Shown here one piece after another: positions 1 through 64,000 of a DNA stretch of 64,000 bases. The notes beneath the pieces were generated by a model, which did not search any database, was not told the DNA's origin, and saw nothing but the letters and a program-made list of their open reading frames with translations. The stretch's first letter is position 1, and each line of letters starts with the position of its first letter. The translations under genes and the position numbers were made by a program. The DNA comes from Cepaea nemoralis. Lineage: Eukaryota > Mollusca > Gastropoda > Stylommatophora > Helicidae. The stretch covers positions 1-64,000 of the forward strand of contig JACEFZ010011398.1 in the NCBI GenBank assembly GCA_014155875.1, given 5' to 3'.

Positions 1-600
1 TATAGTTTTAAATCACAAAGACGAACAACACACGTCTAAATATATTAGGTTCTTAAATAATGACGAGCAACCCACGTCCACACATGTCAGGATCTTATAT
101 TAGGCTCGTTGGCTAACACATGTGAGACAGTACAAGTACAAACGTAATTCGACGTAAGACACAGCAACAAGTTCTATGGATTTATTACCACATTAAATAC
201 ATAACAATTAGTTACAGCAATGTACAACATATAACAACTCACTACCACAATACAGCTCATAGGTCTGACGCTCACAATATCAGTCGTTCAGCTCACAACC
301 ACGGAGATTCACACAACGCCTTGCTCTCGACACACACGTCCGTTCAGATGTCCAGTCGCAGCGTGGTCTGAGATTAACACACAGCACTGCCCACTGCCTC
401 AGGTGGGGTCACGTGGCTTTGCGTCGTCTGTCGTCAGCGCTGGTCGCGTGTCAGGTAAGAAACTTGCCAGCCGACAACTCTTGTCCGCCGGGTGCCGTAA
501 CGATGTCGCTGCTAGGCTCTGACACTTACCCATTCGTTTATGCGGACCTGCTTGTAGCCATATGTTGGTGTTTGTTGTATTCTAGCATTTGTAGCCATGA
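1..600. other. unassigned left edge
   Basis: No exon, element or repeat was recognised. It should be intronic if the DPF gene continues leftward. A donor-like CAG|GTAAGA occurs near 450-457, but the sequence before it does not read as PHD-finger protein. Confidence 0.4.
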
Positions 601-603
601 ATG

Positions 604-1151
604 ATCTCTACCAGTTGTGATTGTCCTGTGTGCCAGAGATGTGAATGTTGTGTGATTGTCCCATGCACCACACATGTGAATGTTGTGTGATTGTCCTGTG
701 TGCCAGAGATGTGAATGTTGTGTGATTGTCCCATGTACCACACATGTGAATGTTATGTGATTGTCCTGTGTGCCAGAGATGTGAATGTTGTGTGATTGTC
801 CCATGTACCACACATGTGAATGTTGTGTGATTGTCCCATGTACCATACATGTGAATGTTGTGTGATTGTCCTGTGTGCCAGAGATGTGAATGTTGTGTGA
901 TTGTCCCATGTACCACACATGTGAATGTTGTGTGATTGTCCTGTGTGCCAGAGATGTGAATGTTGTGTGATTGTCCTGTGTGCCAGAGATGTGAATGTTG
1001 TGTGATTGTCCCATGTACCACACATATGAATGTTGTGTGATTGTCCTATGTGCCAGATATGTGACTGCTGTGTGTCTGTGTGATTGTCTCATGTGCCAGA
1101 GATGTGAATGTTGTGTGATTGTCCCATGTACCAGAGATGTGAATGCTGTGT
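604..1151. repeat. minisatellite, 35-bp unit, about 15 copies
   Basis: Two unit variants of equal length alternate irregularly: one with CTGTGTGCCAGAG, one with CCATGTACCACAC in the same position. The array ends about 100 bp before the acceptor of the DPF exon at 1255. Open frames across it on the - strand are repeat artefacts. Confidence 0.95.
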
Positions 1152-1254
1152 GGTGGACAGTTGCCTGGAGACCTAGTGTAACGGTGTGGACGGTGGGCAC
1201 GGTGTGAGAGTTCTCACCCTGGGTTTACCTCTTTATTGTTGACCTCGTCTGCAG

Positions 1255-1336
1255 GAGCAGCTGTTGTTTTGTGATGACTGCGACCGGGGCTACCACATGT
1301 ACTGTCTGAATCCACCCCTCAGTGAGCCACCTGAAG
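1255..1336 (+). CDS. DPF: DPF/d4 family protein, penultimate coding exon (second PHD finger, middle part)
   Basis: This exon encodes part of the second PHD finger of a DPF (requiem/d4, BAF45) protein; the family are chromatin-reading subunits of SWI/SNF (BAF) complexes. Translation starts [18 protein letters not shown], near-identical in my memory to vertebrate DPF proteins. It carries the CDDC pair and the HMYC pair of the C4HC3 zinc site. The acceptor is CTGCAG at 1249-1254 and the donor is GTAAGC at 1337. The 82-bp exon ends with one nucleotide of a split Gly codon, which the next exon at 2635 completes in phase. The upstream exons (first PHD finger, C2H2, requiem domain) are not in the window. 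PHF10 fits less well because it differs in the [12 protein letters not shown] core. Confidence 0.93.
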
Positions 1337-1344
1337 GTAAGCGC

Positions 1345-1525
1345 CACCCTGGCTGGATACACATGAACCCACTTTAGATAGATACACATGAACCCACTCT
1401 AGATAGATACACATGAACCCAGTTTAGATAGGTTCACATGAACCCAGTTTAGATAGATTCACATGAACCCACTTTAGATAGATTCACATGAACCAACTTT
1501 AGATAGATTCACATGAACCCACCCT
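1345..1525. repeat. minisatellite, 25-bp unit, about 7 copies
   Basis: The unit is like ACACATGAACCCACTTTAGA plus 5 bp. It starts only about 10-20 bp inside the intron after the DPF donor at 1337 and stops where a retrotransposon fragment begins. Confidence 0.95.
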
Positions 1526-1975
1526 GTACAGGTGGGACTGCCACTGAAGGCATATACCTCCATACAAGATCTTATGGCAACATTTTTAACCCATCAAGAC
1601 TCAAGGCAAAGACCAAAATAAGATCAAGATGCATAAGTGAACTACATTTTGCAGACGATGCAGCACTGACTACTCATGCAGCAGAAGATCTGCAACAGCT
1701 CATAGATCGTTTTTGCAGCTGCCTGCAAAGACTTTGGGCTTACCATTAGCCTAAATAAAACACAGGTGATGGAACAAGATGCTGGTGCGCCTCCGTCAAT
1801 CAAAATTTCTAATTACGAACTGAAGGCTGTCCATGAGTTTGCGTATTTGGGGTCAACAATATCAGATAATCTTTCATTAGAGACATAAATTGACAGACGC
1901 ATTGGAAAGGTAGCCACAACACTTTCCAGGCTAACTAAAAGAGTTTGGGAGAATAATAGACTAACAGAGCGTACA
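1526..1975 (+). mobile_element. non-LTR retrotransposon reverse-transcriptase fragment (decayed)
   Basis: The translation resembles the C-terminal half of an endonuclease-encoding non-LTR reverse transcriptase. It includes ELHFADDAALTTHA (the active-site F-A-D-D motif), then in a shifted frame a stretch resembling AYLGSTISDNLSLE and RIGKVATTLSRLTKRVWE. At least one frameshift (near 1730) and a stop (near 1888) break it. It is inserted in the DPF intron in the same orientation as the gene, and its 3' end runs into the next minisatellite. Confidence 0.85.
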
Positions 1976-2560
1976 TTGTGATAGAGAAGAGATATCTAAA
2001 GTGTGGAACCTAGTTACAGTGTGATAGAGATGAGATATCTAAAGTGTGGGACCTAGTTACAGTGTGATAGAGATGAGATATCTAAAGTGTGGGACCTAGT
2101 TACAGTGTGATAGAGATGAGATATCTAAAGTGTGGGATCTAGTTGCAGTGTGATAGAGATGAGATATCTGAAGTGTGGGATCTAGTTACAGTGTGATAGA
2201 GATGAGATATCTGAAGTGTGGGATCTAGTTGCAGTGTGATAGAGATGAGATATCTGAAGTGTGGGATCTAGTTGCAGTGTGATAGAGATGAGATATCTAA
2301 AGTGTGGGACCTAGTTACAGTGTGATAGAGATGAGATATCTGAAGTGTGGGATCTAGTTGCAGTGTGATAGAGATGAGATATCTAAAGTGTGGGACCTAG
2401 TTACAGTGTGATAGAGATGAGATATCTGAAGTGTGGGATCTAGTTACATTGTGATAGAGATGAGATATCTAAAGTGTGGGACCTAGTTACAATGTGATAG
2501 AGATGAGATATCTAAAGTGTGGGATCTAGTTGCAGTGTGATAGAGGTGAGACAATCAATC
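1970..2560. repeat. minisatellite, 43-bp unit, about 13 copies
   Basis: The unit contains GTGATAGAGATGAGATATCT followed by AAAGTGTGGGA(T/C)CTAGTTAC. Copies are mostly full length with scattered substitutions. The array ends about 75 bp before the acceptor of the last DPF exon. Confidence 0.96.
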
Positions 2561-2634
2561 AGATAATGTTGCCCCTGTTGCACGAGTGAACCATGTGAGC
2601 GTGACACTAACTGAGACTGCTGTTTGTCCTGCAG

Positions 2635-2702
2635 GAAGCTGGAGCTGCCATCTGTGTATTGAAGAGTTCCACGGTGGCAAGAAGCCGGCCGGCATGAACT
2701 GA
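2635..2702 (+). CDS. DPF: DPF/d4 family protein, last coding exon
   Basis: After the acceptor TGTCCTGCAG at 2634, the frame completes the split Gly codon and reads GSWSCHLC, supplying the last two zinc-binding Cys of the second PHD finger. A short tail IEEFHGGKKPAGMN and TGA at 2700-2702 follow. The GSWSCHLC junction directly after SEPPE matches DPF2/DPF3-type proteins. The short divergent tail is typical of the family. The two exons together give 49 codons plus the stop. Confidence 0.93.
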
Positions 2703-2988
2703 TCTCCTTGCTTACCTGGTCAGGTGACATATCAGGGCATTCTGGGAGCCAGGAGCAGACATCATTGTGAATACATGACTTTGTCCAGTGTAAGGGCACA
2801 GATGTGAACTAATACATACCAGTAAACATCAAATACATGTGAATACATACCGTGAACAGCTAATACATGTGAATATGTAACTGAGGAACATATGCATGTG
2901 AATACATGACAGTGCGGAACATACATATGTAGACATGACTCTCTGGCATGTAAGGGCACAGATGTAAACAACAAATACATGTTGATAC
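2703..2988. other. DPF 3' flank / likely 3' UTR with irregular repeats
   Basis: Imperfect AATACATGTGAATACATA-like repeats, with a roughly 30-bp motif (GTAAGGGCACAGATGT) near 2790 and 2950. No polyadenylation signal could be assigned with confidence. Confidence 0.4.
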
Positions 2989-3400
2989 ATCATCAGCCTT
3001 GCCGGCTGGCGTAGGCAACCATCCTTCTCCACAAATGTTGATCTCCGATTGCATGGATCAGTTTGTGTGTTGTCTCTCTTCTATGCCATGACACAAGACT
3101 GTCAAGAATGTTCTCACGCTGTCTTCCTCTATCTCTCTTTCCCTTAATCTATCCGGTTGTCACAACATGTTCCAGTTTTTCTCTCCTCATAATGTGGCCA
3201 ATAAATGATAACTGCTTTTTTCTGGTGATTCTTATAAGTTGTCTTTACAACTTAGCTTCCCTTAAAATGTCCAGATTGCTCATTTTGGCTATTCAATTAA
3301 TTTTCAGCATTCTATAAAACCACATCTCCAAGGCTTCCAGGGATTTGTTCACCTGGTTACTAATTGTCCAGGGTTTGCAGCTGTATGTTGATACATAATG
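2989..3400 (-). mobile_element. non-LTR retrotransposon 3' fragment
   Basis: Begins on the + strand with CATCATCAGCCTTGCCGGCT, the complement of a short ATGATG-type 3' tail. This start recurs near 3427, 11580, 44235 and 51425. Only the C-terminal coding end and 3' UTR of the element remain. Confidence 0.7.
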
Positions 3401-3424
3401 ATGGATAATACATCAATCAATCAA

Positions 3425-3870
3425 TCATGTGCCATACCGGCAAGCGTGGGCGGTCATGACTCGCTCACCATAGTTGTGGATCAGCTCAGTGTTCCTGTCT
3501 CATCCATGCCATGTGGCCAAGCCATCCAGGTATTTACTTCACAATCTTTCCCTTGATCTCTTCCCTTTGATCTTGCCAGTTGTCACCAAATTCTCCAATT
3601 AATTTCTTCTCATAACATGTCCAAAAAATGTTGATTGTCTACGTCTAATGTCTCTAATCAATTTCCAATTTTCATTTGTCTCCTCTAGTACTTGGTCATT
3701 GGTTTTTCTGTCTGTCCATGGTATTCTTTGCATTTTCCTCAGAAACCACATTTCTGCAGCCATCAGATGCTTTTCAGCTGGACTGCACATTGTCCAAGTT
3801 TCACATCAATACAAAAGAACAGGCTCTATGTATCCCCTCAACACTCTTTTTCTCGTTTCAATAATACATA
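3425..3870 (-). mobile_element. non-LTR retrotransposon 3' fragment with reverse-transcriptase C-terminus
   Basis: On the - strand, 3790-3599 reads as the post-catalytic C-terminal part of an endonuclease/reverse transcriptase, including MQRIPWTDRKTNDQVLEE and STFFGHVMRRN. It is 5'-truncated and lies next to another fragment of the same kind in the same orientation. Confidence 0.8.
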
Positions 3871-3954
3871 ACGATGGATAATACACATGTGTGCAGAACC
3901 AGAAACACATCACTAGATGGAAATGTGTGCTTGATTTTCTCCGTGAGTAACCTC

Positions 3955-4065
3955 ACTACCCCTGAGACTGTCACATGAAGATCACATGTCGGCAGTTGTG
4001 TCACATGAAGATCACATGTGTACAGTTGTGTTACATGAAGATGACCTGTCTGCAGTTGTATCACA
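3955..4065. repeat. short tandem array, 30-bp unit, about 3 copies
   Basis: Unit resembles TCACATGAAGATCACATGTC followed by GGCAGTTGTG. Confidence 0.85.
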
Positions 4066-4179
4066 CAAACAAACAGTCTAGGCTAGATGAGGACATAATA
4101 CTTGGATGGTCTGAGTGCCAAATGCTGCAGAGATGTGGATTTATAGATGAATGATAACACCACGAGAGGATGAGAAGCA

Positions 4180-4470
4180 TCATGGAGATATTTTGTCAGT
4201 GATAGAAGTGAACTCACACAGAGATATCTTGTCAGTGATAGAAGTGAACTCACACAGAGATATCTTGTCAGTGATAGAAGTGAACTCACACCGAGATATC
4301 TTGTCAGTGATAGAAGTGAACTCACACCGAGATATCTTGTCAGTGATAGAAGTGAACTCACACAGAGATATCTTGTCAGTGATAGAAGTGAACTCACACA
4401 GAGATATCTTGTCAGTGATAGAAGTGAACTCACACTGAGATATCTTGTCAGTGATAGAAGTGAACTCACA
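4180..4470. repeat. minisatellite, 36-bp unit, 8 copies
   Basis: The unit is AGAGATATCTTGTCAGTGAT plus AGAAGTGAACTCACAC. Because 36 is a multiple of three and the unit lacks stops, both strands stay open across it; neither frame looks like a protein gene. Confidence 0.96.
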
Positions 4471-4484
4471 CAGAGAACTGGCTA

Positions 4485-4720
4485 CTCACATCAGAAGTGG
4501 ACAGTCTGCTTTCTGTGGGTATGTCATGGGATGGGGAATGCTGGAGATTGTCATCACAACAGGAAGGTTGGCGGGGAAGAGAGGCAGGGGATCAAGAGAG
4601 GAGATGCTGACAGTTTGACATCATGGTTTGGAGGGACATCTGTATCAGAAATGATTGGCAGTACCCCAGCCAGAAAGCTGTGGACACATCACCAATGCAG
4701 CACGGCATGAAGTGTAAGGA
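4485..4720 (+). mobile_element. degenerate non-LTR retrotransposon C-terminal fragment
   Basis: Reads in part FCGYVMGWGMLEIVITTGRL and GKRGRGSRE, a decayed form of the post-RT segment F-x-G-H-V-M-R...L-x-x-x-V-T-T-G-(R/K) seen in the other fragments. Several stops follow. Confidence 0.5.
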
Positions 4721-5855
4721 GGAGTAAGTGGGGCTAGATGTAGGCTGGCTGCTGTATTCAGCACGATGGAAGATGAGACACTGCTACAGGCAGACTGGAG
4801 GTGGGTGCAAACCACCAAACTCTGGAGTCAGACCTGGGATCCAAGAAGGGGGTCGGTTGCTGCGGAGCTAATCACGGAGTCCAGATAGAACACCAACTAT
4901 AGTGACAGGAAAAACTGTTAAAGGCGGACATGTTTGCCAAAGTCTGTCTCTACAACCAAGTGAAACAACAAACCAAACCTCAGAATACTTGACTGGGGGT
5001 GAGAAGAAGGCAGGGTCATCAACACAGAAACTGGGAATGGAGATGTGCTGGAACATTCCGTGGTCCTGTCTCAGTTCATGTGCTCATTGGATGGCCTTCT
5101 TTGGGTCATCAGTGATGTATTCTGCTTTTTGTTTTCTTGCTTGTTGATAAAGACTTTGGTGGAGTTCTCTTGAATCTGTGTGTGTGCTTTCCCTTTCACT
5201 GAACTTTCTCGTCATAGTTTGTGTTTATTTAGTCTGGCAGCACCGGACTGCACGAGTCTTCAACTCAGAGACTGAGACATTGCTGTGGTCAAACTTGGGT
5301 GTCTGGTCAGGCAGATCACCAAACCCATGAGTGCCCTAACACCGGGGTTCAAGCCAGTTTTGGGAGTAGACTATCAGAAATGTGGTTGTGACAGTCAAGT
5401 AGAACACTATTTCATATTTGTGACTTGTGTATTGTTTCAGTTCAGACTTTGTTGGTTTGTGTTATGACAATTTCATGACTGATTGTTCACTGTTCAAATA
5501 TATGATTATTGTATGACAATCTTTGGATTGTTCAGTGCGGGGTTGTGTGATTGCTTGATGGTTTTACAAGTATTACAAGTATATGTAGGACTATTTGTGA
5601 TGGTTTATTAGACTGAACTGATTGTGTGGACTTGATTGTTTCAGTGTAAATTAATGCCTTAGAAAACAATGTTATTGCTGATAGAAATAAACAAACATGG
5701 TTGGATAAAGCCACAGTAGCAGATTGTTGTGTTGCATTCTTGTTCCCCTGTCTGGTTGTGCTTGAACTGAATACTCTGTGTCCGTTGCACACATTAATAT
5801 ACTCAACATATCCTCTAAGAAGTTGGTATGGTCTTGGCTTCTTCTACTTCTTCTT
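4721..5855. other. unassigned intergenic stretch
   Basis: No coding similarity, tandem array or terminal repeat recognised. Confidence 0.4.
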
Positions 5856-5859
5856 TTGT

Positions 5860-6625
5860 TCACTTGAAATATGTCTGTAACTGCAATGCTGTCTCTTGTA
5901 TGAATTTAACTGTCTGTTCCAGTTCACTCAGTGGTCCATAGAATTTATCTTCCGCTGTCGTCTCTCTAAGCCAGAAGATTTGCCTAGATATGTTATATTT
6001 TGGGCAGTCTTGGAGTATGTGCTCTGCTGTCTGTGACGCCAATCCACATGTGCACATGGCTGAGTCACCAATCTTGAATTTTGTATACATGTGGTTGCGT
6101 AATCTATTGTGTCCTGTTCTAAGGCGCAGAATAAAGACTTGTTCTGGTCTGTCCATAATGTGGTAGTCATCTTGAGCAGGTTTTGGTGGCTTTCTGGCAG
6201 ATTTGATCATTCTTTTCTTTTGGTGGTATGTAACAGGCACATTAGGTTCTTCTTTTGCTCTTTCCTTAGCCAGTTGATCAGCTCTGTCGTTTCCAGGTAC
6301 TCCACAGTGGGATGGTATCCACTGTATGGTGACCTTATGCTGACTGATAAGTTCAGAAAGTAGTGTCCTTAGAACTGGTAATTTCCCAGACAGGAGCGCC
6401 TCTATTATTGATTTTGCATCTGTCAATATCACCACAGGTTGTGTACCATGGCTTGTATTTAGTAATTTCTCTGTTGCTATCTTGATTGCCTCAATTTCAG
6501 CATCGTAGTTATGGCAGTACTTTCCTGTTGGAACTCTGGCCGTGTCCCTAGTATTATTTGGGTATTCTATGAACGCTCCCGCTCCTCCATTTCGAACCGC
6601 ATTTTGTGCTGACCCATCTGTGTAG
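5860..6625 (-). mobile_element. non-LTR retrotransposon RNase H domain and C-terminus
   Basis: The reading frame carries the acidic RNase H pattern in order: VYTDGSAQNAVRNGG near 6620, an AEIEAI helix, LTDAKSIIEAL near 6425, and GNDRADQLA near 6280. A Cys-rich tail (CTCGLASQTAEHILQDC) is the usual end of Jockey/I/CR1-type elements with RNase H. The downstream part, 6435 to 5860, is open for 191 codons. It belongs with the RT remains at 6634-7690. Confidence 0.85.
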
Positions 6626-6633
6626 ACTCGGAT

Positions 6634-7690
6634 TCAGAGGTCCTGTGGGTATTCTTCATCAAGGAAGCTCAGAGTGGCTGTTCTGTGCTGCACACTGTTC
6701 TGTTCTTTCTTGTCAAATATTCCTCTCACTTTTGTCTGGATTTGTAATGATAGTCTATGTTCATCTTTCCATGGAGTTCGCTCTGGAATAGTTTTCAGGG
6801 GAATACCAACTGTGGGAAGATCGATGGTTTCTCTGCAGAGTCGTTTGGCATGGTGGATAAAACTGCTTCTTTTCAACCGCCCCATAACTAGGTTTTCAAA
6901 TCTGTTCTTCATAGGGTGGCCTGGAAAGCTGAGAAACTTTTCTGCTTGTATTAGCGTTTTCTTATCTCTGCGCTCACTCAGTGCTTGTGTCCTCCCCATC
7001 TTCTCCATTTCCATGATGACTCTAAGTGCTTGATTTTGCACCTTGTCCAGCTCTTGTAGTGTGATTTTTTTATGCCGAACACCACACACTTGACCCATAT
7101 TCCAGGTGTGGTGGTATGCTCTGTTGGTAAACTTTGCTAAGTATTTTCCCACTGGCTCCCCAAGTGGTACCACTTAGTTTTCTCAGGATGGCTATTTTCC
7201 TTCTGGCTTTTGCTACTGCTTTGTTGATGTGCTTTCTCCATGTCAGCCTGTCATCAAATGTTACTCAAAGGTATTTTGGTTCTTTATCTTCTCTTAGGGG
7301 TGTTCCATTTATCTGGATGGTCCCTGCCTTTTGTTTTGGAGAGAGGGTAAATAGTGTGGTGCTGCACTTGTCAGTGTTTATGCTGACACACTATTTGCCA
7401 AAGCAATTAATGCATCTACAGATCTTTGTAGTGATCTGTTGACCACTGATGCATGTTCATTTGTGCTCCATAGAACCAGGTCATCAGCGTACATTGCTAC
7501 TTTAATTCCATGTGGTAGTTTATCAACAAGATCATTGATGAAGATTAGAAAAGTGTGGGGGACAGGACTCCACCCCGGGGAACGCCGTGACGCAGTAGTA
7601 CTTTCTTGCCCTTGATGTCTTCACTTTGTTGGAGTATAGTCCCTGAGCCGCGCTCTACCAAGACAGTTCTGTCATTCTTGGCTATTTCTT
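6634..7690 (-). mobile_element. non-LTR retrotransposon reverse-transcriptase remains
   Basis: Reading leftward from 7600, the - strand gives HGVPRGGVLSPTLF, then after a frameshift FINDLVDKLPHGIKVAMYADD with the catalytic Y-A-D-D intact. The connecting region 7173-6634 is open for 179 codons and leads into the RNase H domain at 6625. Multiple frameshifts show it is dead. Confidence 0.82.
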
Positions 7691-7830
7691 GCAGTTCCCT
7701 CTATGCTGGAGTATAGTCCCTCAGTCATGCTCTACCAAGACAATTCTATCACTCTTGGCTATTTCTTTAAGTTCCCTCTATGTTGGAGGATAGTCCCTCA
7801 CCCGCTCTATACCAAGACAATTGACCAAAG
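7620..7830. repeat. tandem duplication of element sequence, about 86-bp unit, 2-3 copies
   Basis: GGAGTATAGTCCCT followed by a CTCTACCAAGACA block repeats inside the reverse-transcriptase remains, so the duplication arose after insertion. Confidence 0.8.
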
Positions 7831-7884
7831 TCGTATGTGATTCTCCACGTCTGCTGGCGGCGCCATGCTCCAATTTCTCAGTTC

Positions 7885-8111
7885 TGGGGTCAAGAACCGA
7901 CATCACAGCACTCGGGATATTCCCATACACTCTCTGTCCTTATCTTCAACAGCCAGCGAAGATTCCCTGTGCTAAAGGTACCTGATGCAATCTGATTAAG
8001 TTTCCGTCTGACCTTTCCTTGGAGAACTGAGTGTCTGCCAGATCCTTCGGTCACTCCCTGCAGTACCAGTACACACAGCATGTACTTGAGGCGTGTAAAA
8101 AGGGCTCCCAT
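7885..8111 (-). mobile_element. non-LTR retrotransposon 3' end (RNase H family B)
   Basis: The C-terminal 73 codons end in LRWLLKIRTESVWEYPECCD and a stop. The same terminal peptide occurs near 8640 and 45022. The copy is severely 5'-truncated. Confidence 0.8.
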
Positions 8112-8324
8112 TGTTGTTTGTTTGCTTGTTATACTGTACTGAGTGATTTCACCAACAATTCAGAATGCAAAGTTGGAAACTGTCATGGCTAGTCAGAGAG
8201 CAGTGACCAAGAACGGACTCCAGGGTGCAGTCCTCTTGCAAAATATTTTTTAAACAAAAAAATATCTTTTTTGGTCCTTTTGCAAAATATTTTTGCCTGC
8301 CAACTGCCTTGATTAAAGAAAGGT

Positions 8325-8625
8325 GATCTAAAGAACTGTACCTGAGATTTAAAGACATGTACCTGAGATCTAAAGACATGTACCTGAGATCTAAAGACAT
8401 ATACCTGAGATATAAAGACATGTACCTGAAATCTAAAGATGTGTACCTGAGATCTAAAGAATTGTATTTGAGATCTAAAGACGTGTACCTGAGATCTAAA
8501 GAATTGTATCTGACATCTAAAGACATATAGCTGAGATCTAAAGACATATAGCTGAGATCTAAAGAGCTGTAGCTGACATCTAAAGACATGAACCTGAGAT
8601 CTAAAGACATGTACCTGAGATTGAT
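8325..8625. repeat. minisatellite, 21-bp unit, left block
   Basis: Unit ACCTGAGATCTAAAGACATG plus T, about 14 copies. The same unit resumes at 9395, so the array was split by the element between. Confidence 0.95.
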
Positions 8626-8629
8626 AGAT

Positions 8630-9395
8630 TTAGGAACCGACATCACAGCATTCGGGACATTCCCATAAGCACTGTGTCCCCAACCTCAGCAGCCAGCGAA
8701 GAGTTCCAACACTAATAGTTCCAGTAGCAATCTGATTATATGTCCGTCTCACCTTTCCTTCGAGCGTCGGCCAGATCCCCTCGTCACACCTCGCTGTCTC
8801 ATTCTTACCAGACTATGGTGCTCCATTTGCTCCTCCGAGGTGTACATGTGCTCCCACAAGCCCGCAACCACGTCTGCTTTGTTATGCATCAATACTCCAC
8901 CAAGTTTTGCCGAGCCAGCCAGTCTGTCCGCCTGTTCATTCCCCAGCACACCGGCATGCCCAGGAGAAAAGATCCAGGTGATGCTTGCTACCTGTGACCT
9001 CCGAAGCGAAGCAAGCCACTCTGCACGAAACTTGTCTGTTCTCACCCTTCTCAGCATGCTTTCTGAGTCAGTTACAATCACAATGTGTGTATGTATCGTG
9101 TTTTCTATCCAGCGGAAAGCTGTACTGACCGCCTCCACCTCCATTCTGAAGCTAGATGTAGTGTCATCATACGCCAGGCTCTCCCGCCTCAAACGCCGAC
9201 CATTAGTTTTTGCCAAGAACTCCCAGGCACTTCTCCTATCTCTCAACACCGGCCCATCCGTGTAGATAATCACATCACCCGAGCGAGAATTTTCCTGATT
9301 TAGTTGCTGAATTTCCACTTCCGTGGCCCCTGCTGGCCACTCCCTGCACTCCCGGCTCAATGTGATTATAACTGATTTTCTGCTGATTTATAAGC
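8630..9395 (-). mobile_element. non-LTR retrotransposon fragment with RNase H (family B), inserted in a minisatellite
   Basis: The - strand frame 9360-8749 (203 codons) has the RNase H landmarks IIYTDGPVLRDRRSAWEF, MEVEAVSTAFRW, VIVTDSESM and GHAGVLGNEQADRLAG; a G-P replaces the common G-S after YTD. A frameshift near 8755 precedes the conserved C-terminus ending near 8640. The 3' end is followed by a short degenerate TGATTGA-like tail. Both flanks are the same 21-bp minisatellite. Confidence 0.85.
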
Positions 9396-9510
9396 AGGCA
9401 TAAGGTACCTGAGATTTAAAGAAATGTACCTGAGATCTAAAGAACTTTACCTGAGATCTAAAGAAATGTACCTGAGATCTAAAGACATGTACCTGAGATT
9501 TAAAGACACA
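9395..9510. repeat. minisatellite, 21-bp unit, right block
   Basis: About 5 copies of the same unit as 8325-8625, on the far side of the retrotransposon insertion. Confidence 0.93.
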
Positions 9511-9639
9511 TGACTTATGTCGTCTGCTAGAAGATGGCAGCAGAAGTTGGACAGTCTTGTTTCCTTCTCACTTCTCTTCATTTGCTCTCTTATTCTACAA
9601 ACTTTTTTTTTCTTTGGCGCTCGCTCACCTTGAACTCAA

Positions 9640-9890
9640 GCGTAGTCCATACACACTACTTCTAGTAGTGGTGGACTAAATTAGCTTTCCCGATTCATAG
9701 TGTCCCTTGCCATCAGGCAAACCCACTCCGACTTCAGAGGTACTGTAATTTACGTCCCCAAGTCAAAGACGTTAGGTCAACATTTTAGTCCAACTGTCCA
9801 GTGTAGGGGTTGAACCCCTTACCTCGGCATCAGTACACTGGATGTTTATAAACACGCATTCTTATCCACTCGGCCATGATGACCTATTAC
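9640..9890 (-). mobile_element. tRNA-derived SINE-like element
   Basis: On the - strand an A-box-like TGGCCGAGTGG near 9880 is followed by a B-box-like GGGTTCAACCCC near 9808-9819, the internal RNA polymerase III promoter arrangement of Leu/Ser-type tRNAs. No intact cloverleaf is evident, so SINE rather than tRNA gene. Confidence 0.55.
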
Positions 9891-9944
9891 AAGCTACTAT
9901 GCTGGGGTTGGCATCATAGGCCAGGCTGCGGACATCAACATGGT

Positions 9945-10705
9945 CAGTTTATGACTGATCTGTATACATGCTTGTCTTGACTGATCTGTATACATCCTTG
10001 TCTTGACTGATCTGTATACATCCGTATCTTGACTGATCTGTATTCATCCATGTCTTGACTGATCTGTATACATCCGTGTCTTGACTGATCTGTATTCATC
10101 CATGTCTTTACTGATCTGTATTCATCCATGTCTTGACTGATCTGTATTCATCCGTGCCTTGACTGATCTGTATTCATCTGTGCCTTGACTTATCTGTATT
10201 CATCTGTGCCTTGACTGATCTGTATACATCCATGCCTTGACTGATCTGTATACATCCATGTCTTGACTGATCTGTATTCATCTGTGCCTTGACTTATCTG
10301 TATTCATCTGTGCCTTGACTGATCTGTATACATCCATGCCTTGACTGATCTGTATACATCCATGTCTTGACTGATCTGTATTCATCCGTGCCTTGACTGA
10401 TCTGTATTCATCTGTGCCTTGACTTATCTGTATTCATCTGTGCCTTGACTGATCTGTATTCATCCATGTCTTAACTGATCTGTATTCATCCATGTCTTAA
10501 CTGATCTGTATTCATCCGTGCCTTGACTGATCTGTATTCATCTGTGCCTTGACTGATCTGTATACATCCATGTCTTGACTGATCTGTATTCATCCATGTC
10601 TTGATCTGTATACATCCGTGTCTTGGTTGATCTGTATACATCCATGCCTTGACTGATCTGTATACATCCATGTCTTGGCTGATCTGTATTCATCTGTGCT
10701 TTGAC
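9945..10705. repeat. minisatellite, 26-bp unit, about 29 copies
   Basis: Unit TGACTGATCTGTATTCATCC plus ATGTCT, with two interchangeable centres (TATTCATC or TATACATC). Confidence 0.96.
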
Positions 10706-10719
10706 AAACGACAGGGGAA

Positions 10720-11290
10720 GTGTTTTTAAAAGGCTAGAAAGTTGACTTCATTGCACCAGGTTTTATCCAACATGGTTCAGTCTTTTCCCCTCAGGACGAC
10801 CAGCCGAAAGTGTTGCACAAAGCATGAACTCTGTAGCTCCATCGACGACCCTCGGGAGTCTCTGAGAAAATTGATGTCATGAACTGTAAGACATAGCCCG
10901 GAATTGAACCCACAAGTAGTTTAATGCAGGCCATAGACATTATTTCTTACTTACCAACCCCGAGTGATCATTTTATGTACCCTCCCCTACACCCCCATCT
11001 CTTCACCCAGAGTGGTCACTTGACCACCACACCCACCAAGGCACCCCGCCATGCCCACTTTACCCACCAGCCCGTCAGGCCTATTTGACCATGTGCAGCC
11101 AGAAAAAAAATCGATAATGGGCATCCAAGATTTATCAACAATTGAGGAACAGGGTCAATAATTATAATATATAAGAAATGTGATCCTCAAAAATTATACG
11201 TCTATGGCCCGCGTTACACTACTACCACAACCTTCAGGGTGCAAGGCAGGCGGCGTAATCACCTGGCCATGAAGACTCCCTGTGACTAAC
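10720..11290 (-). mobile_element. SINE-like element split by a MITE
   Basis: On the - strand an A-box-like TGGCCAGGTGATTACGCC lies near 11250-11270 and a B-box-like GGGTTCAATTCC near 10902. The 281 bp between them is largely the inverted-repeat element at 10929-11209. The segment GAACTCTGTAGCTCCA near 10828 recurs near 58190, supporting a dispersed repeat. Confidence 0.5.
10929..11209. mobile_element. MITE-like element with terminal inverted repeats
   Basis: The left end starts GGCCATAGACATTAT; the right end, read on the other strand, starts GGCCATAGACGTATA. The first 10 bp match exactly and the match continues imperfectly. No coding capacity. The target duplication is unclear. It interrupts the SINE-like sequence. 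Confidence 0.6.
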
Positions 11291-11579
11291 TACAATAAGT
11301 TGGGGGGGAGGGGGGCAGATAGGCGGACGGGCAGACAGAATGTTGTGAACTGAGAATGTGTTGAAACAAGGAAGCCAATGGATGCTCTAAGAAGCATTTA
11401 TGTAGATGAACATTCAGGTCTTTGTAACAGATATTATTGTAGAAGTGGTTTCACAAACATACATTCACAGCTTCACTACGTGAGGTGACCGACTGCTTTC
11501 CTCAGTCTCTTTTCTTGCACAATCCAGAACAGTGTCATTGTTTGGGAAATTGACATGAGAAACGACCGATTCCCAGGGT

Positions 11580-12010
11580 CATCATCATCAAGTGCCTTGC
11601 CAGCTGGCATAGGCGTTCATGGCTCTCCACAGATCTCTGTCTTTGGTGTTCTGGATCAACTCAGCTGATGATATTCCTCCATGCCACTGTCTCAGTCCAT
11701 CCAGCATCATTTCTTTTGGTCTGCCTGTGCCTCTCTTCCCCTTGATCTTTCCAGTCGTCATGATGTTTCCAATGCCTCACTTCTCATCACATGACCAAAC
11801 AAAACTGTCTGTCTCTTTCTTATTGTTGTATATAATGTTCTAGTTTCAATAGCGTTTTTCAGGCAATCGTTGTTAGTTACTCAGGCAGTCCAAGGAATTC
11901 GCAAGTCCTAAGATTCACTGCCATACAGCAAAAAAAAGGTTCTATACAGCATTTCACCACTCTCTTTCCTACATTCAAGATAGTGACTTATTGAATAAGA
12001 CACTTTTCAT
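11580..12010 (-). mobile_element. non-LTR retrotransposon 3' fragment
   Basis: Starts on the + strand with ATCATCATCAAGTGCCTTGC, the complemented tail and 3' UTR seen at 2989, 44235 and 51425. Confidence 0.7.
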
Positions 12011-12089
12011 TTACTGTAATGCAGCCTTTGCTTGCCCTATTCTGTTCTTCATTTGAAACACGGAGATATAGGTGCCGGTCGTTCAGAAA

Positions 12090-12200
12090 GCAATGGCAAA
12101 CTACTGAACGTAATCTTGCCCAGGAATCACGAACAGACAAAATTCTGGGGTTGATTGCTACGTCCTGTGAAGGACATGCAACTAAATTTTTTTAAATGAT
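12090..12200. repeat. dispersed repeat fragment shared with about 28705-28800
   Basis: AATGGCAAACTACTGAACGT followed by AATCTTGCC and a later CGTCCTGTGAAGGACATGC are closely matched near 28713-28800 (AATGGCAAACTATTGAGCGT). The element type is not recognised. Confidence 0.6.
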
Positions 12201-12419
12201 GTTCTTCATCTCTGTTGTGCATCTTCCATCTGATGTTATAAATGCCCTTAGGTAGGGGAAGGCAAAGAAGTAAAATACCTGAAGGGTTGGCCACGTGGCA
12301 TGGTCAAGACAAGAACACAGAGCTGATCCACGACTCTGGCGATCGAGTGAGATGGTGAAACATGACCTCCCATCCTTACCAGCATGACAAAATATGATGA
12401 TGATAGACTATAGAGCCCA

Positions 12420-12895
12420 CCTGGACGAGCTCAACTTCGTGGGGTTTGAATTCCTGGTGCAACTCACCAGCATTAACAAATTTTAGCAACTCAACCCAGA
12501 CATTGCAGTCAACGTCCTCTCCTTGGCTGGGGCAACGGTCTCAGAGTACACCACAAATCCAACCAGAAAAATCACCCACACCAGATCAGCCTCCTACTCA
12601 TTACTAAAGATGAAAAGAGCCACTATACTTGGATCAAGAGCCTGCCGTGCTTAATATTCAAGACTAGCAAGCAAAAAAGGGGCAAAGTTCCCATGTCTCG
12701 GCTGCCCCCACGTATACTCCAGCTAAAAGTTGCTAGACTGCCACGAGCCACTCTGCCAAGGCATCAACGCTGTGCACCAGATACACGTAAGAACATTACG
12801 GGTTTCCGGTCCCACCACAGGCAGATGCGGGCGCGATACCTCATACACGTCAACTTCGAAACCCCTAACGTTCCATTGTTAAAGCAGTTGCCCTA
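12420..12895 (+). pseudogene. decayed fragment resembling the N-terminal/exonuclease region of a Polinton (Maverick)-type DNA polymerase B
   Basis: Pieces in different + frames resemble the region before and into the exonuclease domain of protein-primed family-B polymerases of Polinton-type elements: FVGFEFLVQLTSINKF near 12440, LLLITKDEKSHYTWIKSL near 12595-12650, a Cys/His-rich segment with CLGCPHVYSS and a later CHEPLC near 12695-12765, and HHRQMRARYLIHVNFET near 12820-12865. In the last, the position normally occupied by the first exonuclease Asp appears as Asn. Two in-frame stops and at least two frameshifts show it cannot be active. No other Polinton gene or terminal repeat was seen. 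The family name is from memory. Confidence 0.6.
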
Positions 12896-12899
12896 GTCT

Positions 12900-13700
12900 T
12901 ATTCATGTTGACAGATGTCGGACAAGTTCACCAGTTCAGTGCACAATATTCTGTCTCCAACACTGGACAGACTGTCAATCAAGTGAAATACTTCTGTCAA
13001 CATCAGACTTGAAAGACTAATGTGTTACAAAAACTGTTTATTATACTGTAAACATATCATAAACAAAAAGTGTGTCTATGTAGATAAGAAATCATACATT
13101 AACATATCATAGATTAACAGATCATTGATTATCAGATTAACTGATCATAGATGAACAGATCACAGATAACAGATCATAGAAAAACAAATTGTAAACTTTG
13201 CATCATTGGCTGTCAAATGTGTATGAACTGTCCACATCAAACATGCACAACCAATTAAGATATTGTGAAGGCTGAGCAGCTACAGAACGTTGAACCTCAT
13301 TTACTCGCAACCAGTGACCAGAGAGAGAAATGATGAAACAGTGCCATGTTGAACCTCATTTACTCGCAACCAGTGACCAGAGAGAGAAATGATGAAATGG
13401 TGCCATGTTGTGGTCACCACCAAGGGGATGTGTGTGGTGAAGTGATGAAGCTGCCTGCCTTGTGCTACAAGAGTCACGGGTTTGTTGTCACATTCTGTCC
13501 TTCAGTTCTGACACTTGTTTCATACACCCCTGAGAGTGGTTGCTTGAGCTACACAGTTCATCCCTTGTACTACCCACTTGGCAGGTAACGCAGCAGAGTT
13601 CATCTTGTGTGCTACACACTTGGCAGGTCAGGTCACACTGCAGAGGTCGAGCCAAATAGGATATAACCCAGTGCAGATCATCTTGCATTGAAGACCCATT
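12900..13700. other. unassigned stretch with one 59-bp tandem duplication
   Basis: Two near-identical copies of a 59-bp block beginning GAACCTCATTTACTCGCAAC lie at about 13290-13405. AT-rich short repeats (ACAGATCATAG) occur near 13100-13190. Confidence 0.6.
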
Positions 13701-13704
13701 TAAC

Positions 13705-14610
13705 CAGTCAACACGGCAGTAACTTCATCACCAGACAACAGTAACTTCATCACCAGACAACACGACAGTAACTTCATCACCAGACAACACAGCAGTAACT
13801 TCATCACCAGACAACACAGCAATAACTTCATCACCAGACAACACGACAGTAACTTCATCACCAGACAACACAGCAGTAACTTCATCACCAGACAACACAG
13901 CAGTAACTTCATCACCAGACAACACAGCAGTAACTTCATCACCAGACAACACAGCAGTAACTTCATCACCAGACAACACAGCAGTAACTTCATCACCAGA
14001 CAACACAGCAGTAACTTCATCACCAGACAACACAGCAGTAACTTCATCACCAGACAACACAGCAGTAACTTCATCACCAGACAACACAGCAGTAACTTCA
14101 TCACCAGACAACACAGCAGTAACTTCATCACCAGACAACACAGCAGTAACTTCATCACCAGACAACACAGCAGTAACTTCATCACCAGACAACACAGCAG
14201 TAACTTCATCACCAGACAACACAGCAGTAACTTCATCACCAGACAACACAGCAGTAACTTCATCACCAGACAACACAGCAGTAACTTCATCACCAGACAA
14301 CACGACAGTAACTTCATCACCAGACAACACAGCAATAACTTCATCACCAGACAACACAGCAGTAACTTCATCACCAGACAACACGACAGTAACTTCATCA
14401 CCAGACAACACATGGTCAGCATGTAACTTTATCACAAGCCATTACAGCAGTAACTTCAACACAGCAGTAACTTCATCATCAGACAACACAGCAGTAACTT
14501 CATCACCAGACAACACAGCAGTAACTTCATCACCAGACAACACATGGTCAGCATGTAACTTTATCACAAGCCATTACAGCAGTAACTTCATCACAAGTTT
14601 ATTCAGTTAG
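13705..14610. repeat. minisatellite, 27-bp unit, about 30 copies
   Basis: Unit CAGTAACTTCATCACCAGAC plus AACACAG, highly homogeneous from about 13860 to 14300. The distal part carries a higher-order block that includes ACATGGTCAGCATGTAACTT, present twice. The two - strand frames of about 240 codons are nine-residue periodic artefacts. Confidence 0.97.
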
Positions 14611-14629
14611 TTAGTCGACAGATCATCCT

Positions 14630-15275
14630 CATTGCACATTGAACCATTCAGTCCATAAGTGCTCGGATCTCCTCCTCAGCAAATCCTGCAGCGTGTAGCG
14701 GCTCATGACACCGGTTCTGTGTTGGTTTATTAATCTTCTTTGGCTTCCTGTGTAGTGTTCTTGTTTGGCCACATCTCTTTTAACTTGTTGTTCTCGCAGC
14801 CTGACCATGGTTGTAGATTCCCAGTCATCGCCTGGTTCTCATAAACGACTTACCTCTCGCAGAGAATTCAGAATGTCAGCCTGGTCCATGGCTCATCCAC
14901 CCTCCACAGTAGCCTTATCTGCAAGCCTGTCAGCCTGCTCATTTCCTTGTATACCCGCATGCCCTGGCATGAAGATGAAACTAATCTTTGCCAGCCGAGA
15001 CCGCTCCAAAGACAGTAGCCACTCTCTTCGGACCCACCCCTCTCCATCCTCCTGAGCATACTCACTGAGTCACTAAGAACAGATGCCCTATTGAATGTCT
15101 ATGTCTCGAGCCATGTTATTGCTTTACTTACTGCCATGACTTCCATAGTCAGGCTGCCTGTGGTCAAAGCAAAAGCGCCAGACTCTTCCTTCACAATTTT
15201 CCCTCCGGCCTGAGCCGTAAAGGCCCATGAACTTCTCACTCCCAGGATGACTGACCCAGTTAATCATCACAAGAC
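14630..15275 (-). mobile_element. non-LTR retrotransposon fragment with RNase H (family C)
   Basis: Same family as 56560-58000: the + strand text around 14640-14960 parallels 56580-56930. Includes the complement of an RNase H segment (GHAGIQGNE-type) and a conserved C-terminus, broken by frameshifts. Confidence 0.75.
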
Positions 15276-15309
15276 AACACCCTTATATGTCAAAGTACAC
15301 TTGTTCCTG

Positions 15310-15370
15310 CAGTGAGGCGCTGTCATAATTTGGAGGTGACAGGTTCGAATCCTGGTCGGTAACTATAGAT
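15310..15370 (+). other. tRNA-like B-box fragment
   Basis: ACAGGTTCGAATCCTGGTCG near 15339 contains a consensus B box (GGTTCGAATCC). No convincing A box or cloverleaf is present, so it is probably a SINE remnant. Confidence 0.35.
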
Positions 15371-15702
15371 GTCAAAATTGTAGGTTGTCTAGTGAGTCCT
15401 CTAAACTCTACTTCCTTCTTCTCCTTCTATGAGCGCCAAACAATATTATGTGTGTTCATTTATGGACTGTCTCACATACAATGAGAATACAACAATATCA
15501 CTCACATACAACGAGAACACAATGAAAGATTGACCTCACAAAAGACAGATAAACAGCATCACTGCAGCAACAAACAGAAGACAATATGAGATGTGTGTGA
15601 GAGCTCCTCCCACTCCTGTAGTCATATCCTGATGATGCCAGCCAAATCGGACAAAACCGGAACAAGCAGAAGAGCAATAAAAAGTAATCGAGCAGACCAG
15701 TA

Positions 15703-15980
15703 GAAGTGAATACATCACACGGACAGTGTTGATTGAATTACATGACACAACTGTAGGAGTGAACACATCACACGGACAGTGTTGATTGAATTACATGACA
15801 CAACTGTAGGAGTGAACACATCACACGGACAGTGTTGATTGAATTACATGACACAACTGTAGGAGTGAACACATCACACGGACAGTGTTGATTGAATTAC
15901 ATGACACATCTGTAGGAGTGAACACATCACACGGACAGTGTTGATTGAATTATATAACACATCTGTAGGAGTGGAGTGAT
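15703..15980. repeat. minisatellite, 53-bp unit, 5 copies
   Basis: Unit GTAGGAGTGAACACATCACA followed by CGGACAGTGTTGATTGAATT and ACATGACACAACT. It lies 3' of the ceramidase stop codon and may be within its 3' UTR. Confidence 0.95.
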
Positions 15981-16009
15981 GCGAATACCAGAACATCCAC
16001 GCCCACTAG

Positions 16010-16072
16010 ATATGTTTACATGCACACACTCTAGATATGTTTACATACATACACTCTAGATAGGTTCCAGAT
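16010..16072. repeat. 27-bp tandem repeat, about 2-3 copies
   Basis: Unit CTAGATATGTTTACATACAT plus ACACT, immediately 3' of the ceramidase stop codon. Confidence 0.8.
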
Positions 16073-16083
16073 GACTGCTTGTT

Positions 16084-16303
16084 TCACATCTGTACCACCT
16101 GATAGACAGTTTCTTTCTGGGAAGCACCAGTGACAGAGAACTCTCGACTCTGACCCACAAATGCTGTCAGTTTGCCAAATAAGGACTTCCATGTGCCAAA
16201 GTGGCGTATCCTGTAGACTCCAGACATCTGATTGGCTGGAATTTGCCATGTGATTTCAGCCTCACTTTCACCAAGGATGGTACTTGTCCTGATCCATTTA
16301 AAT
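16084..16303 (-). CDS. ASAH2: neutral ceramidase exon O (terminal)
   Basis: Completes the split Arg codon of exon N and reads FKWIRTSTILGESEAEITWQ, then IPANQMSGVYRIRHFG and a terminal extension of about 20 residues to TGA (16084-16086). The W-x-I-P...G-x-Y-R-I-R-H-F-G signature is the hallmark of the ceramidase C-terminal domain. The acceptor is TCTGCGGACATTCAG. It is separated from exon N by 13.2 kb. Confidence 0.95.
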
Positions 16304-19300
16304 CTGAATGTCCGCAGAGAAAACAGAGTCAGGCATACAGTTATCAGGTAACACTGTATTTACAACAATCAGCCAACACTGTCTTTACAACAATCAGCCA
16401 ACACTGTATTTACAACAATCAGCTAACACTGTATATACAGAAACTCAGAGAGATGCAAAAGAACCCTCTCTGATGCAGGAAAAGAGGAGAAGGGTGGAAA
16501 TCACCCCAACGATGGATAAGATATACACACAGAAAACCTCTCCGATGCTGGATAAGTGGAGACCATAGAAAACCTCACCAATGATGTATAAGAGGGACGT
16601 GCAAGAAACCTCTCCATTGCTGGAGAAGAGGAGACTATAGGAAACCTCACCAATGATGTATAAGAGGGACGTGCAAGAAACCTCTCCATTGCTGGAGAAG
16701 AGGAGACTATAGGAAACCTCACCAATGATGTATAAGAGGGACGTGCAAGAAACCTCTCCATTGCTGGAGAAGAGGAGACTATAGGAAACCTCACCAACGA
16801 TGGATAAGAGGGTGTGACGAAACGCCTACAGATCGGCAGATCTCTGCATAATATCCCTTTGAAGGGAGTGCGATGCGTTGGTCTCCCTTGAATTAATATC
16901 AATTAATAGGGGATTCCCATCAAAAAGTAGTGCGGGGCGGAGCTATTCTAGTTATTTATAGAAAAATCTAGAATGTTCCCTCAAGTGCGTACGTGGTAGA
17001 GATCTCTAAGTTCACGAGTGCTTCATGCAGCACGGGTTGGTGGAACTTATCGTGACTCTGGTTTTCTTCATGAATCATGAAAGTCACGCGGCCCGTGTAG
17101 GCGATTTGAAGGCGCACTGACTTAGTCGTGATCAGTCGCCCACCAGACCTCAGCGTAGACAGTTCACAGCCAACAGGCTGCGGTAATTTTGATGTCAATA
17201 TTCGCGGCCAGAGCGGACATCGGCAGTCAAGTTTGTGATTGTTCAATCACAGGTTAGTTGAATACTTATTATATTATTTAACTGTTGTCTATATGCCGGG
17301 CCGACCTCCCCGAACGAATTTATTGCCGTCGAAACTTGAGTCGTCGCGTAGCGTTACAAGTTACAGCGGGCTATCTGCATATTTAAGTAGGCTTTATCGA
17401 TCAGCGATGTAATGTGTTACCTGACGGAACAAGCCGTATTCCACAGGGAGTGGTGTGTAAATAAAATAGGCCGAACGATGTGCTTTACAGTGTGTAGCAG
17501 TTACTTGTTTGGTTTATTAATTACGCATGCAAGGCGATAGTTTGTCAGTCATTACATCAACATGCTAGACGCTGTAAATAATAAGGTAGAGCTTATTATT
17601 AGAGATGTGTAATGTGCTTCGTGACATTAGAATTATAACTTAATTGTTCTATCAGTGATGGTGATTTTTCGAGGAATCAAGGTGAGATCAGCCGTGGTGT
17701 ATTTACTGTGTGAAGATAGCCGTGTTATTCCGTGTAAGCCGGATGGTGTTACCTCGATAGGATAACAGTTGATAGAAAGTATTCATGATACTATTATTAC
17801 TGCTTGTTGTCATGTCCGTCCGCTAGCATGACCGTGCTTGTTCCATCATACGTTTGTCTAGGTAGCTGACTGGGAGGTAGGCCGGTACGCCCAACCTGTT
17901 AGGTTACAGGTCCGACCCAATGCAATCGTGCATATCCGATGAGTGAACATACCCGATCGAGGGTGATGCGGCACTCCGTAATTCGAGGCCGTGGTGTCTA
18001 GATAGATCGAGGTTTGAACCTAACCGTTTCTGTCTCTAATATTCTACTCTTCTGGAACCCTGACTCGGTTCATGGAGTACTTGGAGTACTGCCGTGAAGT
18101 AGTAGTATATGAGAGGAATAATCCCCCCCCCCCAAAAAAAAGGTGGAGTCAGAGTTTGGTAGTGGAGTCTGGAGGTTTGCTACATTGGATGACGTGACTT
18201 AAGTCGTCACGGGACAAGGTACACGGGACCCACAGTAGCTGTGGGAAAGTGTAATGGTGGATGGCCACCACAGCTGTGCTCGACCGGCACAGGTATGACT
18301 GACCTGAAAGATAGTCAGTGAATACAAGGGCAACTCAGGATCTGGGGCAGGGATCCCAGACCTGACACTATGGCTGTGATATGATTTTGTTATTTAAGTG
18401 TAACAAGTCATGAGTTCTCCTTGGTTAATGCTATAGTAATGAATTATCAGGAGTATAATTCATTATGGTCATATAGTTATTAATGTGTGTAATTGATCAG
18501 TCCATGGGTTAAGGGATTGATGAATTGATGAGTCTGTCAGGAAGGAGATGTCCGGCTGGACACCTTCTCGATACAGTAATCCCTACACTGAAAGGAAAGT
18601 AGGTGTATATGTTGATTGATGATGGAAGATGAAACCGGATTGGACTGGCACCAGGCGAAGGATGCTTGACAGAGTCATACAGTCGACTCTGGTGCTAGGG
18701 GTTATATTGTAGCCCAGAAGTGTTACTTGACTGAACAGGTGTGCTATTGCTTTTTCTACCATCATTATGCCTATATATTATAGTGACTAAGTAGATCTAT
18801 GATGTGATGATTTCATACTCATGTTGGTAGACATGAGGAATGTCTGAGAGGCAGGTGACATGGTGGAGATGCTGTTAGTCTTTGTTGTAGTTGAGTACTC
18901 ACACCAACCTCTCCGTGTTTCAGGATCTGTTATTACTATACAGAAGAAGATTCAAGAGCTTCACCATGAGCTCTATGGGCCCACTCATTCCAGTGCCTAT
19001 CCAGAAGTTGATTGAGGCCATACTGGGAGTGGTCGTCTGATTCTGCGAGTTCAATGTTGGAAGGAGCTGAGTGCTGAATAAGTCGGTAGGTCTAGGTTAG
19101 GACCTCCGTCAAGAGTCCGACGAGTGTCATCCGATCCTGAGAGGATCCAACACTGAAACGTCTGATGATTCTAGCCAGTGAAGCACTGGTGACATTCATA
19201 CCTCAGTGTAAACCTTGGTGATTGCAAGGTCAGGAACTTTCAAGTTGAGTAAAGTGATCAGTGTTACCGGTCACCATGACCTGTGTTATATGCTTCTGGC

Positions 19301-22300
19301 CCGGCTGGGTTATGGGACACCATGTATCAGTTGATGCTTAAATAGTGTTTCTACATTGGTTACCTTTATGAAGCCAACATGTGGTCCAGTGACCTAAGGA
19401 CATTGATTACAACATTGGTGGGAACACCAGAGTGACATGTTTGTTAAGGTAGGGAGCTACCTCAGTCCAATGTGATGAACTGTTGACAATGTTTGTGAAG
19501 GTAGGGAGCTACCTCATGCCATCGTGGTGAACTGTTGACAGTGTATGCTAGGTTGTGATTACTACCCATTGATCAGGGTAGTTATCATGATACTGTGTGA
19601 AGATCTATTGATCCAAGGACATGGAAATAAGGTGAAGTGTTTAGTCACCTGATAGACTTGGCCAGTGACATTGTGTGTTCATGTGGAGCAACCGCTCATT
19701 TTGTAGGTGACATATCAGTGTGTGGGTCACTTATGAGATAGAAGAGTGACCAGGCTCTTGTGTATTTTGAGACGGGGCTACATGTATTCTTTCTGCAAGT
19801 GGGAGACCGCTAATGTTCTAGGGTCGGCCCAGACTTCATCAGGAGTGTGACGAGTGAAATAGTACGACAGCAAGGAAGGATCCTTGTTCATCGGTGCAGT
19901 GTCAGTCAGGCAGTGGTACTGCGCTTGATCAGCCCTTGATTGGTTCTCTGTGTGAAGAGGGAACTTTGGAGAGGCAGCAGACCTTGGAGTTCCGGTCCAC
20001 TGGAGGAGCCTGGGTGAGTCGCTACCACGACTGGACAACCGCACGAGCTATCGTCCGTCTCCATGATGAAGAATCCTCATCTGCATATGTGCTCATGTAC
20101 ATAGTTCTTCTAGTCTGGCTTTCAGCCATCCTTCTCTGTGTTGTGGTTGACGTAGTTCAGAATTAAATTTTGTTCTCTTAGCTATGACTTTGTGCAGTGA
20201 TATGACTGGTGTCTGGTCCGAGCCCCCTTGGGGTTTGGAACCCTAGGTGAGGGAGGGGAGGTTAAGCTGTCCCGGCTTGTGTGGGGCCTGGTAGATGTAG
20301 AGTGCTATTGAGGTGGTTGGAGCAAAGGCAGGGGATAGTATCTATCGTGGCAAACCAGACCAAGCCCCGGCGGTCTTGTCACAAGATAGAGTGGGGGCCC
20401 GTCCGGGATCTTCTCTTTGTTCTGACATCTCGTAGGAATAGGTTATAGTGTCATCTGTCCTATACCTATTGTCTACTTGACGAGTAGGGCTACTGATACC
20501 TTTCTCTTCGACGTGGACAGACATTTAGTTAAGTTAGTATAGATACATAGTTACAGTGTTGGTTGGAGTACAGTTAGCATTGTGATTGGGTATTGCATAT
20601 CTATACTGATACTAAGTTACACTAAGCATGGCTACTCGTACTTTAGATTTAGCTAAGGTGCGGGCATCTGCAACTGAGATGGGATTGGAAGGTGAGGAGT
20701 TTAAAGCCTATGTACTGGAAGTAGAGAGAAACTTCAGAGCAGAAGAGAGTGAGCGAAGAAAGTCAGAAATTGAGCTTGAGGCTCGAAAGGTAGCACTTGA
20801 AGAGCAAAAGTTGGTGGCAGACCAACAGGCACAAAAACTTGCAGCTGACCTAGAGTCTAAGAAATTAGATGCTAGGAAGTTGGAAATGGAACATGAGTTC
20901 CGTATGAAGCAACTTGAGGTAGAGGCTAAAGCTGTTGGTGATTCTGAGGGAGCAGTAGGTGGAGTAGCTTTACCTAGCTCATCAGTAGCCAGCAGACCAG
21001 CTTACCATGCTATGAAATGGCCGTTTCCACCATTTGAACCGGACCAAGAGAAGATAGATCAATTCTTAGAGAAGTTCGAGGCAATGTGTAAAGCTATGGG
21101 TTTAGAGCCTGAGCGTTGGAATCTTAAGCTTTCACAAGGACTCCGTGGCACCGCGTACGAAGTGTATGCGCGTCTTCCCCCAGGGATGGAAAATGATTAT
21201 CCAACCCTGAAATCGGCTCTTTTGAAAAGATTCGAAATGACAGCCCATGCTTACAGGCGGAGGTTCAGAACTTCCAAGAGAGAACCAGGTGAGATGTTCT
21301 CGGCCTATAGTGTGAGACTGAACTCATACCTGTTGAAATGGATGGCGTTGGCCAATTTCAAAGAGGATTATGAGAGTCTGAGAGAGTTGATGGTGGTGGA
21401 TCAAATGAAAATGCAGATGTCCAAGCCTTTAAGGAATTTCTTAGGGGAAAATGGGGCTGGAAAGGCTAGACATAGTAAATAAGTTAGCTGAAAGGATATG
21501 TGGAAGTCTATGGTGAGACTGGGGATTCCAGTCAGACTGATTCACAGAAAAGGCAGAAGGGGCTTGATCAGAAGCCCAAGACCAAAGGTCCCAAAGAATC
21601 ATCCAATGTAGCAGATCCTGTGGTAAAAGACTCTGGTAAGAAACCCGATAAGCAAAGCCCTCCCGCCTCCCCAAAACGGAAGTGGAGTAAGAGGTGGTGT
21701 AAGTACTGTAAGTCTCCTTCCCATAATACTGTAGATTGTCTGAGGAAGCCAAAGGACTTGCACTTTGCGTGTCTCGCCTCTATTAGAGGTAGACCTAGCG
21801 AGACCACACCTAAGGGTCGGGAGAAACCTAAGTCTGAGAAATCACCTGTGATCGAAACGATAGAGGTGAATGGGAAGCAGGTGGAATGTCTATACGATAC
21901 AGGATTGCAGTTTGAAGCTGTAATCTCATCCCACCTTGTGAGCCCAGGGCAGCTCACCGGCGAGACAAGAGAATTTCAGCTGGCCATGAGGAGCTCCGTA
22001 GCTATGGACTTGCCGATTGCTCGGATTGACATTCGGTGCAGGTACGTTACGGGTAGCATCCAGGCGGCTGTGCTGCCTGATCCTATTTACCCTTTGATCC
22101 TCGGTCGTCCACATGTATTCCTGGGGGACCCCAGGGAACATTGTCTAGTGAGCGCTAGGCAGGCCAGGGCTAAGGATGGAGAAAGGCAGTGTGGTAAGGA
22201 AATAGACCATTCTCTTGCGAGGTTAGTGAGCAGTGCTCAAAGTAGGGACCAGACTTTGCGTCCTTACTTACTGGAGGTGTCCCAAAGTTCTGTCCCGCCA

Positions 22301-25300
22301 ACTTCCGGTCAGTTCTATGTAGAAAACCGGTTGCTTTATCGTAGAGCCGGGCAAGGGGATAGCCAGTACGGTCAGATGGTAGTCCCTACTGACTACAGAT
22401 CCCGCTTGATACATAGAGTGCATACCTTATCCTTAACTGGACATAAGGATGTGGGGACAACAGTCCAGTGTCTTTCCAGCCACTACCACTGGCCTGGAAT
22501 GACAGGCGACGTGCGGAGATATATCCGGTCGTGCCCAAAGTGTTGTCTGGCAGCACCAAAGCACAGGACCAGAAACGGTTTATCTCTGCAGATTGGAGAT
22601 AGGGTTCTCGCGCTTCTCCCAATCGAGGGGGCGGAATTCGAACTCGGATGGCAGGGCCCTTTTCCTGTGGAACGGATAATGTCCCGATCCACGTATGATG
22701 TGAAGGTCCGCGGGGAATTGCGTAAGTTCCATTGTACTCTCCTTCAGAATTTTGAGAGGTCCGAGGTAGTTTCTCCACAAGATAGTGCGACTACCATCGC
22801 GCTAGATTCGGTTCTAGGGTCCAGACGAGGGCGAGGAAGACTCAGTCCTACGCAGTACATCCTGTGGGGAGGGTCTGCGGTCTCCTGAGCGTTCAACCGT
22901 AGATAGGGCGAACAGGCTCCGTCGGAAAGAGGCCCATGGTGTTAAGCACACTGGGAATCGAGGTCGGACAGGCGAAGTCACATCTGGCACGACGGGATCG
23001 TCGGAGTGACTCGATACGCCGACAGGCTCACTGGCCTTACTCGCGGGAGAGAAGGCAGGAGCAAGGGTACTCCAGACGAACCTGGAGTAAGCGACCATTC
23101 ATTTCGGTCGACATCCGCGAACAGTCCACGAGGGTGATGCCGAGTCGGGATAGGAGAAATCCTATTGTCGGAAGGGACGAACGAACCCTCAGTAAAGTAA
23201 CCGATGGCCTACACCAGGTGGATGCGGAACAGTCCAGTGTAGACAGATCCTGTAAGCCAATCACCAGGCCGTTACGTTTCGGGCCTAATCGCTGGAGATA
23301 ACGTATGTTTGAGGCGGTGGTTGGTGATCCAGCATCCATACCATTCTGGTGGATCTCCCCAGGGAAAGTGAACTGTTATGGAACGTCTTTTCCTGGAAAT
23401 CCAATCTTGATAGAGTAGAGGTTCAGAGTTCAGACCGATCTTTGGCTAGTGAGTTCGACCGGGTCGACCATCTTAAGTGGGGGCCTATGTGACGAAATGG
23501 CTACAGATCGGCAGATCTCTGCATAATATCCCTTTGAAGGGAGTGCGATGCGTTGGTCTCCCTTGAATTAATATCAATTAATAGGGGATTCCCCATCAAA
23601 AAGTAGTGCGGGGCGGAGCTATTCTAGTTATTTATAGAAAAATCTAGAATGTTCCCTCAAGTGCGTACGTGGTAGAGATCTCTAAGTTCACGAGGGCTTC
23701 ATGCCGCACGGGTTGGTGGAACTTATCGTGACTCTGGTTTTCTTCATGAATCATGAAAGTCACGCGGCCCGTGTAGGCGATTTGAAGGCGCACTGACTTA
23801 GTCGTGATCAGTCGCCCACCAGACCTCAGCGTAGACAGTTCACAGCCAACAGGCTGCGGTAATTTTGATGTCAATATTCGCGGCCAGAGCGGACATCGGC
23901 AGTCAAGTTTGTGATTGTTCAATCACAGGTTAGTTGAATACTTATTATATTATTTAACTGTTGTCTATATGCCGGGCCGACCTCCCCGAACGAATTTATT
24001 GCCGTCGAAACTTGAGTCGTCGCGTAGCGTTACAAGTTACAGCGGGCTATCTGCATATTTAAGTAGGCTTTATCGATCAGCGATGTAATGTGTTACCTGA
24101 CGGAACAAGCCGTATTCCACAGGGAGTGGTGTGTAAATAAAATAGGCCGAACGATGTGCTTTACAGTGTGTAGCAGTTACTTGTTTGGTTTATTAATTAC
24201 GCATGCAAGGCGATAGTTTGTCAGTCATTACATCAACATGCTAGACGCTGTAAATAATAAGGTAGAGCTTATTATTAGAGATGTGTAATGTGCTTCGTGA
24301 CATTAGAATTATAACTTAATTGTTCTATCAGTGATGGTGATTTTTCGAGGAATCAAGGTGAGATCAGCCGTGGTGTATTTACTGTGTGAAGATAGCAGTG
24401 TTATTCCGTGTAAGCCGGATGGTGTTACCTCGATAGGATAACAGTTGATAGAAAGTATTCATGATACTATTATTACTGCTTGTTGTCATGTCCGTCCGCT
24501 AGCATGACCGTGCTTGTTCCATCATACGTTTGTCTAGGTAGCTGACTGGGAGGTAGGCCGGTACGCCCAACCTGTTAGGTTACAGGTCCGACCCAATGCA
24601 ATCGTGCATATCCGATGAGTGAACATACCCGATCGAGGGTGATGCGGCACTCCGTAATTCGAGGCCGTGGTGTCTAGATAGATCGAGGTTTGAACCTAAC
24701 CGTTTCTGTCTCTAATATTCTACTCTTCTGGAACCCTGACTCGGTTCATGGAGTACTTGGAGTACTGCCGTGAAGTAGTAGTATATGAGAGGAATAATCC
24801 CCCCCCAAAAAAAGGTGGAGTCAGAGTTTGGTAGTGGAGTCTGGAGGTTTGCTACATTGGATGACGTGACTTAAGTCGTCACGGGACAAGGTACACGGGA
24901 CCCACAGTAGCTGTGGGAAAGTGTAATGGTGGATGGCCACCACAGCTGTGCTCGACCGGCACAGGTATGACTGACCTGAAAGATAGTCAGTGAATACAAG
25001 GGCAACTCAGGATCTGGGGCAGGGATCCCAGAACTGACACTATGGCTGTGATATGATTTTGTTATTTAAGTGTAACAAGTCATGAGTTCTCCTTGGTTAA
25101 TGCTATAGTAATGAATTATCAGGAGGATAATTCATTATGGTCATATAGTTATTAATGTGTGTAATTGATCAGTCCATGGGTTAAGGGATTGATGAATTGA
25201 TGAGTCTGTCAGGAAGGAGATGTCCGGCTGGACACCTTCTCGATACAGTAATCCCTACACTGAAAGGAAAGTAGGTGTATATGTTGATTGATGATGGAAG

Positions 25301-28300
25301 ATGAAACCGGATTGGACTGGCACCAGGCGAAGGATGCTTGACAGAGTCATACAGTCGACTCTGGTGCTAGGGGTTATATTGTAGCCCAGAAGTGTTACTT
25401 GACTGAACAGGTGTGCTATTGCTTTTTCTACCATCATTATGCCTATATATTATAGTACTAAGTAGATCTATGATGTGATGATTTCATACTCATGTTGGTA
25501 GACATGAGGAATGTCTGAGAGGCAGGTGACATGGTGGAGATGCTGTTAGTCTTTGTTGTAGTTGAGTACTCACACCAACCTCTCCGTGTTTCAGGATCTG
25601 TTATTACTATACAGAAGAAGATTCAAGAGCTTCACCATGAGCTCTATGGGCCCACTCATTCCAGTGCCTATCCAGAAGTTGATTGAGGCCATACTGGGAG
25701 TGGTCGTCTGATTCTGCGAGTTCAATGTTGGAAGGAGCTGAGTGCTGAATAAGTCGGTAGGTCTAGGTTAGGACCTCCAGTCAAGAGTCCGACGAGTGTC
25801 ATCCGATCCTGAGAGGATCCAACACTGAAACGTCTGATGATTCTAGCCAGTGAAGCACTGGTGAAATTCATACCTCAGTGTAAACCTTGGTGATTGCAAG
25901 GTCAGGAACTTTCAAGTTAAGTAAAGTGATCAGTGTTACCGGTCACCATGACCTGTGTTATATGCTTCTGGCCCGGCTGGGTTATGGGACACCATGTATA
26001 CTTTGATGCTGAAATAGTGTTTCTACATTGGTTACCTTTATGAAGCCAACATGTGGTCCAGTGACCTAAGACATTGATTACAACATTGGTGGGAACACCA
26101 GAGTGACATGTTTGTGAAGGTAGGGAGCTACCTCAGTCCAATGTGGTGAACTGTTGACATGTTTGTGAAGGTAGGGAGCTACCTCATGCCAACGTGGTGA
26201 ACTGTTGACAGTGTATGCTAAGCTGTGATTGGTACCCTTCGATCCGGGTAGTTATCAGATACTGTGTGAAGATCTATTGATCCAAGGACATGGAAATAAG
26301 GTGAAGTGTTTAGTCACCTGATAGACTTGGCCAGTGACATTGTGTGTTCATGTGGAGCAACCGCTCATTTTGTAGGTGACATATCAGTGTGTGGGTCACT
26401 TATGAGATAGAAGAGTGACCAGGCTCTTGTGTATTTTGAGACGGGGCTACATGTATTCTTTCTGCAAGTGGGAGACCGCTAATGTTCTAGGTGATGAAGA
26501 ATCTAATGATGTTCTAATGATGAAGAATCCTCATCTGCATATGTGCTCATGTACCACGACTGGACAACCGCACGAGCTATCGTCCGTCTCCATGATGAAG
26601 AATCCTCATCTGCATATGTGCTCATGTACATAGTTCTTCTAGTCTGGCTTTCAGCCATCCTTCTCTGTGTTGTGGTTGACGTAGTTTAGAATTAAATTTT
26701 GTTCTCTTAGCTATGACTTTGTGCAGTGATATGACTGGTGTCTGGTCCGAGCCCCCTTGGGGTTTGGAACCCTAGGTGAGGGAGGGGAGGTTAAGCTGTC
26801 CCGGCTTGTGTGGGGCCTGGTAGATGTAGAGTGCTATTGAGGTGGTTGGAGCAAAGGCAGGGGATAGTATCTATCGTGGCAAACCAGACCAAGCCCCGGC
26901 GGTCTTGTCACAGAGGGATGTGCAGGAAATTCCTCCGGCACTGGATAAGAGGAGATGATAGGAAACCTCTCCAATGATGGATAAGAGAAATGCGATAATT
27001 CCTCTCCTATGCTGGAGAAAACATCATGCTGAACCAAGACCCAAGAAAACGATATCGGACGACAAAAGGCAGACTCTTCTCAGGGCCAATGCAAGCAGCA
27101 AAATGTCAAGCAAGAACGGGAAGCAATGATCATAAACCTTAGTCTGGCAGGTCCTCCTCAGGATCAATCCTTCTAAGGGTCATTCAAGGAAATGCCAAAC
27201 CAAGGGGAGGCGGTTGGAGAGTGGGGGGTCAAGACTGATAATGATACTAGAACAGGGAGAACAATAATGTGTGGAGCACAAGAGGAATGGAGGATAATGG
27301 AAAAGAGGAACCCTGCCAGATATAAGCAACAGTGGAAGTCATCTAATGCACACAGGACCAGGACAATTTAAACCACACTATGAACCACCACAATTATAAC
27401 CAAGGCTGCTAAAGCTGGTTGAACGAGGTGGAAAGTTTCTTTTTTTCCTACAAAATGGGATGGGATGGAATGGAAGCAACAAAACTCAGACACAAGCACA
27501 GATATGGCCAAGGGAGCCTTCTAGTGTGACACTACAATCTCATTTTGCCCGACATCAGTAAGGAGTCTAGTGGCATAATTCCTAACTAAAAACTCAGGTA
27601 ATACCAATATATATATGATCATGTCTTTTCTGTTCTGAGGGCCTGCTTTAGTTTTCTGTTTCTGTATACTTTTCCAAACTTCAAGCTTGTGGATTTTCTT
27701 TTTTGCTTATTCTTCCGGCTCTAGCCTTTATGGTGTATCTGTGAAAACTGTTTTCTTGTTGTTGTATGCTATCATTTGGAGAAATCTAACATTATCCAAG
27801 CACTGGAATGTTTGACCAATTCACATCCAGGATAGACATTGAGAATGACCTGCATGAGGCTGATGCACATAGGAGACTGACAACTCAGGAGAAATCCCTG
27901 AGGGTAAGCAGTCTATTGATAGTGTCCAAAATAATGTTGATTATTCGGACCAACATACCTTGGATTCCTACTAGATTGGTGTGAAACCATTGGGAGGAAG
28001 ACAATATGTCAGCAGTTCACATTGTCTGCATGATGATGTCTGCATGATGATGTCTGCATGATGATGTCTGCATGAAGACAGACAGAGGACTTAGGACACT
28101 CAATCATCATGTGACACGACAGGAGAGTGAAGGCATTTGATGTTCGACAGGGATGTTTGACTAAAGCCTTTCAGGCAGACAGTCATAAAGAGAGATGGAG
28201 AGAGAGAGAGAGAGAAAATAAATGAGGTGAAATTATATGAGAAACATCCAATTATATATATATATATAGCTCTCTTAAGAAACAAGGAAAGAACAACGCA

Positions 28301-31300
28301 TAACAACACTCTCAGTGAGCTGAAGCAAGCTAGGAAGGATGTGCAAAAGGCTGCCAGGCAGTGTGCAAATGACTATTGGATCAAGTTATGTGAGTCCATT
28401 CAAATCGCAAGTGATAAGGGAAACATCAGGGATTGAAGACCAAGACCAAGATTAGGAGGGTACTGATCAGAGAGTTGCTTTTTGCAGATGATGCTGTAAT
28501 TACGACTCACTCTGAGGAGGAATTACAATGTCTACTATCTGCATTCTCCAATGCTTGTTCTGAATTTGGTTTAACAATTAACAAAAAGAAGACACAGATT
28601 ATGTCACAAGGTGCACATGGGGTACCATCAATCTTTATTGACAACGCCGAACTGGAGATAGTAGACCATTTTACATATCTCGGATCAGAGGTAAATAGCA
28701 AATTATCCAAGCAATGGCAAACTATTGAGCGTAATCTTGCCAAGAAATCAACAACAGCGGTAAAATGCTGGTGTTGACAGCGATGTCCTGTAGAGGATAT
28801 GCGGGAGAAAAAAGTTATTTAATATCATAGTTCTTCCATATTTCTAACTGTATGTAAATGTTTGTGCAGCTTAAGTGCTGGTCAGCTCTTTTCCAGCACA
28901 GTTAGTAGAGGCACAATTATATCTTTTCAGGAGGGGATAAGTCAGAAAGGTCCCTTGTATTATGCAGTGCTTATGCCAAAAGCTTATTCTATACATCTAA
29001 ATTCTTATTTCTTATTCATGGGGGTACCAAGAGCAGTTACATCTATCTTTTTAAAGAGCCAATTCTTGGTTGTTTTCTTGAGTATCCAGGGACTGTCTCT
29101 TCATTTAGCATACAAGAGATATTTGTGCCACTTTTTCTCTCTGGGATCTGAAGTGTAAGGGGTCTGAACCTGCACTCATAACTGCCAGTGGGACAAAACT
29201 TGACTTCTGACAGCCGTTTCTTGATTCAACTCAATGTTGCGTGTCGTGATATCATCTTTGCCAGTCTTGTTATTGCATGTGGTAGAGAGGTAGACAAAAT
29301 AAATGCCTGCTTGACAATCTCATAGAATGGATGGGCTACAGAAGTGCCACACCTACACAGACAGCTGAAGTTAGGCCACCTTGGCTGTGAATGTGTCCCG
29401 TCTGACCTGCCAGGGATCTACAGATGGGCTTGTGGGAATCACTGTGATGGTGGTCACAATCTAAGCTAGAATATAAACAATCATTTGTGGCTACGCTGAC
29501 CTGGTTTCCCAGTGTGCATCTGTGTACTTGACCTGCCAGTCCCCGCCCCCATCCTGGTGTTCCACTGTCAGATATGTACCGTTTGTCTGAAATGGTCAGA
29601 ATGATACATGTCCAATAACATTAACATATTTGTATTCCATTCTTGTGCTCCCATTCATCAACATTCACGTGCACAGATAGATATGTCAGTAGATGCACAC
29701 ATACAATATGACACTAGCAGTCACTTGGTCAATGAAGTAATATCATATACAACAACAGACTAGTAGCAAGTCAAGTCACAAACCCTAGCGGCTAATGTTG
29801 GAGAAAGTACAAACTGAACACAGACTCATTAGACAGCGTTAGAGACAACATGCTGCTGAGTGGAAGTCTGCTTGGTCAGATGCCATTCATCAATGTTAGT
29901 TTCATTCACTGAAGATGACAATAACATGACATGCATGAAGAGAATGTCAGAGAGAGAACTGGACTACAACATGACAAGTGCTGCCTGTGGTGTCTGCACA
30001 GTGAAGTGGTAGCGTGACTTGCTTCACCTGTAAACACATCTGTGTCACCTGTAAATGCACCTGTGTCACCTGTAAACACACCTGTGTTACCTGTAAACAC
30101 ACCTGTGTCATCTGTAAACATACCTGTGTCATCTGTAAACACACCTATGTCACCTGTAAACACATGTGTCAACACCTACCTTGAGATCATTCCTGGGGTT
30201 GGCACTGACAAACCTCACTGTAACGAGTGAGCCCTGTTTGGAAGACACATAGTAAAAAGGCTGAGACAATACTTGCAGTGTCACATCAATTATCATTCAG
30301 TAGTACAGTCAATGACATACACATGAGGCAGAGACTGAGACAAGAGCTGCAGTGTTGCATCAGTTATCACCCAGTAGTACAGTCGATGACATACATACAC
30401 ATGAGGCAGAGACTGAGACAAGAGCTGCAGTGTTGCATCCGTTATCATTCAGTAGTACAGTCAATGACATAAATACACATGAGGCAGAGACTGAGACAAG
30501 AGCTGCAGTGTTGCATCCGTTATCATTCAGTAGTACAGTCAATGACATACATACACACGAGTCAGATATTTAGACAAGAGTTGCAGTGTCACATAAGTTA
30601 TCACTCAGTAGTACAGTCGATGACATACATACACATGAGACAGGCTGAGACAGACATACATACATATGAGACAAAGGCTGAGACAGACATACATAAACAT
30701 GAGACAGACTTTAGAGTCATCAGCTTAACACATTCCTGCAGGGAAGTGCCAGGTCACACACATCACTGCTGGTCTAAACACACGTCCACTACATGCTACA
30801 AGTTCAAGGACATAGCCATTCTGTCACACACGTCCAGTATATGCTACAAGTTCATGGCCACAGACGGATGCTGGTGTTAGAGTGACCACGTACTCTGAGG
30901 AGACCTTCAGCCCATCACCAGAATGTAAAGCCGAGGCTTCAAGAAGAATGGTGAAGCTGAGGCTGACCAAAATTAAGATCAAGAGACAAAGATGTGTTGT
31001 GCCAAGTGCTTCAGTTGGAAGGCTGGAATGAACTTATTGGGCATCATGACATCATCATAAATATAGTTTTCTAACTGTCCATAAACTTATTCTTGAGACA
31101 TTCATATGATGGTTTCCCTTTGTCTACCACATCAACATCAGAGAACAGAAATAAATATTCTGTTGTGGGTAATTTTTCTCGTCTTTTGAATGTGCCAAGG
31201 CAGTTCCCATAATATGGCCTGCTGTATACAAGTTGTATGGCACTTTCACATGATTGGTTGCGTTACTGTGGCAGGACTAGTGGTGGTGGTCACTGCTCTG

Positions 31301-34300
31301 TCTGGCATTGACTAGTACAGGATGAGAACAAGAGGAGAAGAGCTGGTCAAATTGTCGATGAAATGAACTGGCTGTGCCTGCTGGTGTCTACAGTCATCAG
31401 TGTCAGTCATATACCCAGTCAACATGTTCTAGCACAAGGATGTGTCTACAGTCATCAGTGTCAGTCATATACCCAGTCAACATGTTCTAGCACAAGGATG
31501 TGTCTACAGTCATCAGTGTCAGTCATATACCCAGACAACATGTTCTAGCACAAGGATGTGTCTACAGTCATCAGTGTCAGTCATATACCCAGTCAACATG
31601 TTCTAGCACAAGGATGTGTCTACAGTCATCAGTGTCAGTCATATACCCAGACAACATGTTCTAGCACAAGGATGTGTCTACAGTCATCAGTGTCAGTCAT
31701 ATACCCAGTCAACATGTTCTAGCACAAGGATGTGTCTACAGTCATCAGTGTCAGTCATATACCCAGTCAACATGTTCTAGCACAAGGATGTGTCTACAGT
31801 CATCAGTGTCAGTCATATACCCAGTCAACATGTTCTAGCACAAGGATGTATCTACAGTCATCAGTGTCAGTCATATATCCAGTCAACATGTTCTAGCACA
31901 AGGATGTGTCTACAGTCATATACCCGGTCAGCATGTTCTAGCACAAGGATGTGTCCCAGTGATCACTGGCCTCCAGGGCAGTAGTGAGTATCCATTACCT
32001 GGCTATATGAAGGGCTGGCATCCACCAGAACAGATCCAAAATGTTTGCCTATGGGTGTGTTGTCAAACACAACACCAGGCATGAAGGACAGCTGAACGTC
32101 CAGGAAGTTTGGTGGGCTAGGGCCGACTGCTGAAGGTGTTCCCTGTCAAAGAAATGCATTCAGCTACAAACAATACTTACTACATATTGCATATTTCATC
32201 TTCTTCTCCCCAACTGGAAGCTTCAAACAATACTTAACACATGTTGCATATTTCATCTTCTATTCCCCAACTGGAAGCTTCTAACAACTCTTAATACATA
32301 TACATATTGCATATTATATCTTCTTCTTCATAGATTGGCAGAACGAACAAATGAATAAACTTTATTTTCAAATGGTTAATAATTGGGCAGGCAGGCCCGT
32401 CTGACATTCTGCCCTTCTCCTCTCTTTCCTATCATACTTTATTTCATTCATACATCACTTATGAAGTTAACCTTTGACAACAACCGTACAAAATGCATTA
32501 AAACTCATGGAAGATAATCAATAATACATGACTCACTAAAGCAATTTTTAACATAGCCATTATAAATACCTAAGGTAGGTGTAATGTACCATACATATGG
32601 GAATGTTTATTATACTAGTTATCGTTTGAGATAAGTTTTATTATTATTTTTTTTTAAAATGAGGGCATGTAGTCTGTACTGAGATAGTGTTCAAACTGGT
32701 TGCGACTGTATGTATAATGATTGGTGGTGCCTTTGATTTCTTGTGGAAGATTGTTCCACAAATGAGCGGTAGAGTATGCTAAGCTTGTTTTGTATAAGTC
32801 TATCCTAGGTTTAGGGACATGAAGTATATTTAGTTATTCGCTATGTTTTGGTGTGACATGGTAGACGTTCTCCCCTCTAGTTTTGCTTAAATTACGGTAA
32901 GATTGTATTTTTCAATATATATATCTACAAAAACGATCTTTTTCTATTTTCCTGGTTGTATATATCCATAGATATTCATGTATACGGGGCAAGGATTTAA
33001 TCTCCTGTAAACGTAGAACATATTCGATGTTTCTTTAACTATATACATTCAATCATCATTGGCACCTTGCCGTCTTGACAGACGATAGTTTGTGCTCTAA
33101 AAAGGCATAATAACTTTTAACTATGGCGGTAGCGAGTGTGACTGATAAGGCCAATTTGCGCTGTAAATGTCCGTTCACAGTGGGTGCATGTGAACACGTG
33201 GTCATTTCCACCATCATGCACCATCTTACGTCTCAAACGCTTGGTGTGTGACTTTTCTGCAATAATTTTCTCCTTTGACTTTATTCCGTTTCTGATATTT
33301 GCCCTCCATGCAACACGTTCAGCGGCGACTTGCTCCCAATGTGCATTATCAATGCCTGTATCAATCATGTCCCGCTTACACACATCTTTGTATCGTAGTA
33401 GAGGCCGACCCTGAGATCTCTTACCCATCTGTAATTCACCAAAAAAGATATCCTTTGGTATTCTACCATCATCCATCCTCCTAAGATGTCCTATCCATCT
33501 AAGTCTACGAAGACTGAGCATGGAATAAACTGTCACACAACCTGATCTTTCCAATACTTCAGTATTTGTGATTTTGTCTTGCCACTTAATACCAAGAATT
33601 CTTCGCAGACACCGCATATGAAAGCTGTTTAAATTGTTCTCTTGGTGTGAGTAAGTTGTCCAGGTTTCACTGCCATAGAGAAGAGTACTAAGGACACAGG
33701 CTTGATAGACAAGGACTTTTGTTTTGGCAGTAAGCTTCCTGTTCTCCCAGACTCTTTTTCTTAACCTGTTCATTGTTGTTGCTGCCTTACCAATCCGGAT
33801 GTTGATTTCCTGATCTAGGGATAATTTGCTATTTACCACTGATCCTAGATATGTAAAATGGTCTACTATCTCTAGTTCGGCGTCGTCAATAAAGATTGAT
33901 GGTACCCCATGTGCACCTTGTGACATAATCTGTGTCTTCTTTTTGCTAATTGTTAAACCAAATTCAGAACAAGCATTGGAGAATGCAGATAGTAGACATT
34001 GCAATTCTTCCTCAGAGTGGGTCGTAACTGCAGCATCATCTGCAAAAAGCAACTCTCTGATCAGTACCCTCCTAATTTTGGTCTTAGCCTTCAATCTCTG
34101 AGCATTGTAGAGGCCGCCATCTGAGCGTGAGTGAATGTATATACCACCATCCTGATCACGAAATGCATATTTCAGTAGAAGTGAAAAGTATATTCCAAAG
34201 AGGGTGGGAGCTAGTACACAACCTTGCTTAACTCCACTCTTGATTTCAAATTCTTCAGAAGTTGCACCATCAAACTTGATTATACCCTTCATGCCTGTGT

Positions 34301-37300
34301 GGAACGATTCCACAATGGACAGAAGAGTTGGTGGGCAGCCAATCTTCTTTAGTGCCTTGAACAGACCCTCACGACTGACCAAATCAAATGCCTTTGTGAG
34401 GTCGATGAAGGCAATAAACAGTGGTTGATTCTGTTCACGGCATTTTTCTTGCATTTGTCGCAATGAGAATATCATATCAGTGGTAGACCGGTTCTGTCGA
34501 AAGCCACACTGTGATTCGGGGTAGACTTGATCTCCTAGGACTTGAAGTCTGCGCAGAACAATTCTGGCAAATACTTTTCCAACAATACACAGAAGTGAGA
34601 TACCCCTATAGTTGTTACAGTCGCTCCGATCACCCTTGTTCTTGTACAGCGTTATGATGTTTGAATCTTTGAAATCCTGTGGGACTTGTCCTTCACGCCA
34701 ACATAGCTCTATTAGCTGGTGGATCTGTAGAGTGAGTGTGTCTTGCCCACTCCTGATAACCTCTATTGGAATCCCATCCTTACCTGGAGCCTTGCCAGAT
34801 GCAAGTTCATTTATAGCACACTTAACTTCTGTTATGGTGGGAAGTGTGTCCAGGTGGTCAAGAGTTGGTAGAGCCTCTATGGCGTTAAGGGCATCATCCG
34901 CTAGTTTGGTCTCACTTGAGTAAAGCTCCAAATAGTGCTCTACCCATCTGTCCATCTGCTGTTTCTTATCAGTGATGACTTCTCCAGTCAAGGTTTTCAG
35001 CGGTGCACTTCTTTTGATCACTGGACCACAGGCTTTCTTTATTCCTTCATACATGCTTCGTATGTCTCCCTTATCACTTGCGATTTGAATGGACTCACAT
35101 AACTTGATCCAATAATCATTTGCACACTGCCTAGCAGCCTTTTGCACATCCTTCCTAGCTTGCCTTAGCTCACTCAGAGTGTTACGCGTTGGTCTTTCCT
35201 TGTTTCTTAAGAGAGCTTTCTTCTTCTTATCAATCAAGGGCTGCAGAGTCTCGCTGTTGGCCGCAAACCAGTCCTGCCTCTTATGATCCACAGTGCCGTA
35301 AACCCCTACGGCAGTTTTATAAAGAGTTTCCTTAATTTGACCCCACTTTTCATTTACTGTACAATTTTCTGGTGTATCAGTGAAAGCGTCTTCAAGTTGC
35401 TGTTGAAACTGAAAGCACTTTTCAGGATCATGAGTGTTAATAATATTAATCCTGGGGCTATATTTGTGTTTAGCTGTGTAGATTCTCTTTGGTCTCAGTC
35501 TAACTCTTGCAACAACCAAAGAATGATCTGTATCACAGTCAGCACTGTGGTAACTACGAGTCAATGATATATGGTTCAGATGTTGTCTCCGTGTGATGAT
35601 GAAGTCCAGCTGGTGCCAATGGCCGGATCTTGGATGTTTCCATGTGACCTTATGCATCTCTTTTGTTTTAAAAAAAGAGTTTGTAATACATAGGTCATTA
35701 CTGGTGCAATGCTCCAGCAGCCTTTGCCCATTTTCCATTCATGCGACCGATGTTGTATTTTCCAAGGGACACTGGCCATGAACTCGAGTCCTTGCCCACA
35801 CGAGCATTGAAATCACCGAGCATATAAATGTAGTCAGATTTTGGAACTGCCTTGATCACGGAGTCTAACTCCTCATAGAACAAATCCTTCACATCATCAG
35901 AGGAATCGAGTGTCGGTGCATATGCAGTAATAATGGTGGCAAACCCACAAGAGGTTGCCAAGCGCAGGGATAATAGTCTTTCATTTCCTCCTGCTGGAAT
36001 TTCAATCATTCCCAGTAGCGAATTCTTCACTGCAAAGCCCACACCGTGTTGCCTTTTTTCTGCCTGCCCTCTACCCTTCCAGAAAAAGGTGTAGTTGTTT
36101 TCCCTGAGTGACCCTTCCTCAGCGAGGCGAGTCTCCTGCAGGCCAGCAATATCAATGTTAAGACGATTGAGTTCGGCATCAATCACAGCCGTTTTTCTCA
36201 CATCAGTCAATATTGGTCAAGTCAGTGGAAAATCCTGGACACATGGTTCTCACGTTCCAGGTTGCAAGCCGTAGCTTGAGGTTTCTATTTTTATTTTTGT
36301 TTGTACCTGGTGCATTGGTTTTACAGCCTGCGATTCAGATTTTGTCCTAGCCCCAAGCACCCATTGAAGCAGGCAGGCTGTGGCGGATCAGCACCCAATT
36401 GGCTGGGGGCTGCCCAGCTTGAGGCGGGCGGTAGCTGATCAGTGACACCTATAGGTGTCTCCCACCGTCAGAGGCAACGCGTGGCGCCCCATGTCTACGC
36501 CAACTGACAAGGACTTATAACCCGTAACAGTTGCCTCTCGCTTTGATTCCGAGACCAGTTAAGACCAGGGATGGAGTTATTGCCTCTCCATAGCACAAAG
36601 CCTGGGCTAAAATATAGAGATCATGTGTTGCCCATGCAGCATGATCCCTCTCTCGGCCTGCCTAGTTCACTCCAGAGGAAAGGTAACACCCCTACATCTG
36701 GAACAAGACAAGCTGCAGAAGCTGCCGGATCAGCAAAGCAATGCTCTAACTGTCCGCCTGTCGGAGCTTCGATCCTAGACCAGTCGCCAACCAAGGCTTA
36801 GGGCCTGGTCTGCCCTGCCATGACAATTTTGTCTTTAGCTTGCATTTCCTCGCACCAGGGTAAGGCTTGTACCCTCCCAATTGCGCTCTTCCGCCCGAAG
36901 CCGTTGGCACAATGTGGGGTGTCGGGTTTGGTAAGCGCCGCCCAACGTTCGGCGCTAACAGAAACCAGGTAGTACCGTCTACTGTTATACGGTAGCTCAG
37001 TCATATCTGACTAAGACCTGACCTGAAACTATATACATTATACATTATAATATAGAATAGAAGTGAATGTTGTTGTCTGAGCATATGGCCCCGGTGCAGG
37101 TTTGGCTGGGTAACATACTCAGTTTTGGCCTGCATACAGTGTGGCCACACAAGAATCTGCCTGGCCACTTGCGTCACCCGGCAGATCATGTTTCCCATCC
37201 ATTTCACCGATTAACCCTAATGAGTGAGAGAACAGGAGCCAGTACTAGCTTTAAAATTCACTTTGGGTTGAAATAATAACTCTACAGGCTCTATTTAGCC

Positions 37301-40300
37301 ATAAGTTCAAGAGAACCAATTTAAGAATGAGTTAACTACCAAAAGTATCTAAATCTATGCTAGTGGTACAGTTCCCCCATTGATTGGTCTGATCACAACA
37401 ATTGGAAGGAGTTTTGCCTGCACCTTCATTGTTGGTACCATGAGTCATCAACCTACAGTAACACATTACTTACCTGTTCCTGGTCACACTGTCTATTGCT
37501 GGAGAGTGTGTGAATTGGTAACCTGACCTGGAACATCACTCAAGTTGACAACCCGGAGAGAAGTCCACAGCTAAGTGATAGACATCACCGCCTAACATCT
37601 GAGCCTGACAACTTGGCAACTTAGTATATGATTATCTTTGTAGACATGCTAGGGCACTAACCCTATACCTACAACAAGTTTATCAATAAATTTAAGTGTT
37701 ATATGTGGTACTAGAACCATACCTAGTCTATTATACTCTAATTTAATATTAGGAGATTGAGAGAGAGAGGTAATGAAAGTTGTAACTTCATAACTGTAAT
37801 CTGTCTATCTCCGTATTGTGAGAAAGGATCAGTAAAGGGGGCTCTTTTATCTTACAGGCATTGGTAGTCAGATTCCTTAAGCCTTCTGTCTAGAATACTA
37901 GTGTTGTTGTTCGCTTTAGCTATCTGTGCTTGGACACTGTCTGAAGACGTGGTTATTCCTGGGACTGTTCAAATCATACATCCTAGTATCACGAGCCAAT
38001 TCGGCCACTTCTCCGACAGTGATTAGTCTTTCGGAATCCTGAAAGTCTATTTGTTGCTATTTCTGATCATTGTCTATCAAAATAGTCAACCTCATGCTAC
38101 ATTTGGATTATATTTAAACAATGACCAGCAGTAGCATTGAGCATTTTAAAATTGGATTTTGTGAATTAGTTTGGCCTTATTAAAAAGTAAGCATTTGTGG
38201 AGTGGCAGTAACTAAAGACGTTTATGCAGGTTAGAATTGTTGGTAAGCTTTTTACTATTAATTAAATGCACTGCCCTTTTCTGGAGTGAATAAAGTCATT
38301 TTGTTATTGATTTGGAGCATCCATCCCAGATTGTGGAGCAATAGTCAATATCTGTTTGTATGTGCGAAGTATAGAATATCTTTCTTGCGTTGTCATCAAG
38401 ACAATTTTTAATTTGGGCAAATTGGTATACATTTTTTGCTATTTGTTTAACAAGAGCATGAACATGAGAATTAAAGGTTAGATTTCTATCAATGATAAGA
38501 CCCAGTGCTTTGTGCTTGGTTACACTTTCTACAGGCGTGCTACAAATGTGCAGCTAAAGAGTTCTCTGTGAGTTTAGAGTGTGAAGTCTTTGCCTGGTGG
38601 ATGTTGCTGACTCTGGTCCCGGATGTTTACAGCTAATCTGTGATCACTGCAGTTTTTTAGTTGACACATCCAATTTGCCAATGGCATTATTTTGGAGTGG
38701 GATTGCCTTCCTCTTACTTCACATACACCATGTAGTATTTTCACATGCTCAACATTTCACATATCACCGCCTTTACGTATGACCTCATATCTAACCCATA
38801 AGTGGAAGGAAAATAACATCTGTTAGTTGTGAATCCCCACGGACAGCTAAGAATATCAACAGCCAAGTACAACAAGACACAAACTGTGTGGGATGAGCCC
38901 TGTAGGACAGCTAAGAATATCAACAGCCAAATATGACAAGACACAAACTGTGTGGGATGGGCTCTGTAGGTCTGCTACTGCCTCTGTTGTTTGTCCTGTA
39001 TCACTTCCTGTCAGCTGACCTACCCAGCTTGTGGCACACAGTCTGATGTTTGTACCCCAGGGTTCAGATGTCTCGAGGATCTCAGCTCAGTTACATGATT
39101 GTTGTTTTCTAATGTAGTTGTATCAGTGCCTGTTCCTGTGTGCTGATGAAGGCTTTCTAGCTGCAGCATCCATTCTGTCTCTTGTGATTGTCTCTTGTAC
39201 AGCTGACCCCCTCCACTGTCTGTATTTGTTGATACAGCAGCTGTATGTGCCCAGTTCGGCCGCAGCCCAACCAATGTCTTGTCTCAAGTACTGCCAGAAG
39301 TCAGTTCACATCGGCACCAGACAATCACAAATCTTTGGTCAATTTATGAGATGAAGGGATCTGGAGAAGGTTGTAAATATGGAAAAGTGTGTCCCAGGCA
39401 CTGGGAGAGCATGCTGAATGGGTTGGTATAGTGGCATGGAAGAAGATCAGTGAATGAGCTGTGTTACACAGACATGATAGAATGTATGTTACCTGTGCCA
39501 GGTGAGATGCCAGCTGCTTGTACGACTCCAGATATGCTTCCAGAGTATGTGGGCCATAGATGGTTGAGGCACCCTCATAACGCTGGATCTATAATAGATA
39601 CAACACTTGTGTTACAACTTGCTCATCCAGCGACTGTGTGGTCACATTCTCTGCATCAGTGTGTGTAATTGTAACATAGTGTAGTGTACACCATCTATAT
39701 CTCTGTGGCAACTCTATACCAGTGTTGCATGCTACATCTCTGTAACATATTTACATCTCTGTGATGGTTCTACATCAGTGTTACAGTTTTAGATCTCTGT
39801 GGCAGCTCTATACCAGTGTCAAATGCTACATCTCTGTAACGGTTTTAAATCTCTGTGATTGTTCTACATCAAAGTTACAGTTTTGGATCTCTGTGATGGT
39901 TCTACATCAGTGTGACAGTTTTGGATCTCTGTGATGGTTCTACATCAGTGTGACAGTTTTAGATCTCTGTGACAGCTCTATAACAGTGTGAAACATTTCT
40001 GTGATAACTCTGTATCAATGTGATAGTTTTATTGCAGTTTCCTGTCAAATGAAACACACAATATAATATAATAACACATAATAATTTGTTACTTGTAACA
40101 TCTGAAGGTTTATGGCAGACTAAAACAAGACCACTGCTGGCGGATGAAGTCTTACATCTGTCGAAAGCAATCCACCCATTGGATTGCATGTGCACATTAC
40201 ACATTGCAGCATTACATATAGTACTATGTCACAGTATCACAGTCATCCACATGCCACAGTATCACATATATCCACAGTATCACACATATTCACGTCACAG

Positions 40301-43300
40301 TATCACATAAATCCAAGAACAGCACCCTCAAGCCAGAGATCCTGTTATAATCCTGACTGAGCGACTGCAGGACTGTTGCCCTCCGGGGACACCCTGGGGT
40401 ATAATCCTGACCTAGCAACTGCAAGATTATTTCACCCATCAGAGAACCTGTTATAATCCTGACCTAGCAACTGCAAGATTATTTCACCCATCAGAGAACC
40501 TGTTATAATCCTGACCTAGCAACTGCAAGATTATTTCACCCATCAGAGAACCTGTTATAATCCTGACCTAGCAACTGCAAGATTATTTCACCCATCAGAG
40601 AACCTGTTATAATCCTGACCTAGCAACTGCAAGATTATTTCACCCATCAGAGAACCTGTTATAATCCTGACCTAGCGACTGCAAGATTATTTCACCCATC
40701 AGAGAACCTGTTATAATCCTGACCTAGCGACTGCAAGATTATTTCACCCATCAGAGAAAAAGAAGATGAGTGTATAATAATTGTACCTGGTATTCCTGGA
40801 ATGTGGTGATGTAATCTGAATATTCATTAGCCAGGCCGGCTATCACTGTGGTTGTGTTTGTTGGCCATCCTGCCTCTACCAGTGTCTGGTGACATGAAGA
40901 CAGACAAGCATGTCAGTCATGTCCTGCAGATGAACACCAATCACCGAGTGTCTCACAGAAAACAATCACAACATCAATAGCAATCACTGAGTGTCTCACA
41001 GAAAACAATCACAACATCAATAGCAATCACTGAGTGTCTCACAGAAAACAATCACAACATCAATAGCAATCACTGAGTGTCTCACAGAAAACATCAACAC
41101 CAATCACTGAGTGTCTCACAGAAAACATCAACACCAATCACTGAGTGTCTCACAGAAAACATCAACACCAATCACTGAGTGTCTCACAGAAAACAATCAC
41201 AACATCAATAGCAATCACAGAGTGTCTCACAGAAAACATCAACACCAATCACTGAGTGTCTCACAGAAAACAATCACAACGTCAATAGCAATCACAGAGT
41301 GTCTCACAGAAAACAATCACAACATCAATAGCAATCACTGAGTGTCTCACAGAAAACAATCACAACATCAATAGCAATCACAGAGTGTCTCACAGAAAAC
41401 AATCACAACATCAATAGCAATCACTGAGTGTCTCACAGAAAACAATCACAACATCAATAGCAATCACTGAGTGTCTCACAGAAAACAATCACAACATCAA
41501 TAGCAATCACAGAGTGTCTCACAGAAAACATCAACACCAATCACTGAGTGTCTCACAGAAAACAATCACAACATCAATAGCAATCACTGAGTGTCTCACA
41601 GAAAACAATCACAACATCAATAGCAATCACTGAGTGTCTCACAGAAAACAATCACAACATCAATAGCAATCACTGAGTGTCTCACAGAAAACAATCACAA
41701 CATCAATAGCAATCACTAAGTGTCTCACAGAAAACAATCACAACATCAATAGCAATCACCGAGTGTTTCTCGAACCATGGGGCAAATGTCATGGATGACA
41801 AAATGACAGAAACAGCAGTCCTAATCACACTAGCCATTAAACAGAGAATGAATCAAAACAGTCAAGCTTCCACAAATAACATATATTGGGTACATACAGG
41901 GATGGGGGCCATGGTCATGTGTTTGGATCCCCAAACGACACTCCATGAGTGATCTGGTAAATATACTGGGTACATACTTGGGTAGGGGGACACAGTCATG
42001 TGTTAGGATCCCCAAGGGACACTCCATGATTTATCTGGTAGATCAGGTCACTGCCTTTACCTCTTGGAAGTGTTGCTGGTTCCCAGTGTCAACTGGGTTG
42101 GTATGGGAGCCCTGTTCCATGTGTCCAAATAGCCACCTAGATGGGGGTTGGAATACATGTCCACCTGGCCAGCAGCCAGTGTGCTAGTCGCTGCACCACT
42201 ACAGCTCTCAATGAAGAAATAATGACATGGACAAGTGTAGTCAGAGAATAGTGCAAGTGTAGTTAGAGTATAGTACAAGTGTAGTCAGACAATAGTACAA
42301 GTGTAGTCAGAGAATAGTACAAGTGTAGTCAGAGAATAGTACAAGTGTAGTCAGAGAATAGTACAAGTGTAGTCAGAGAATAGTACAAGTGTAGTCAGAG
42401 TATAGTACAAGTGTAGTTAGAGTATAGTACAAGTGTAGTCAGAGAATAGTACAAGTGTAGTCAGAGTATAGTACAAGTGTAGTTAGAGAATAGTACAAGT
42501 GTAGTCAGAGAATAGTACAAGTGTAGTCAGAGAATAGTACAAATGTAGTCAGAGAATAGTACAAGTGTACTCAGAGAATAGTACAAGTGTAGTCAGAGAA
42601 TAGTACAAGTGTACTCAGAGAATAGTACAAGTGTAGTCAGAGAATAGTACAAGTGTAGTTAGAGTATAGTACAAGTGTAGTCAGAGTATAGTACAAGTGT
42701 AGTCAGAGAATAGTACAAGTGTAGTTAGAGAATAGTACAAGTGTAATCAGAGAATAGTACAAGTGTAGTCAGAGAATAGTACAAGTGTAGTTAGAGTATA
42801 GTACAAGTGTAGTTAGAGTATAGTACAAGTGTAGTCAGACAATAGTACAAGTGTAGTTAGAGTATAGTACAAGTGTAGTCAGAGAATAGTACAAGTGTAG
42901 TCAGAGAATAGTACAAGTGTAGTTAGAGTATAGTACAAGTGTAGTTAGAGTATAGTACAAGTGTAGTTAGAGTATAGTACAAGTGTAGTCAGAGTATAGT
43001 ACAAGTGTAGTCAGAGAATAGTACAAGTGTAATCAGAGAATAGTACAAGTGTAGTCAGAGAATAGTACAAGTGTAATCAGAGAATAGTACAAGTGTAATC
43101 AGAGAATAGTACAAGTGTAGTCAGAGAATAGTACAAGTGTAGTCAGAGAATAGTACAAGTGTAGTCAGAGAATAGTACAAGTGTAATCAGAGAATAGTAC
43201 AAGTGTAATCAGAGAATAGTACAAGTGTAATCAGAGAATAGTACAAGTGTAATCAGAGAATAGTACAAGTGTAATCAGAGAATAGTACAAGTGTATTCAG

Positions 43301-46300
43301 AGAATAGTACAAGTGTAGTTAGAGTATAGTACAAGTGTAGTCAGAGAATAGTACAAGTGTAGTCAGAGAATAGTACAAGTGTAATCAGAGAATAGTACAA
43401 GTGTAGTCAGAGAACAGTACAAGTGTAGTCAGAGAATAGTACAAGTGTAGTCGAACACAAACAGCATACTAAGAGAGCCAGGCAATACAAGTGCAGAGAA
43501 TGCAACAGCCACAGGCAGACTTACAGAGTAGACTCACAGGTCACACAACAGCCACAGGCAGACTTACAGAGTAGACTCACAGGTCACACAACAGCCACAT
43601 ACAGACTTACAGAGTAGACTAACAGGTCACACAACAGACACAGGCAGACTTACAGAGTAGACTGTGTTTCTCATCCTGCGCCCAGCCATGGTACTGAAAC
43701 ACACAAGTCATACAGCATGTTAAACAAGGTCACCAGGTCACAGAAGAGACATATCTGACCCATTCTCCACTTAGTTTTAACTGTCCATTGGTGTCCGTTT
43801 GGGTGACAGGAGAGACATGTTGGATGAAGCTGATTAACCCTTACACAATACAGTTTGTTCAGTCATTTGTTCATTGTCATTGCTTATGGCCAATCAACAA
43901 TGCACTAATGGAAGTCTGTTCACCAATGTCTGACTGGCATTTATCTCACGAAGGCTACATGGATGAAGCATCAAAATATAGCCAGATCAAACTAACATAC
44001 ATACTGGAGAGAAATAAGCACAATCAAATGATAGTCATCAGACTTATTGCTGGCAGGCAGGTGTGACCAAGTGCATATGATGAGATATGACTGCCCGTAT
44101 ACACAACTACTGAGAGATCATTCTGCTGACACGAACAACTTGATCAGTTTCCTGATACACCCTGCAGCTGGATGATGATGGTGGAAAACAATGCTGACCT
44201 GTTCTCTAGTGCAGACTGAGCCCGCAGTGATCATCATTATTATGTGCCATGCCGGTAAGCGTGGGCAGTCATGTTTTGTCATCTCACTCGATCAACAGAG
44301 TCATGGATCAGCTCTGTGTTCTTGTCTCGACCATACCACATGGCCAAGCCATCCAGGTATTTACTTTTCTGCCTTCCCCTTGTTCTTTTCCCCCTTGATC
44401 TTGCCATTTGTCACCAAGTTCTCCAATTTATTTCTTCTCATAACATATCCAAAAAATTGTGGCTGTCTACATCTAATTTTAAAATAAAGTTTGTTCGTTC
44501 GTTCTCTAGTCAGTTTATGGTTTTCATTTGTTTCTTGTAGGATTAGGTCATTGGTTTTTCTGTCTGTCTATGGTATTCTTTGATTTCCCTCAGAAACCAC
44601 ATTTCCATAGCCATGAGATATTTTTCAGCTTGTCTGCTCATTGTCCACGCTTAACATCCATACAAAAGTGCAAGTTCTATGTAGCACTTCAACACTATTT
44701 TCCTCATTGCAAATTACATCTTTTTATTGGTCAGTATGTTTTCCATCTTGCAAAAGGCTACCTTCACAATGACGATTCTTGTACTAATCCCTTCAAGGCA
44801 TCTCCCATCAGATGTTATGAATGTTATGAGATAATTGTACCCCCCCCCCTCCCCCCCCCTCACCCACACCCCAAAAAAACAACACACATATTCAAACAAT
44901 AACAAAGATACAGGACTCAGCAAACATTCACACAGCAACTATGTAACACTCAAACACGTGACTATATAACAGACAATCAGACAGACATTGGCCCAGCTAC
45001 AGGATTGATTGATTGATTGATCTAGGAACCGACATCACAGCATTCGGGACATTCCCATAAGCGCTCCGTCTCCATCCTCAGTAGCCAGCGAAGAGTTCCA
45101 ACACTAATAGTTCCAGTAGCAATCTGATTATATGTCCGTCTCGCCTTTCCTCCGAGCGCCGAGCGTCGGCCAGAACCCCTCATCACACCTCGTTGTCTCA
45201 TTCTTACCAGACCATGGTGCTCCATCTGCTCCTCCGAGGTGTACACGTGCTCCCACAAGGCCGCAACCACGTCTGCCTTGTCATGCATCAATACTCCACC
45301 AAATTTTGCCGAGCCAGCCAATCTGTCCGCCTGTTCATTCCCCAGCTACAGGAAGGTGCATCAGTTCTCACCTGAACTCCCCAGGTACAGCAATGATCAC
45401 CAGCTGACCAACCCGCAGGAGCTGATGATCCACAATCTGAGGCTGCCACAGGTAAGGTATGCTGATCTGTGAACCAAGATGAGATTCCCATGTAAGAAAC
45501 TTGCATGCACAACATGAATCTTGCACCCACAACATGTAACTTGCACCCACAATATGAAACTTGCACTCACAACATGAAACGTGCACTCACAACAGGAAAC
45601 TTGCACCCACAACATGAAACTTGCACACACAACATAAAACGTGCATTCACAACATTAAACTTGCACCTACAACAGGAAACTTGCACCCACAACATGAAAC
45701 TTGCATCCACAATATGAAACTTGCACCAATGACAGGAAATGTGCACTCGCAACATAAAACTTGCACTCACAACAGGAAACTTGCACCCACAACAGGAAAC
45801 ATGCACCCACAACATGAAACTTGCATCCACAAAAGGACACTTGCACCTACAAAAGGACACTTGCAGCCACAACAGGAAAGAACTAAGATATGATCTCTGC
45901 TGTGACAACATATCAGGCAGAACCGTGGAGACCTCCAGGAGGACGCCATCTCCATGTGGCTCCAGCCTGGGTGACACATCAGGACATTAGTAACCTCAGA
46001 AAAACTACCAGGGGAAATATACTGACACAATACTGGCAAACAATTGTTGGTGCCTTGTGAGAGATGCTTGTGAAATCTATTACATTACAATGGCAGGCCT
46101 AGCAGGGCTGCCTGAACCTTGTCTGTTAGCAGAATTTTTGTATATTGTATGAACTTGCTTATGTGTGCAACTTGTGTTTCAAAACAATGTTTTCCTGTAG
46201 TGAATTTGAATAATGAAGACACAAACAACAGACTGCACGATTTACTGCCTGGCATATTTCGCTGCATCTCGTCAGGTACATACTGCAGAATTCATAAAAA

Positions 46301-49300
46301 ATAAAGTGAAATAACTAGATAACTCCTTCAAGCTGCAATATACACATGTTCGCACAGTAATGACGACTGTCTACCATGGTAATTTTTAACTGACTAACAT
46401 GTCTTTCTGCTTATGTAGGTTAATCATTATGGCTTCTGCAAACTTTGCAAAGTGCAAAAATATACAACTTGTTTAATAACTCACATACACACATCAGGAC
46501 TACATTTGTTGTCTTGTGTAATGCCACCCAAATGATCAAGTATTACTATCCACCTAAATAATTAAGTATCACTGTCTAGTGTCCACCCAAATCATCGAGC
46601 ATTACTGTCCACCCAAATTATCAGCAAAAAGTATCTCCTTTCTCCAAATCCACTAAAAAAACTAACAATGAGTGACTTGCTTCCCCTGTGTCCACTAAAA
46701 TTACCAACAACGAGTAACTTACTTCCTTGTGTCCATTAAAATTACCAACAATGAGTAACTTACTTCTCTTTTGTCCAATAACATGACCAACAATGAGTAA
46801 CTTACTTCCCGTGTCCATTAAAATTACCAACAATGAGTAACTTACATCCCCTGTGTCCATTAAAATTACCAACAATGAGTAACTTACTTCCCCTGTGTCC
46901 AGCAAAATTGGCTTGGGTTTATGACACTCAACCTGTTTGGCTGTTGGAGCCTTGATGAGGTCTCTCACAAAGTTCCATACAGGACTGCTACTGTTGCTGC
47001 CTGAGGTTGTCAGATATGAGATTTGATATCAGGATGTGTTGGTCAGCACATTGTGAGAAATATAAGTTGTTCACAGAAGTGACAATTATTTGTCACATCA
47101 AGAAATCAAATTACTACCCAATGAACATGAAATAAAACACACTAACTGCTCAAACACTGAAACAGATTAAGTAACCTCAGAAACACGATAACACACTACA
47201 GTAAGAAATGATACAAATAAAACAATGAGAGAGAATGAGGTATGACCCTGACCTTGCTTGAAGTCAAAAGCACCCGGACCATCAGTTGTTCCAGCAGCAA
47301 AACTGTAGCCCATGGCTGGTTTACATAACTGTACCTGGGGGTGGGACAAGGTGTAATATAACATCACTGTACCTGGGGGTGGGACAAGGTGTAACTATAA
47401 CATCTGGGGGTGGGACAAGGTGTAACTGTAACATCACTGTACCTGGGGGTGGGACAAGGTGTAACTATAACATCTGGGGGTGGGACAAGGTGTAACTGTA
47501 ACATCTGGGGGTGGGACAAGGTGTAACTGTAACATCTGGGGGTGGGACAAGGTGTAACTGTAACATCTGGGGTGGGACAAGGTGTAACTGTAACATCACT
47601 GTACCTGGGGGTGGGACCAGGTGTAACTGTAACATCTGGGGGTGGGACAAGGTGTAACTGTAACATCTGGGGGTGGGACAAGGTGTAACTGTAACATCAC
47701 TGTACCTGGGGGTGGGACCAGGTGTAACTGTAACATCACTGTACCTGGAGGTGGGACAAGGTGTAACTATAACATCACTGTACCTGGGGGTGGGACAAGG
47801 TGTAACTATAACATCTGGGGGTGGGACAAGGTGTAACTGTAACATCACTGTACCTGGGGGTGGGACCAGGTGTAACTGTAACATCACTGTACCTGGAGGT
47901 GGGACAAGGTGTAACTATAACATCACTGTACCTGGGGGTGGGACAAGGTGTAACTATAACATCACTGTACCTGGAGGTGGGACAAGGTGTAACTATAACA
48001 TCTGGGGGTGGGACAAGGTGTAACTATAACATCTGGGAGTGGGACAAGGTGTAATATAACATCACTGTACCTGGGGGTGGGACAAGGTGTAACTATAACA
48101 TCACTGTACCTGGAGGTGGGACAAGGTGTAACTATAACATCTGGGGGTGGGACAAGGTGTAACTATAACATCTGGGAGTGGGACAAGGTGTAATATAACA
48201 TCACTGTACCTGGGGGTGGGACAAGGTGTAACTATAACATCTGGGGGTGGGACAAGGTGTAACTGTAACATCACAGTACCTGGGGGTGGGACAAAGTGTG
48301 ACTATAAACATCTGGGGGTGGGACAAGGTGTAACTGTAACATCTGGGGGTGGGACAAGGTGTAACTGTAACATCACTGTACCTGGGGGTGGGACAAGGTG
48401 TAACTATAACATCACTGTATCTGGGGGTGGGACAAGGTGTAATATAACATCACTGTACCTGGGGGTGGGACAAGGTGTAACTATAACATCACTGTACCTG
48501 GAGGTGGGACAAGGTGTAACTATAACATCTGGGGGTGGGACCAGGTGTAACTATAACATCTGGGGGTGGGACAAGGTGTAACTATAACATCTGGGGGTGG
48601 GACAAGGTGTAACTATAACATCACTGTATCTGGGGGTGGGACAAGGTGTAACTGTAACATCACTGTATCTGGGGGTGGGACAAGGTGTAACTGTAACATC
48701 ACTGTATCTGGGGTGGGACAAGGTGTAACTGTAACATCACTGTACCTGGAGGTGGGACAAGGTGTAACTATAACATCACTGTACCTGGGGGTGGGACTAG
48801 GTGTAACTATAACATCACTGTACCTGGGGGTGGGACAAGGTGTAACTGTAACATCACTGTATCTGGGGGTGGGACAAGGTGTAACTATAACATCACTGTA
48901 CCTGGGGGTGGGACAAGGTGTAACTGTAACATCACTGTATCTGGGGGTGGGACAAGGTGTAACTGTAACATCACTGTACCTGGAGGTGGGACAAGGTGTA
49001 ACTATAACATCACTGTACCTGGAGGTGGGACAAGGTGTAACTATAACATCTGGGGGTGGGACAAGGTGTAACTGTAACATCACTGTATCTGGGGGTGGGA
49101 CAAGGTGTAACTGTAACATCACTGTACCTGGAGGTGGGACAAGGTGTAACTGTAACATCACTGTACCTGGAGGTGGGACAAGGTGTAACTATAACATCAC
49201 TGTACCTGGGGGTGGGACTAGGTGTAACTATAACATCACTGTACCTGGGGGTGGACAAGGTGTAACTGTAACATCACTGTATCTGGGGGTGGGACAAGGT

Positions 49301-52300
49301 GTAACTATAACATCACTGTACCTGGGGGTGGGACAAGGTGTAACTGTAACATCACTGTATCTGGGGGTGGGACAAGGTGTAACTGTAACATCACTGTACC
49401 TGGAGGTGGGACAAGGTGTAACTATAACATCACTGTACCTGGAGGTGGGACAAGGTGTAACTATAACATCTGGGGGTGGGACAAGGTGTAACTATAACAT
49501 CTGGGGGTGGGACAAGGTGTAACTATAACATCTGGGGGTGGGACAAGGTGTAACTATAACATCACTGTACCTGGGGGTGGGACAAGGTGTAACTATAACA
49601 TCACTGTACCTGGGGGTGGGACAAGGTGTAACTGTAACATCACTGTATCTGGGGGTGGGACAAGGTGTAACTGTAACATCACTGTATCTGGAGGTGGGAC
49701 AAGGTGTAACTATAACATCACTGTACCTGGGGGTGGGACTAGGTGTAACTATAACATCACTGTACCTGGGGGTGGGACAAGGTGTAACTATAACATCACT
49801 GTACCTGGGGGTGGGACAAGGTGTAACTATAACATCACTGTACCTGGGGGTGGGACCAGGTGTAACTATAACATCACTGTACCTGGGGTGGGACAAGGTG
49901 TAACTATAACATCACTGTACCTGGGGGTGGGACAAGGTGTAACTAAAACATCACTGTACCTGGGGGTGGGACAAGGTATAATAACAACACAATGGCACCT
50001 AGAGGGGAAGTAATGCACACAATAACATAACTGGGGTGGAATAATGTATACAGTAGCATCACTGGGGAAGAATAATGTATACAATAACATAACTGGAATA
50101 CAATAACATTATGAATCATGATAAGTTAAACTGACGCTTCAGAAATCAGACATAAACATGAGATCTCCCTGCAGTCAGCTGAATGTGATAATAGTGAGTA
50201 CATAAACATGAGATCTCCCTGCAGTCAGCTGAATGTGTCAACAATGAGTGCCAGTAATGACCTTTGACTGTGCAAGTCAGGACATATATAAGTCGTGGCT
50301 CTGTGTCTGGATGTGTGTGTGTGTGTGTCAGTGTGTCACAAAGTTGAGGGTCATTCTGTTGTCCACTAGCGTGCCTGCAGCCCCAATGAGGGGGTGGTTA
50401 GATGGAAGACTTCAACAAACAGACACTCAACAGCACTGACCTTGGAGCCATCAGCCAGCGTGACATTCTGTTGGGGCATGTCAACGTAGGAGTGTCGGAA
50501 ATCTACTGCCCCACTTAACTTGAAGGTGGCAGACTCATACAGGTTCTGGGGATGGAGGACACCATGTATTACTTCTCAAGCTTACGTAAATGTCAACATA
50601 CTGACTCAACTCATTGTCAGCACTTTTGTCTAGTTGCATGTACAAATAATAATAACAACATTCATGTCTAGTTAAAGCATTAATTTTAAAAAAAAATATT
50701 TAAAAAACAACAACTTGTGCTCATGATATCGTAGCCAGGGTTCATGATGAAGACATTCAACACAATATGTTGTAGGCAGAACTGGCGGGCACTGCTGTCA
50801 TGGCTGGGGTGTTAGGCAGACAAGGGCGTGAGCTAAGACTGACCACCTGATCCCCCCCCCACACACACAGATGTGATGTTCCCAGCACTTGACATTCCCC
50901 ACCCACCCACACACACACACACACACACCACCACCACTACACCCCCCCTCCCTCCCCCAGCATGTTCCTGCTATGGCACTTGTTTGTCTAGGCAGAATTG
51001 TGATTGTATACATTCTATTCCAGGAACAGTTAATGGTGGAAGGATGAATGGATGGATGGATTATGTGAAGAACACACAAGGATGAGACTGACAGAGCACT
51101 ACAGCGTGAGTGACTCTGTGGCAGGTCAGAGTGTTTGACATGCAGGCCTTAGATCATGAGTGAGACTGTGCCAGGTCAGAGTGTTTGACATGCAGGCCTT
51201 AGATCATGAGTGAGACTGTGGCAGGTCAGAGTGTTTGACATGCAGGCCTTAGATCATGAGTGAGACTGTGCCAGGTCAGAGTGTTTGATATGCAGGCCTT
51301 AGATCATGAGAAGACCAGGGCATTAGGGGTGATTACCAGAAGCAGGAAAACTAGTAGATGTCAACAAGCAAAGACACTGGGTGTGATGGAGGACGGGCAG
51401 AAGGTCATGACTGTAAATCCATCCATCATGTGCCACGCCGGTAAGCGTGGGCGGTCATGTTCTGCCATCTCACTCCATCACCAGAGTCGTGGATCAGCTC
51501 CGTGTTTCTGTCTCGACCATGCCACAAGGCCAAGCCATCCAGGTACTTGCTTCTAGGTCTTCCCCTTGGTCTGTTCCCCTAGATCTTACCAGTCGTCACC
51601 AAGTTCTCCAATCCATTTCTTCTCATAACATGCCCAAACAATTTTGATTGTAAATTGGCAGGTGGAAAGTAAGAAAATGGACACATGTACATAAGTAGAT
51701 GGTACAAACACATGGACATAAGTAGATGGTACAAACACATGGACATAAGTAGATGGTACAAACACATGGACATAAGTAGATGGTACAAACAAAACATCAT
51801 GAAGCTGTGATATTAATCATCCTGATGCTGTGTTGTAAAAACATGACGCTGAGACCAAAAAACATCTTGAAGCTGTAACATAAAAACATCATGAAACTGT
51901 GACTTACAAACATCATGAAACTGTGACTTACAAACATCATGAAACTGTGACTTACAAACATCATGAAGTAGTGATGTAAAGTATATGATATGGGGCAATA
52001 GTGCTGGATACTTGGGAAACAGTTGTGTGAAGCATTAGAGTACCATTAACAACATACAATAAGAGAGCCACTGATGTACACATACAGCAAACAATGAGAA
52101 CCACTGACATACACACACAGCAAACAATGAGAACCACCGATGTACACATACAACAAACAATGAAGTACACATATAACAAACAGTGATGTACACATATAAC
52201 AAACAGTGAAGTACACATACAACAAACAATGAAGTACACATACAACAAACAATGAAGTACACATATAACAAACAGTGATGTACACATATAACAAACAGTG

Positions 52301-55300
52301 AAGTACACATACAACAAACAATGATGTACACATACAACAATGAAGTACACATACAACAAACAGTGATGTAAACATACAACAAACAGTGATGTACACATAC
52401 AACAAACAGTGATGTACACATACAACAAACAGTGATGTACACATACAACAAACAGTGATGTACACATACAACAAACAGTGATGTACACATACAACAAACA
52501 GTGATGTACACATACAACAAACAATGATGTACACATACAACAAACAATGAAGTACACATACAACAAACAGTGATGTAAATATACAACAAACAATGATGTA
52601 CACATACAACAAACAATGAAGTACACATACAACAAATAGTGATGTACACATACAACAAACAATGATGTACACATACAACAAACAGTGATGTACACATACA
52701 ACAACAAGTGAAGTACACATACAACAAACAGTGATAGTAAACATACAATAACAATGATGTACACATACAACAAAGCAGTGATGTACACATACAACAAACA
52801 ATGAAGTACACATACAACAAACAGTGATGTAGCACATACAACAAACAGTGATGTACACATACAACAAACAATGAATGTACACATACAACAAACAAGTGAT
52901 GTAGCACATACAACAAACAATGAGTACACATACAACAAACAGTGATGTACACATACAGCAAACAATGATGTACACATACAACAGACAGTGATGTACACAT
53001 ACAACAGACAGTGATGTACACATGTAACAAACAATGATGTACACATACAACAAACAGTGATGTACACATACAACAAACAGTGATGTACACATGTAACAAA
53101 CAGTGATGTACACATGTAACAAACAATGATGTACACATACAACAAACAATGAAGTACACATACAACAAACAGTGATGTACACATGCAACAAACAGTGAAG
53201 TATACATACAACAAACAGTGATGTACATATACAACAAACAGTGATGTACACATACAAAAAAACAGTGATGTAATATACAACAAACAATGATGTACACATA
53301 CAACAAACAATGATGTACATATACAACAAGCAATGATGTACACATACAACAAACAATGAAGTACACATACAACAAACAGTGATGTACATATACAATAAAC
53401 AATGATGTACACATACAACAAACAGTGATATAAAATTACAACAAACAGTGATGTGCACATACAACAAACAATGATGTACATATACAACAAACAGTGATGT
53501 GCACACACAACAAACAGTGATGTACACATACAACAAACAAGTGATGTGCACATACAACAAGCAGTGATATACACATACGACAAACAGTGATATACACATA
53601 CAACAAACAGTGATGTACACATACAACAAACAATGATGTACATATACAACAAACAGTGATGTGCACATACAACAAACAGTGATGTACACATACAACAAAC
53701 AATTATGTACACATACAACAAACAGTGATATACACATACAACAAACAGTAATGTGCACATACAACAAACAGTGATGTGCACATAAAACAAACAGTGAAGT
53801 ACACATACAACAAACAATGATGTACACATACAACAAACAGTGATATACACATACAACAAACAGTGATGTGCACATACAACAAACAGTGATGTACACATAC
53901 AACAAACAATAATGTACACATACACAAACAAACAATGAGAACCCACCAATGCCTTCTGGAACTGATTGGAGCCAATAATCTGGGTGCTCTCAAACATATC
54001 GTTGCCTGGGCCAAAAGCTACACAGAGTTCATTCTAGAGCAAAGCCACAAGACACAGATTTAATGCATGTCAGCCAAAGTCTGCAATCAATAATTAAGAA
54101 ATGGTATTGTACTGACAGCAGAAATATCCTGTTCAACCCTTGTTGGTGTTCACTGGGATATGTTGTTTAGACTGTGGTTTCATGTCATTATACTTGTGCT
54201 ATTTCACTCAGTGTCAATTATATAACCATGTCTTTCACTTCAAATGAGCAAATGATAAAAAATGAGAAGCAGAGTTGGATGGTTTTACAAGAAGACCATC
54301 ACAAGTGACAGAATGGACATTTAGTGAGAACCATCAACAACCCACAAACAATCACTGACACACACAACTACATCAGGAATATACAACAGTGACTTAGGAG
54401 ACTGTCATCTCTACCATGGCTTGTGTTGGATGGCTGGGTCGGAAGATAGAGCTTACTTCCTACATAAAGATTCATGACATGAAACTACAACTGTGACTAG
54501 ACACCCGACTTGTAACCCTTAAGGCTTGAGCAGGATGTTCACACAATGTTGATGCTCATATGGTGCTATCTTCACTCCATACATTGCTGTCAGTATGTGT
54601 ACAGCTCTTCAATACGTCACTTCCGTGATGACCATGGTACTTTGCAATAGAGATGTATGGGAGATTTCATAGTAATATTGATGAACTATGGGAAATGTCA
54701 TAGTAATACTTGATGATCTATGGGAAATGTCATAGTAATATTGATGAACTATGGGAAATGTCATAGTAATATTGATGATCTATGGGAAATGTCATAGTAA
54801 TACTGATCTAAGGAAGATCTATGGGAGATCTTTGTGTACACATGCATGTGTTTTGAAACATGTGGATTACTTACGTTTGAATGTGATTTTCCTGTTTCCT
54901 ATAAGTATTCTTGAATTTTGTGTCTACTGACAGAAAAATTGGTATACCAATGTGTGAATGTCCACTCATTTATCTTTATAGTTGTACTTTGTGTTCTGCT
55001 GTGTTGTATGTTTACCACCAAACACTAACCAATCACAATACATGCTTGTGTCTAAGGCAGGAGGGAAGGAAAGAGTTAACAGAGATATACATTATTTTTA
55101 CGGGTGCTGGTGTCTCTATCACAGGGAAGGAGAGAGTTAACAGAGATATGCCTTGCCATTACAGGTGCTGGTGTCTCTATCACAGGGAAGGAGAGAGTTA
55201 AAGTTAACAGAGATATGCCTTGCCATTACAGGTGCTGGTGTCTCTATCACAGGGAAGGAGAGAGTTAACAGAGATATACCTTGCCATTACAGGTGCTGGT

Positions 55301-58300
55301 GTCTCTATCACAGGGAAGGAGAGAGTTAACAGAGATATACCTTGCCATTACAGGTGCTGGTGTCTCTATCACAGGGAAGGAGAGAGTTAACAGAGATATA
55401 CCTTGCCATTACAGGTGCTGGTGTCTCTATCACAGGGAAGGAGAGAGTTAACAGAGATATACCTTGCCATTACAGGTGCTGGTGTCTCTATCACAGGGAA
55501 GGAGAGAGTTAGTTAACAGAGATATACCTTGCCATTACAGGTGCTGGTGTCTCTATCACAGGGAAGGAGAGAGTTAACAGAGATATGCCTTGCCATTACA
55601 GGTGCTGGTGTCTCTATCACAGGGAAGGAGAGAGTTAAAGTTAACAGAGATATACCTTGCCATTACAGGTGCTGGTGTCTCTATCACAGGGAAGGAGAGA
55701 GTTAACAGAGATATACCTTGCCATTACAGGTGCTGGTGTCTCTATCACAGGGAAGGAGAGAGTTAAAGTTAACAGAGATATACCTTGCCATTACAGGTGC
55801 TGGTGTCTCTATCACAGGGAAGGAGAGAGTTAACAGAGATATACCTTGCCATTACAGGTGCTGGTGTCTCTATCACAGGGAAGGAGAGAGTTAACAGAGA
55901 TATACCTTGCCATTACAGGTGCTGGTGTCTCTATCACAGGGAAGGAGAGAGTTAACAGAGATATACCTTGCCATTACAGGTGCTGGTGTCTCTATCACAG
56001 GAAGGAGAGAGTTAACAGAGATATACCTTGCCATTACAGGTGCTGGTGTCTCTATCACAGGGAAGGAGAGAGTTAAAGTTAACAGAGATATACCTTGCCA
56101 TTACAGGTGCTGGTGTCTCTATCACAGGGAAGGAGAGAGTTAACAGAGATATACCTTGCCATTACAGGTGCTGGTGTCTCTATCACAGGGAAGGAGAGAG
56201 TTAACAGAGATATACCTTGCCATTACAGGTGCTGGTGTCTCTATCACAGGGAAGGCCTGTGTCCAGACAGCGGGGTCCCTTGGTGTTGGGCGACACATCT
56301 CCTAGGTTACCTTGAGCGAAGGCAGCAATAAAAGAACCCTGCAGACACAATATTTCTAGTTACAAACCTGGATTTGTAAAGGAATGATCGTCATCACATA
56401 AACAAACACACTGTTTTTCTCTCTCAATGGTATTTAATTCATGAAGTAGCCAGTTCTTGAATGCTTACATGAACAATATAAATAGATGACGCCAGCTGGC
56501 AAGGCACATGATGAGCATGTCCTGTGTAGAACCTGGCTGTGATCCTGGCCCATGTTAGTTAGTTAGTTAGTCGACAGATCATCCTCGTTGCACATCGAAC
56601 CATTCAGTCCATAAGTGCTCGGATCCCCTCCTCAGCAAATCCCGCAGCGTGTAGCGGCTAACGACACCAGTTCTGTGTTGGTTTATCAATCTTCTTTGGC
56701 TTCCTGCGTAGTGTTCTTGTTTGGCCACCCCTCTTTTAATTTGCTGCTCCCGCAGTCTGGCCATTGTTGTAGATTCACAGTTATCACTTGGTTCTCGCAA
56801 AAGTCTCACTTCTCGTAGAGCATTCAGAATGTCAGCCTGGTCCATGGCGCGTCCGCCCTCCACAGTAGCCTCACCTGCGAGCTTGTCAGCCCGCTCATTT
56901 CCTTGTACTCCCGCATGACCTGGCACGAAGATGAACTAATCTTGCCAGCCGAGACCGCTTCAGAGGTAGCAACCATTCTCTTCGGATCGACCCCTCCTCT
57001 ATCCTCTTGATCATGTTCATTGAGTCGCTAAGGAAACAAGCCCTAGTGAATGTCTGTGTCTCGAGCCATGTTATTGCTTTACTTACTGCCATGACTTCCA
57101 TGGTCAGGCTACTTGTGGTTTCAGTGAAAGCACCAGAGTCCTCCTTCACAATTCTCCCTCCGGCCCGAGCTGTAAAGGCCCATGAGCTTCTCACATGTCG
57201 GACGACCGACCCATCTGTGTAGATGACCGCGTCACAGTCTAGCGAATTCTCGAAAATCAACGCTTGTACTTCAGCCTCAACAGCAGCCGGATTTTCTTGT
57301 CTGCATTTTCTATCTAGTTGGATGCAAACTGAAAAGGATGTGCAGAACTCTGTTGGCACTTGCACCCACTCCTCGCCAGGTTCTAAGTCCTCAAGTGAAC
57401 ACACCTGTTGAAGAATGTCTTCGGCTTGACCCATCCACGACCGTCCTCTTTTTAACCTGCTGCCCTTCACCTTCCTAATTTCACTATGCAGTGGATGTTG
57501 TGTGTTTGCGTTAATTCTGAGGTAGGCGCGTGCCCTGCAAACTTGTATTCTCTCTTCAATGGTTGGAAAATCAAGAAGGTAGCGCATCGCACTGCATGCT
57601 GTATCTCCTGTACATCCAAGAATAATGCGCATAGCTTCATTCTGTATCCTTTCCATCCTTTCTATCTGCTTATGGCTGAGAGTCAGGATTGCCATTGCAT
57701 ACTCCAAAACAGACATGACCAGCCCCTCGTACAGTAGACATAGATGGCGCTGCTCACAGTTTGCTGCCGCCATCACCCGCATCGCTGCCAAACCCCGATT
57801 GGCCTTTGTTATCACCTGGTCTATGTGCACATTATAAGCAAGGCTTCGATCAAACCGTATCCCCAGGTATATGGCCCATGTGACAGACTCTAGCTCGGTC
57901 ACCAGTTCACCTGCCCCAGACATGTGGGTGCCCGCAGTGTCTCTCATGTCCTGTGTTGACCACCAGGCTGGTCCAGCAATCATTACAGCACACATGTGTG
58001 TGTGTGTGTGCGTGTGTGTGTGTGTGTTTGTGTGTGTGTATGCGTGCACACACAAACACGCACACACTTTTTCATATCTACTCACAAATTCAAGATGGCT
58101 GATGTCAGTGCAGAGGGTTTGATCCCCATCTGGCTTGGTACCTCTCCACAGTAGAGGTCAGTGGCTCGCTGAGAGCATCACACCAAACATGAATTCTGTA
58201 GCTCCAGTGAAGACACCCAGGAGTGTCCATACATACATGCGTATTGATGTATACATGCATCTATTCTCCATTTCGTTTTTCAAAACTTTTTTCTCATTCC

Positions 58301-61300
58301 ACATTTCCAGACTTAGAGAATAAAAGTGTAATCCAGTGACACAGTAACACTGCAACTCTAATTGTTGTGTTTCACTACATTACACTTCTGTTTTCTAGCT
58401 AAGTTTAGTTTGTCTGCATGTTTGTTTATTTGTGATATCTTTGTTGTTCAATGATATAGACTTTGGTGGAAACGCCTGACAACTTATCACAAATACCACG
58501 AGGCAGCCAACGTGCTTGGCCACATTCTGAGAAGACAAAACTGTAACTCGTCACATTTATATAAATAGAGACAGAAGAAGAGAGTGTGAGAATATTCTTG
58601 ACAGCCTTGTGTCATGGCACTTCAGGGTTTCAGCATGCAAATGTATACCTGCCGTTGGAGATCATCAGAAGTGGAGATCATGCCAGTAGACAAGGCACTC
58701 GGAGATGATGAAGATCTTAATTGGACTTTCTGTATGTCTCAGAGAAGGTTCTCATATTGGAGAAATGATGTGTGACCCCAACTTATGCACAGGAAATATG
58801 GAACTGTTGTGCAAACTGGTTCATGGGTGAAACAATGTGATCATCAGGGATTCCTTAATGTCTAATAGTAAACTGCCTTCCTTCTTCAGTGGCCATATGT
58901 AATATTAGACTGACTAGATCTTCTGAGTGGTTCCACTCTCTAATATTATTCAAAATCAGAAGCTATGAAACATGGTGAGAGATACTGGGGTTTCAGCACA
59001 TTTGACCCATTTAATGGAATCATTAATGTATAATGAACTTAAGTTTCAATACCTACCCAGTATCCAATTATATACTCATGTGTGCCCTGTCCATCCTTTA
59101 ATAAACGTTCCTTGCTTATCCCTCAAACTTTATGTTATTATTATGATTCACATAACATAAATTTACATTGCTATGAAAACAGCTCACACATTTATTGAAT
59201 TGTGTGTTCCATCGGCAGGTGCCTTGGCAGGGCCAGATCAAATGATTCTGTGGGCCTTATACGGCCACGGACCTGACATTCCCCGCCCCTGGCTTAGATG
59301 AATGTGGTTTGGCAAGTGTACATGAGCAAGCAACACAAATGTAGCAGACACATGATACATGAGCAAGCAACACAAATGTAGCAGACACATGATACATGAG
59401 CAAGCAACACAAATGTAGCAGGACACATGATACATGAGCAAGCAACACAAATGTAGCAGACACATGATACATGAGCAAGCAACACAAATGTAGCAGACAC
59501 ATGATACATGAGCAAGCAACACAAATGTAGCAGACACATGATACATGAGCAAGCAACACAAATGTAGCAGACACATGATACATGAGCAAGCAACACAAAT
59601 GTAGCAGACACATGATACATGAGCAAGCAACACAAATGTAGCAGACACATGATACATGAGCAAGCAACACAAATGTAGCAGACACATGATACATGAGCAA
59701 GCAACACAAATGTAGCAGACACATGATATGAGCAAGCAACACAAATGTAGCAGACACATGATACATGAGCAAGCAACACAAATGTAGCAGACACATGATA
59801 CATGAGCAAGCAACACAAATGTAGCAGACACATGATACATGAGCAAGCAACACAAATGTAGCAGACACATGATACATGAGCAAGCAACACAAATGTAGCA
59901 GACACATGATACACCTACACAGACTTCAGGTACAAGCCCTGACAGGCAAACTGTTCACTCATGCCAGAAATAGATCACTGACAACGCTATGCCACAGAAA
60001 CATAACTACCAGTCTACCTGACCAGGGATGACATCTCCATTGATGTGTCGCTCAAACAGCTGCGAGGCGTAACCCTTGTTGTCTGAGCTCAGCATCTGGT
60101 TGGTGTTGTTCATGCTGGTACAGTGGACAGCAAACCAGCTGTAGGTGGACACACATACAAGGATGTCTTCATTCATGGAGACACATACATAACACAGACA
60201 ACTCTTTATAAGACTCGCAGTCTTTAGGTGTCTTGTCTCAACCTCTATCATGTCTCTGCAATACTCTCTCAAGATATTTCACCCACTGTCTATGATGTTT
60301 CTCCAATACTCTCTCAAGATATTTCACCCACTGTCTATGATGTTTCTCCAATACTCTCTCAAGATATTTCACCCACTGTCTATGATGTTTCTCCAATACT
60401 CTCTCAAGATATTTCACCCACTGTCTATGATGTTTCTCCGATATTTTCTCAAGATATTTCACCCACTGTCTATGATGTTTCTCCGATATTTTCTCAAGAT
60501 ATTTCACCCACTGTCTATGATGTTTCTCCGATACTCTCTCAAGATATTTCACCCACTGTCTATGATGTTTCTCCAATACTCTTTCTACACAAGATAGATA
60601 TTTCACACATTGACTATGAAATCCAGGTTTGAATCCTTGGTAATCTGATGGAAATTGTTTCTGCCAGGGATAAAAAGAATACTCTAACAGTTACACATTG
60701 TCCCTCCCTTCTGAGAGCATGCTCTCACCCACACTCAGCATCTGTATTTATGCTGCCTCACCTGTGACTGTGTCTTCCACTGGCAGTCGCTGCAAGATGG
60801 TCTTCACATCATCCACTTTGATCGCAGCCATTCCACATTCATACTTGAGGTAATAGACATTTTGTTGAGCAATGACCTGCCCCCTGACTCTAGGTGAGAA
60901 TCTCCAGCCAGTTTTGCCTCCTTGGTGCCCAGAACCATCAGTGTAAGCTATTGCATCATCTCTGATGGCATGGTCATCTATCAATTCCATCAACCCATTA
61001 CACCATTCTCTACTCGATGTCCAATGTGACGATGACTTGAGGCAAGCTCTTCTTGTGCTGGCTGCAGTCATTACACCATTCTCTACTCTATGTCCAATGT
61101 GACGATGACTTGAGGCAGGCTCTTCTTGTGCTGGCTGCAGTCATTACACCATTCTCTACTCTATGTCCAATGTGACGATGACTTGAGGCAGGCTCTTCTT
61201 GTGCTGGCTGCAGTCAATCCATTCCTGTCCCCTGTGTATCTGCTTGTCTGCGATAACCTGCCTGCTGTATCTGCTGCCTGCACCACCACTGGCCTTCCTC

Positions 61301-62045
61301 TCTTTATTTGAATTTCTTTGAGATCAATCAGGTGACCATTTAATGGCTGTCTGTCATTGCCAGGAATAAGGAGGCCCTCTAGGATTCCCCTGTCTCAGAC
61401 TTGGTTGCTCTGTCAGGATCATCATTTCTATGGATCGGTTATTTACAACCTGGAATGGCTGCTCTGTCAGGCTCATCATTTCTATGAACTGGTTATTTAC
61501 AACCAGGCATTAAAGACCAATTTTGTTAATAAGACGGACCTGTGAACTACTTGTTCATATCACGTTTTTGTTTTGTAATATTAATTATCCATTTTATTAC
61601 CATCTTTAAGGACACATCTTAGCAATAGGCCGTAAATAAATGTGGTTTTCTTGTAGAAAGACAAACCTCATATCACATAATAAGGAGGCTGTAACAGTCT
61701 CTGTTATGTAACATCCAGGTTCAGTTATTGCTTTAAATTAGTTTATTTGCGTGCGCAAATTGTTAATTTTAGCTAATAAAAACAAATCAGGATGCTTCTA
61801 GGTTGAGCACCAAACATGTGGGCGGGGAGGGGTAACAAAGGTGGATAGACCCTCACTGTAACAGCCTACCTGAGTGAACACCAAACATGGGGGGGGGGGG
61901 GTGTAACAGACACTGACTGTAACAGCCTATATTAGTTATGTTTGGTGTTGTATGACCATGACCTTACCTGATCATCCCCATGTCAACTCCTTTTTCATCC
62001 ACAATCTTCAGCACTGTCATGTTCTTGTCCACATCATACTTGTAC
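16084..62045 (-). CDS. ASAH2: neutral ceramidase, C-terminal 15 coding exons (A to O); span of joined exons
   Basis: Neutral ceramidase hydrolyses the amide bond of ceramide to sphingosine and fatty acid, at the cell surface or as a secreted enzyme. Fifteen exons with GT-AG borders and compatible phases give 513 codons plus a stop, collinear with the C-terminal two thirds of the family. The GDVSPN hexapeptide (exon C), reported from memory to hold the nucleophilic Ser, is intact. So are SWFAVH (B), PGEF (H) and YITTFQEY (J), which in my recollection include zinc ligands. Exons L to O form the C-terminal beta-sandwich domain, ending with VYRIRHFG. The signal anchor and the N-terminal catalytic His lie beyond the window. 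No disabling change is seen. The gene is stretched to 46 kb by tandem arrays and by a 13.2-kb last intron carrying an LTR element. It converges with DPF. Confidence 0.95.
16340..16450. repeat. minisatellite, 25-bp unit, 4 copies
   Basis: Unit CAACACTGTATTTACAACAA plus TCAGC, starting about 40 bp upstream of the exon O acceptor. Confidence 0.93.
16480..16812. repeat. minisatellite, 72-bp unit, left block (interrupted by LTR element)
   Basis: Unit includes GATGTATAAGAGGGACGTGC, AAGAAACCTCTCCATTGCTG and GAGAAGAGGAGACTATAGG; about 4-5 copies. The same array resumes at 26913. Confidence 0.95.
16813..20383 (+). repeat. 5' LTR, 3571 bp
   Basis: Starts TGTGACGAAACGCC and ends GGTCTTGTCACA. Nearly identical to 23488-26912 apart from scattered substitutions and one replaced segment near 19826-20030. 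A 92-codon antisense frame (17246-16968) is kept in both LTRs; it matches no family I know. Confidence 0.95.
20392..20409 (+). other. primer-binding site, tRNA-Pro type
   Basis: TGGGGGCCCGTCCGGGAT, 8 bp after the 5' LTR. It is complementary, with one mismatch by my memory, to the 3' end of tRNA-Pro. Confidence 0.75.
20628..21482 (+). CDS. LTR retrotransposon Gag protein, truncated by frameshift
   Basis: 284 codons. Residues of about 30-105 are a charged, heptad-like helical region rich in Glu, Lys and Leu. From about residue 128 (KWPFPPFEPDQEKIDQFLEK) to 275 is the capsid-type retrotransposon Gag domain, with RGTAYEVYARLP and FRTSKREPGEMFSAY. The stop at 21480 looks secondary: sense in the next frame (LDIVNKLAERI) continues over it and then passes by another shift into the frame starting at about 21500. 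Gag and pol were therefore probably one frame originally. The start is the first ATG after the leader. Confidence 0.85.
   Translation: MATRTLDLAKVRASATEMGLEGEEFKAYVLEVERNFRAEESERRKSEIELEARKVALEEQKLVADQQAQKLAADLESKKLDARKLEMEHEFRMKQLEVEAKAVGDSEGAVGGVALPSSSVASRPAYHAMKWPFPPFEPDQEKIDQFLEKFEAMCKAMGLEPERWNLKLSQGLRGTAYEVYARLPPGMENDYPTLKSALLKRFEMTAHAYRRRFRTSKREPGEMFSAYSVRLNSYLLKWMALANFKEDYESLRELMVVDQMKMQMSKPLRNFLGENGAGKARHSK
21500..22888 (+). CDS. shortened Pol: zinc knuckle, protease, integrase zinc domain and integrase C-terminal domain, no RT
   Basis: A 462-codon open frame. In order: a zinc knuckle CKYCKSPSHNTVDC (residues 67-80, C-x2-C-x4-H-x4-C); a pepsin-like protease region with ECLYDTGLQFEA at 129-140 and PLILGRP at 198-204; an integrase H2C2 zinc site (H308, H315, C345, C348); then DRVLALLPIEG...WQGPFPVERI (368-393), typical of the integrase C-terminal GPY/F module. 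Reverse transcriptase, RNase H and the integrase catalytic core should lie between these parts but are absent, with the frame kept open. The listed start is a GTG just after a stop at 21485, so the true start lies upstream in Gag. Confidence 0.85.
   Translation: MEVYGETGDSSQTDSQKRQKGLDQKPKTKGPKESSNVADPVVKDSGKKPDKQSPPASPKRKWSKRWCKYCKSPSHNTVDCLRKPKDLHFACLASIRGRPSETTPKGREKPKSEKSPVIETIEVNGKQVECLYDTGLQFEAVISSHLVSPGQLTGETREFQLAMRSSVAMDLPIARIDIRCRYVTGSIQAAVLPDPIYPLILGRPHVFLGDPREHCLVSARQARAKDGERQCGKEIDHSLARLVSSAQSRDQTLRPYLLEVSQSSVPPTSGQFYVENRLLYRRAGQGDSQYGQMVVPTDYRSRLIHRVHTLSLTGHKDVGTTVQCLSSHYHWPGMTGDVRRYIRSCPKCCLAAPKHRTRNGLSLQIGDRVLALLPIEGAEFELGWQGPFPVERIMSRSTYDVKVRGELRKFHCTLLQNFERSEVVSPQDSATTIALDSVLGSRRGRGRLSPTQYILWGGSAVS
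22889..23473 (+). other. LTR element 3' internal region
   Basis: Non-repetitive. An Arg-rich frame at 22936-23301 (121 codons) has no recognisable domain and is probably decayed 3' pol or untranslated sequence. Confidence 0.4.
23474..23487 (+). other. polypurine tract-like sequence
   Basis: TTAAGTGGGGGCCTA directly precedes the 3' LTR, the position expected for plus-strand priming. Confidence 0.6.
23488..26912 (+). repeat. 3' LTR, 3425 bp
   Basis: Starts TGTGACGAAATGGC and ends GGTCTTGTCACA. Relative to the 5' LTR, about 200 bp near 19826-20030 is replaced by a short stretch with local duplications of GATGAAGAATCCTCATCTGC. Confidence 0.95.
26913..27030. repeat. 72-bp minisatellite, right block
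   Basis: Continues the array at 16480-16812 after the LTR element: GAGGGATGTGCAGGAAATTC, then GGATAAGAGGAGATGATAGG. Confidence 0.9.
27031..28267. other. unassigned intron sequence with simple repeats
   Basis: No coding similarity recognised. A roughly 14-bp TGATGATGTCTGCA repeat lies at 28030-28075, a (GA)n tract near 28197-28215 and a (TA)n tract near 28253-28268. Confidence 0.5.
28268..28800 (+). mobile_element. internally deleted copy of the 33-37 kb non-LTR family
   Basis: Two pieces of the polypeptide encoded at 33117-35738 occur: LSELKQARKDVQKAARQCAN near 28310-28370 and, after a large deletion, RVLIRELLFADDAVITTHSE near 28458-28515. It then changes into the dispersed repeat also seen at 12090. 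Orientation is opposite to the 33-37 kb element. Confidence 0.88.
28801..29500. other. unassigned intron sequence
   Basis: No exon, element or array recognised between the retrotransposon fragment and exon N. Confidence 0.5.
29501..29586 (-). CDS. ASAH2: neutral ceramidase exon N
   Basis: Reads TNGTYLTVEHQDGGGDWQVK then YTDAHWET plus two nucleotides of an Arg codon. The T-x-L-T-V-E...W-x-x-x-x-x-D-A-x-W-E-T-R pattern is characteristic. Acceptor CATTTCAG, donor GTCAGC. No array lies next to this exon. Confidence 0.94.
30015..30178. repeat. minisatellite, 21-bp unit, about 7 copies, at exon M donor
   Basis: Unit CACCTGTAAACACACCTGTG plus T. On the gene strand it begins within about 10 nt after the exon M donor (GTAGGTGTTGACAC). 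Confidence 0.93.
30180..30233 (-). CDS. ASAH2: neutral ceramidase exon M
   Basis: 54 bp, 18 codons: GSLVTVRFVSANPRNDLK, the conserved V-x-F-x-(S/G)-A-N-P-(R/K)-N segment of the C-terminal domain. Acceptor TCCAAACAG, donor GTAGGT; phase 0 on both sides. Confidence 0.95.
30255..30720. repeat. minisatellite, 78-bp unit, about 5 copies
   Basis: Unit includes GTTATCATTCAGTAGTACAG, TCAATGACATACATACACAT and GAGGCAGAGACTGAGACAAG; shorter derivatives lie at the right end. Begins about 25 bp upstream of the exon M acceptor. Confidence 0.94.
30721..31377. other. unassigned intron sequence
   Basis: Nothing recognised apart from a duplicated ATGCTACAAGTTCA motif (about 30793 and 30841). Confidence 0.4.
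31378..31970. repeat. minisatellite, 58-bp unit, about 10 copies
   Basis: Unit TGTCTACAGTCATCAGTGTC, AGTCATATACCCAGTCAACA, TGTTCTAGCACAAGGATG. Ends about 30 bp from the exon L donor. Confidence 0.96.
31999..32142 (-). CDS. ASAH2: neutral ceramidase exon L
   Basis: 144 bp, 48 codons. Includes GPSPPNFLDVQLSFMPGVVF and GKHFGSVLVDASPSY, the P-P-x-x-(L/F)-x-x-x-Q-x-x-x-x-P-x-V-V-x-D...F-G-x-V-L segment that opens the C-terminal domain. Acceptor TTTGACAG, donor GTAATG. Confidence 0.95.
32143..32340. repeat. short tandem duplication, about 65 bp, 2-3 copies
   Basis: CAATACTTA(A/C) ... GCATATTTCATCTTCT ... CCCAACTGGAAGCTTC repeats imperfectly at 32170-32330, upstream of exon L. Confidence 0.7.
32340..33036 (-). 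mobile_element. older non-LTR retrotransposon, C-terminal piece
   Basis: On the - strand near 32880-32690: RGENVYHVTPKHSE, then PKPRIDLYKTSLAYSTAHLW and NNLPQEIKGT, the usual end of CR1/Jockey-like polyproteins lacking RNase H. The matching RT part lies at 38095-38560, beyond the inserted full-length element. Confidence 0.75.
33117..35738 (-). CDS. retrotransposon endonuclease C-terminus, reverse transcriptase and zinc finger
   Basis: 873 codons open. The first 80 or so residues finish the endonuclease (LDFIITRR, then CDTDHSLVV with the catalytic S/T-D-H type motif). The RT domain follows: NKGDRSDCNNYRGISLL, FIDLTKAFDLVSREGL, GVKQGCVLAPTLF and RELLFADDAAVTTHSE hold motifs 1, A, B and C. Beyond it are WIGHLRRMDDGRIPKD and a terminal finger CTHCERTFTAQIGLISHTRY ending near H-S. 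The listed start is internal; the frame joins the upstream one by a single-base shift near 35730. Confidence 0.92.
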   Translation of the reverse strand: MENGQRLLEHCTSNDLCITNSFFKTKEMHKVTWKHPRSGHWHQLDFIITRRQHLNHISLTRSYHSADCDTDHSLVVARVRLRPKRIYTAKHKYSPRINIINTHDPEKCFQFQQQLEDAFTDTPENCTVNEKWGQIKETLYKTAVGVYGTVDHKRQDWFAANSETLQPLIDKKKKALLRNKERPTRNTLSELRQARKDVQKAARQCANDYWIKLCESIQIASDKGDIRSMYEGIKKACGPVIKRSAPLKTLTGEVITDKKQQMDRWVEHYLELYSSETKLADDALNAIEALPTLDHLDTLPTITEVKCAINELASGKAPGKDGIPIEVIRSGQDTLTLQIHQLIELCWREGQVPQDFKDSNIITLYKNKGDRSDCNNYRGISLLCIVGKVFARIVLRRLQVLGDQVYPESQCGFRQNRSTTDMIFSLRQMQEKCREQNQPLFIAFIDLTKAFDLVSREGLFKALKKIGCPPTLLSIVESFHTGMKGIIKFDGATSEEFEIKSGVKQGCVLAPTLFGIYFSLLLKYAFRDQDGGIYIHSRSDGGLYNAQRLKAKTKIRRVLIRELLFADDAAVTTHSEEELQCLLSAFSNACSEFGLTISKKKTQIMSQGAHGVPSIFIDDAELEIVDHFTYLGSVVNSKLSLDQEINIRIGKAATTMNRLRKRVWENRKLTAKTKVLVYQACVLSTLLYGSETWTTYSHQENNLNSFHMRCLRRILGIKWQDKITNTEVLERSGCVTVYSMLSLRRLRWIGHLRRMDDGRIPKDIFFGELQMGKRSQGRPLLRYKDVCKRDMIDTGIDNAHWEQVAAERVAWRANIRNGIKSKEKIIAEKSHTKRLRRKMVHDGGNDHVFTCTHCERTFTAQIGLISHTRYRHS
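35698..36290 (-). CDS. retrotransposon AP-like endonuclease, N-terminal part (frameshifted)
   Basis: 170 open codons from 36210 include DIAGLQETRLA and MLGDFNARVG, the catalytic Glu and D-x-N motifs of exonuclease/endonuclease/phosphatase enzymes. The true N-terminus (ATWNVRTM, 36242-36265) lies upstream in another frame, separated by a stop and a shift near 36209. At the other end the frame runs out near 35730, where one extra G appears to have broken it. Confidence 0.88.
37040..38090. other. unassigned intron sequence between element pieces
   Basis: No similarity recognised; possibly further inserted repeats, since the older element's coding sequence is not visible here. A (GA)n tract lies near 37755. 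Confidence 0.4.
38095..38560 (-). mobile_element. older non-LTR retrotransposon, RT C-terminal region
   Basis: On the - strand from 38520: KALGLIIDRNLTFNSHVHAL, then NARKIFYTSHIQTDIDYCST and IWDGCS, the post-catalytic segment of CR1/Jockey-like reverse transcriptases. Continues, after the interruption, into 32340-33036. Confidence 0.75.
38561..39492. other. unassigned intron sequence
   Basis: One roughly 65-bp duplication (GGACAGCTAAGAATATCAAC at 38839 and 38903). No element or exon seen. Confidence 0.5.
39493..39588 (-). CDS. ASAH2: neutral ceramidase exon K
   Basis: 96 bp, 32 codons: IQRYEGASTIYGPHTLEAYL then ESYKQLASHLAQ. Q-R-Y-E-(A/G)-A-S-T-(I/L)-Y-G-P-H-T-L is a strongly conserved ceramidase block. 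Acceptor CTATTATAG, donor GTAACA. Confidence 0.96.
39690..40030. repeat. minisatellite, about 38-bp unit, 7-8 imperfect copies
   Basis: Unit like GATCTCTGTGATGGTTCTAC plus ATCAGTGTGACAGTTTT; lengths vary. About 100 bp upstream of the exon K acceptor. Confidence 0.88.
40210..40315. repeat. short irregular repeat of CACAGTATCACA
   Basis: Four to five spaced copies of CACAGTATCACA(T/G) with variable separators. Confidence 0.7.
40345..40760. repeat. minisatellite, 52-bp unit, about 8 copies
   Basis: Unit CCTGACCTAGCAACTGCAAG, ATTATTTCACCCATCAGAGA, ACCTGTTATAAT. Very homogeneous. Ends about 27 bp from the exon J donor. Confidence 0.97.
40787..40885 (-). CDS. ASAH2: neutral ceramidase exon J
   Basis: 99 bp, 33 codons: TLVEAGWPTNTTTVIAGLAN then EYSDYITTFQEYQ. 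The Tyr of the Y-I-T-T block is, from memory, a zinc ligand in the family. Acceptor CACCAG, donor GTACAA. Minisatellites lie on both sides within 30-60 bp. Confidence 0.96.
40935..41770. repeat. minisatellite, 43-bp unit with a 34-bp variant, about 20 copies
   Basis: Unit GCAATCACTGAGTGTCTCAC, AGAAAACAATCACAACATCA, ATA; the short class lacks 9 bp after AGAAAACA. Long and short units are interspersed. Confidence 0.96.
41870..42225 (-). mobile_element. possible SINE-like sequence with internal duplication
   Basis: An 80-bp block (TTGGGTACATACAGGGATGG, then GTCATGTGTTTGGATCCCC) is duplicated at 41887 and 41967. On the - strand, GCTGTAGTGGTGCAGCGACT near 42205 resembles a tRNA A-box region. Confidence 0.35.
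42236..43455. repeat. minisatellite, 22-bp unit, about 55 copies
   Basis: Unit AGTACAAGTGTAGTCAGAGA plus AT, with position-specific variants (TAGTTAGAGTAT, TAATCAGAGAAT) that cluster in runs. Confidence 0.97.
43485..43680. repeat. 43-bp repeat spanning the exon I donor, 4 copies
   Basis: Unit (gene strand) ends AGTCTACTCT|GTAAGTCTGC, i.e. the last 9-10 nt of exon I plus the start of the intron. The rightmost copy is the real donor at 43653/43654; three further donor copies follow in the intron. Confidence 0.93.
43654..43693 (-). CDS. ASAH2: neutral ceramidase exon I (40-bp exon)
   Basis: Completes the Ser codon of exon H: S-TMAGRRMRNTVYS, matching the T-M-(A/S)-G-R-R-(L/M)-R block after P-G-E-F. 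Acceptor GTTTCAG, donor GTAAGT. Very short, and its donor is copied by the adjoining array. Confidence 0.93.
43694..44224. other. unassigned intron sequence
   Basis: Nothing recognised upstream of exon I until the retrotransposon fragment at 44225. Confidence 0.4.
44225..44725 (-). mobile_element. non-LTR retrotransposon 3' fragment
   Basis: Starts with TTATGTGCCATGCCGGTAAG, matching 3427 and 51425. The - strand retains decayed RT C-terminus. An ATAAAGTTTGTTCGTTCG insertion near 44485 resembles another element's tail. A C-rich tract follows at 44840-44870. Confidence 0.7.
45020..45350 (-). mobile_element. non-LTR retrotransposon 3' fragment with RNase H C-terminus (family B)
   Basis: The frame 45321-45022 ends LRWLLRMETERLWECPECCD and a stop, followed by a (TTGA)n-type tail at 45005-45022. 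The 5'-truncated end lies only about 20-25 bp from the exon H donor. Confidence 0.87.
45372..45466 (-). CDS. ASAH2: neutral ceramidase exon H
   Basis: 95 bp: ISIPYLWQPQIVDHQLLRVG then QLVIIAVPGEF plus two nucleotides of Ser. The P-G-E-F Glu is, from memory, a zinc ligand. Acceptor GGTTCACAG, donor GTGAGA. A retrotransposon fragment begins about 20-25 bp past the donor. Confidence 0.96.
45495..45885. repeat. minisatellite, 20-bp unit, about 20 copies
   Basis: Unit AACTTGCACCCACAACATGA with many substitutions; starts about 30 bp upstream of the exon H acceptor. Confidence 0.93.
45886..46624. other. unassigned intron sequence
   Basis: No element seen. A short repeat of CCACCCAAAT(G/C)ATCA lies near 46525-46620. 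Confidence 0.4.
46625..46910. repeat. 42-bp repeat spanning the exon G donor, about 6-7 copies
   Basis: The gene-strand unit is about 23 nt of exon end (AATTTTAATGGACACAGGGG + AA) joined to GTAAGTTACTCATTGTTGGT. 42 is a multiple of three and the frame stays open, so each copy encodes a 14-residue VSYSLLVILMDTG-type repeat in frame with exon G. Confidence 0.95.
46888..47000 (-). CDS. ASAH2: neutral ceramidase exon G
   Basis: 113 bp: completes Gly, then SNSSSPVWNFVRDLIKAPTA and KQVECHKPKPILLDTGE. E-C-H-x-P-K-P-I-L-L-x-T-G-E is a conserved ceramidase block. Acceptor ACAACCTCAG, donor GTAAGT. The donor recurs every 42 bp in the following array, so the 3' border could vary. Confidence 0.96.
47253..47334 (-). 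CDS. ASAH2: neutral ceramidase exon F
   Basis: 82 bp: VQLCKPAMGYSFAAGTTDGP then GAFDFKQ plus one nucleotide of Gly. C-K-P-A-(M/L)-G-Y-S-F-A-A-G-T-x-D-G is diagnostic. Acceptor CACCCCCAG, donor GTCAGG. The acceptor and first exonic bases are reiterated in the upstream array. Confidence 0.96.
47325..49985. repeat. minisatellite, 39/31-bp units, about 70 copies, spanning the exon F acceptor
   Basis: The long gene-strand unit contains CCCACCCCCAG|GTACAGTGAT, i.e. the exon F acceptor plus about 10 exon-like bases. The short unit lacks 8 nt (CACTGTAC on the + strand), exactly the part corresponding to exon. Single-base variants (ACTAGG, ACCAGG, GGAGG) form shared runs, suggesting block duplications. 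Confidence 0.97.
49986..50250. repeat. small duplications beyond the main array
   Basis: ACTGGGG(T/A)GGAATAATGTAT-like units at 50025-50100 and a 50-bp block (CATAAACATGAGATCTCCCT) twice at 50150-50250. Confidence 0.75.
50441..50545 (-). CDS. ASAH2: neutral ceramidase exon E
   Basis: 105 bp, 35 codons: NLYESATFKLSGAVDFRHSY then VDMPQQNVTLADGSK. Corresponds to the segment between the oxyanion-side helix and C-K-P-A. Acceptor CATCCCCAG, donor GTCAGT. One of the few exons without an adjacent array. Confidence 0.94.
50546..51105. other. unassigned intron sequence with simple repeats
   Basis: (CA)n near 50908-50928 and C-rich tracts near 50850 and 50940-50960; nothing else recognised. Confidence 0.5.
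51110..51320. repeat. minisatellite, 61-bp unit trimmed to 50-62 bp, 4 copies
   Basis: Unit GTGAGACTGTGCCAGGTCAG, AGTGTTTGACATGCAGGCCT, TAGATCATGA. Confidence 0.9.
51420..51660 (-). mobile_element. non-LTR retrotransposon 3' fragment
   Basis: Begins CCATCATGTGCCACGCCGGT and parallels 3427-3640 and 44235-44450. The - strand keeps the VWACYEKKWIGELG-like remnant of the RT C-terminus. Confidence 0.75.
51670..51975. repeat. two adjoining minisatellites (27-bp and 24-bp units)
   Basis: 51670-51790: GGACATAAGTAGATGGTACA plus AACACAT, about 4 copies. 51840-51975: CATCATGAAACTGTGACTTA plus CAAA, about 5 copies. Confidence 0.92.
52035..53940. repeat. minisatellite, 23-bp unit, about 80 copies, abutting the exon D donor
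   Basis: Unit GTGATGTACACATACAACAA plus ACA. The right end starts within about 10-15 nt of the exon D donor. The left end (52060-52140) holds two or three units carrying CAATGAGAACCAC, a close copy of the donor-flanking sequence. Single-base indels are common near 52700-52930. The three long - strand frames are artefacts. Confidence 0.97.
53947..54033 (-). CDS. ASAH2: neutral ceramidase exon D
   Basis: 87 bp, 29 codons: NELCVAFGPGNDMFESTQII then GSNQFQKAL. C-x-A-x-G-P-G-x-D-M-F-(D/E)-S-T-Q-I-I-G is conserved. Acceptor GCTCTAG, donor GTGGGT. Confidence 0.95.
54034..54640. other. unassigned intron sequence
   Basis: No element, exon or array recognised upstream of exon D. Confidence 0.4.
54645..54810. 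repeat. minisatellite, about 32-bp unit, 5 copies
   Basis: Unit CTATGGGAAATGTCATAGTA plus ATATTGATGA(A/T). Confidence 0.9.
55055..56255. repeat. 61-bp repeat spanning the exon C donor, about 19 copies
   Basis: The gene-strand unit is the last 40 nt of exon C (CCTTCCCTGTGATAGAGACA, CCAGCACCTGTAATGGCAAG) joined to GTATATCTCTGTTAACTCTC + T. Every unit therefore carries a complete exon end and donor. Several non-adjacent units have an extra AGTTAA-type 4-6 bp insertion. Confidence 0.97.
56216..56338 (-). CDS. ASAH2: neutral ceramidase exon C (catalytic serine exon)
   Basis: 123 bp, 41 codons: GSFIAAFAQGNLGDVSPNTK then GPRCLDTGLPCDRDTSTCNG-K. The N-L-G-D-V-S-P-N motif holds the serine reported, from memory, as the nucleophile. 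Acceptor GTGTCTGCAG, donor GTATAT. Reading past the donor meets a stop within a few codons (GTA TAT CTC TGT TAA). Confidence 0.97.
56560..58000 (-). mobile_element. non-LTR retrotransposon fragment: RT tail and RNase H (family C)
   Basis: Frame 58085-56895 carries the RT C-terminal region (SVTWAIYLGIRFDRSLAYNV, then IERMERIQNEAMRIILGCTG) and RNase H motifs AVIYTDGSVVRHVRSSWAFT, LTMEVMAVSKAITW and LSDSMNMIKR. A frameshift near 56935 moves the last part (PGHAGVQGNERADKLAGEAT and the C-terminus at 56579) to another frame. The same family is at 14630-15275. Confidence 0.88.
57985..58065. repeat. (GT)n/(CA)n simple repeat
   Basis: Interrupted (TG)n from about 57990 to 58040, then ACACACAAACACGCACACAC. 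Confidence 0.95.
58085..58225 (+). mobile_element. SINE-like fragment
   Basis: GGGTTTGATCCCC near 58119 resembles a B box, and GAATTCTGTAGCTCCAGTGA near 58190 recurs at 10828 (opposite half of the split SINE). Confidence 0.4.
58360..59310. other. unassigned intron sequence
   Basis: No similarity, array or exon recognised. Confidence 0.4.
59315..59912. repeat. minisatellite, 37-bp unit, 16 copies
   Basis: Unit ATACATGAGCAAGCAACACA plus AATGTAGCAGACACATG. Almost perfectly homogeneous, with one 1-bp insertion (59420) and one 3-bp deletion (59729), suggesting recent expansion. Open frames of about 210 codons on the - strand are artefacts. Confidence 0.97.
60018..60138 (-). CDS. ASAH2: neutral ceramidase exon B
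   Basis: 121 bp: completes Ser, then WFAVHCTSMNNTNQMLSSDN and KGYASQLFERHINGDVIPGQ. W-F-A-(I/V)-H...S-M-N-N-(S/T)-N...S-D-N-x-G-Y-A-S is highly conserved; the His is, from memory, a zinc ligand. Acceptor CCACCTACAG, donor GTAGAC. Confidence 0.96.
60250..60600. repeat. minisatellite, 45-bp unit, 8 copies
   Basis: Unit CTCCAATACTCTCTCAAGAT, ATTTCACCCACTGTCTATGA, TGTTT. About 115 bp upstream of the exon B acceptor. 45 is a multiple of three, so both strands read open. Confidence 0.96.
60748..61075 (-). mobile_element. RNase H fragment of a non-LTR retrotransposon (family D)
   Basis: The frame reads IAYTDGSGHQGGKTGWRFSP then RVRGQVIAQQN and ECGMAAIKV, with the first two acidic RNase H motifs. 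It stops being recognisable near 60790. Confidence 0.75.
61004..61220. repeat. 73-bp tandem triplication at the edge of the RNase H fragment
   Basis: CTCTACTC(T/G)ATGTCCAATG, TGACGATGACTTGAGGCA(G/A)G, CTCTTCTTGTGCTGGCTGCA, GTCATTACACCATT repeats three times. The first copy is coding sequence of the fragment. Confidence 0.93.
61375..61515. repeat. 54-bp tandem duplication
   Basis: CTGTCAGGATCATCATTTCT followed by ATGGATCGGTTATTTACAAC occurs twice with few changes. Confidence 0.85.
61516..61967. other. unassigned intron sequence
   Basis: An AT-rich stretch, then two copies of a short block around GCACCAAACATG(T/-)GGGCGGG / GAACACCAAACATGGGGGGG near 61808 and 61877. Confidence 0.5.
61968..62045 (-). 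CDS. ASAH2: neutral ceramidase exon A (most 5' exon in window)
   Basis: 78 bp: one nucleotide completes a codon (probably Arg), then YKYDVDKNMTVLKIVDEKGV and DMGMI plus two nucleotides of Ser. D-x-x-M-x-V-L-K-(I/M)-V-D is conserved. Acceptor GTGTACATAG, donor GTAAGG. The acceptor lies inside a tandem array, so upstream array copies offer equivalent acceptors. Confidence 0.94.
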
Positions 62046-62790
62046 CTATGTACACATAAACAAGACATATGTTATCATGTTCTTGTCCACATCATACTTG
62101 TACCTATGTACACATACACAAGACATATGTTACCATGTTCTTGTCCACATCATACTTGTACCTATGTACACACACAAGACATATGTTATCATGTTCTTGT
62201 CAACATCATACTTGTACCTATGTACACACACAAGGACATATGTTACCATGTTCTTGTCCACATCATACTTGTACCTATGTACACACACAAGACATATGTT
62301 ATCATGTTCTTGTCCACATCATACTTGTACCTATGTACACACACACAAGACATATGTTATCATGTTCTTGTCCACATCATACTTGTACCTATGTACACAT
62401 AAACACATATGTTATCATGTTCTTGTCCACATCATACTTGTACCTATGTACACATAAATACATATGATATCATGTTCTTGTCCACATCATACTTGTATCT
62501 ATGTACACACACACAAGACATATGTTATCATGTTCTTGTCCACATCATACTTGTACCTATGTACACATAAATACATATGATATCATGTTCTTGTCCACAT
62601 CATACTTGTATCTATGTACACACACACAAGACATATGTTACCATGTTCTTGTCCACATCATACTTGTACCTATGTACACATACAATACATATGATATCAT
62701 GTTCTTGTCCACATCATACTTGTACGATGTACACATAGAAGACATACATTATCATGTTCTTGTCCACATCATACTTGTACCTATGTGCAC
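62018..62790. repeat. about 57-bp repeat spanning the exon A acceptor, about 14 copies
   Basis: The gene-strand unit contains ATGTGTACATAG|GTACAAGT and continues through 29 nt of exon A (to GACAAGAACATGA) before joining intron sequence TAACATATGTCTTGTGTG. Unit length varies by a few bases. Confidence 0.97.
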
Positions 62791-62934
62791 ATACAAGACA
62801 TACGTTTTCCATTACATGATACACAGAGATAACACAGACAGGTGTGTGCATATGCACAAATACATGTATGCTGACACACATGGTGGTCTACAGATGCCAG
62901 GTGAAGAGATAACAGACAGAACTGGAGTATCATA
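62791..62934. other. unassigned spacer between two arrays
   Basis: No exon with ceramidase similarity is seen, so the preceding exon must lie beyond the window. Confidence 0.5.
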
Positions 62935-64000
62935 ACTGTACCCAGCACACATTATACACACATAACTGTACCCAGCACACATTATACACACATAACTGAA
63001 TCCAGCACACATTATACACAATAACTGTACCCAGCACACATTATACACAAATAACTGTACCCAGCCAGCACACATTATACACAAATAACTGTACCAGCAC
63101 AACATTATACACACATAACTGTACCAGCAGCTAACATATACACACATAACTGTATCCAGCAGCACACATTATACACACATAACTGTACCCAGCACGCATT
63201 ATACACACATACTGTACCCAGCACACATTATACACACAAACTGTACCCAGCACACATTATACACACCTAACTACCCAGCACACATTATACACACATAACT
63301 GTACCCAGCACACATTATACACACAAACTGTACCCAGCAGCTAAATTATACACACATAACTGTATCCAGCAGCACACATTATACCATCATAACTGTAACC
63401 CAGCACGCATTATACACACATATCTGTACCCAGCACACATTATACACACATAACTGTACCCAGCACACATTATACACACATACTACCCAGCACACATTAT
63501 ACAAACATAAACTGTACCAAGCACACATTATACACACATAACTGTACCCAGCAGCACACATTATACAAACATAACTGTACCAGCACACAATTTTTATACA
63601 CACATAACTGTACCCAGCACACATGTATCACACATAACTGTACCCAGCACACATTATACACACATAACTGTACCCAGCACACATTATACACACATAACTG
63701 TACCCAGCACACATTATACACACATAACTGTACCCAGCACACATTCTACAACATAACTGTACCCAGCACACATTATACACACAAAACTGTACCCAGCACA
63801 CATTATACACATAACGTAACCAGCAGCACACATTATACACACATAACTGTACCCAGCACACATTATACACACATAACTGAATCCAGCACACATTATACAC
63901 ACATAACTGTACCCAGCACACATTATACACAAATAACTGTACCCAGCAGCACACATTATACACAAATAACTGTACCCAGCATACATTATACACACATAAC
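62935..64000. repeat. minisatellite, about 30-bp unit, about 36 copies, runs off the edge
   Basis: Unit CATAACTGTACCCAGCACAC plus ATTATACACA. Many copies carry small indels (AGC insertions giving CAGCAGCACAC, dropped bases), unusually heterogeneous compared with the other arrays. Confidence 0.96.

Follow-up and report, generated by a model that had tools for sequence, protein, structure and literature searches.

The neutral ceramidase gene of the land snail Cepaea nemoralis raises the question of why several of its splice sites lie inside minisatellites, and whether array birth is coupled to splice junctions or arrays have arisen across them by chance. The stretch of DNA analyzed, here called the window, comprises 64,000 nucleotides of a single contig. 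The gene lies on the minus strand and has 19 exons in total, 15 of which (A to O) are within the window, where they run from 62045 to a stop codon at 16084 with GT...AG at every border. Joined together, the 15 exons formed a single open frame of 513 amino acids with the Pfam domains PF04734 and PF17048, and the snail protein matched human neutral ceramidase (4wgk, E = 4.4e-151). Four additional exons were located upstream, at 69684-84197 of the same contig, which extended the model to 19 exons and 36 splice borders with an open frame from ATG to stop. A 63-bp array (contig C10549, 84262-84809) stops 65 bp upstream of the start codon and presumably falls in the promoter or 5' leader.

The exon model was compared with orthologs at the protein level, and these proteins run across the junctions in the window without an indel. 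The 513-residue part aligned at 78% with Arion vulgaris entry P0002, which we take to be derived from a transcriptome, with no indel across all 14 window junctions, and at 83% with Candidula unifasciata P0001, with no indel from exon B onward (13 junctions). Candidula and Arion were the most similar among the matches listed, followed by Lymnaea and Biomphalaria at 70%, and the Branchiostoma entries among the 120 matches listed reached only 55-60%. The initial annotation had assumed a deuterostome setting, which was incorrect: the host is a stylommatophoran land snail, and the best-scoring proteins among the matches listed come from Candidula, Arion, Lymnaea and Biomphalaria. Lymnaea protein P0003 has 10 additional residues precisely at the B-C junction, perhaps because of a misannotated donor or a lineage-specific change.

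Transposable elements were also found in the window. A retroelement at 16813-26912 interrupts the intron between exons N and O; its two long direct repeats of ~3.0-3.6 kb, 98.9% identical over 3.0 kb, enclose a short interior that encodes an integrase zinc-binding domain. Three LINE-type pieces lie on the minus strand, at 33120-36216 (reverse transcriptase and endonuclease domains), at 56582-58157 (RNase H domain) and at 5863-9387, where RNase H- and RT-like frames were recognized by eye only.

Six exons, all on the minus strand like the arrays beside them, have a splice site at or within an array. The acceptor of exon A (61968-62045), ACATAG|GTACAAG, is within an array at 62017-62806 of ~14 copies, in which the 58-bp unit takes in 29 nt of exon A. 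The donor of exon C (56216-56338), AAG|GTATAT, is within an array at 55062-56255 (~19 copies of a 61-bp unit that includes 39 nt of exon C). The donor of exon D (53947-54033), TTG|GTGGGT, adjoins a degenerate array at 52063-53930, the bulk of which is ~78 copies of a 23-bp unit that lacks the donor. The acceptor of exon F (47253-47334), CCCCCAG|GTACAGT, is at the end of an array at 47323-49981 with a 39-bp unit and 31-bp variants (~71 copies by TRF, ~12 nt of exon F). The donors of exon G (46888-47000), GAA|GTAAGT, and of the 40-nt exon I (43654-43693), TCT|GTAAGT, are within arrays at 46649-46909 (42-bp unit, 6.3 copies, up to ~22 nt of exon) and 43503-43663 (43-bp unit, 3.7 copies, 10 nt of exon), respectively.

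The remaining exons in the window, also on the minus strand, have arrays at various distances. Exon B (60018-60138) has one on each side, 105-106 bp off; exon H (45372-45466) has one at 45496-45879 that ends 30 bp from the acceptor; and exon K (39493-39588) has one 111 bp upstream. Non-spanning arrays flank exon J (40787-40885) at 40938-41766, 53 bp upstream, and at 40400-40758, 29 bp downstream, and flank exon L (31999-32142) 20 bp upstream and 44 bp downstream. At exon M (30180-30233) the array at 30024-30171 is likewise non-spanning, with a unit match that begins at intron position +8. The last exon, O (16084-16303), which includes the stop codon, has an array 40 bp upstream of its acceptor. 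The closest array to exon E (50441-50545) is 192 bp away, and exon N (29501-29586) is array-free within 430 bp. An array lies within 120 bp of 17 of the 29 window borders and, by hand count, of 13 of the 15 window exons, which agrees with the initial annotation that arrays lie close to most other exons. Among the upstream exons, none of the seven junctions is within an array, and one of the seven has an array within 120 bp.

The arrays were read copy by copy. The repeat unit clearly held the exon-intron border at 5 of the 36 borders, namely the A and F acceptors and the C, G and I donors, and in degenerate form at D; the exon part of the spanning units was ~10-39 nt over A, C, F, G and I. The initial annotation had claimed five splice sites inside arrays that include the junction and part of the exon, and it had described the D donor as adjoining an array with degenerate donor copies at its far end; both observations were confirmed. 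At D, three 33-bp far-end units (52063-52163) carry a donor-like GTGG[TC]TCTC, reading GTGGTTCTC in two units and GTGGCTCTC in one, where the authentic donor reads GTGGGTTCTC. The F array is bounded by TRF at 47404, yet more copies continue up to the junction; its units bring along the pyrimidine tract of the acceptor, and many of the F copies are shortened variants without the exon part. The splice dinucleotide is not universal, as some C units have GC and one A unit lacks AG. All six arrays extend outward from the exon border into the intron only, and a second copy of an array unit was absent from every exon of the ceramidase model.

These arrays are "mirage" minisatellites, a class known from amphioxus and found here in a mollusc. 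The initial annotation had pointed to this class, described at amphioxus Adh, and the literature bears this out: mirages are reported or cited for Adh3, the globins BflGb6 and BflGb9, retinol dehydrogenase, presenilin, troponin C and PGBD5 (PMC3087553, PMC3902484). As described in those papers, amphioxus mirages share with the snail arrays units that lie across the exon-intron border on both the 5' and 3' sides, splice dinucleotides that survive in many of the copies, lengths that vary between haplotypes, and cluster edges spared from homogenization (PMC3087553, PMC3902484). The snail arrays differ in their gastropod host, in occupying six sites of a single gene and in reaching up to ~71 copies; BflGb6 has 3 and 6 units of 150-160 bp, and Adh3 has units of 10-72 bp (PMC3087553, PMC3902484). 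RNA data and somatic instability have been reported for amphioxus mirages, the latter for Adh (PMC3087553, PMC3902484). Among intronic minisatellites of other invertebrate genes, those of earthworm metallothionein are likewise large, but they lie inside intron 1 and are not described as holding splice junctions (PMC12783039). The potato RdRp gene likewise carries a tandem duplication, which its authors tie to intron gain; one duplication there is said to have created an intron, whereas the snail arrays are at intron edges (PMC4974935). The snail intron before F, the one intron tested, is dissimilar to the unit at its other end. Literature searches of an open-access library, in which most subscription journals are missing, listed no report of mirage minisatellites outside amphioxus.

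A search for hidden mirages was performed in which each of the 29 window borders was aligned to all array units of 12-100 bp and compared with 40 shuffles. The borders that scored clearly above the highest of the 40 shuffles were those at A, C, D, F, G and I, together with M, where the match begins at intron +8. The B acceptor, H donor and K donor exceeded the shuffle maximum by just 1-2 points, in matches to arrays elsewhere in the window. The D donor was the weakest of the six sites, with a scored alignment that starts 3 nt into the intron. The D array looks like a former mirage, the middle of which would have been replaced by a deletion variant.

The chance expectation for junction-spanning arrays was determined with a null model in which each array represents a duplication of its own unit length, and placements that fell wholly inside an exon or covered an entire exon were rejected. 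With strict TRF settings and present coordinates (46 kb), 0.94 spanning arrays were expected (P≥5 = 0.0013). Collapsing each array to one unit raised the expectation to 1.28 (P≥5 = 0.0071), and removal of recognized transposons alone raised it to 1.46 (P≥5 = 0.012). When both corrections were applied, 2.61 were expected (P≥5 = 0.11, P≥6 = 0.04), and similar values were obtained with relaxed TRF (2.85; P≥5 = 0.15, P≥6 = 0.06), with a wider transposon list (2.76; P≥5 = 0.13, P≥6 = 0.05) and with the entire 19-exon gene (2.51; P≥5 = 0.10, P≥6 = 0.04). The corrected nulls are fairer because the arrays and transposons themselves inflate the present length of the gene. The four doubly corrected settings thus predict 2.5-2.9 mirages against the 5-6 observed (P≥5 0.10-0.15, P≥6 0.04-0.06), and all of these tests concern a gene that was chosen for its striking appearance. 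The claim of the initial annotation that chance would rarely produce this pattern is only partly supported, as the outcome depends on the null. Arrays covered 28% of the flank (1-16083) and 30% of the gene, which is not denser than its flank.

A genome sample was assembled from 78 exon hits in three families and scanned by TRF, with the flanks of the loci as a control. It comprised adaptin loci for 30 of 36 matches, CCT loci for 30 of 70 (28 used, as two loci were incomplete) and myosin loci for 20 of 69; the hit edges approximate exon borders, some copies are intronless, and duplicate loci are present (L064 and L066 look like one), so that not all counts are independent. Array coverage of the sample flanks was 7.7-8.7%. 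Inspection of the 15 loci in which an array lies 120 bp or less from the hit revealed one duplicated 3' splice site. This duplication (L063 1417-1501, contig C3879, a CCT gene) consists of two copies of a 43-bp unit that contains the entire 3' splice site, tract and AG, with no exon bases, and may be a mirage at birth before a chaperonin exon. At another CCT locus (L058, contig C25822), a chaperonin exon hit has arrays on both sides, starting 5 and 11 bp from its ends; the one on the acceptor side stops a few nucleotides short of the acceptor and may include a degenerate acceptor. The mirage rate was 5 or 6 of 36 borders in the ceramidase gene versus 1 of 156 hit edges in the sample (Fisher P = 0.0009 or 0.0002), and the low rate in the sample is in line with its much lower array density. 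The further suggestion of a coupling between array birth and splice junctions is unsupported at present, given equal array density in gene and flank, a spanning count near the corrected expectation and a single case among the 78 sampled exon hits.

A second contig (C19945; 16.4 kb) was found to contain exons D to H, which differ from those of the window at 3 of 482 nt (99.4% identity), and its main aligned blocks were ~87-98% identical to the window. The C. nemoralis draft has unremoved haplotigs and a heterozygosity of ~1.42% (PMC8022989), and C19945 is therefore likely an allele of the window, with a recent paralogue as the alternative. This comparison covers three of the arrays, at D, F and G; the A, C and I arrays are represented by the window contig only. 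Each of the three occupies the same junction on both contigs but differs in copy number: 70.6 copies at F in the window versus 17.9 in C19945, 77.9 versus 48.9 at D, and 6.3 versus 4.3 at G. The H-side array has 19.2 copies on both. In the far-end D units of C19945, either GTGG or GTAG precedes TTCTC or CTCTC. The intron between D and E differs greatly in length, as its 24-bp array has ~212 copies in C19945 (L011 6291-10000 and L012 1-1371) versus 4.5 in the window. The intron between G and H in C19945 carries a 47-bp array of 12 copies (L012 4790-5358), for which TRF finds no counterpart at the corresponding place in the window, and which is possibly a recent birth.

Decoy splice sites within the arrays were scored with a small matrix based on the remaining splice sites of the ceramidase gene. 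The C array contained 14 additional donors with the same 9-nt sequence as the real donor, and the G and I arrays contained 3 identical decoys each. Decoy acceptors within 1 bit of the authentic site numbered 61 in the F array and 9 in the A array. At C, the first 61-nt extension already contains an in-frame stop that use of any decoy would bring into the message. At G, 2 of the 6 scored decoys would insert in-frame residues free of stops. Splicing would therefore have to favor the exon-adjacent copy. These short exons (40-220 nt) are likely chosen through exon definition, which would favor the exon-adjacent site; at donors, the order of transcription would add to continued use of the exon-proximal copy. 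Two apparent features of mirage donors were set aside. Their weak scores came from a matrix trained on the other donors, which biased the comparison. The absence of an exon-side AG from 3 of 4 mirage donors versus 0 of 10 other window donors was dropped after the upstream exons were added, as n1 and n4 also lack it and the contrast weakens to about 0.04 (hand calculation).

The account that we favor, with a probability of roughly 0.6, is random array birth in an array-rich region combined with tolerance of duplications that span a junction. Tandem duplications of ~20-80 bp would be born at many positions in a minisatellite-dense region, and birth would be independent of the junction. When such a duplication falls across a splice junction, the exon would remain intact and the additional copies would become intron; it would be tolerated because a working splice site would persist in the exon-adjacent copy. 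The tolerated duplication would subsequently grow or contract like any minisatellite. What we observed were arrays that span junctions and extend only into the intron, equal array density in gene and flank, and copy numbers that change between contigs with nearly unchanged exons. Against this account, six spanning arrays slightly exceed the expectation even in the fairest nulls (P 0.04-0.06), non-spanning arrays are significantly near exons, and mirages are much more frequent in the ceramidase gene than in the sample.

The observation that arrays crowd near exons bears on a different reading, in which exon borders are genuine hotspots of minisatellite birth in this snail: open chromatin, R-loops or the splice-signal sequence would promote duplication within ~120 bp, and junction mirages would be the extreme of a gradient of exon proximity. 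Among the 32 ceramidase arrays kept, 26 were non-spanning; 16 of the 26 begin no more than 120 bp from an exon, where 6.8 were expected (P = 0.0003). This skew remained when distances were capped at 300 bp (P = 0.011-0.012) but was not significant at 200 bp (P = 0.08-0.10). Exon-near sequence (within 120 bp) held 22 arrays in 3.37 kb versus 15 in ~7 kb of intergenic flank (P = 0.0007; P = 0.02 for the 16 non-spanning arrays only), the ~7 kb being a rough estimate of 9.5 kb minus further transposon-like frames. In the adaptin, CCT and myosin sample, array starts fell from 1.09 per kb in the nearest 120 bp (20 arrays over 18.43 kb) to 0.59 at 120-300 bp and to 0.30 at 300-1500 bp (38 arrays over 125.5 kb, from the adaptin and CCT loci alone), a 3.6-fold difference between near and far (P = 2e-5), although matches that duplicate one locus make these counts partly dependent. 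Dispersed repeats dilute the deep flanks, however: their share of the bases rose from 13% in the first 60 bp to 41% at 600-1500 bp, a lower bound obtained with a small comparison database, and the C. nemoralis genome has a repeat content of 77% (PMC8022989). Corrected with the measured lower bound, the excess was 3.2-fold (P = 0.0006), and a deep repeat fraction of 77% would leave 1.26-fold (P = 0.30), in two tests that rest on 17 and 19 arrays. The gradient may thus reflect only the avoidance of exon edges by transposons, and we regard hotspots at exon borders as the leading rival explanation, if a tentative and rather doubtful one.

Three other explanations are considerably less probable. 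Selection for self-correcting splicing, in which acceptor mirages would persist at GT-starting exons because a misused decoy acceptor recreates a donor (AG|GTACA) for a second, recursive splice to the true acceptor, is suggested by the acceptors themselves: only 2 of the 15 in the window have GT after the AG, and both of them, A and F, are the ones with a mirage (1 in 105). On a small matrix derived from the gene and including the real upstream donor, that donor scored 9.8 and the one regenerated at F scored 7.5. Upstream exon n3, however, also begins with GT and has no mirage (two of three GT-starting exons among 18 acceptors, P = 0.02), 30 of the 61 good F decoys have no following GT and are thus beyond such rescue, and this post hoc idea is inapplicable to the donor mirages; we consider it highly unlikely. 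The same AG|GT at the A and F acceptors would be expected if the arrays marked recent intron gain through tandem duplication of an exon segment bearing AGGT, a route proposed from mirages by the amphioxus authors (PMC3087553). The donor of the intron before F, the only intron tested, was nevertheless no closer to the F unit than shuffled background (best array matches of 20 and 19, both to other arrays, against shuffled maxima with a mean of 18.4 and a highest value of 27), which leaves intron gain even less credible. Least probable is an assembly artefact of noisy long reads. The assembly was built from ~23x long reads, and its copy numbers may be wrong (PMC8022989), but two separate contigs with exon copies that are 99.4% identical agree on the junctions of the D, F and G arrays, and the array units differ by shared variants.

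Six mirages in one molluscan gene, three of them on both haplotype-like contigs, indicate that the phenomenon is not restricted to cephalochordates. The locus also provides a natural experiment, as exon F is preceded by ~18 or ~71 copies of its own acceptor region in the allele-like copies, and the choice made by the spliceosome among many near-identical sites becomes directly testable. Should the apparent crowding of arrays around exons persist after complete masking of repeats, it would suggest an exon-linked mutational process. If exon borders are indeed hotspots, genes would hold a standing and fast-changing stock of duplicated splice sites, and mirages would represent a recurrent mutational process in at least two animal phyla rather than a cephalochordate curiosity.
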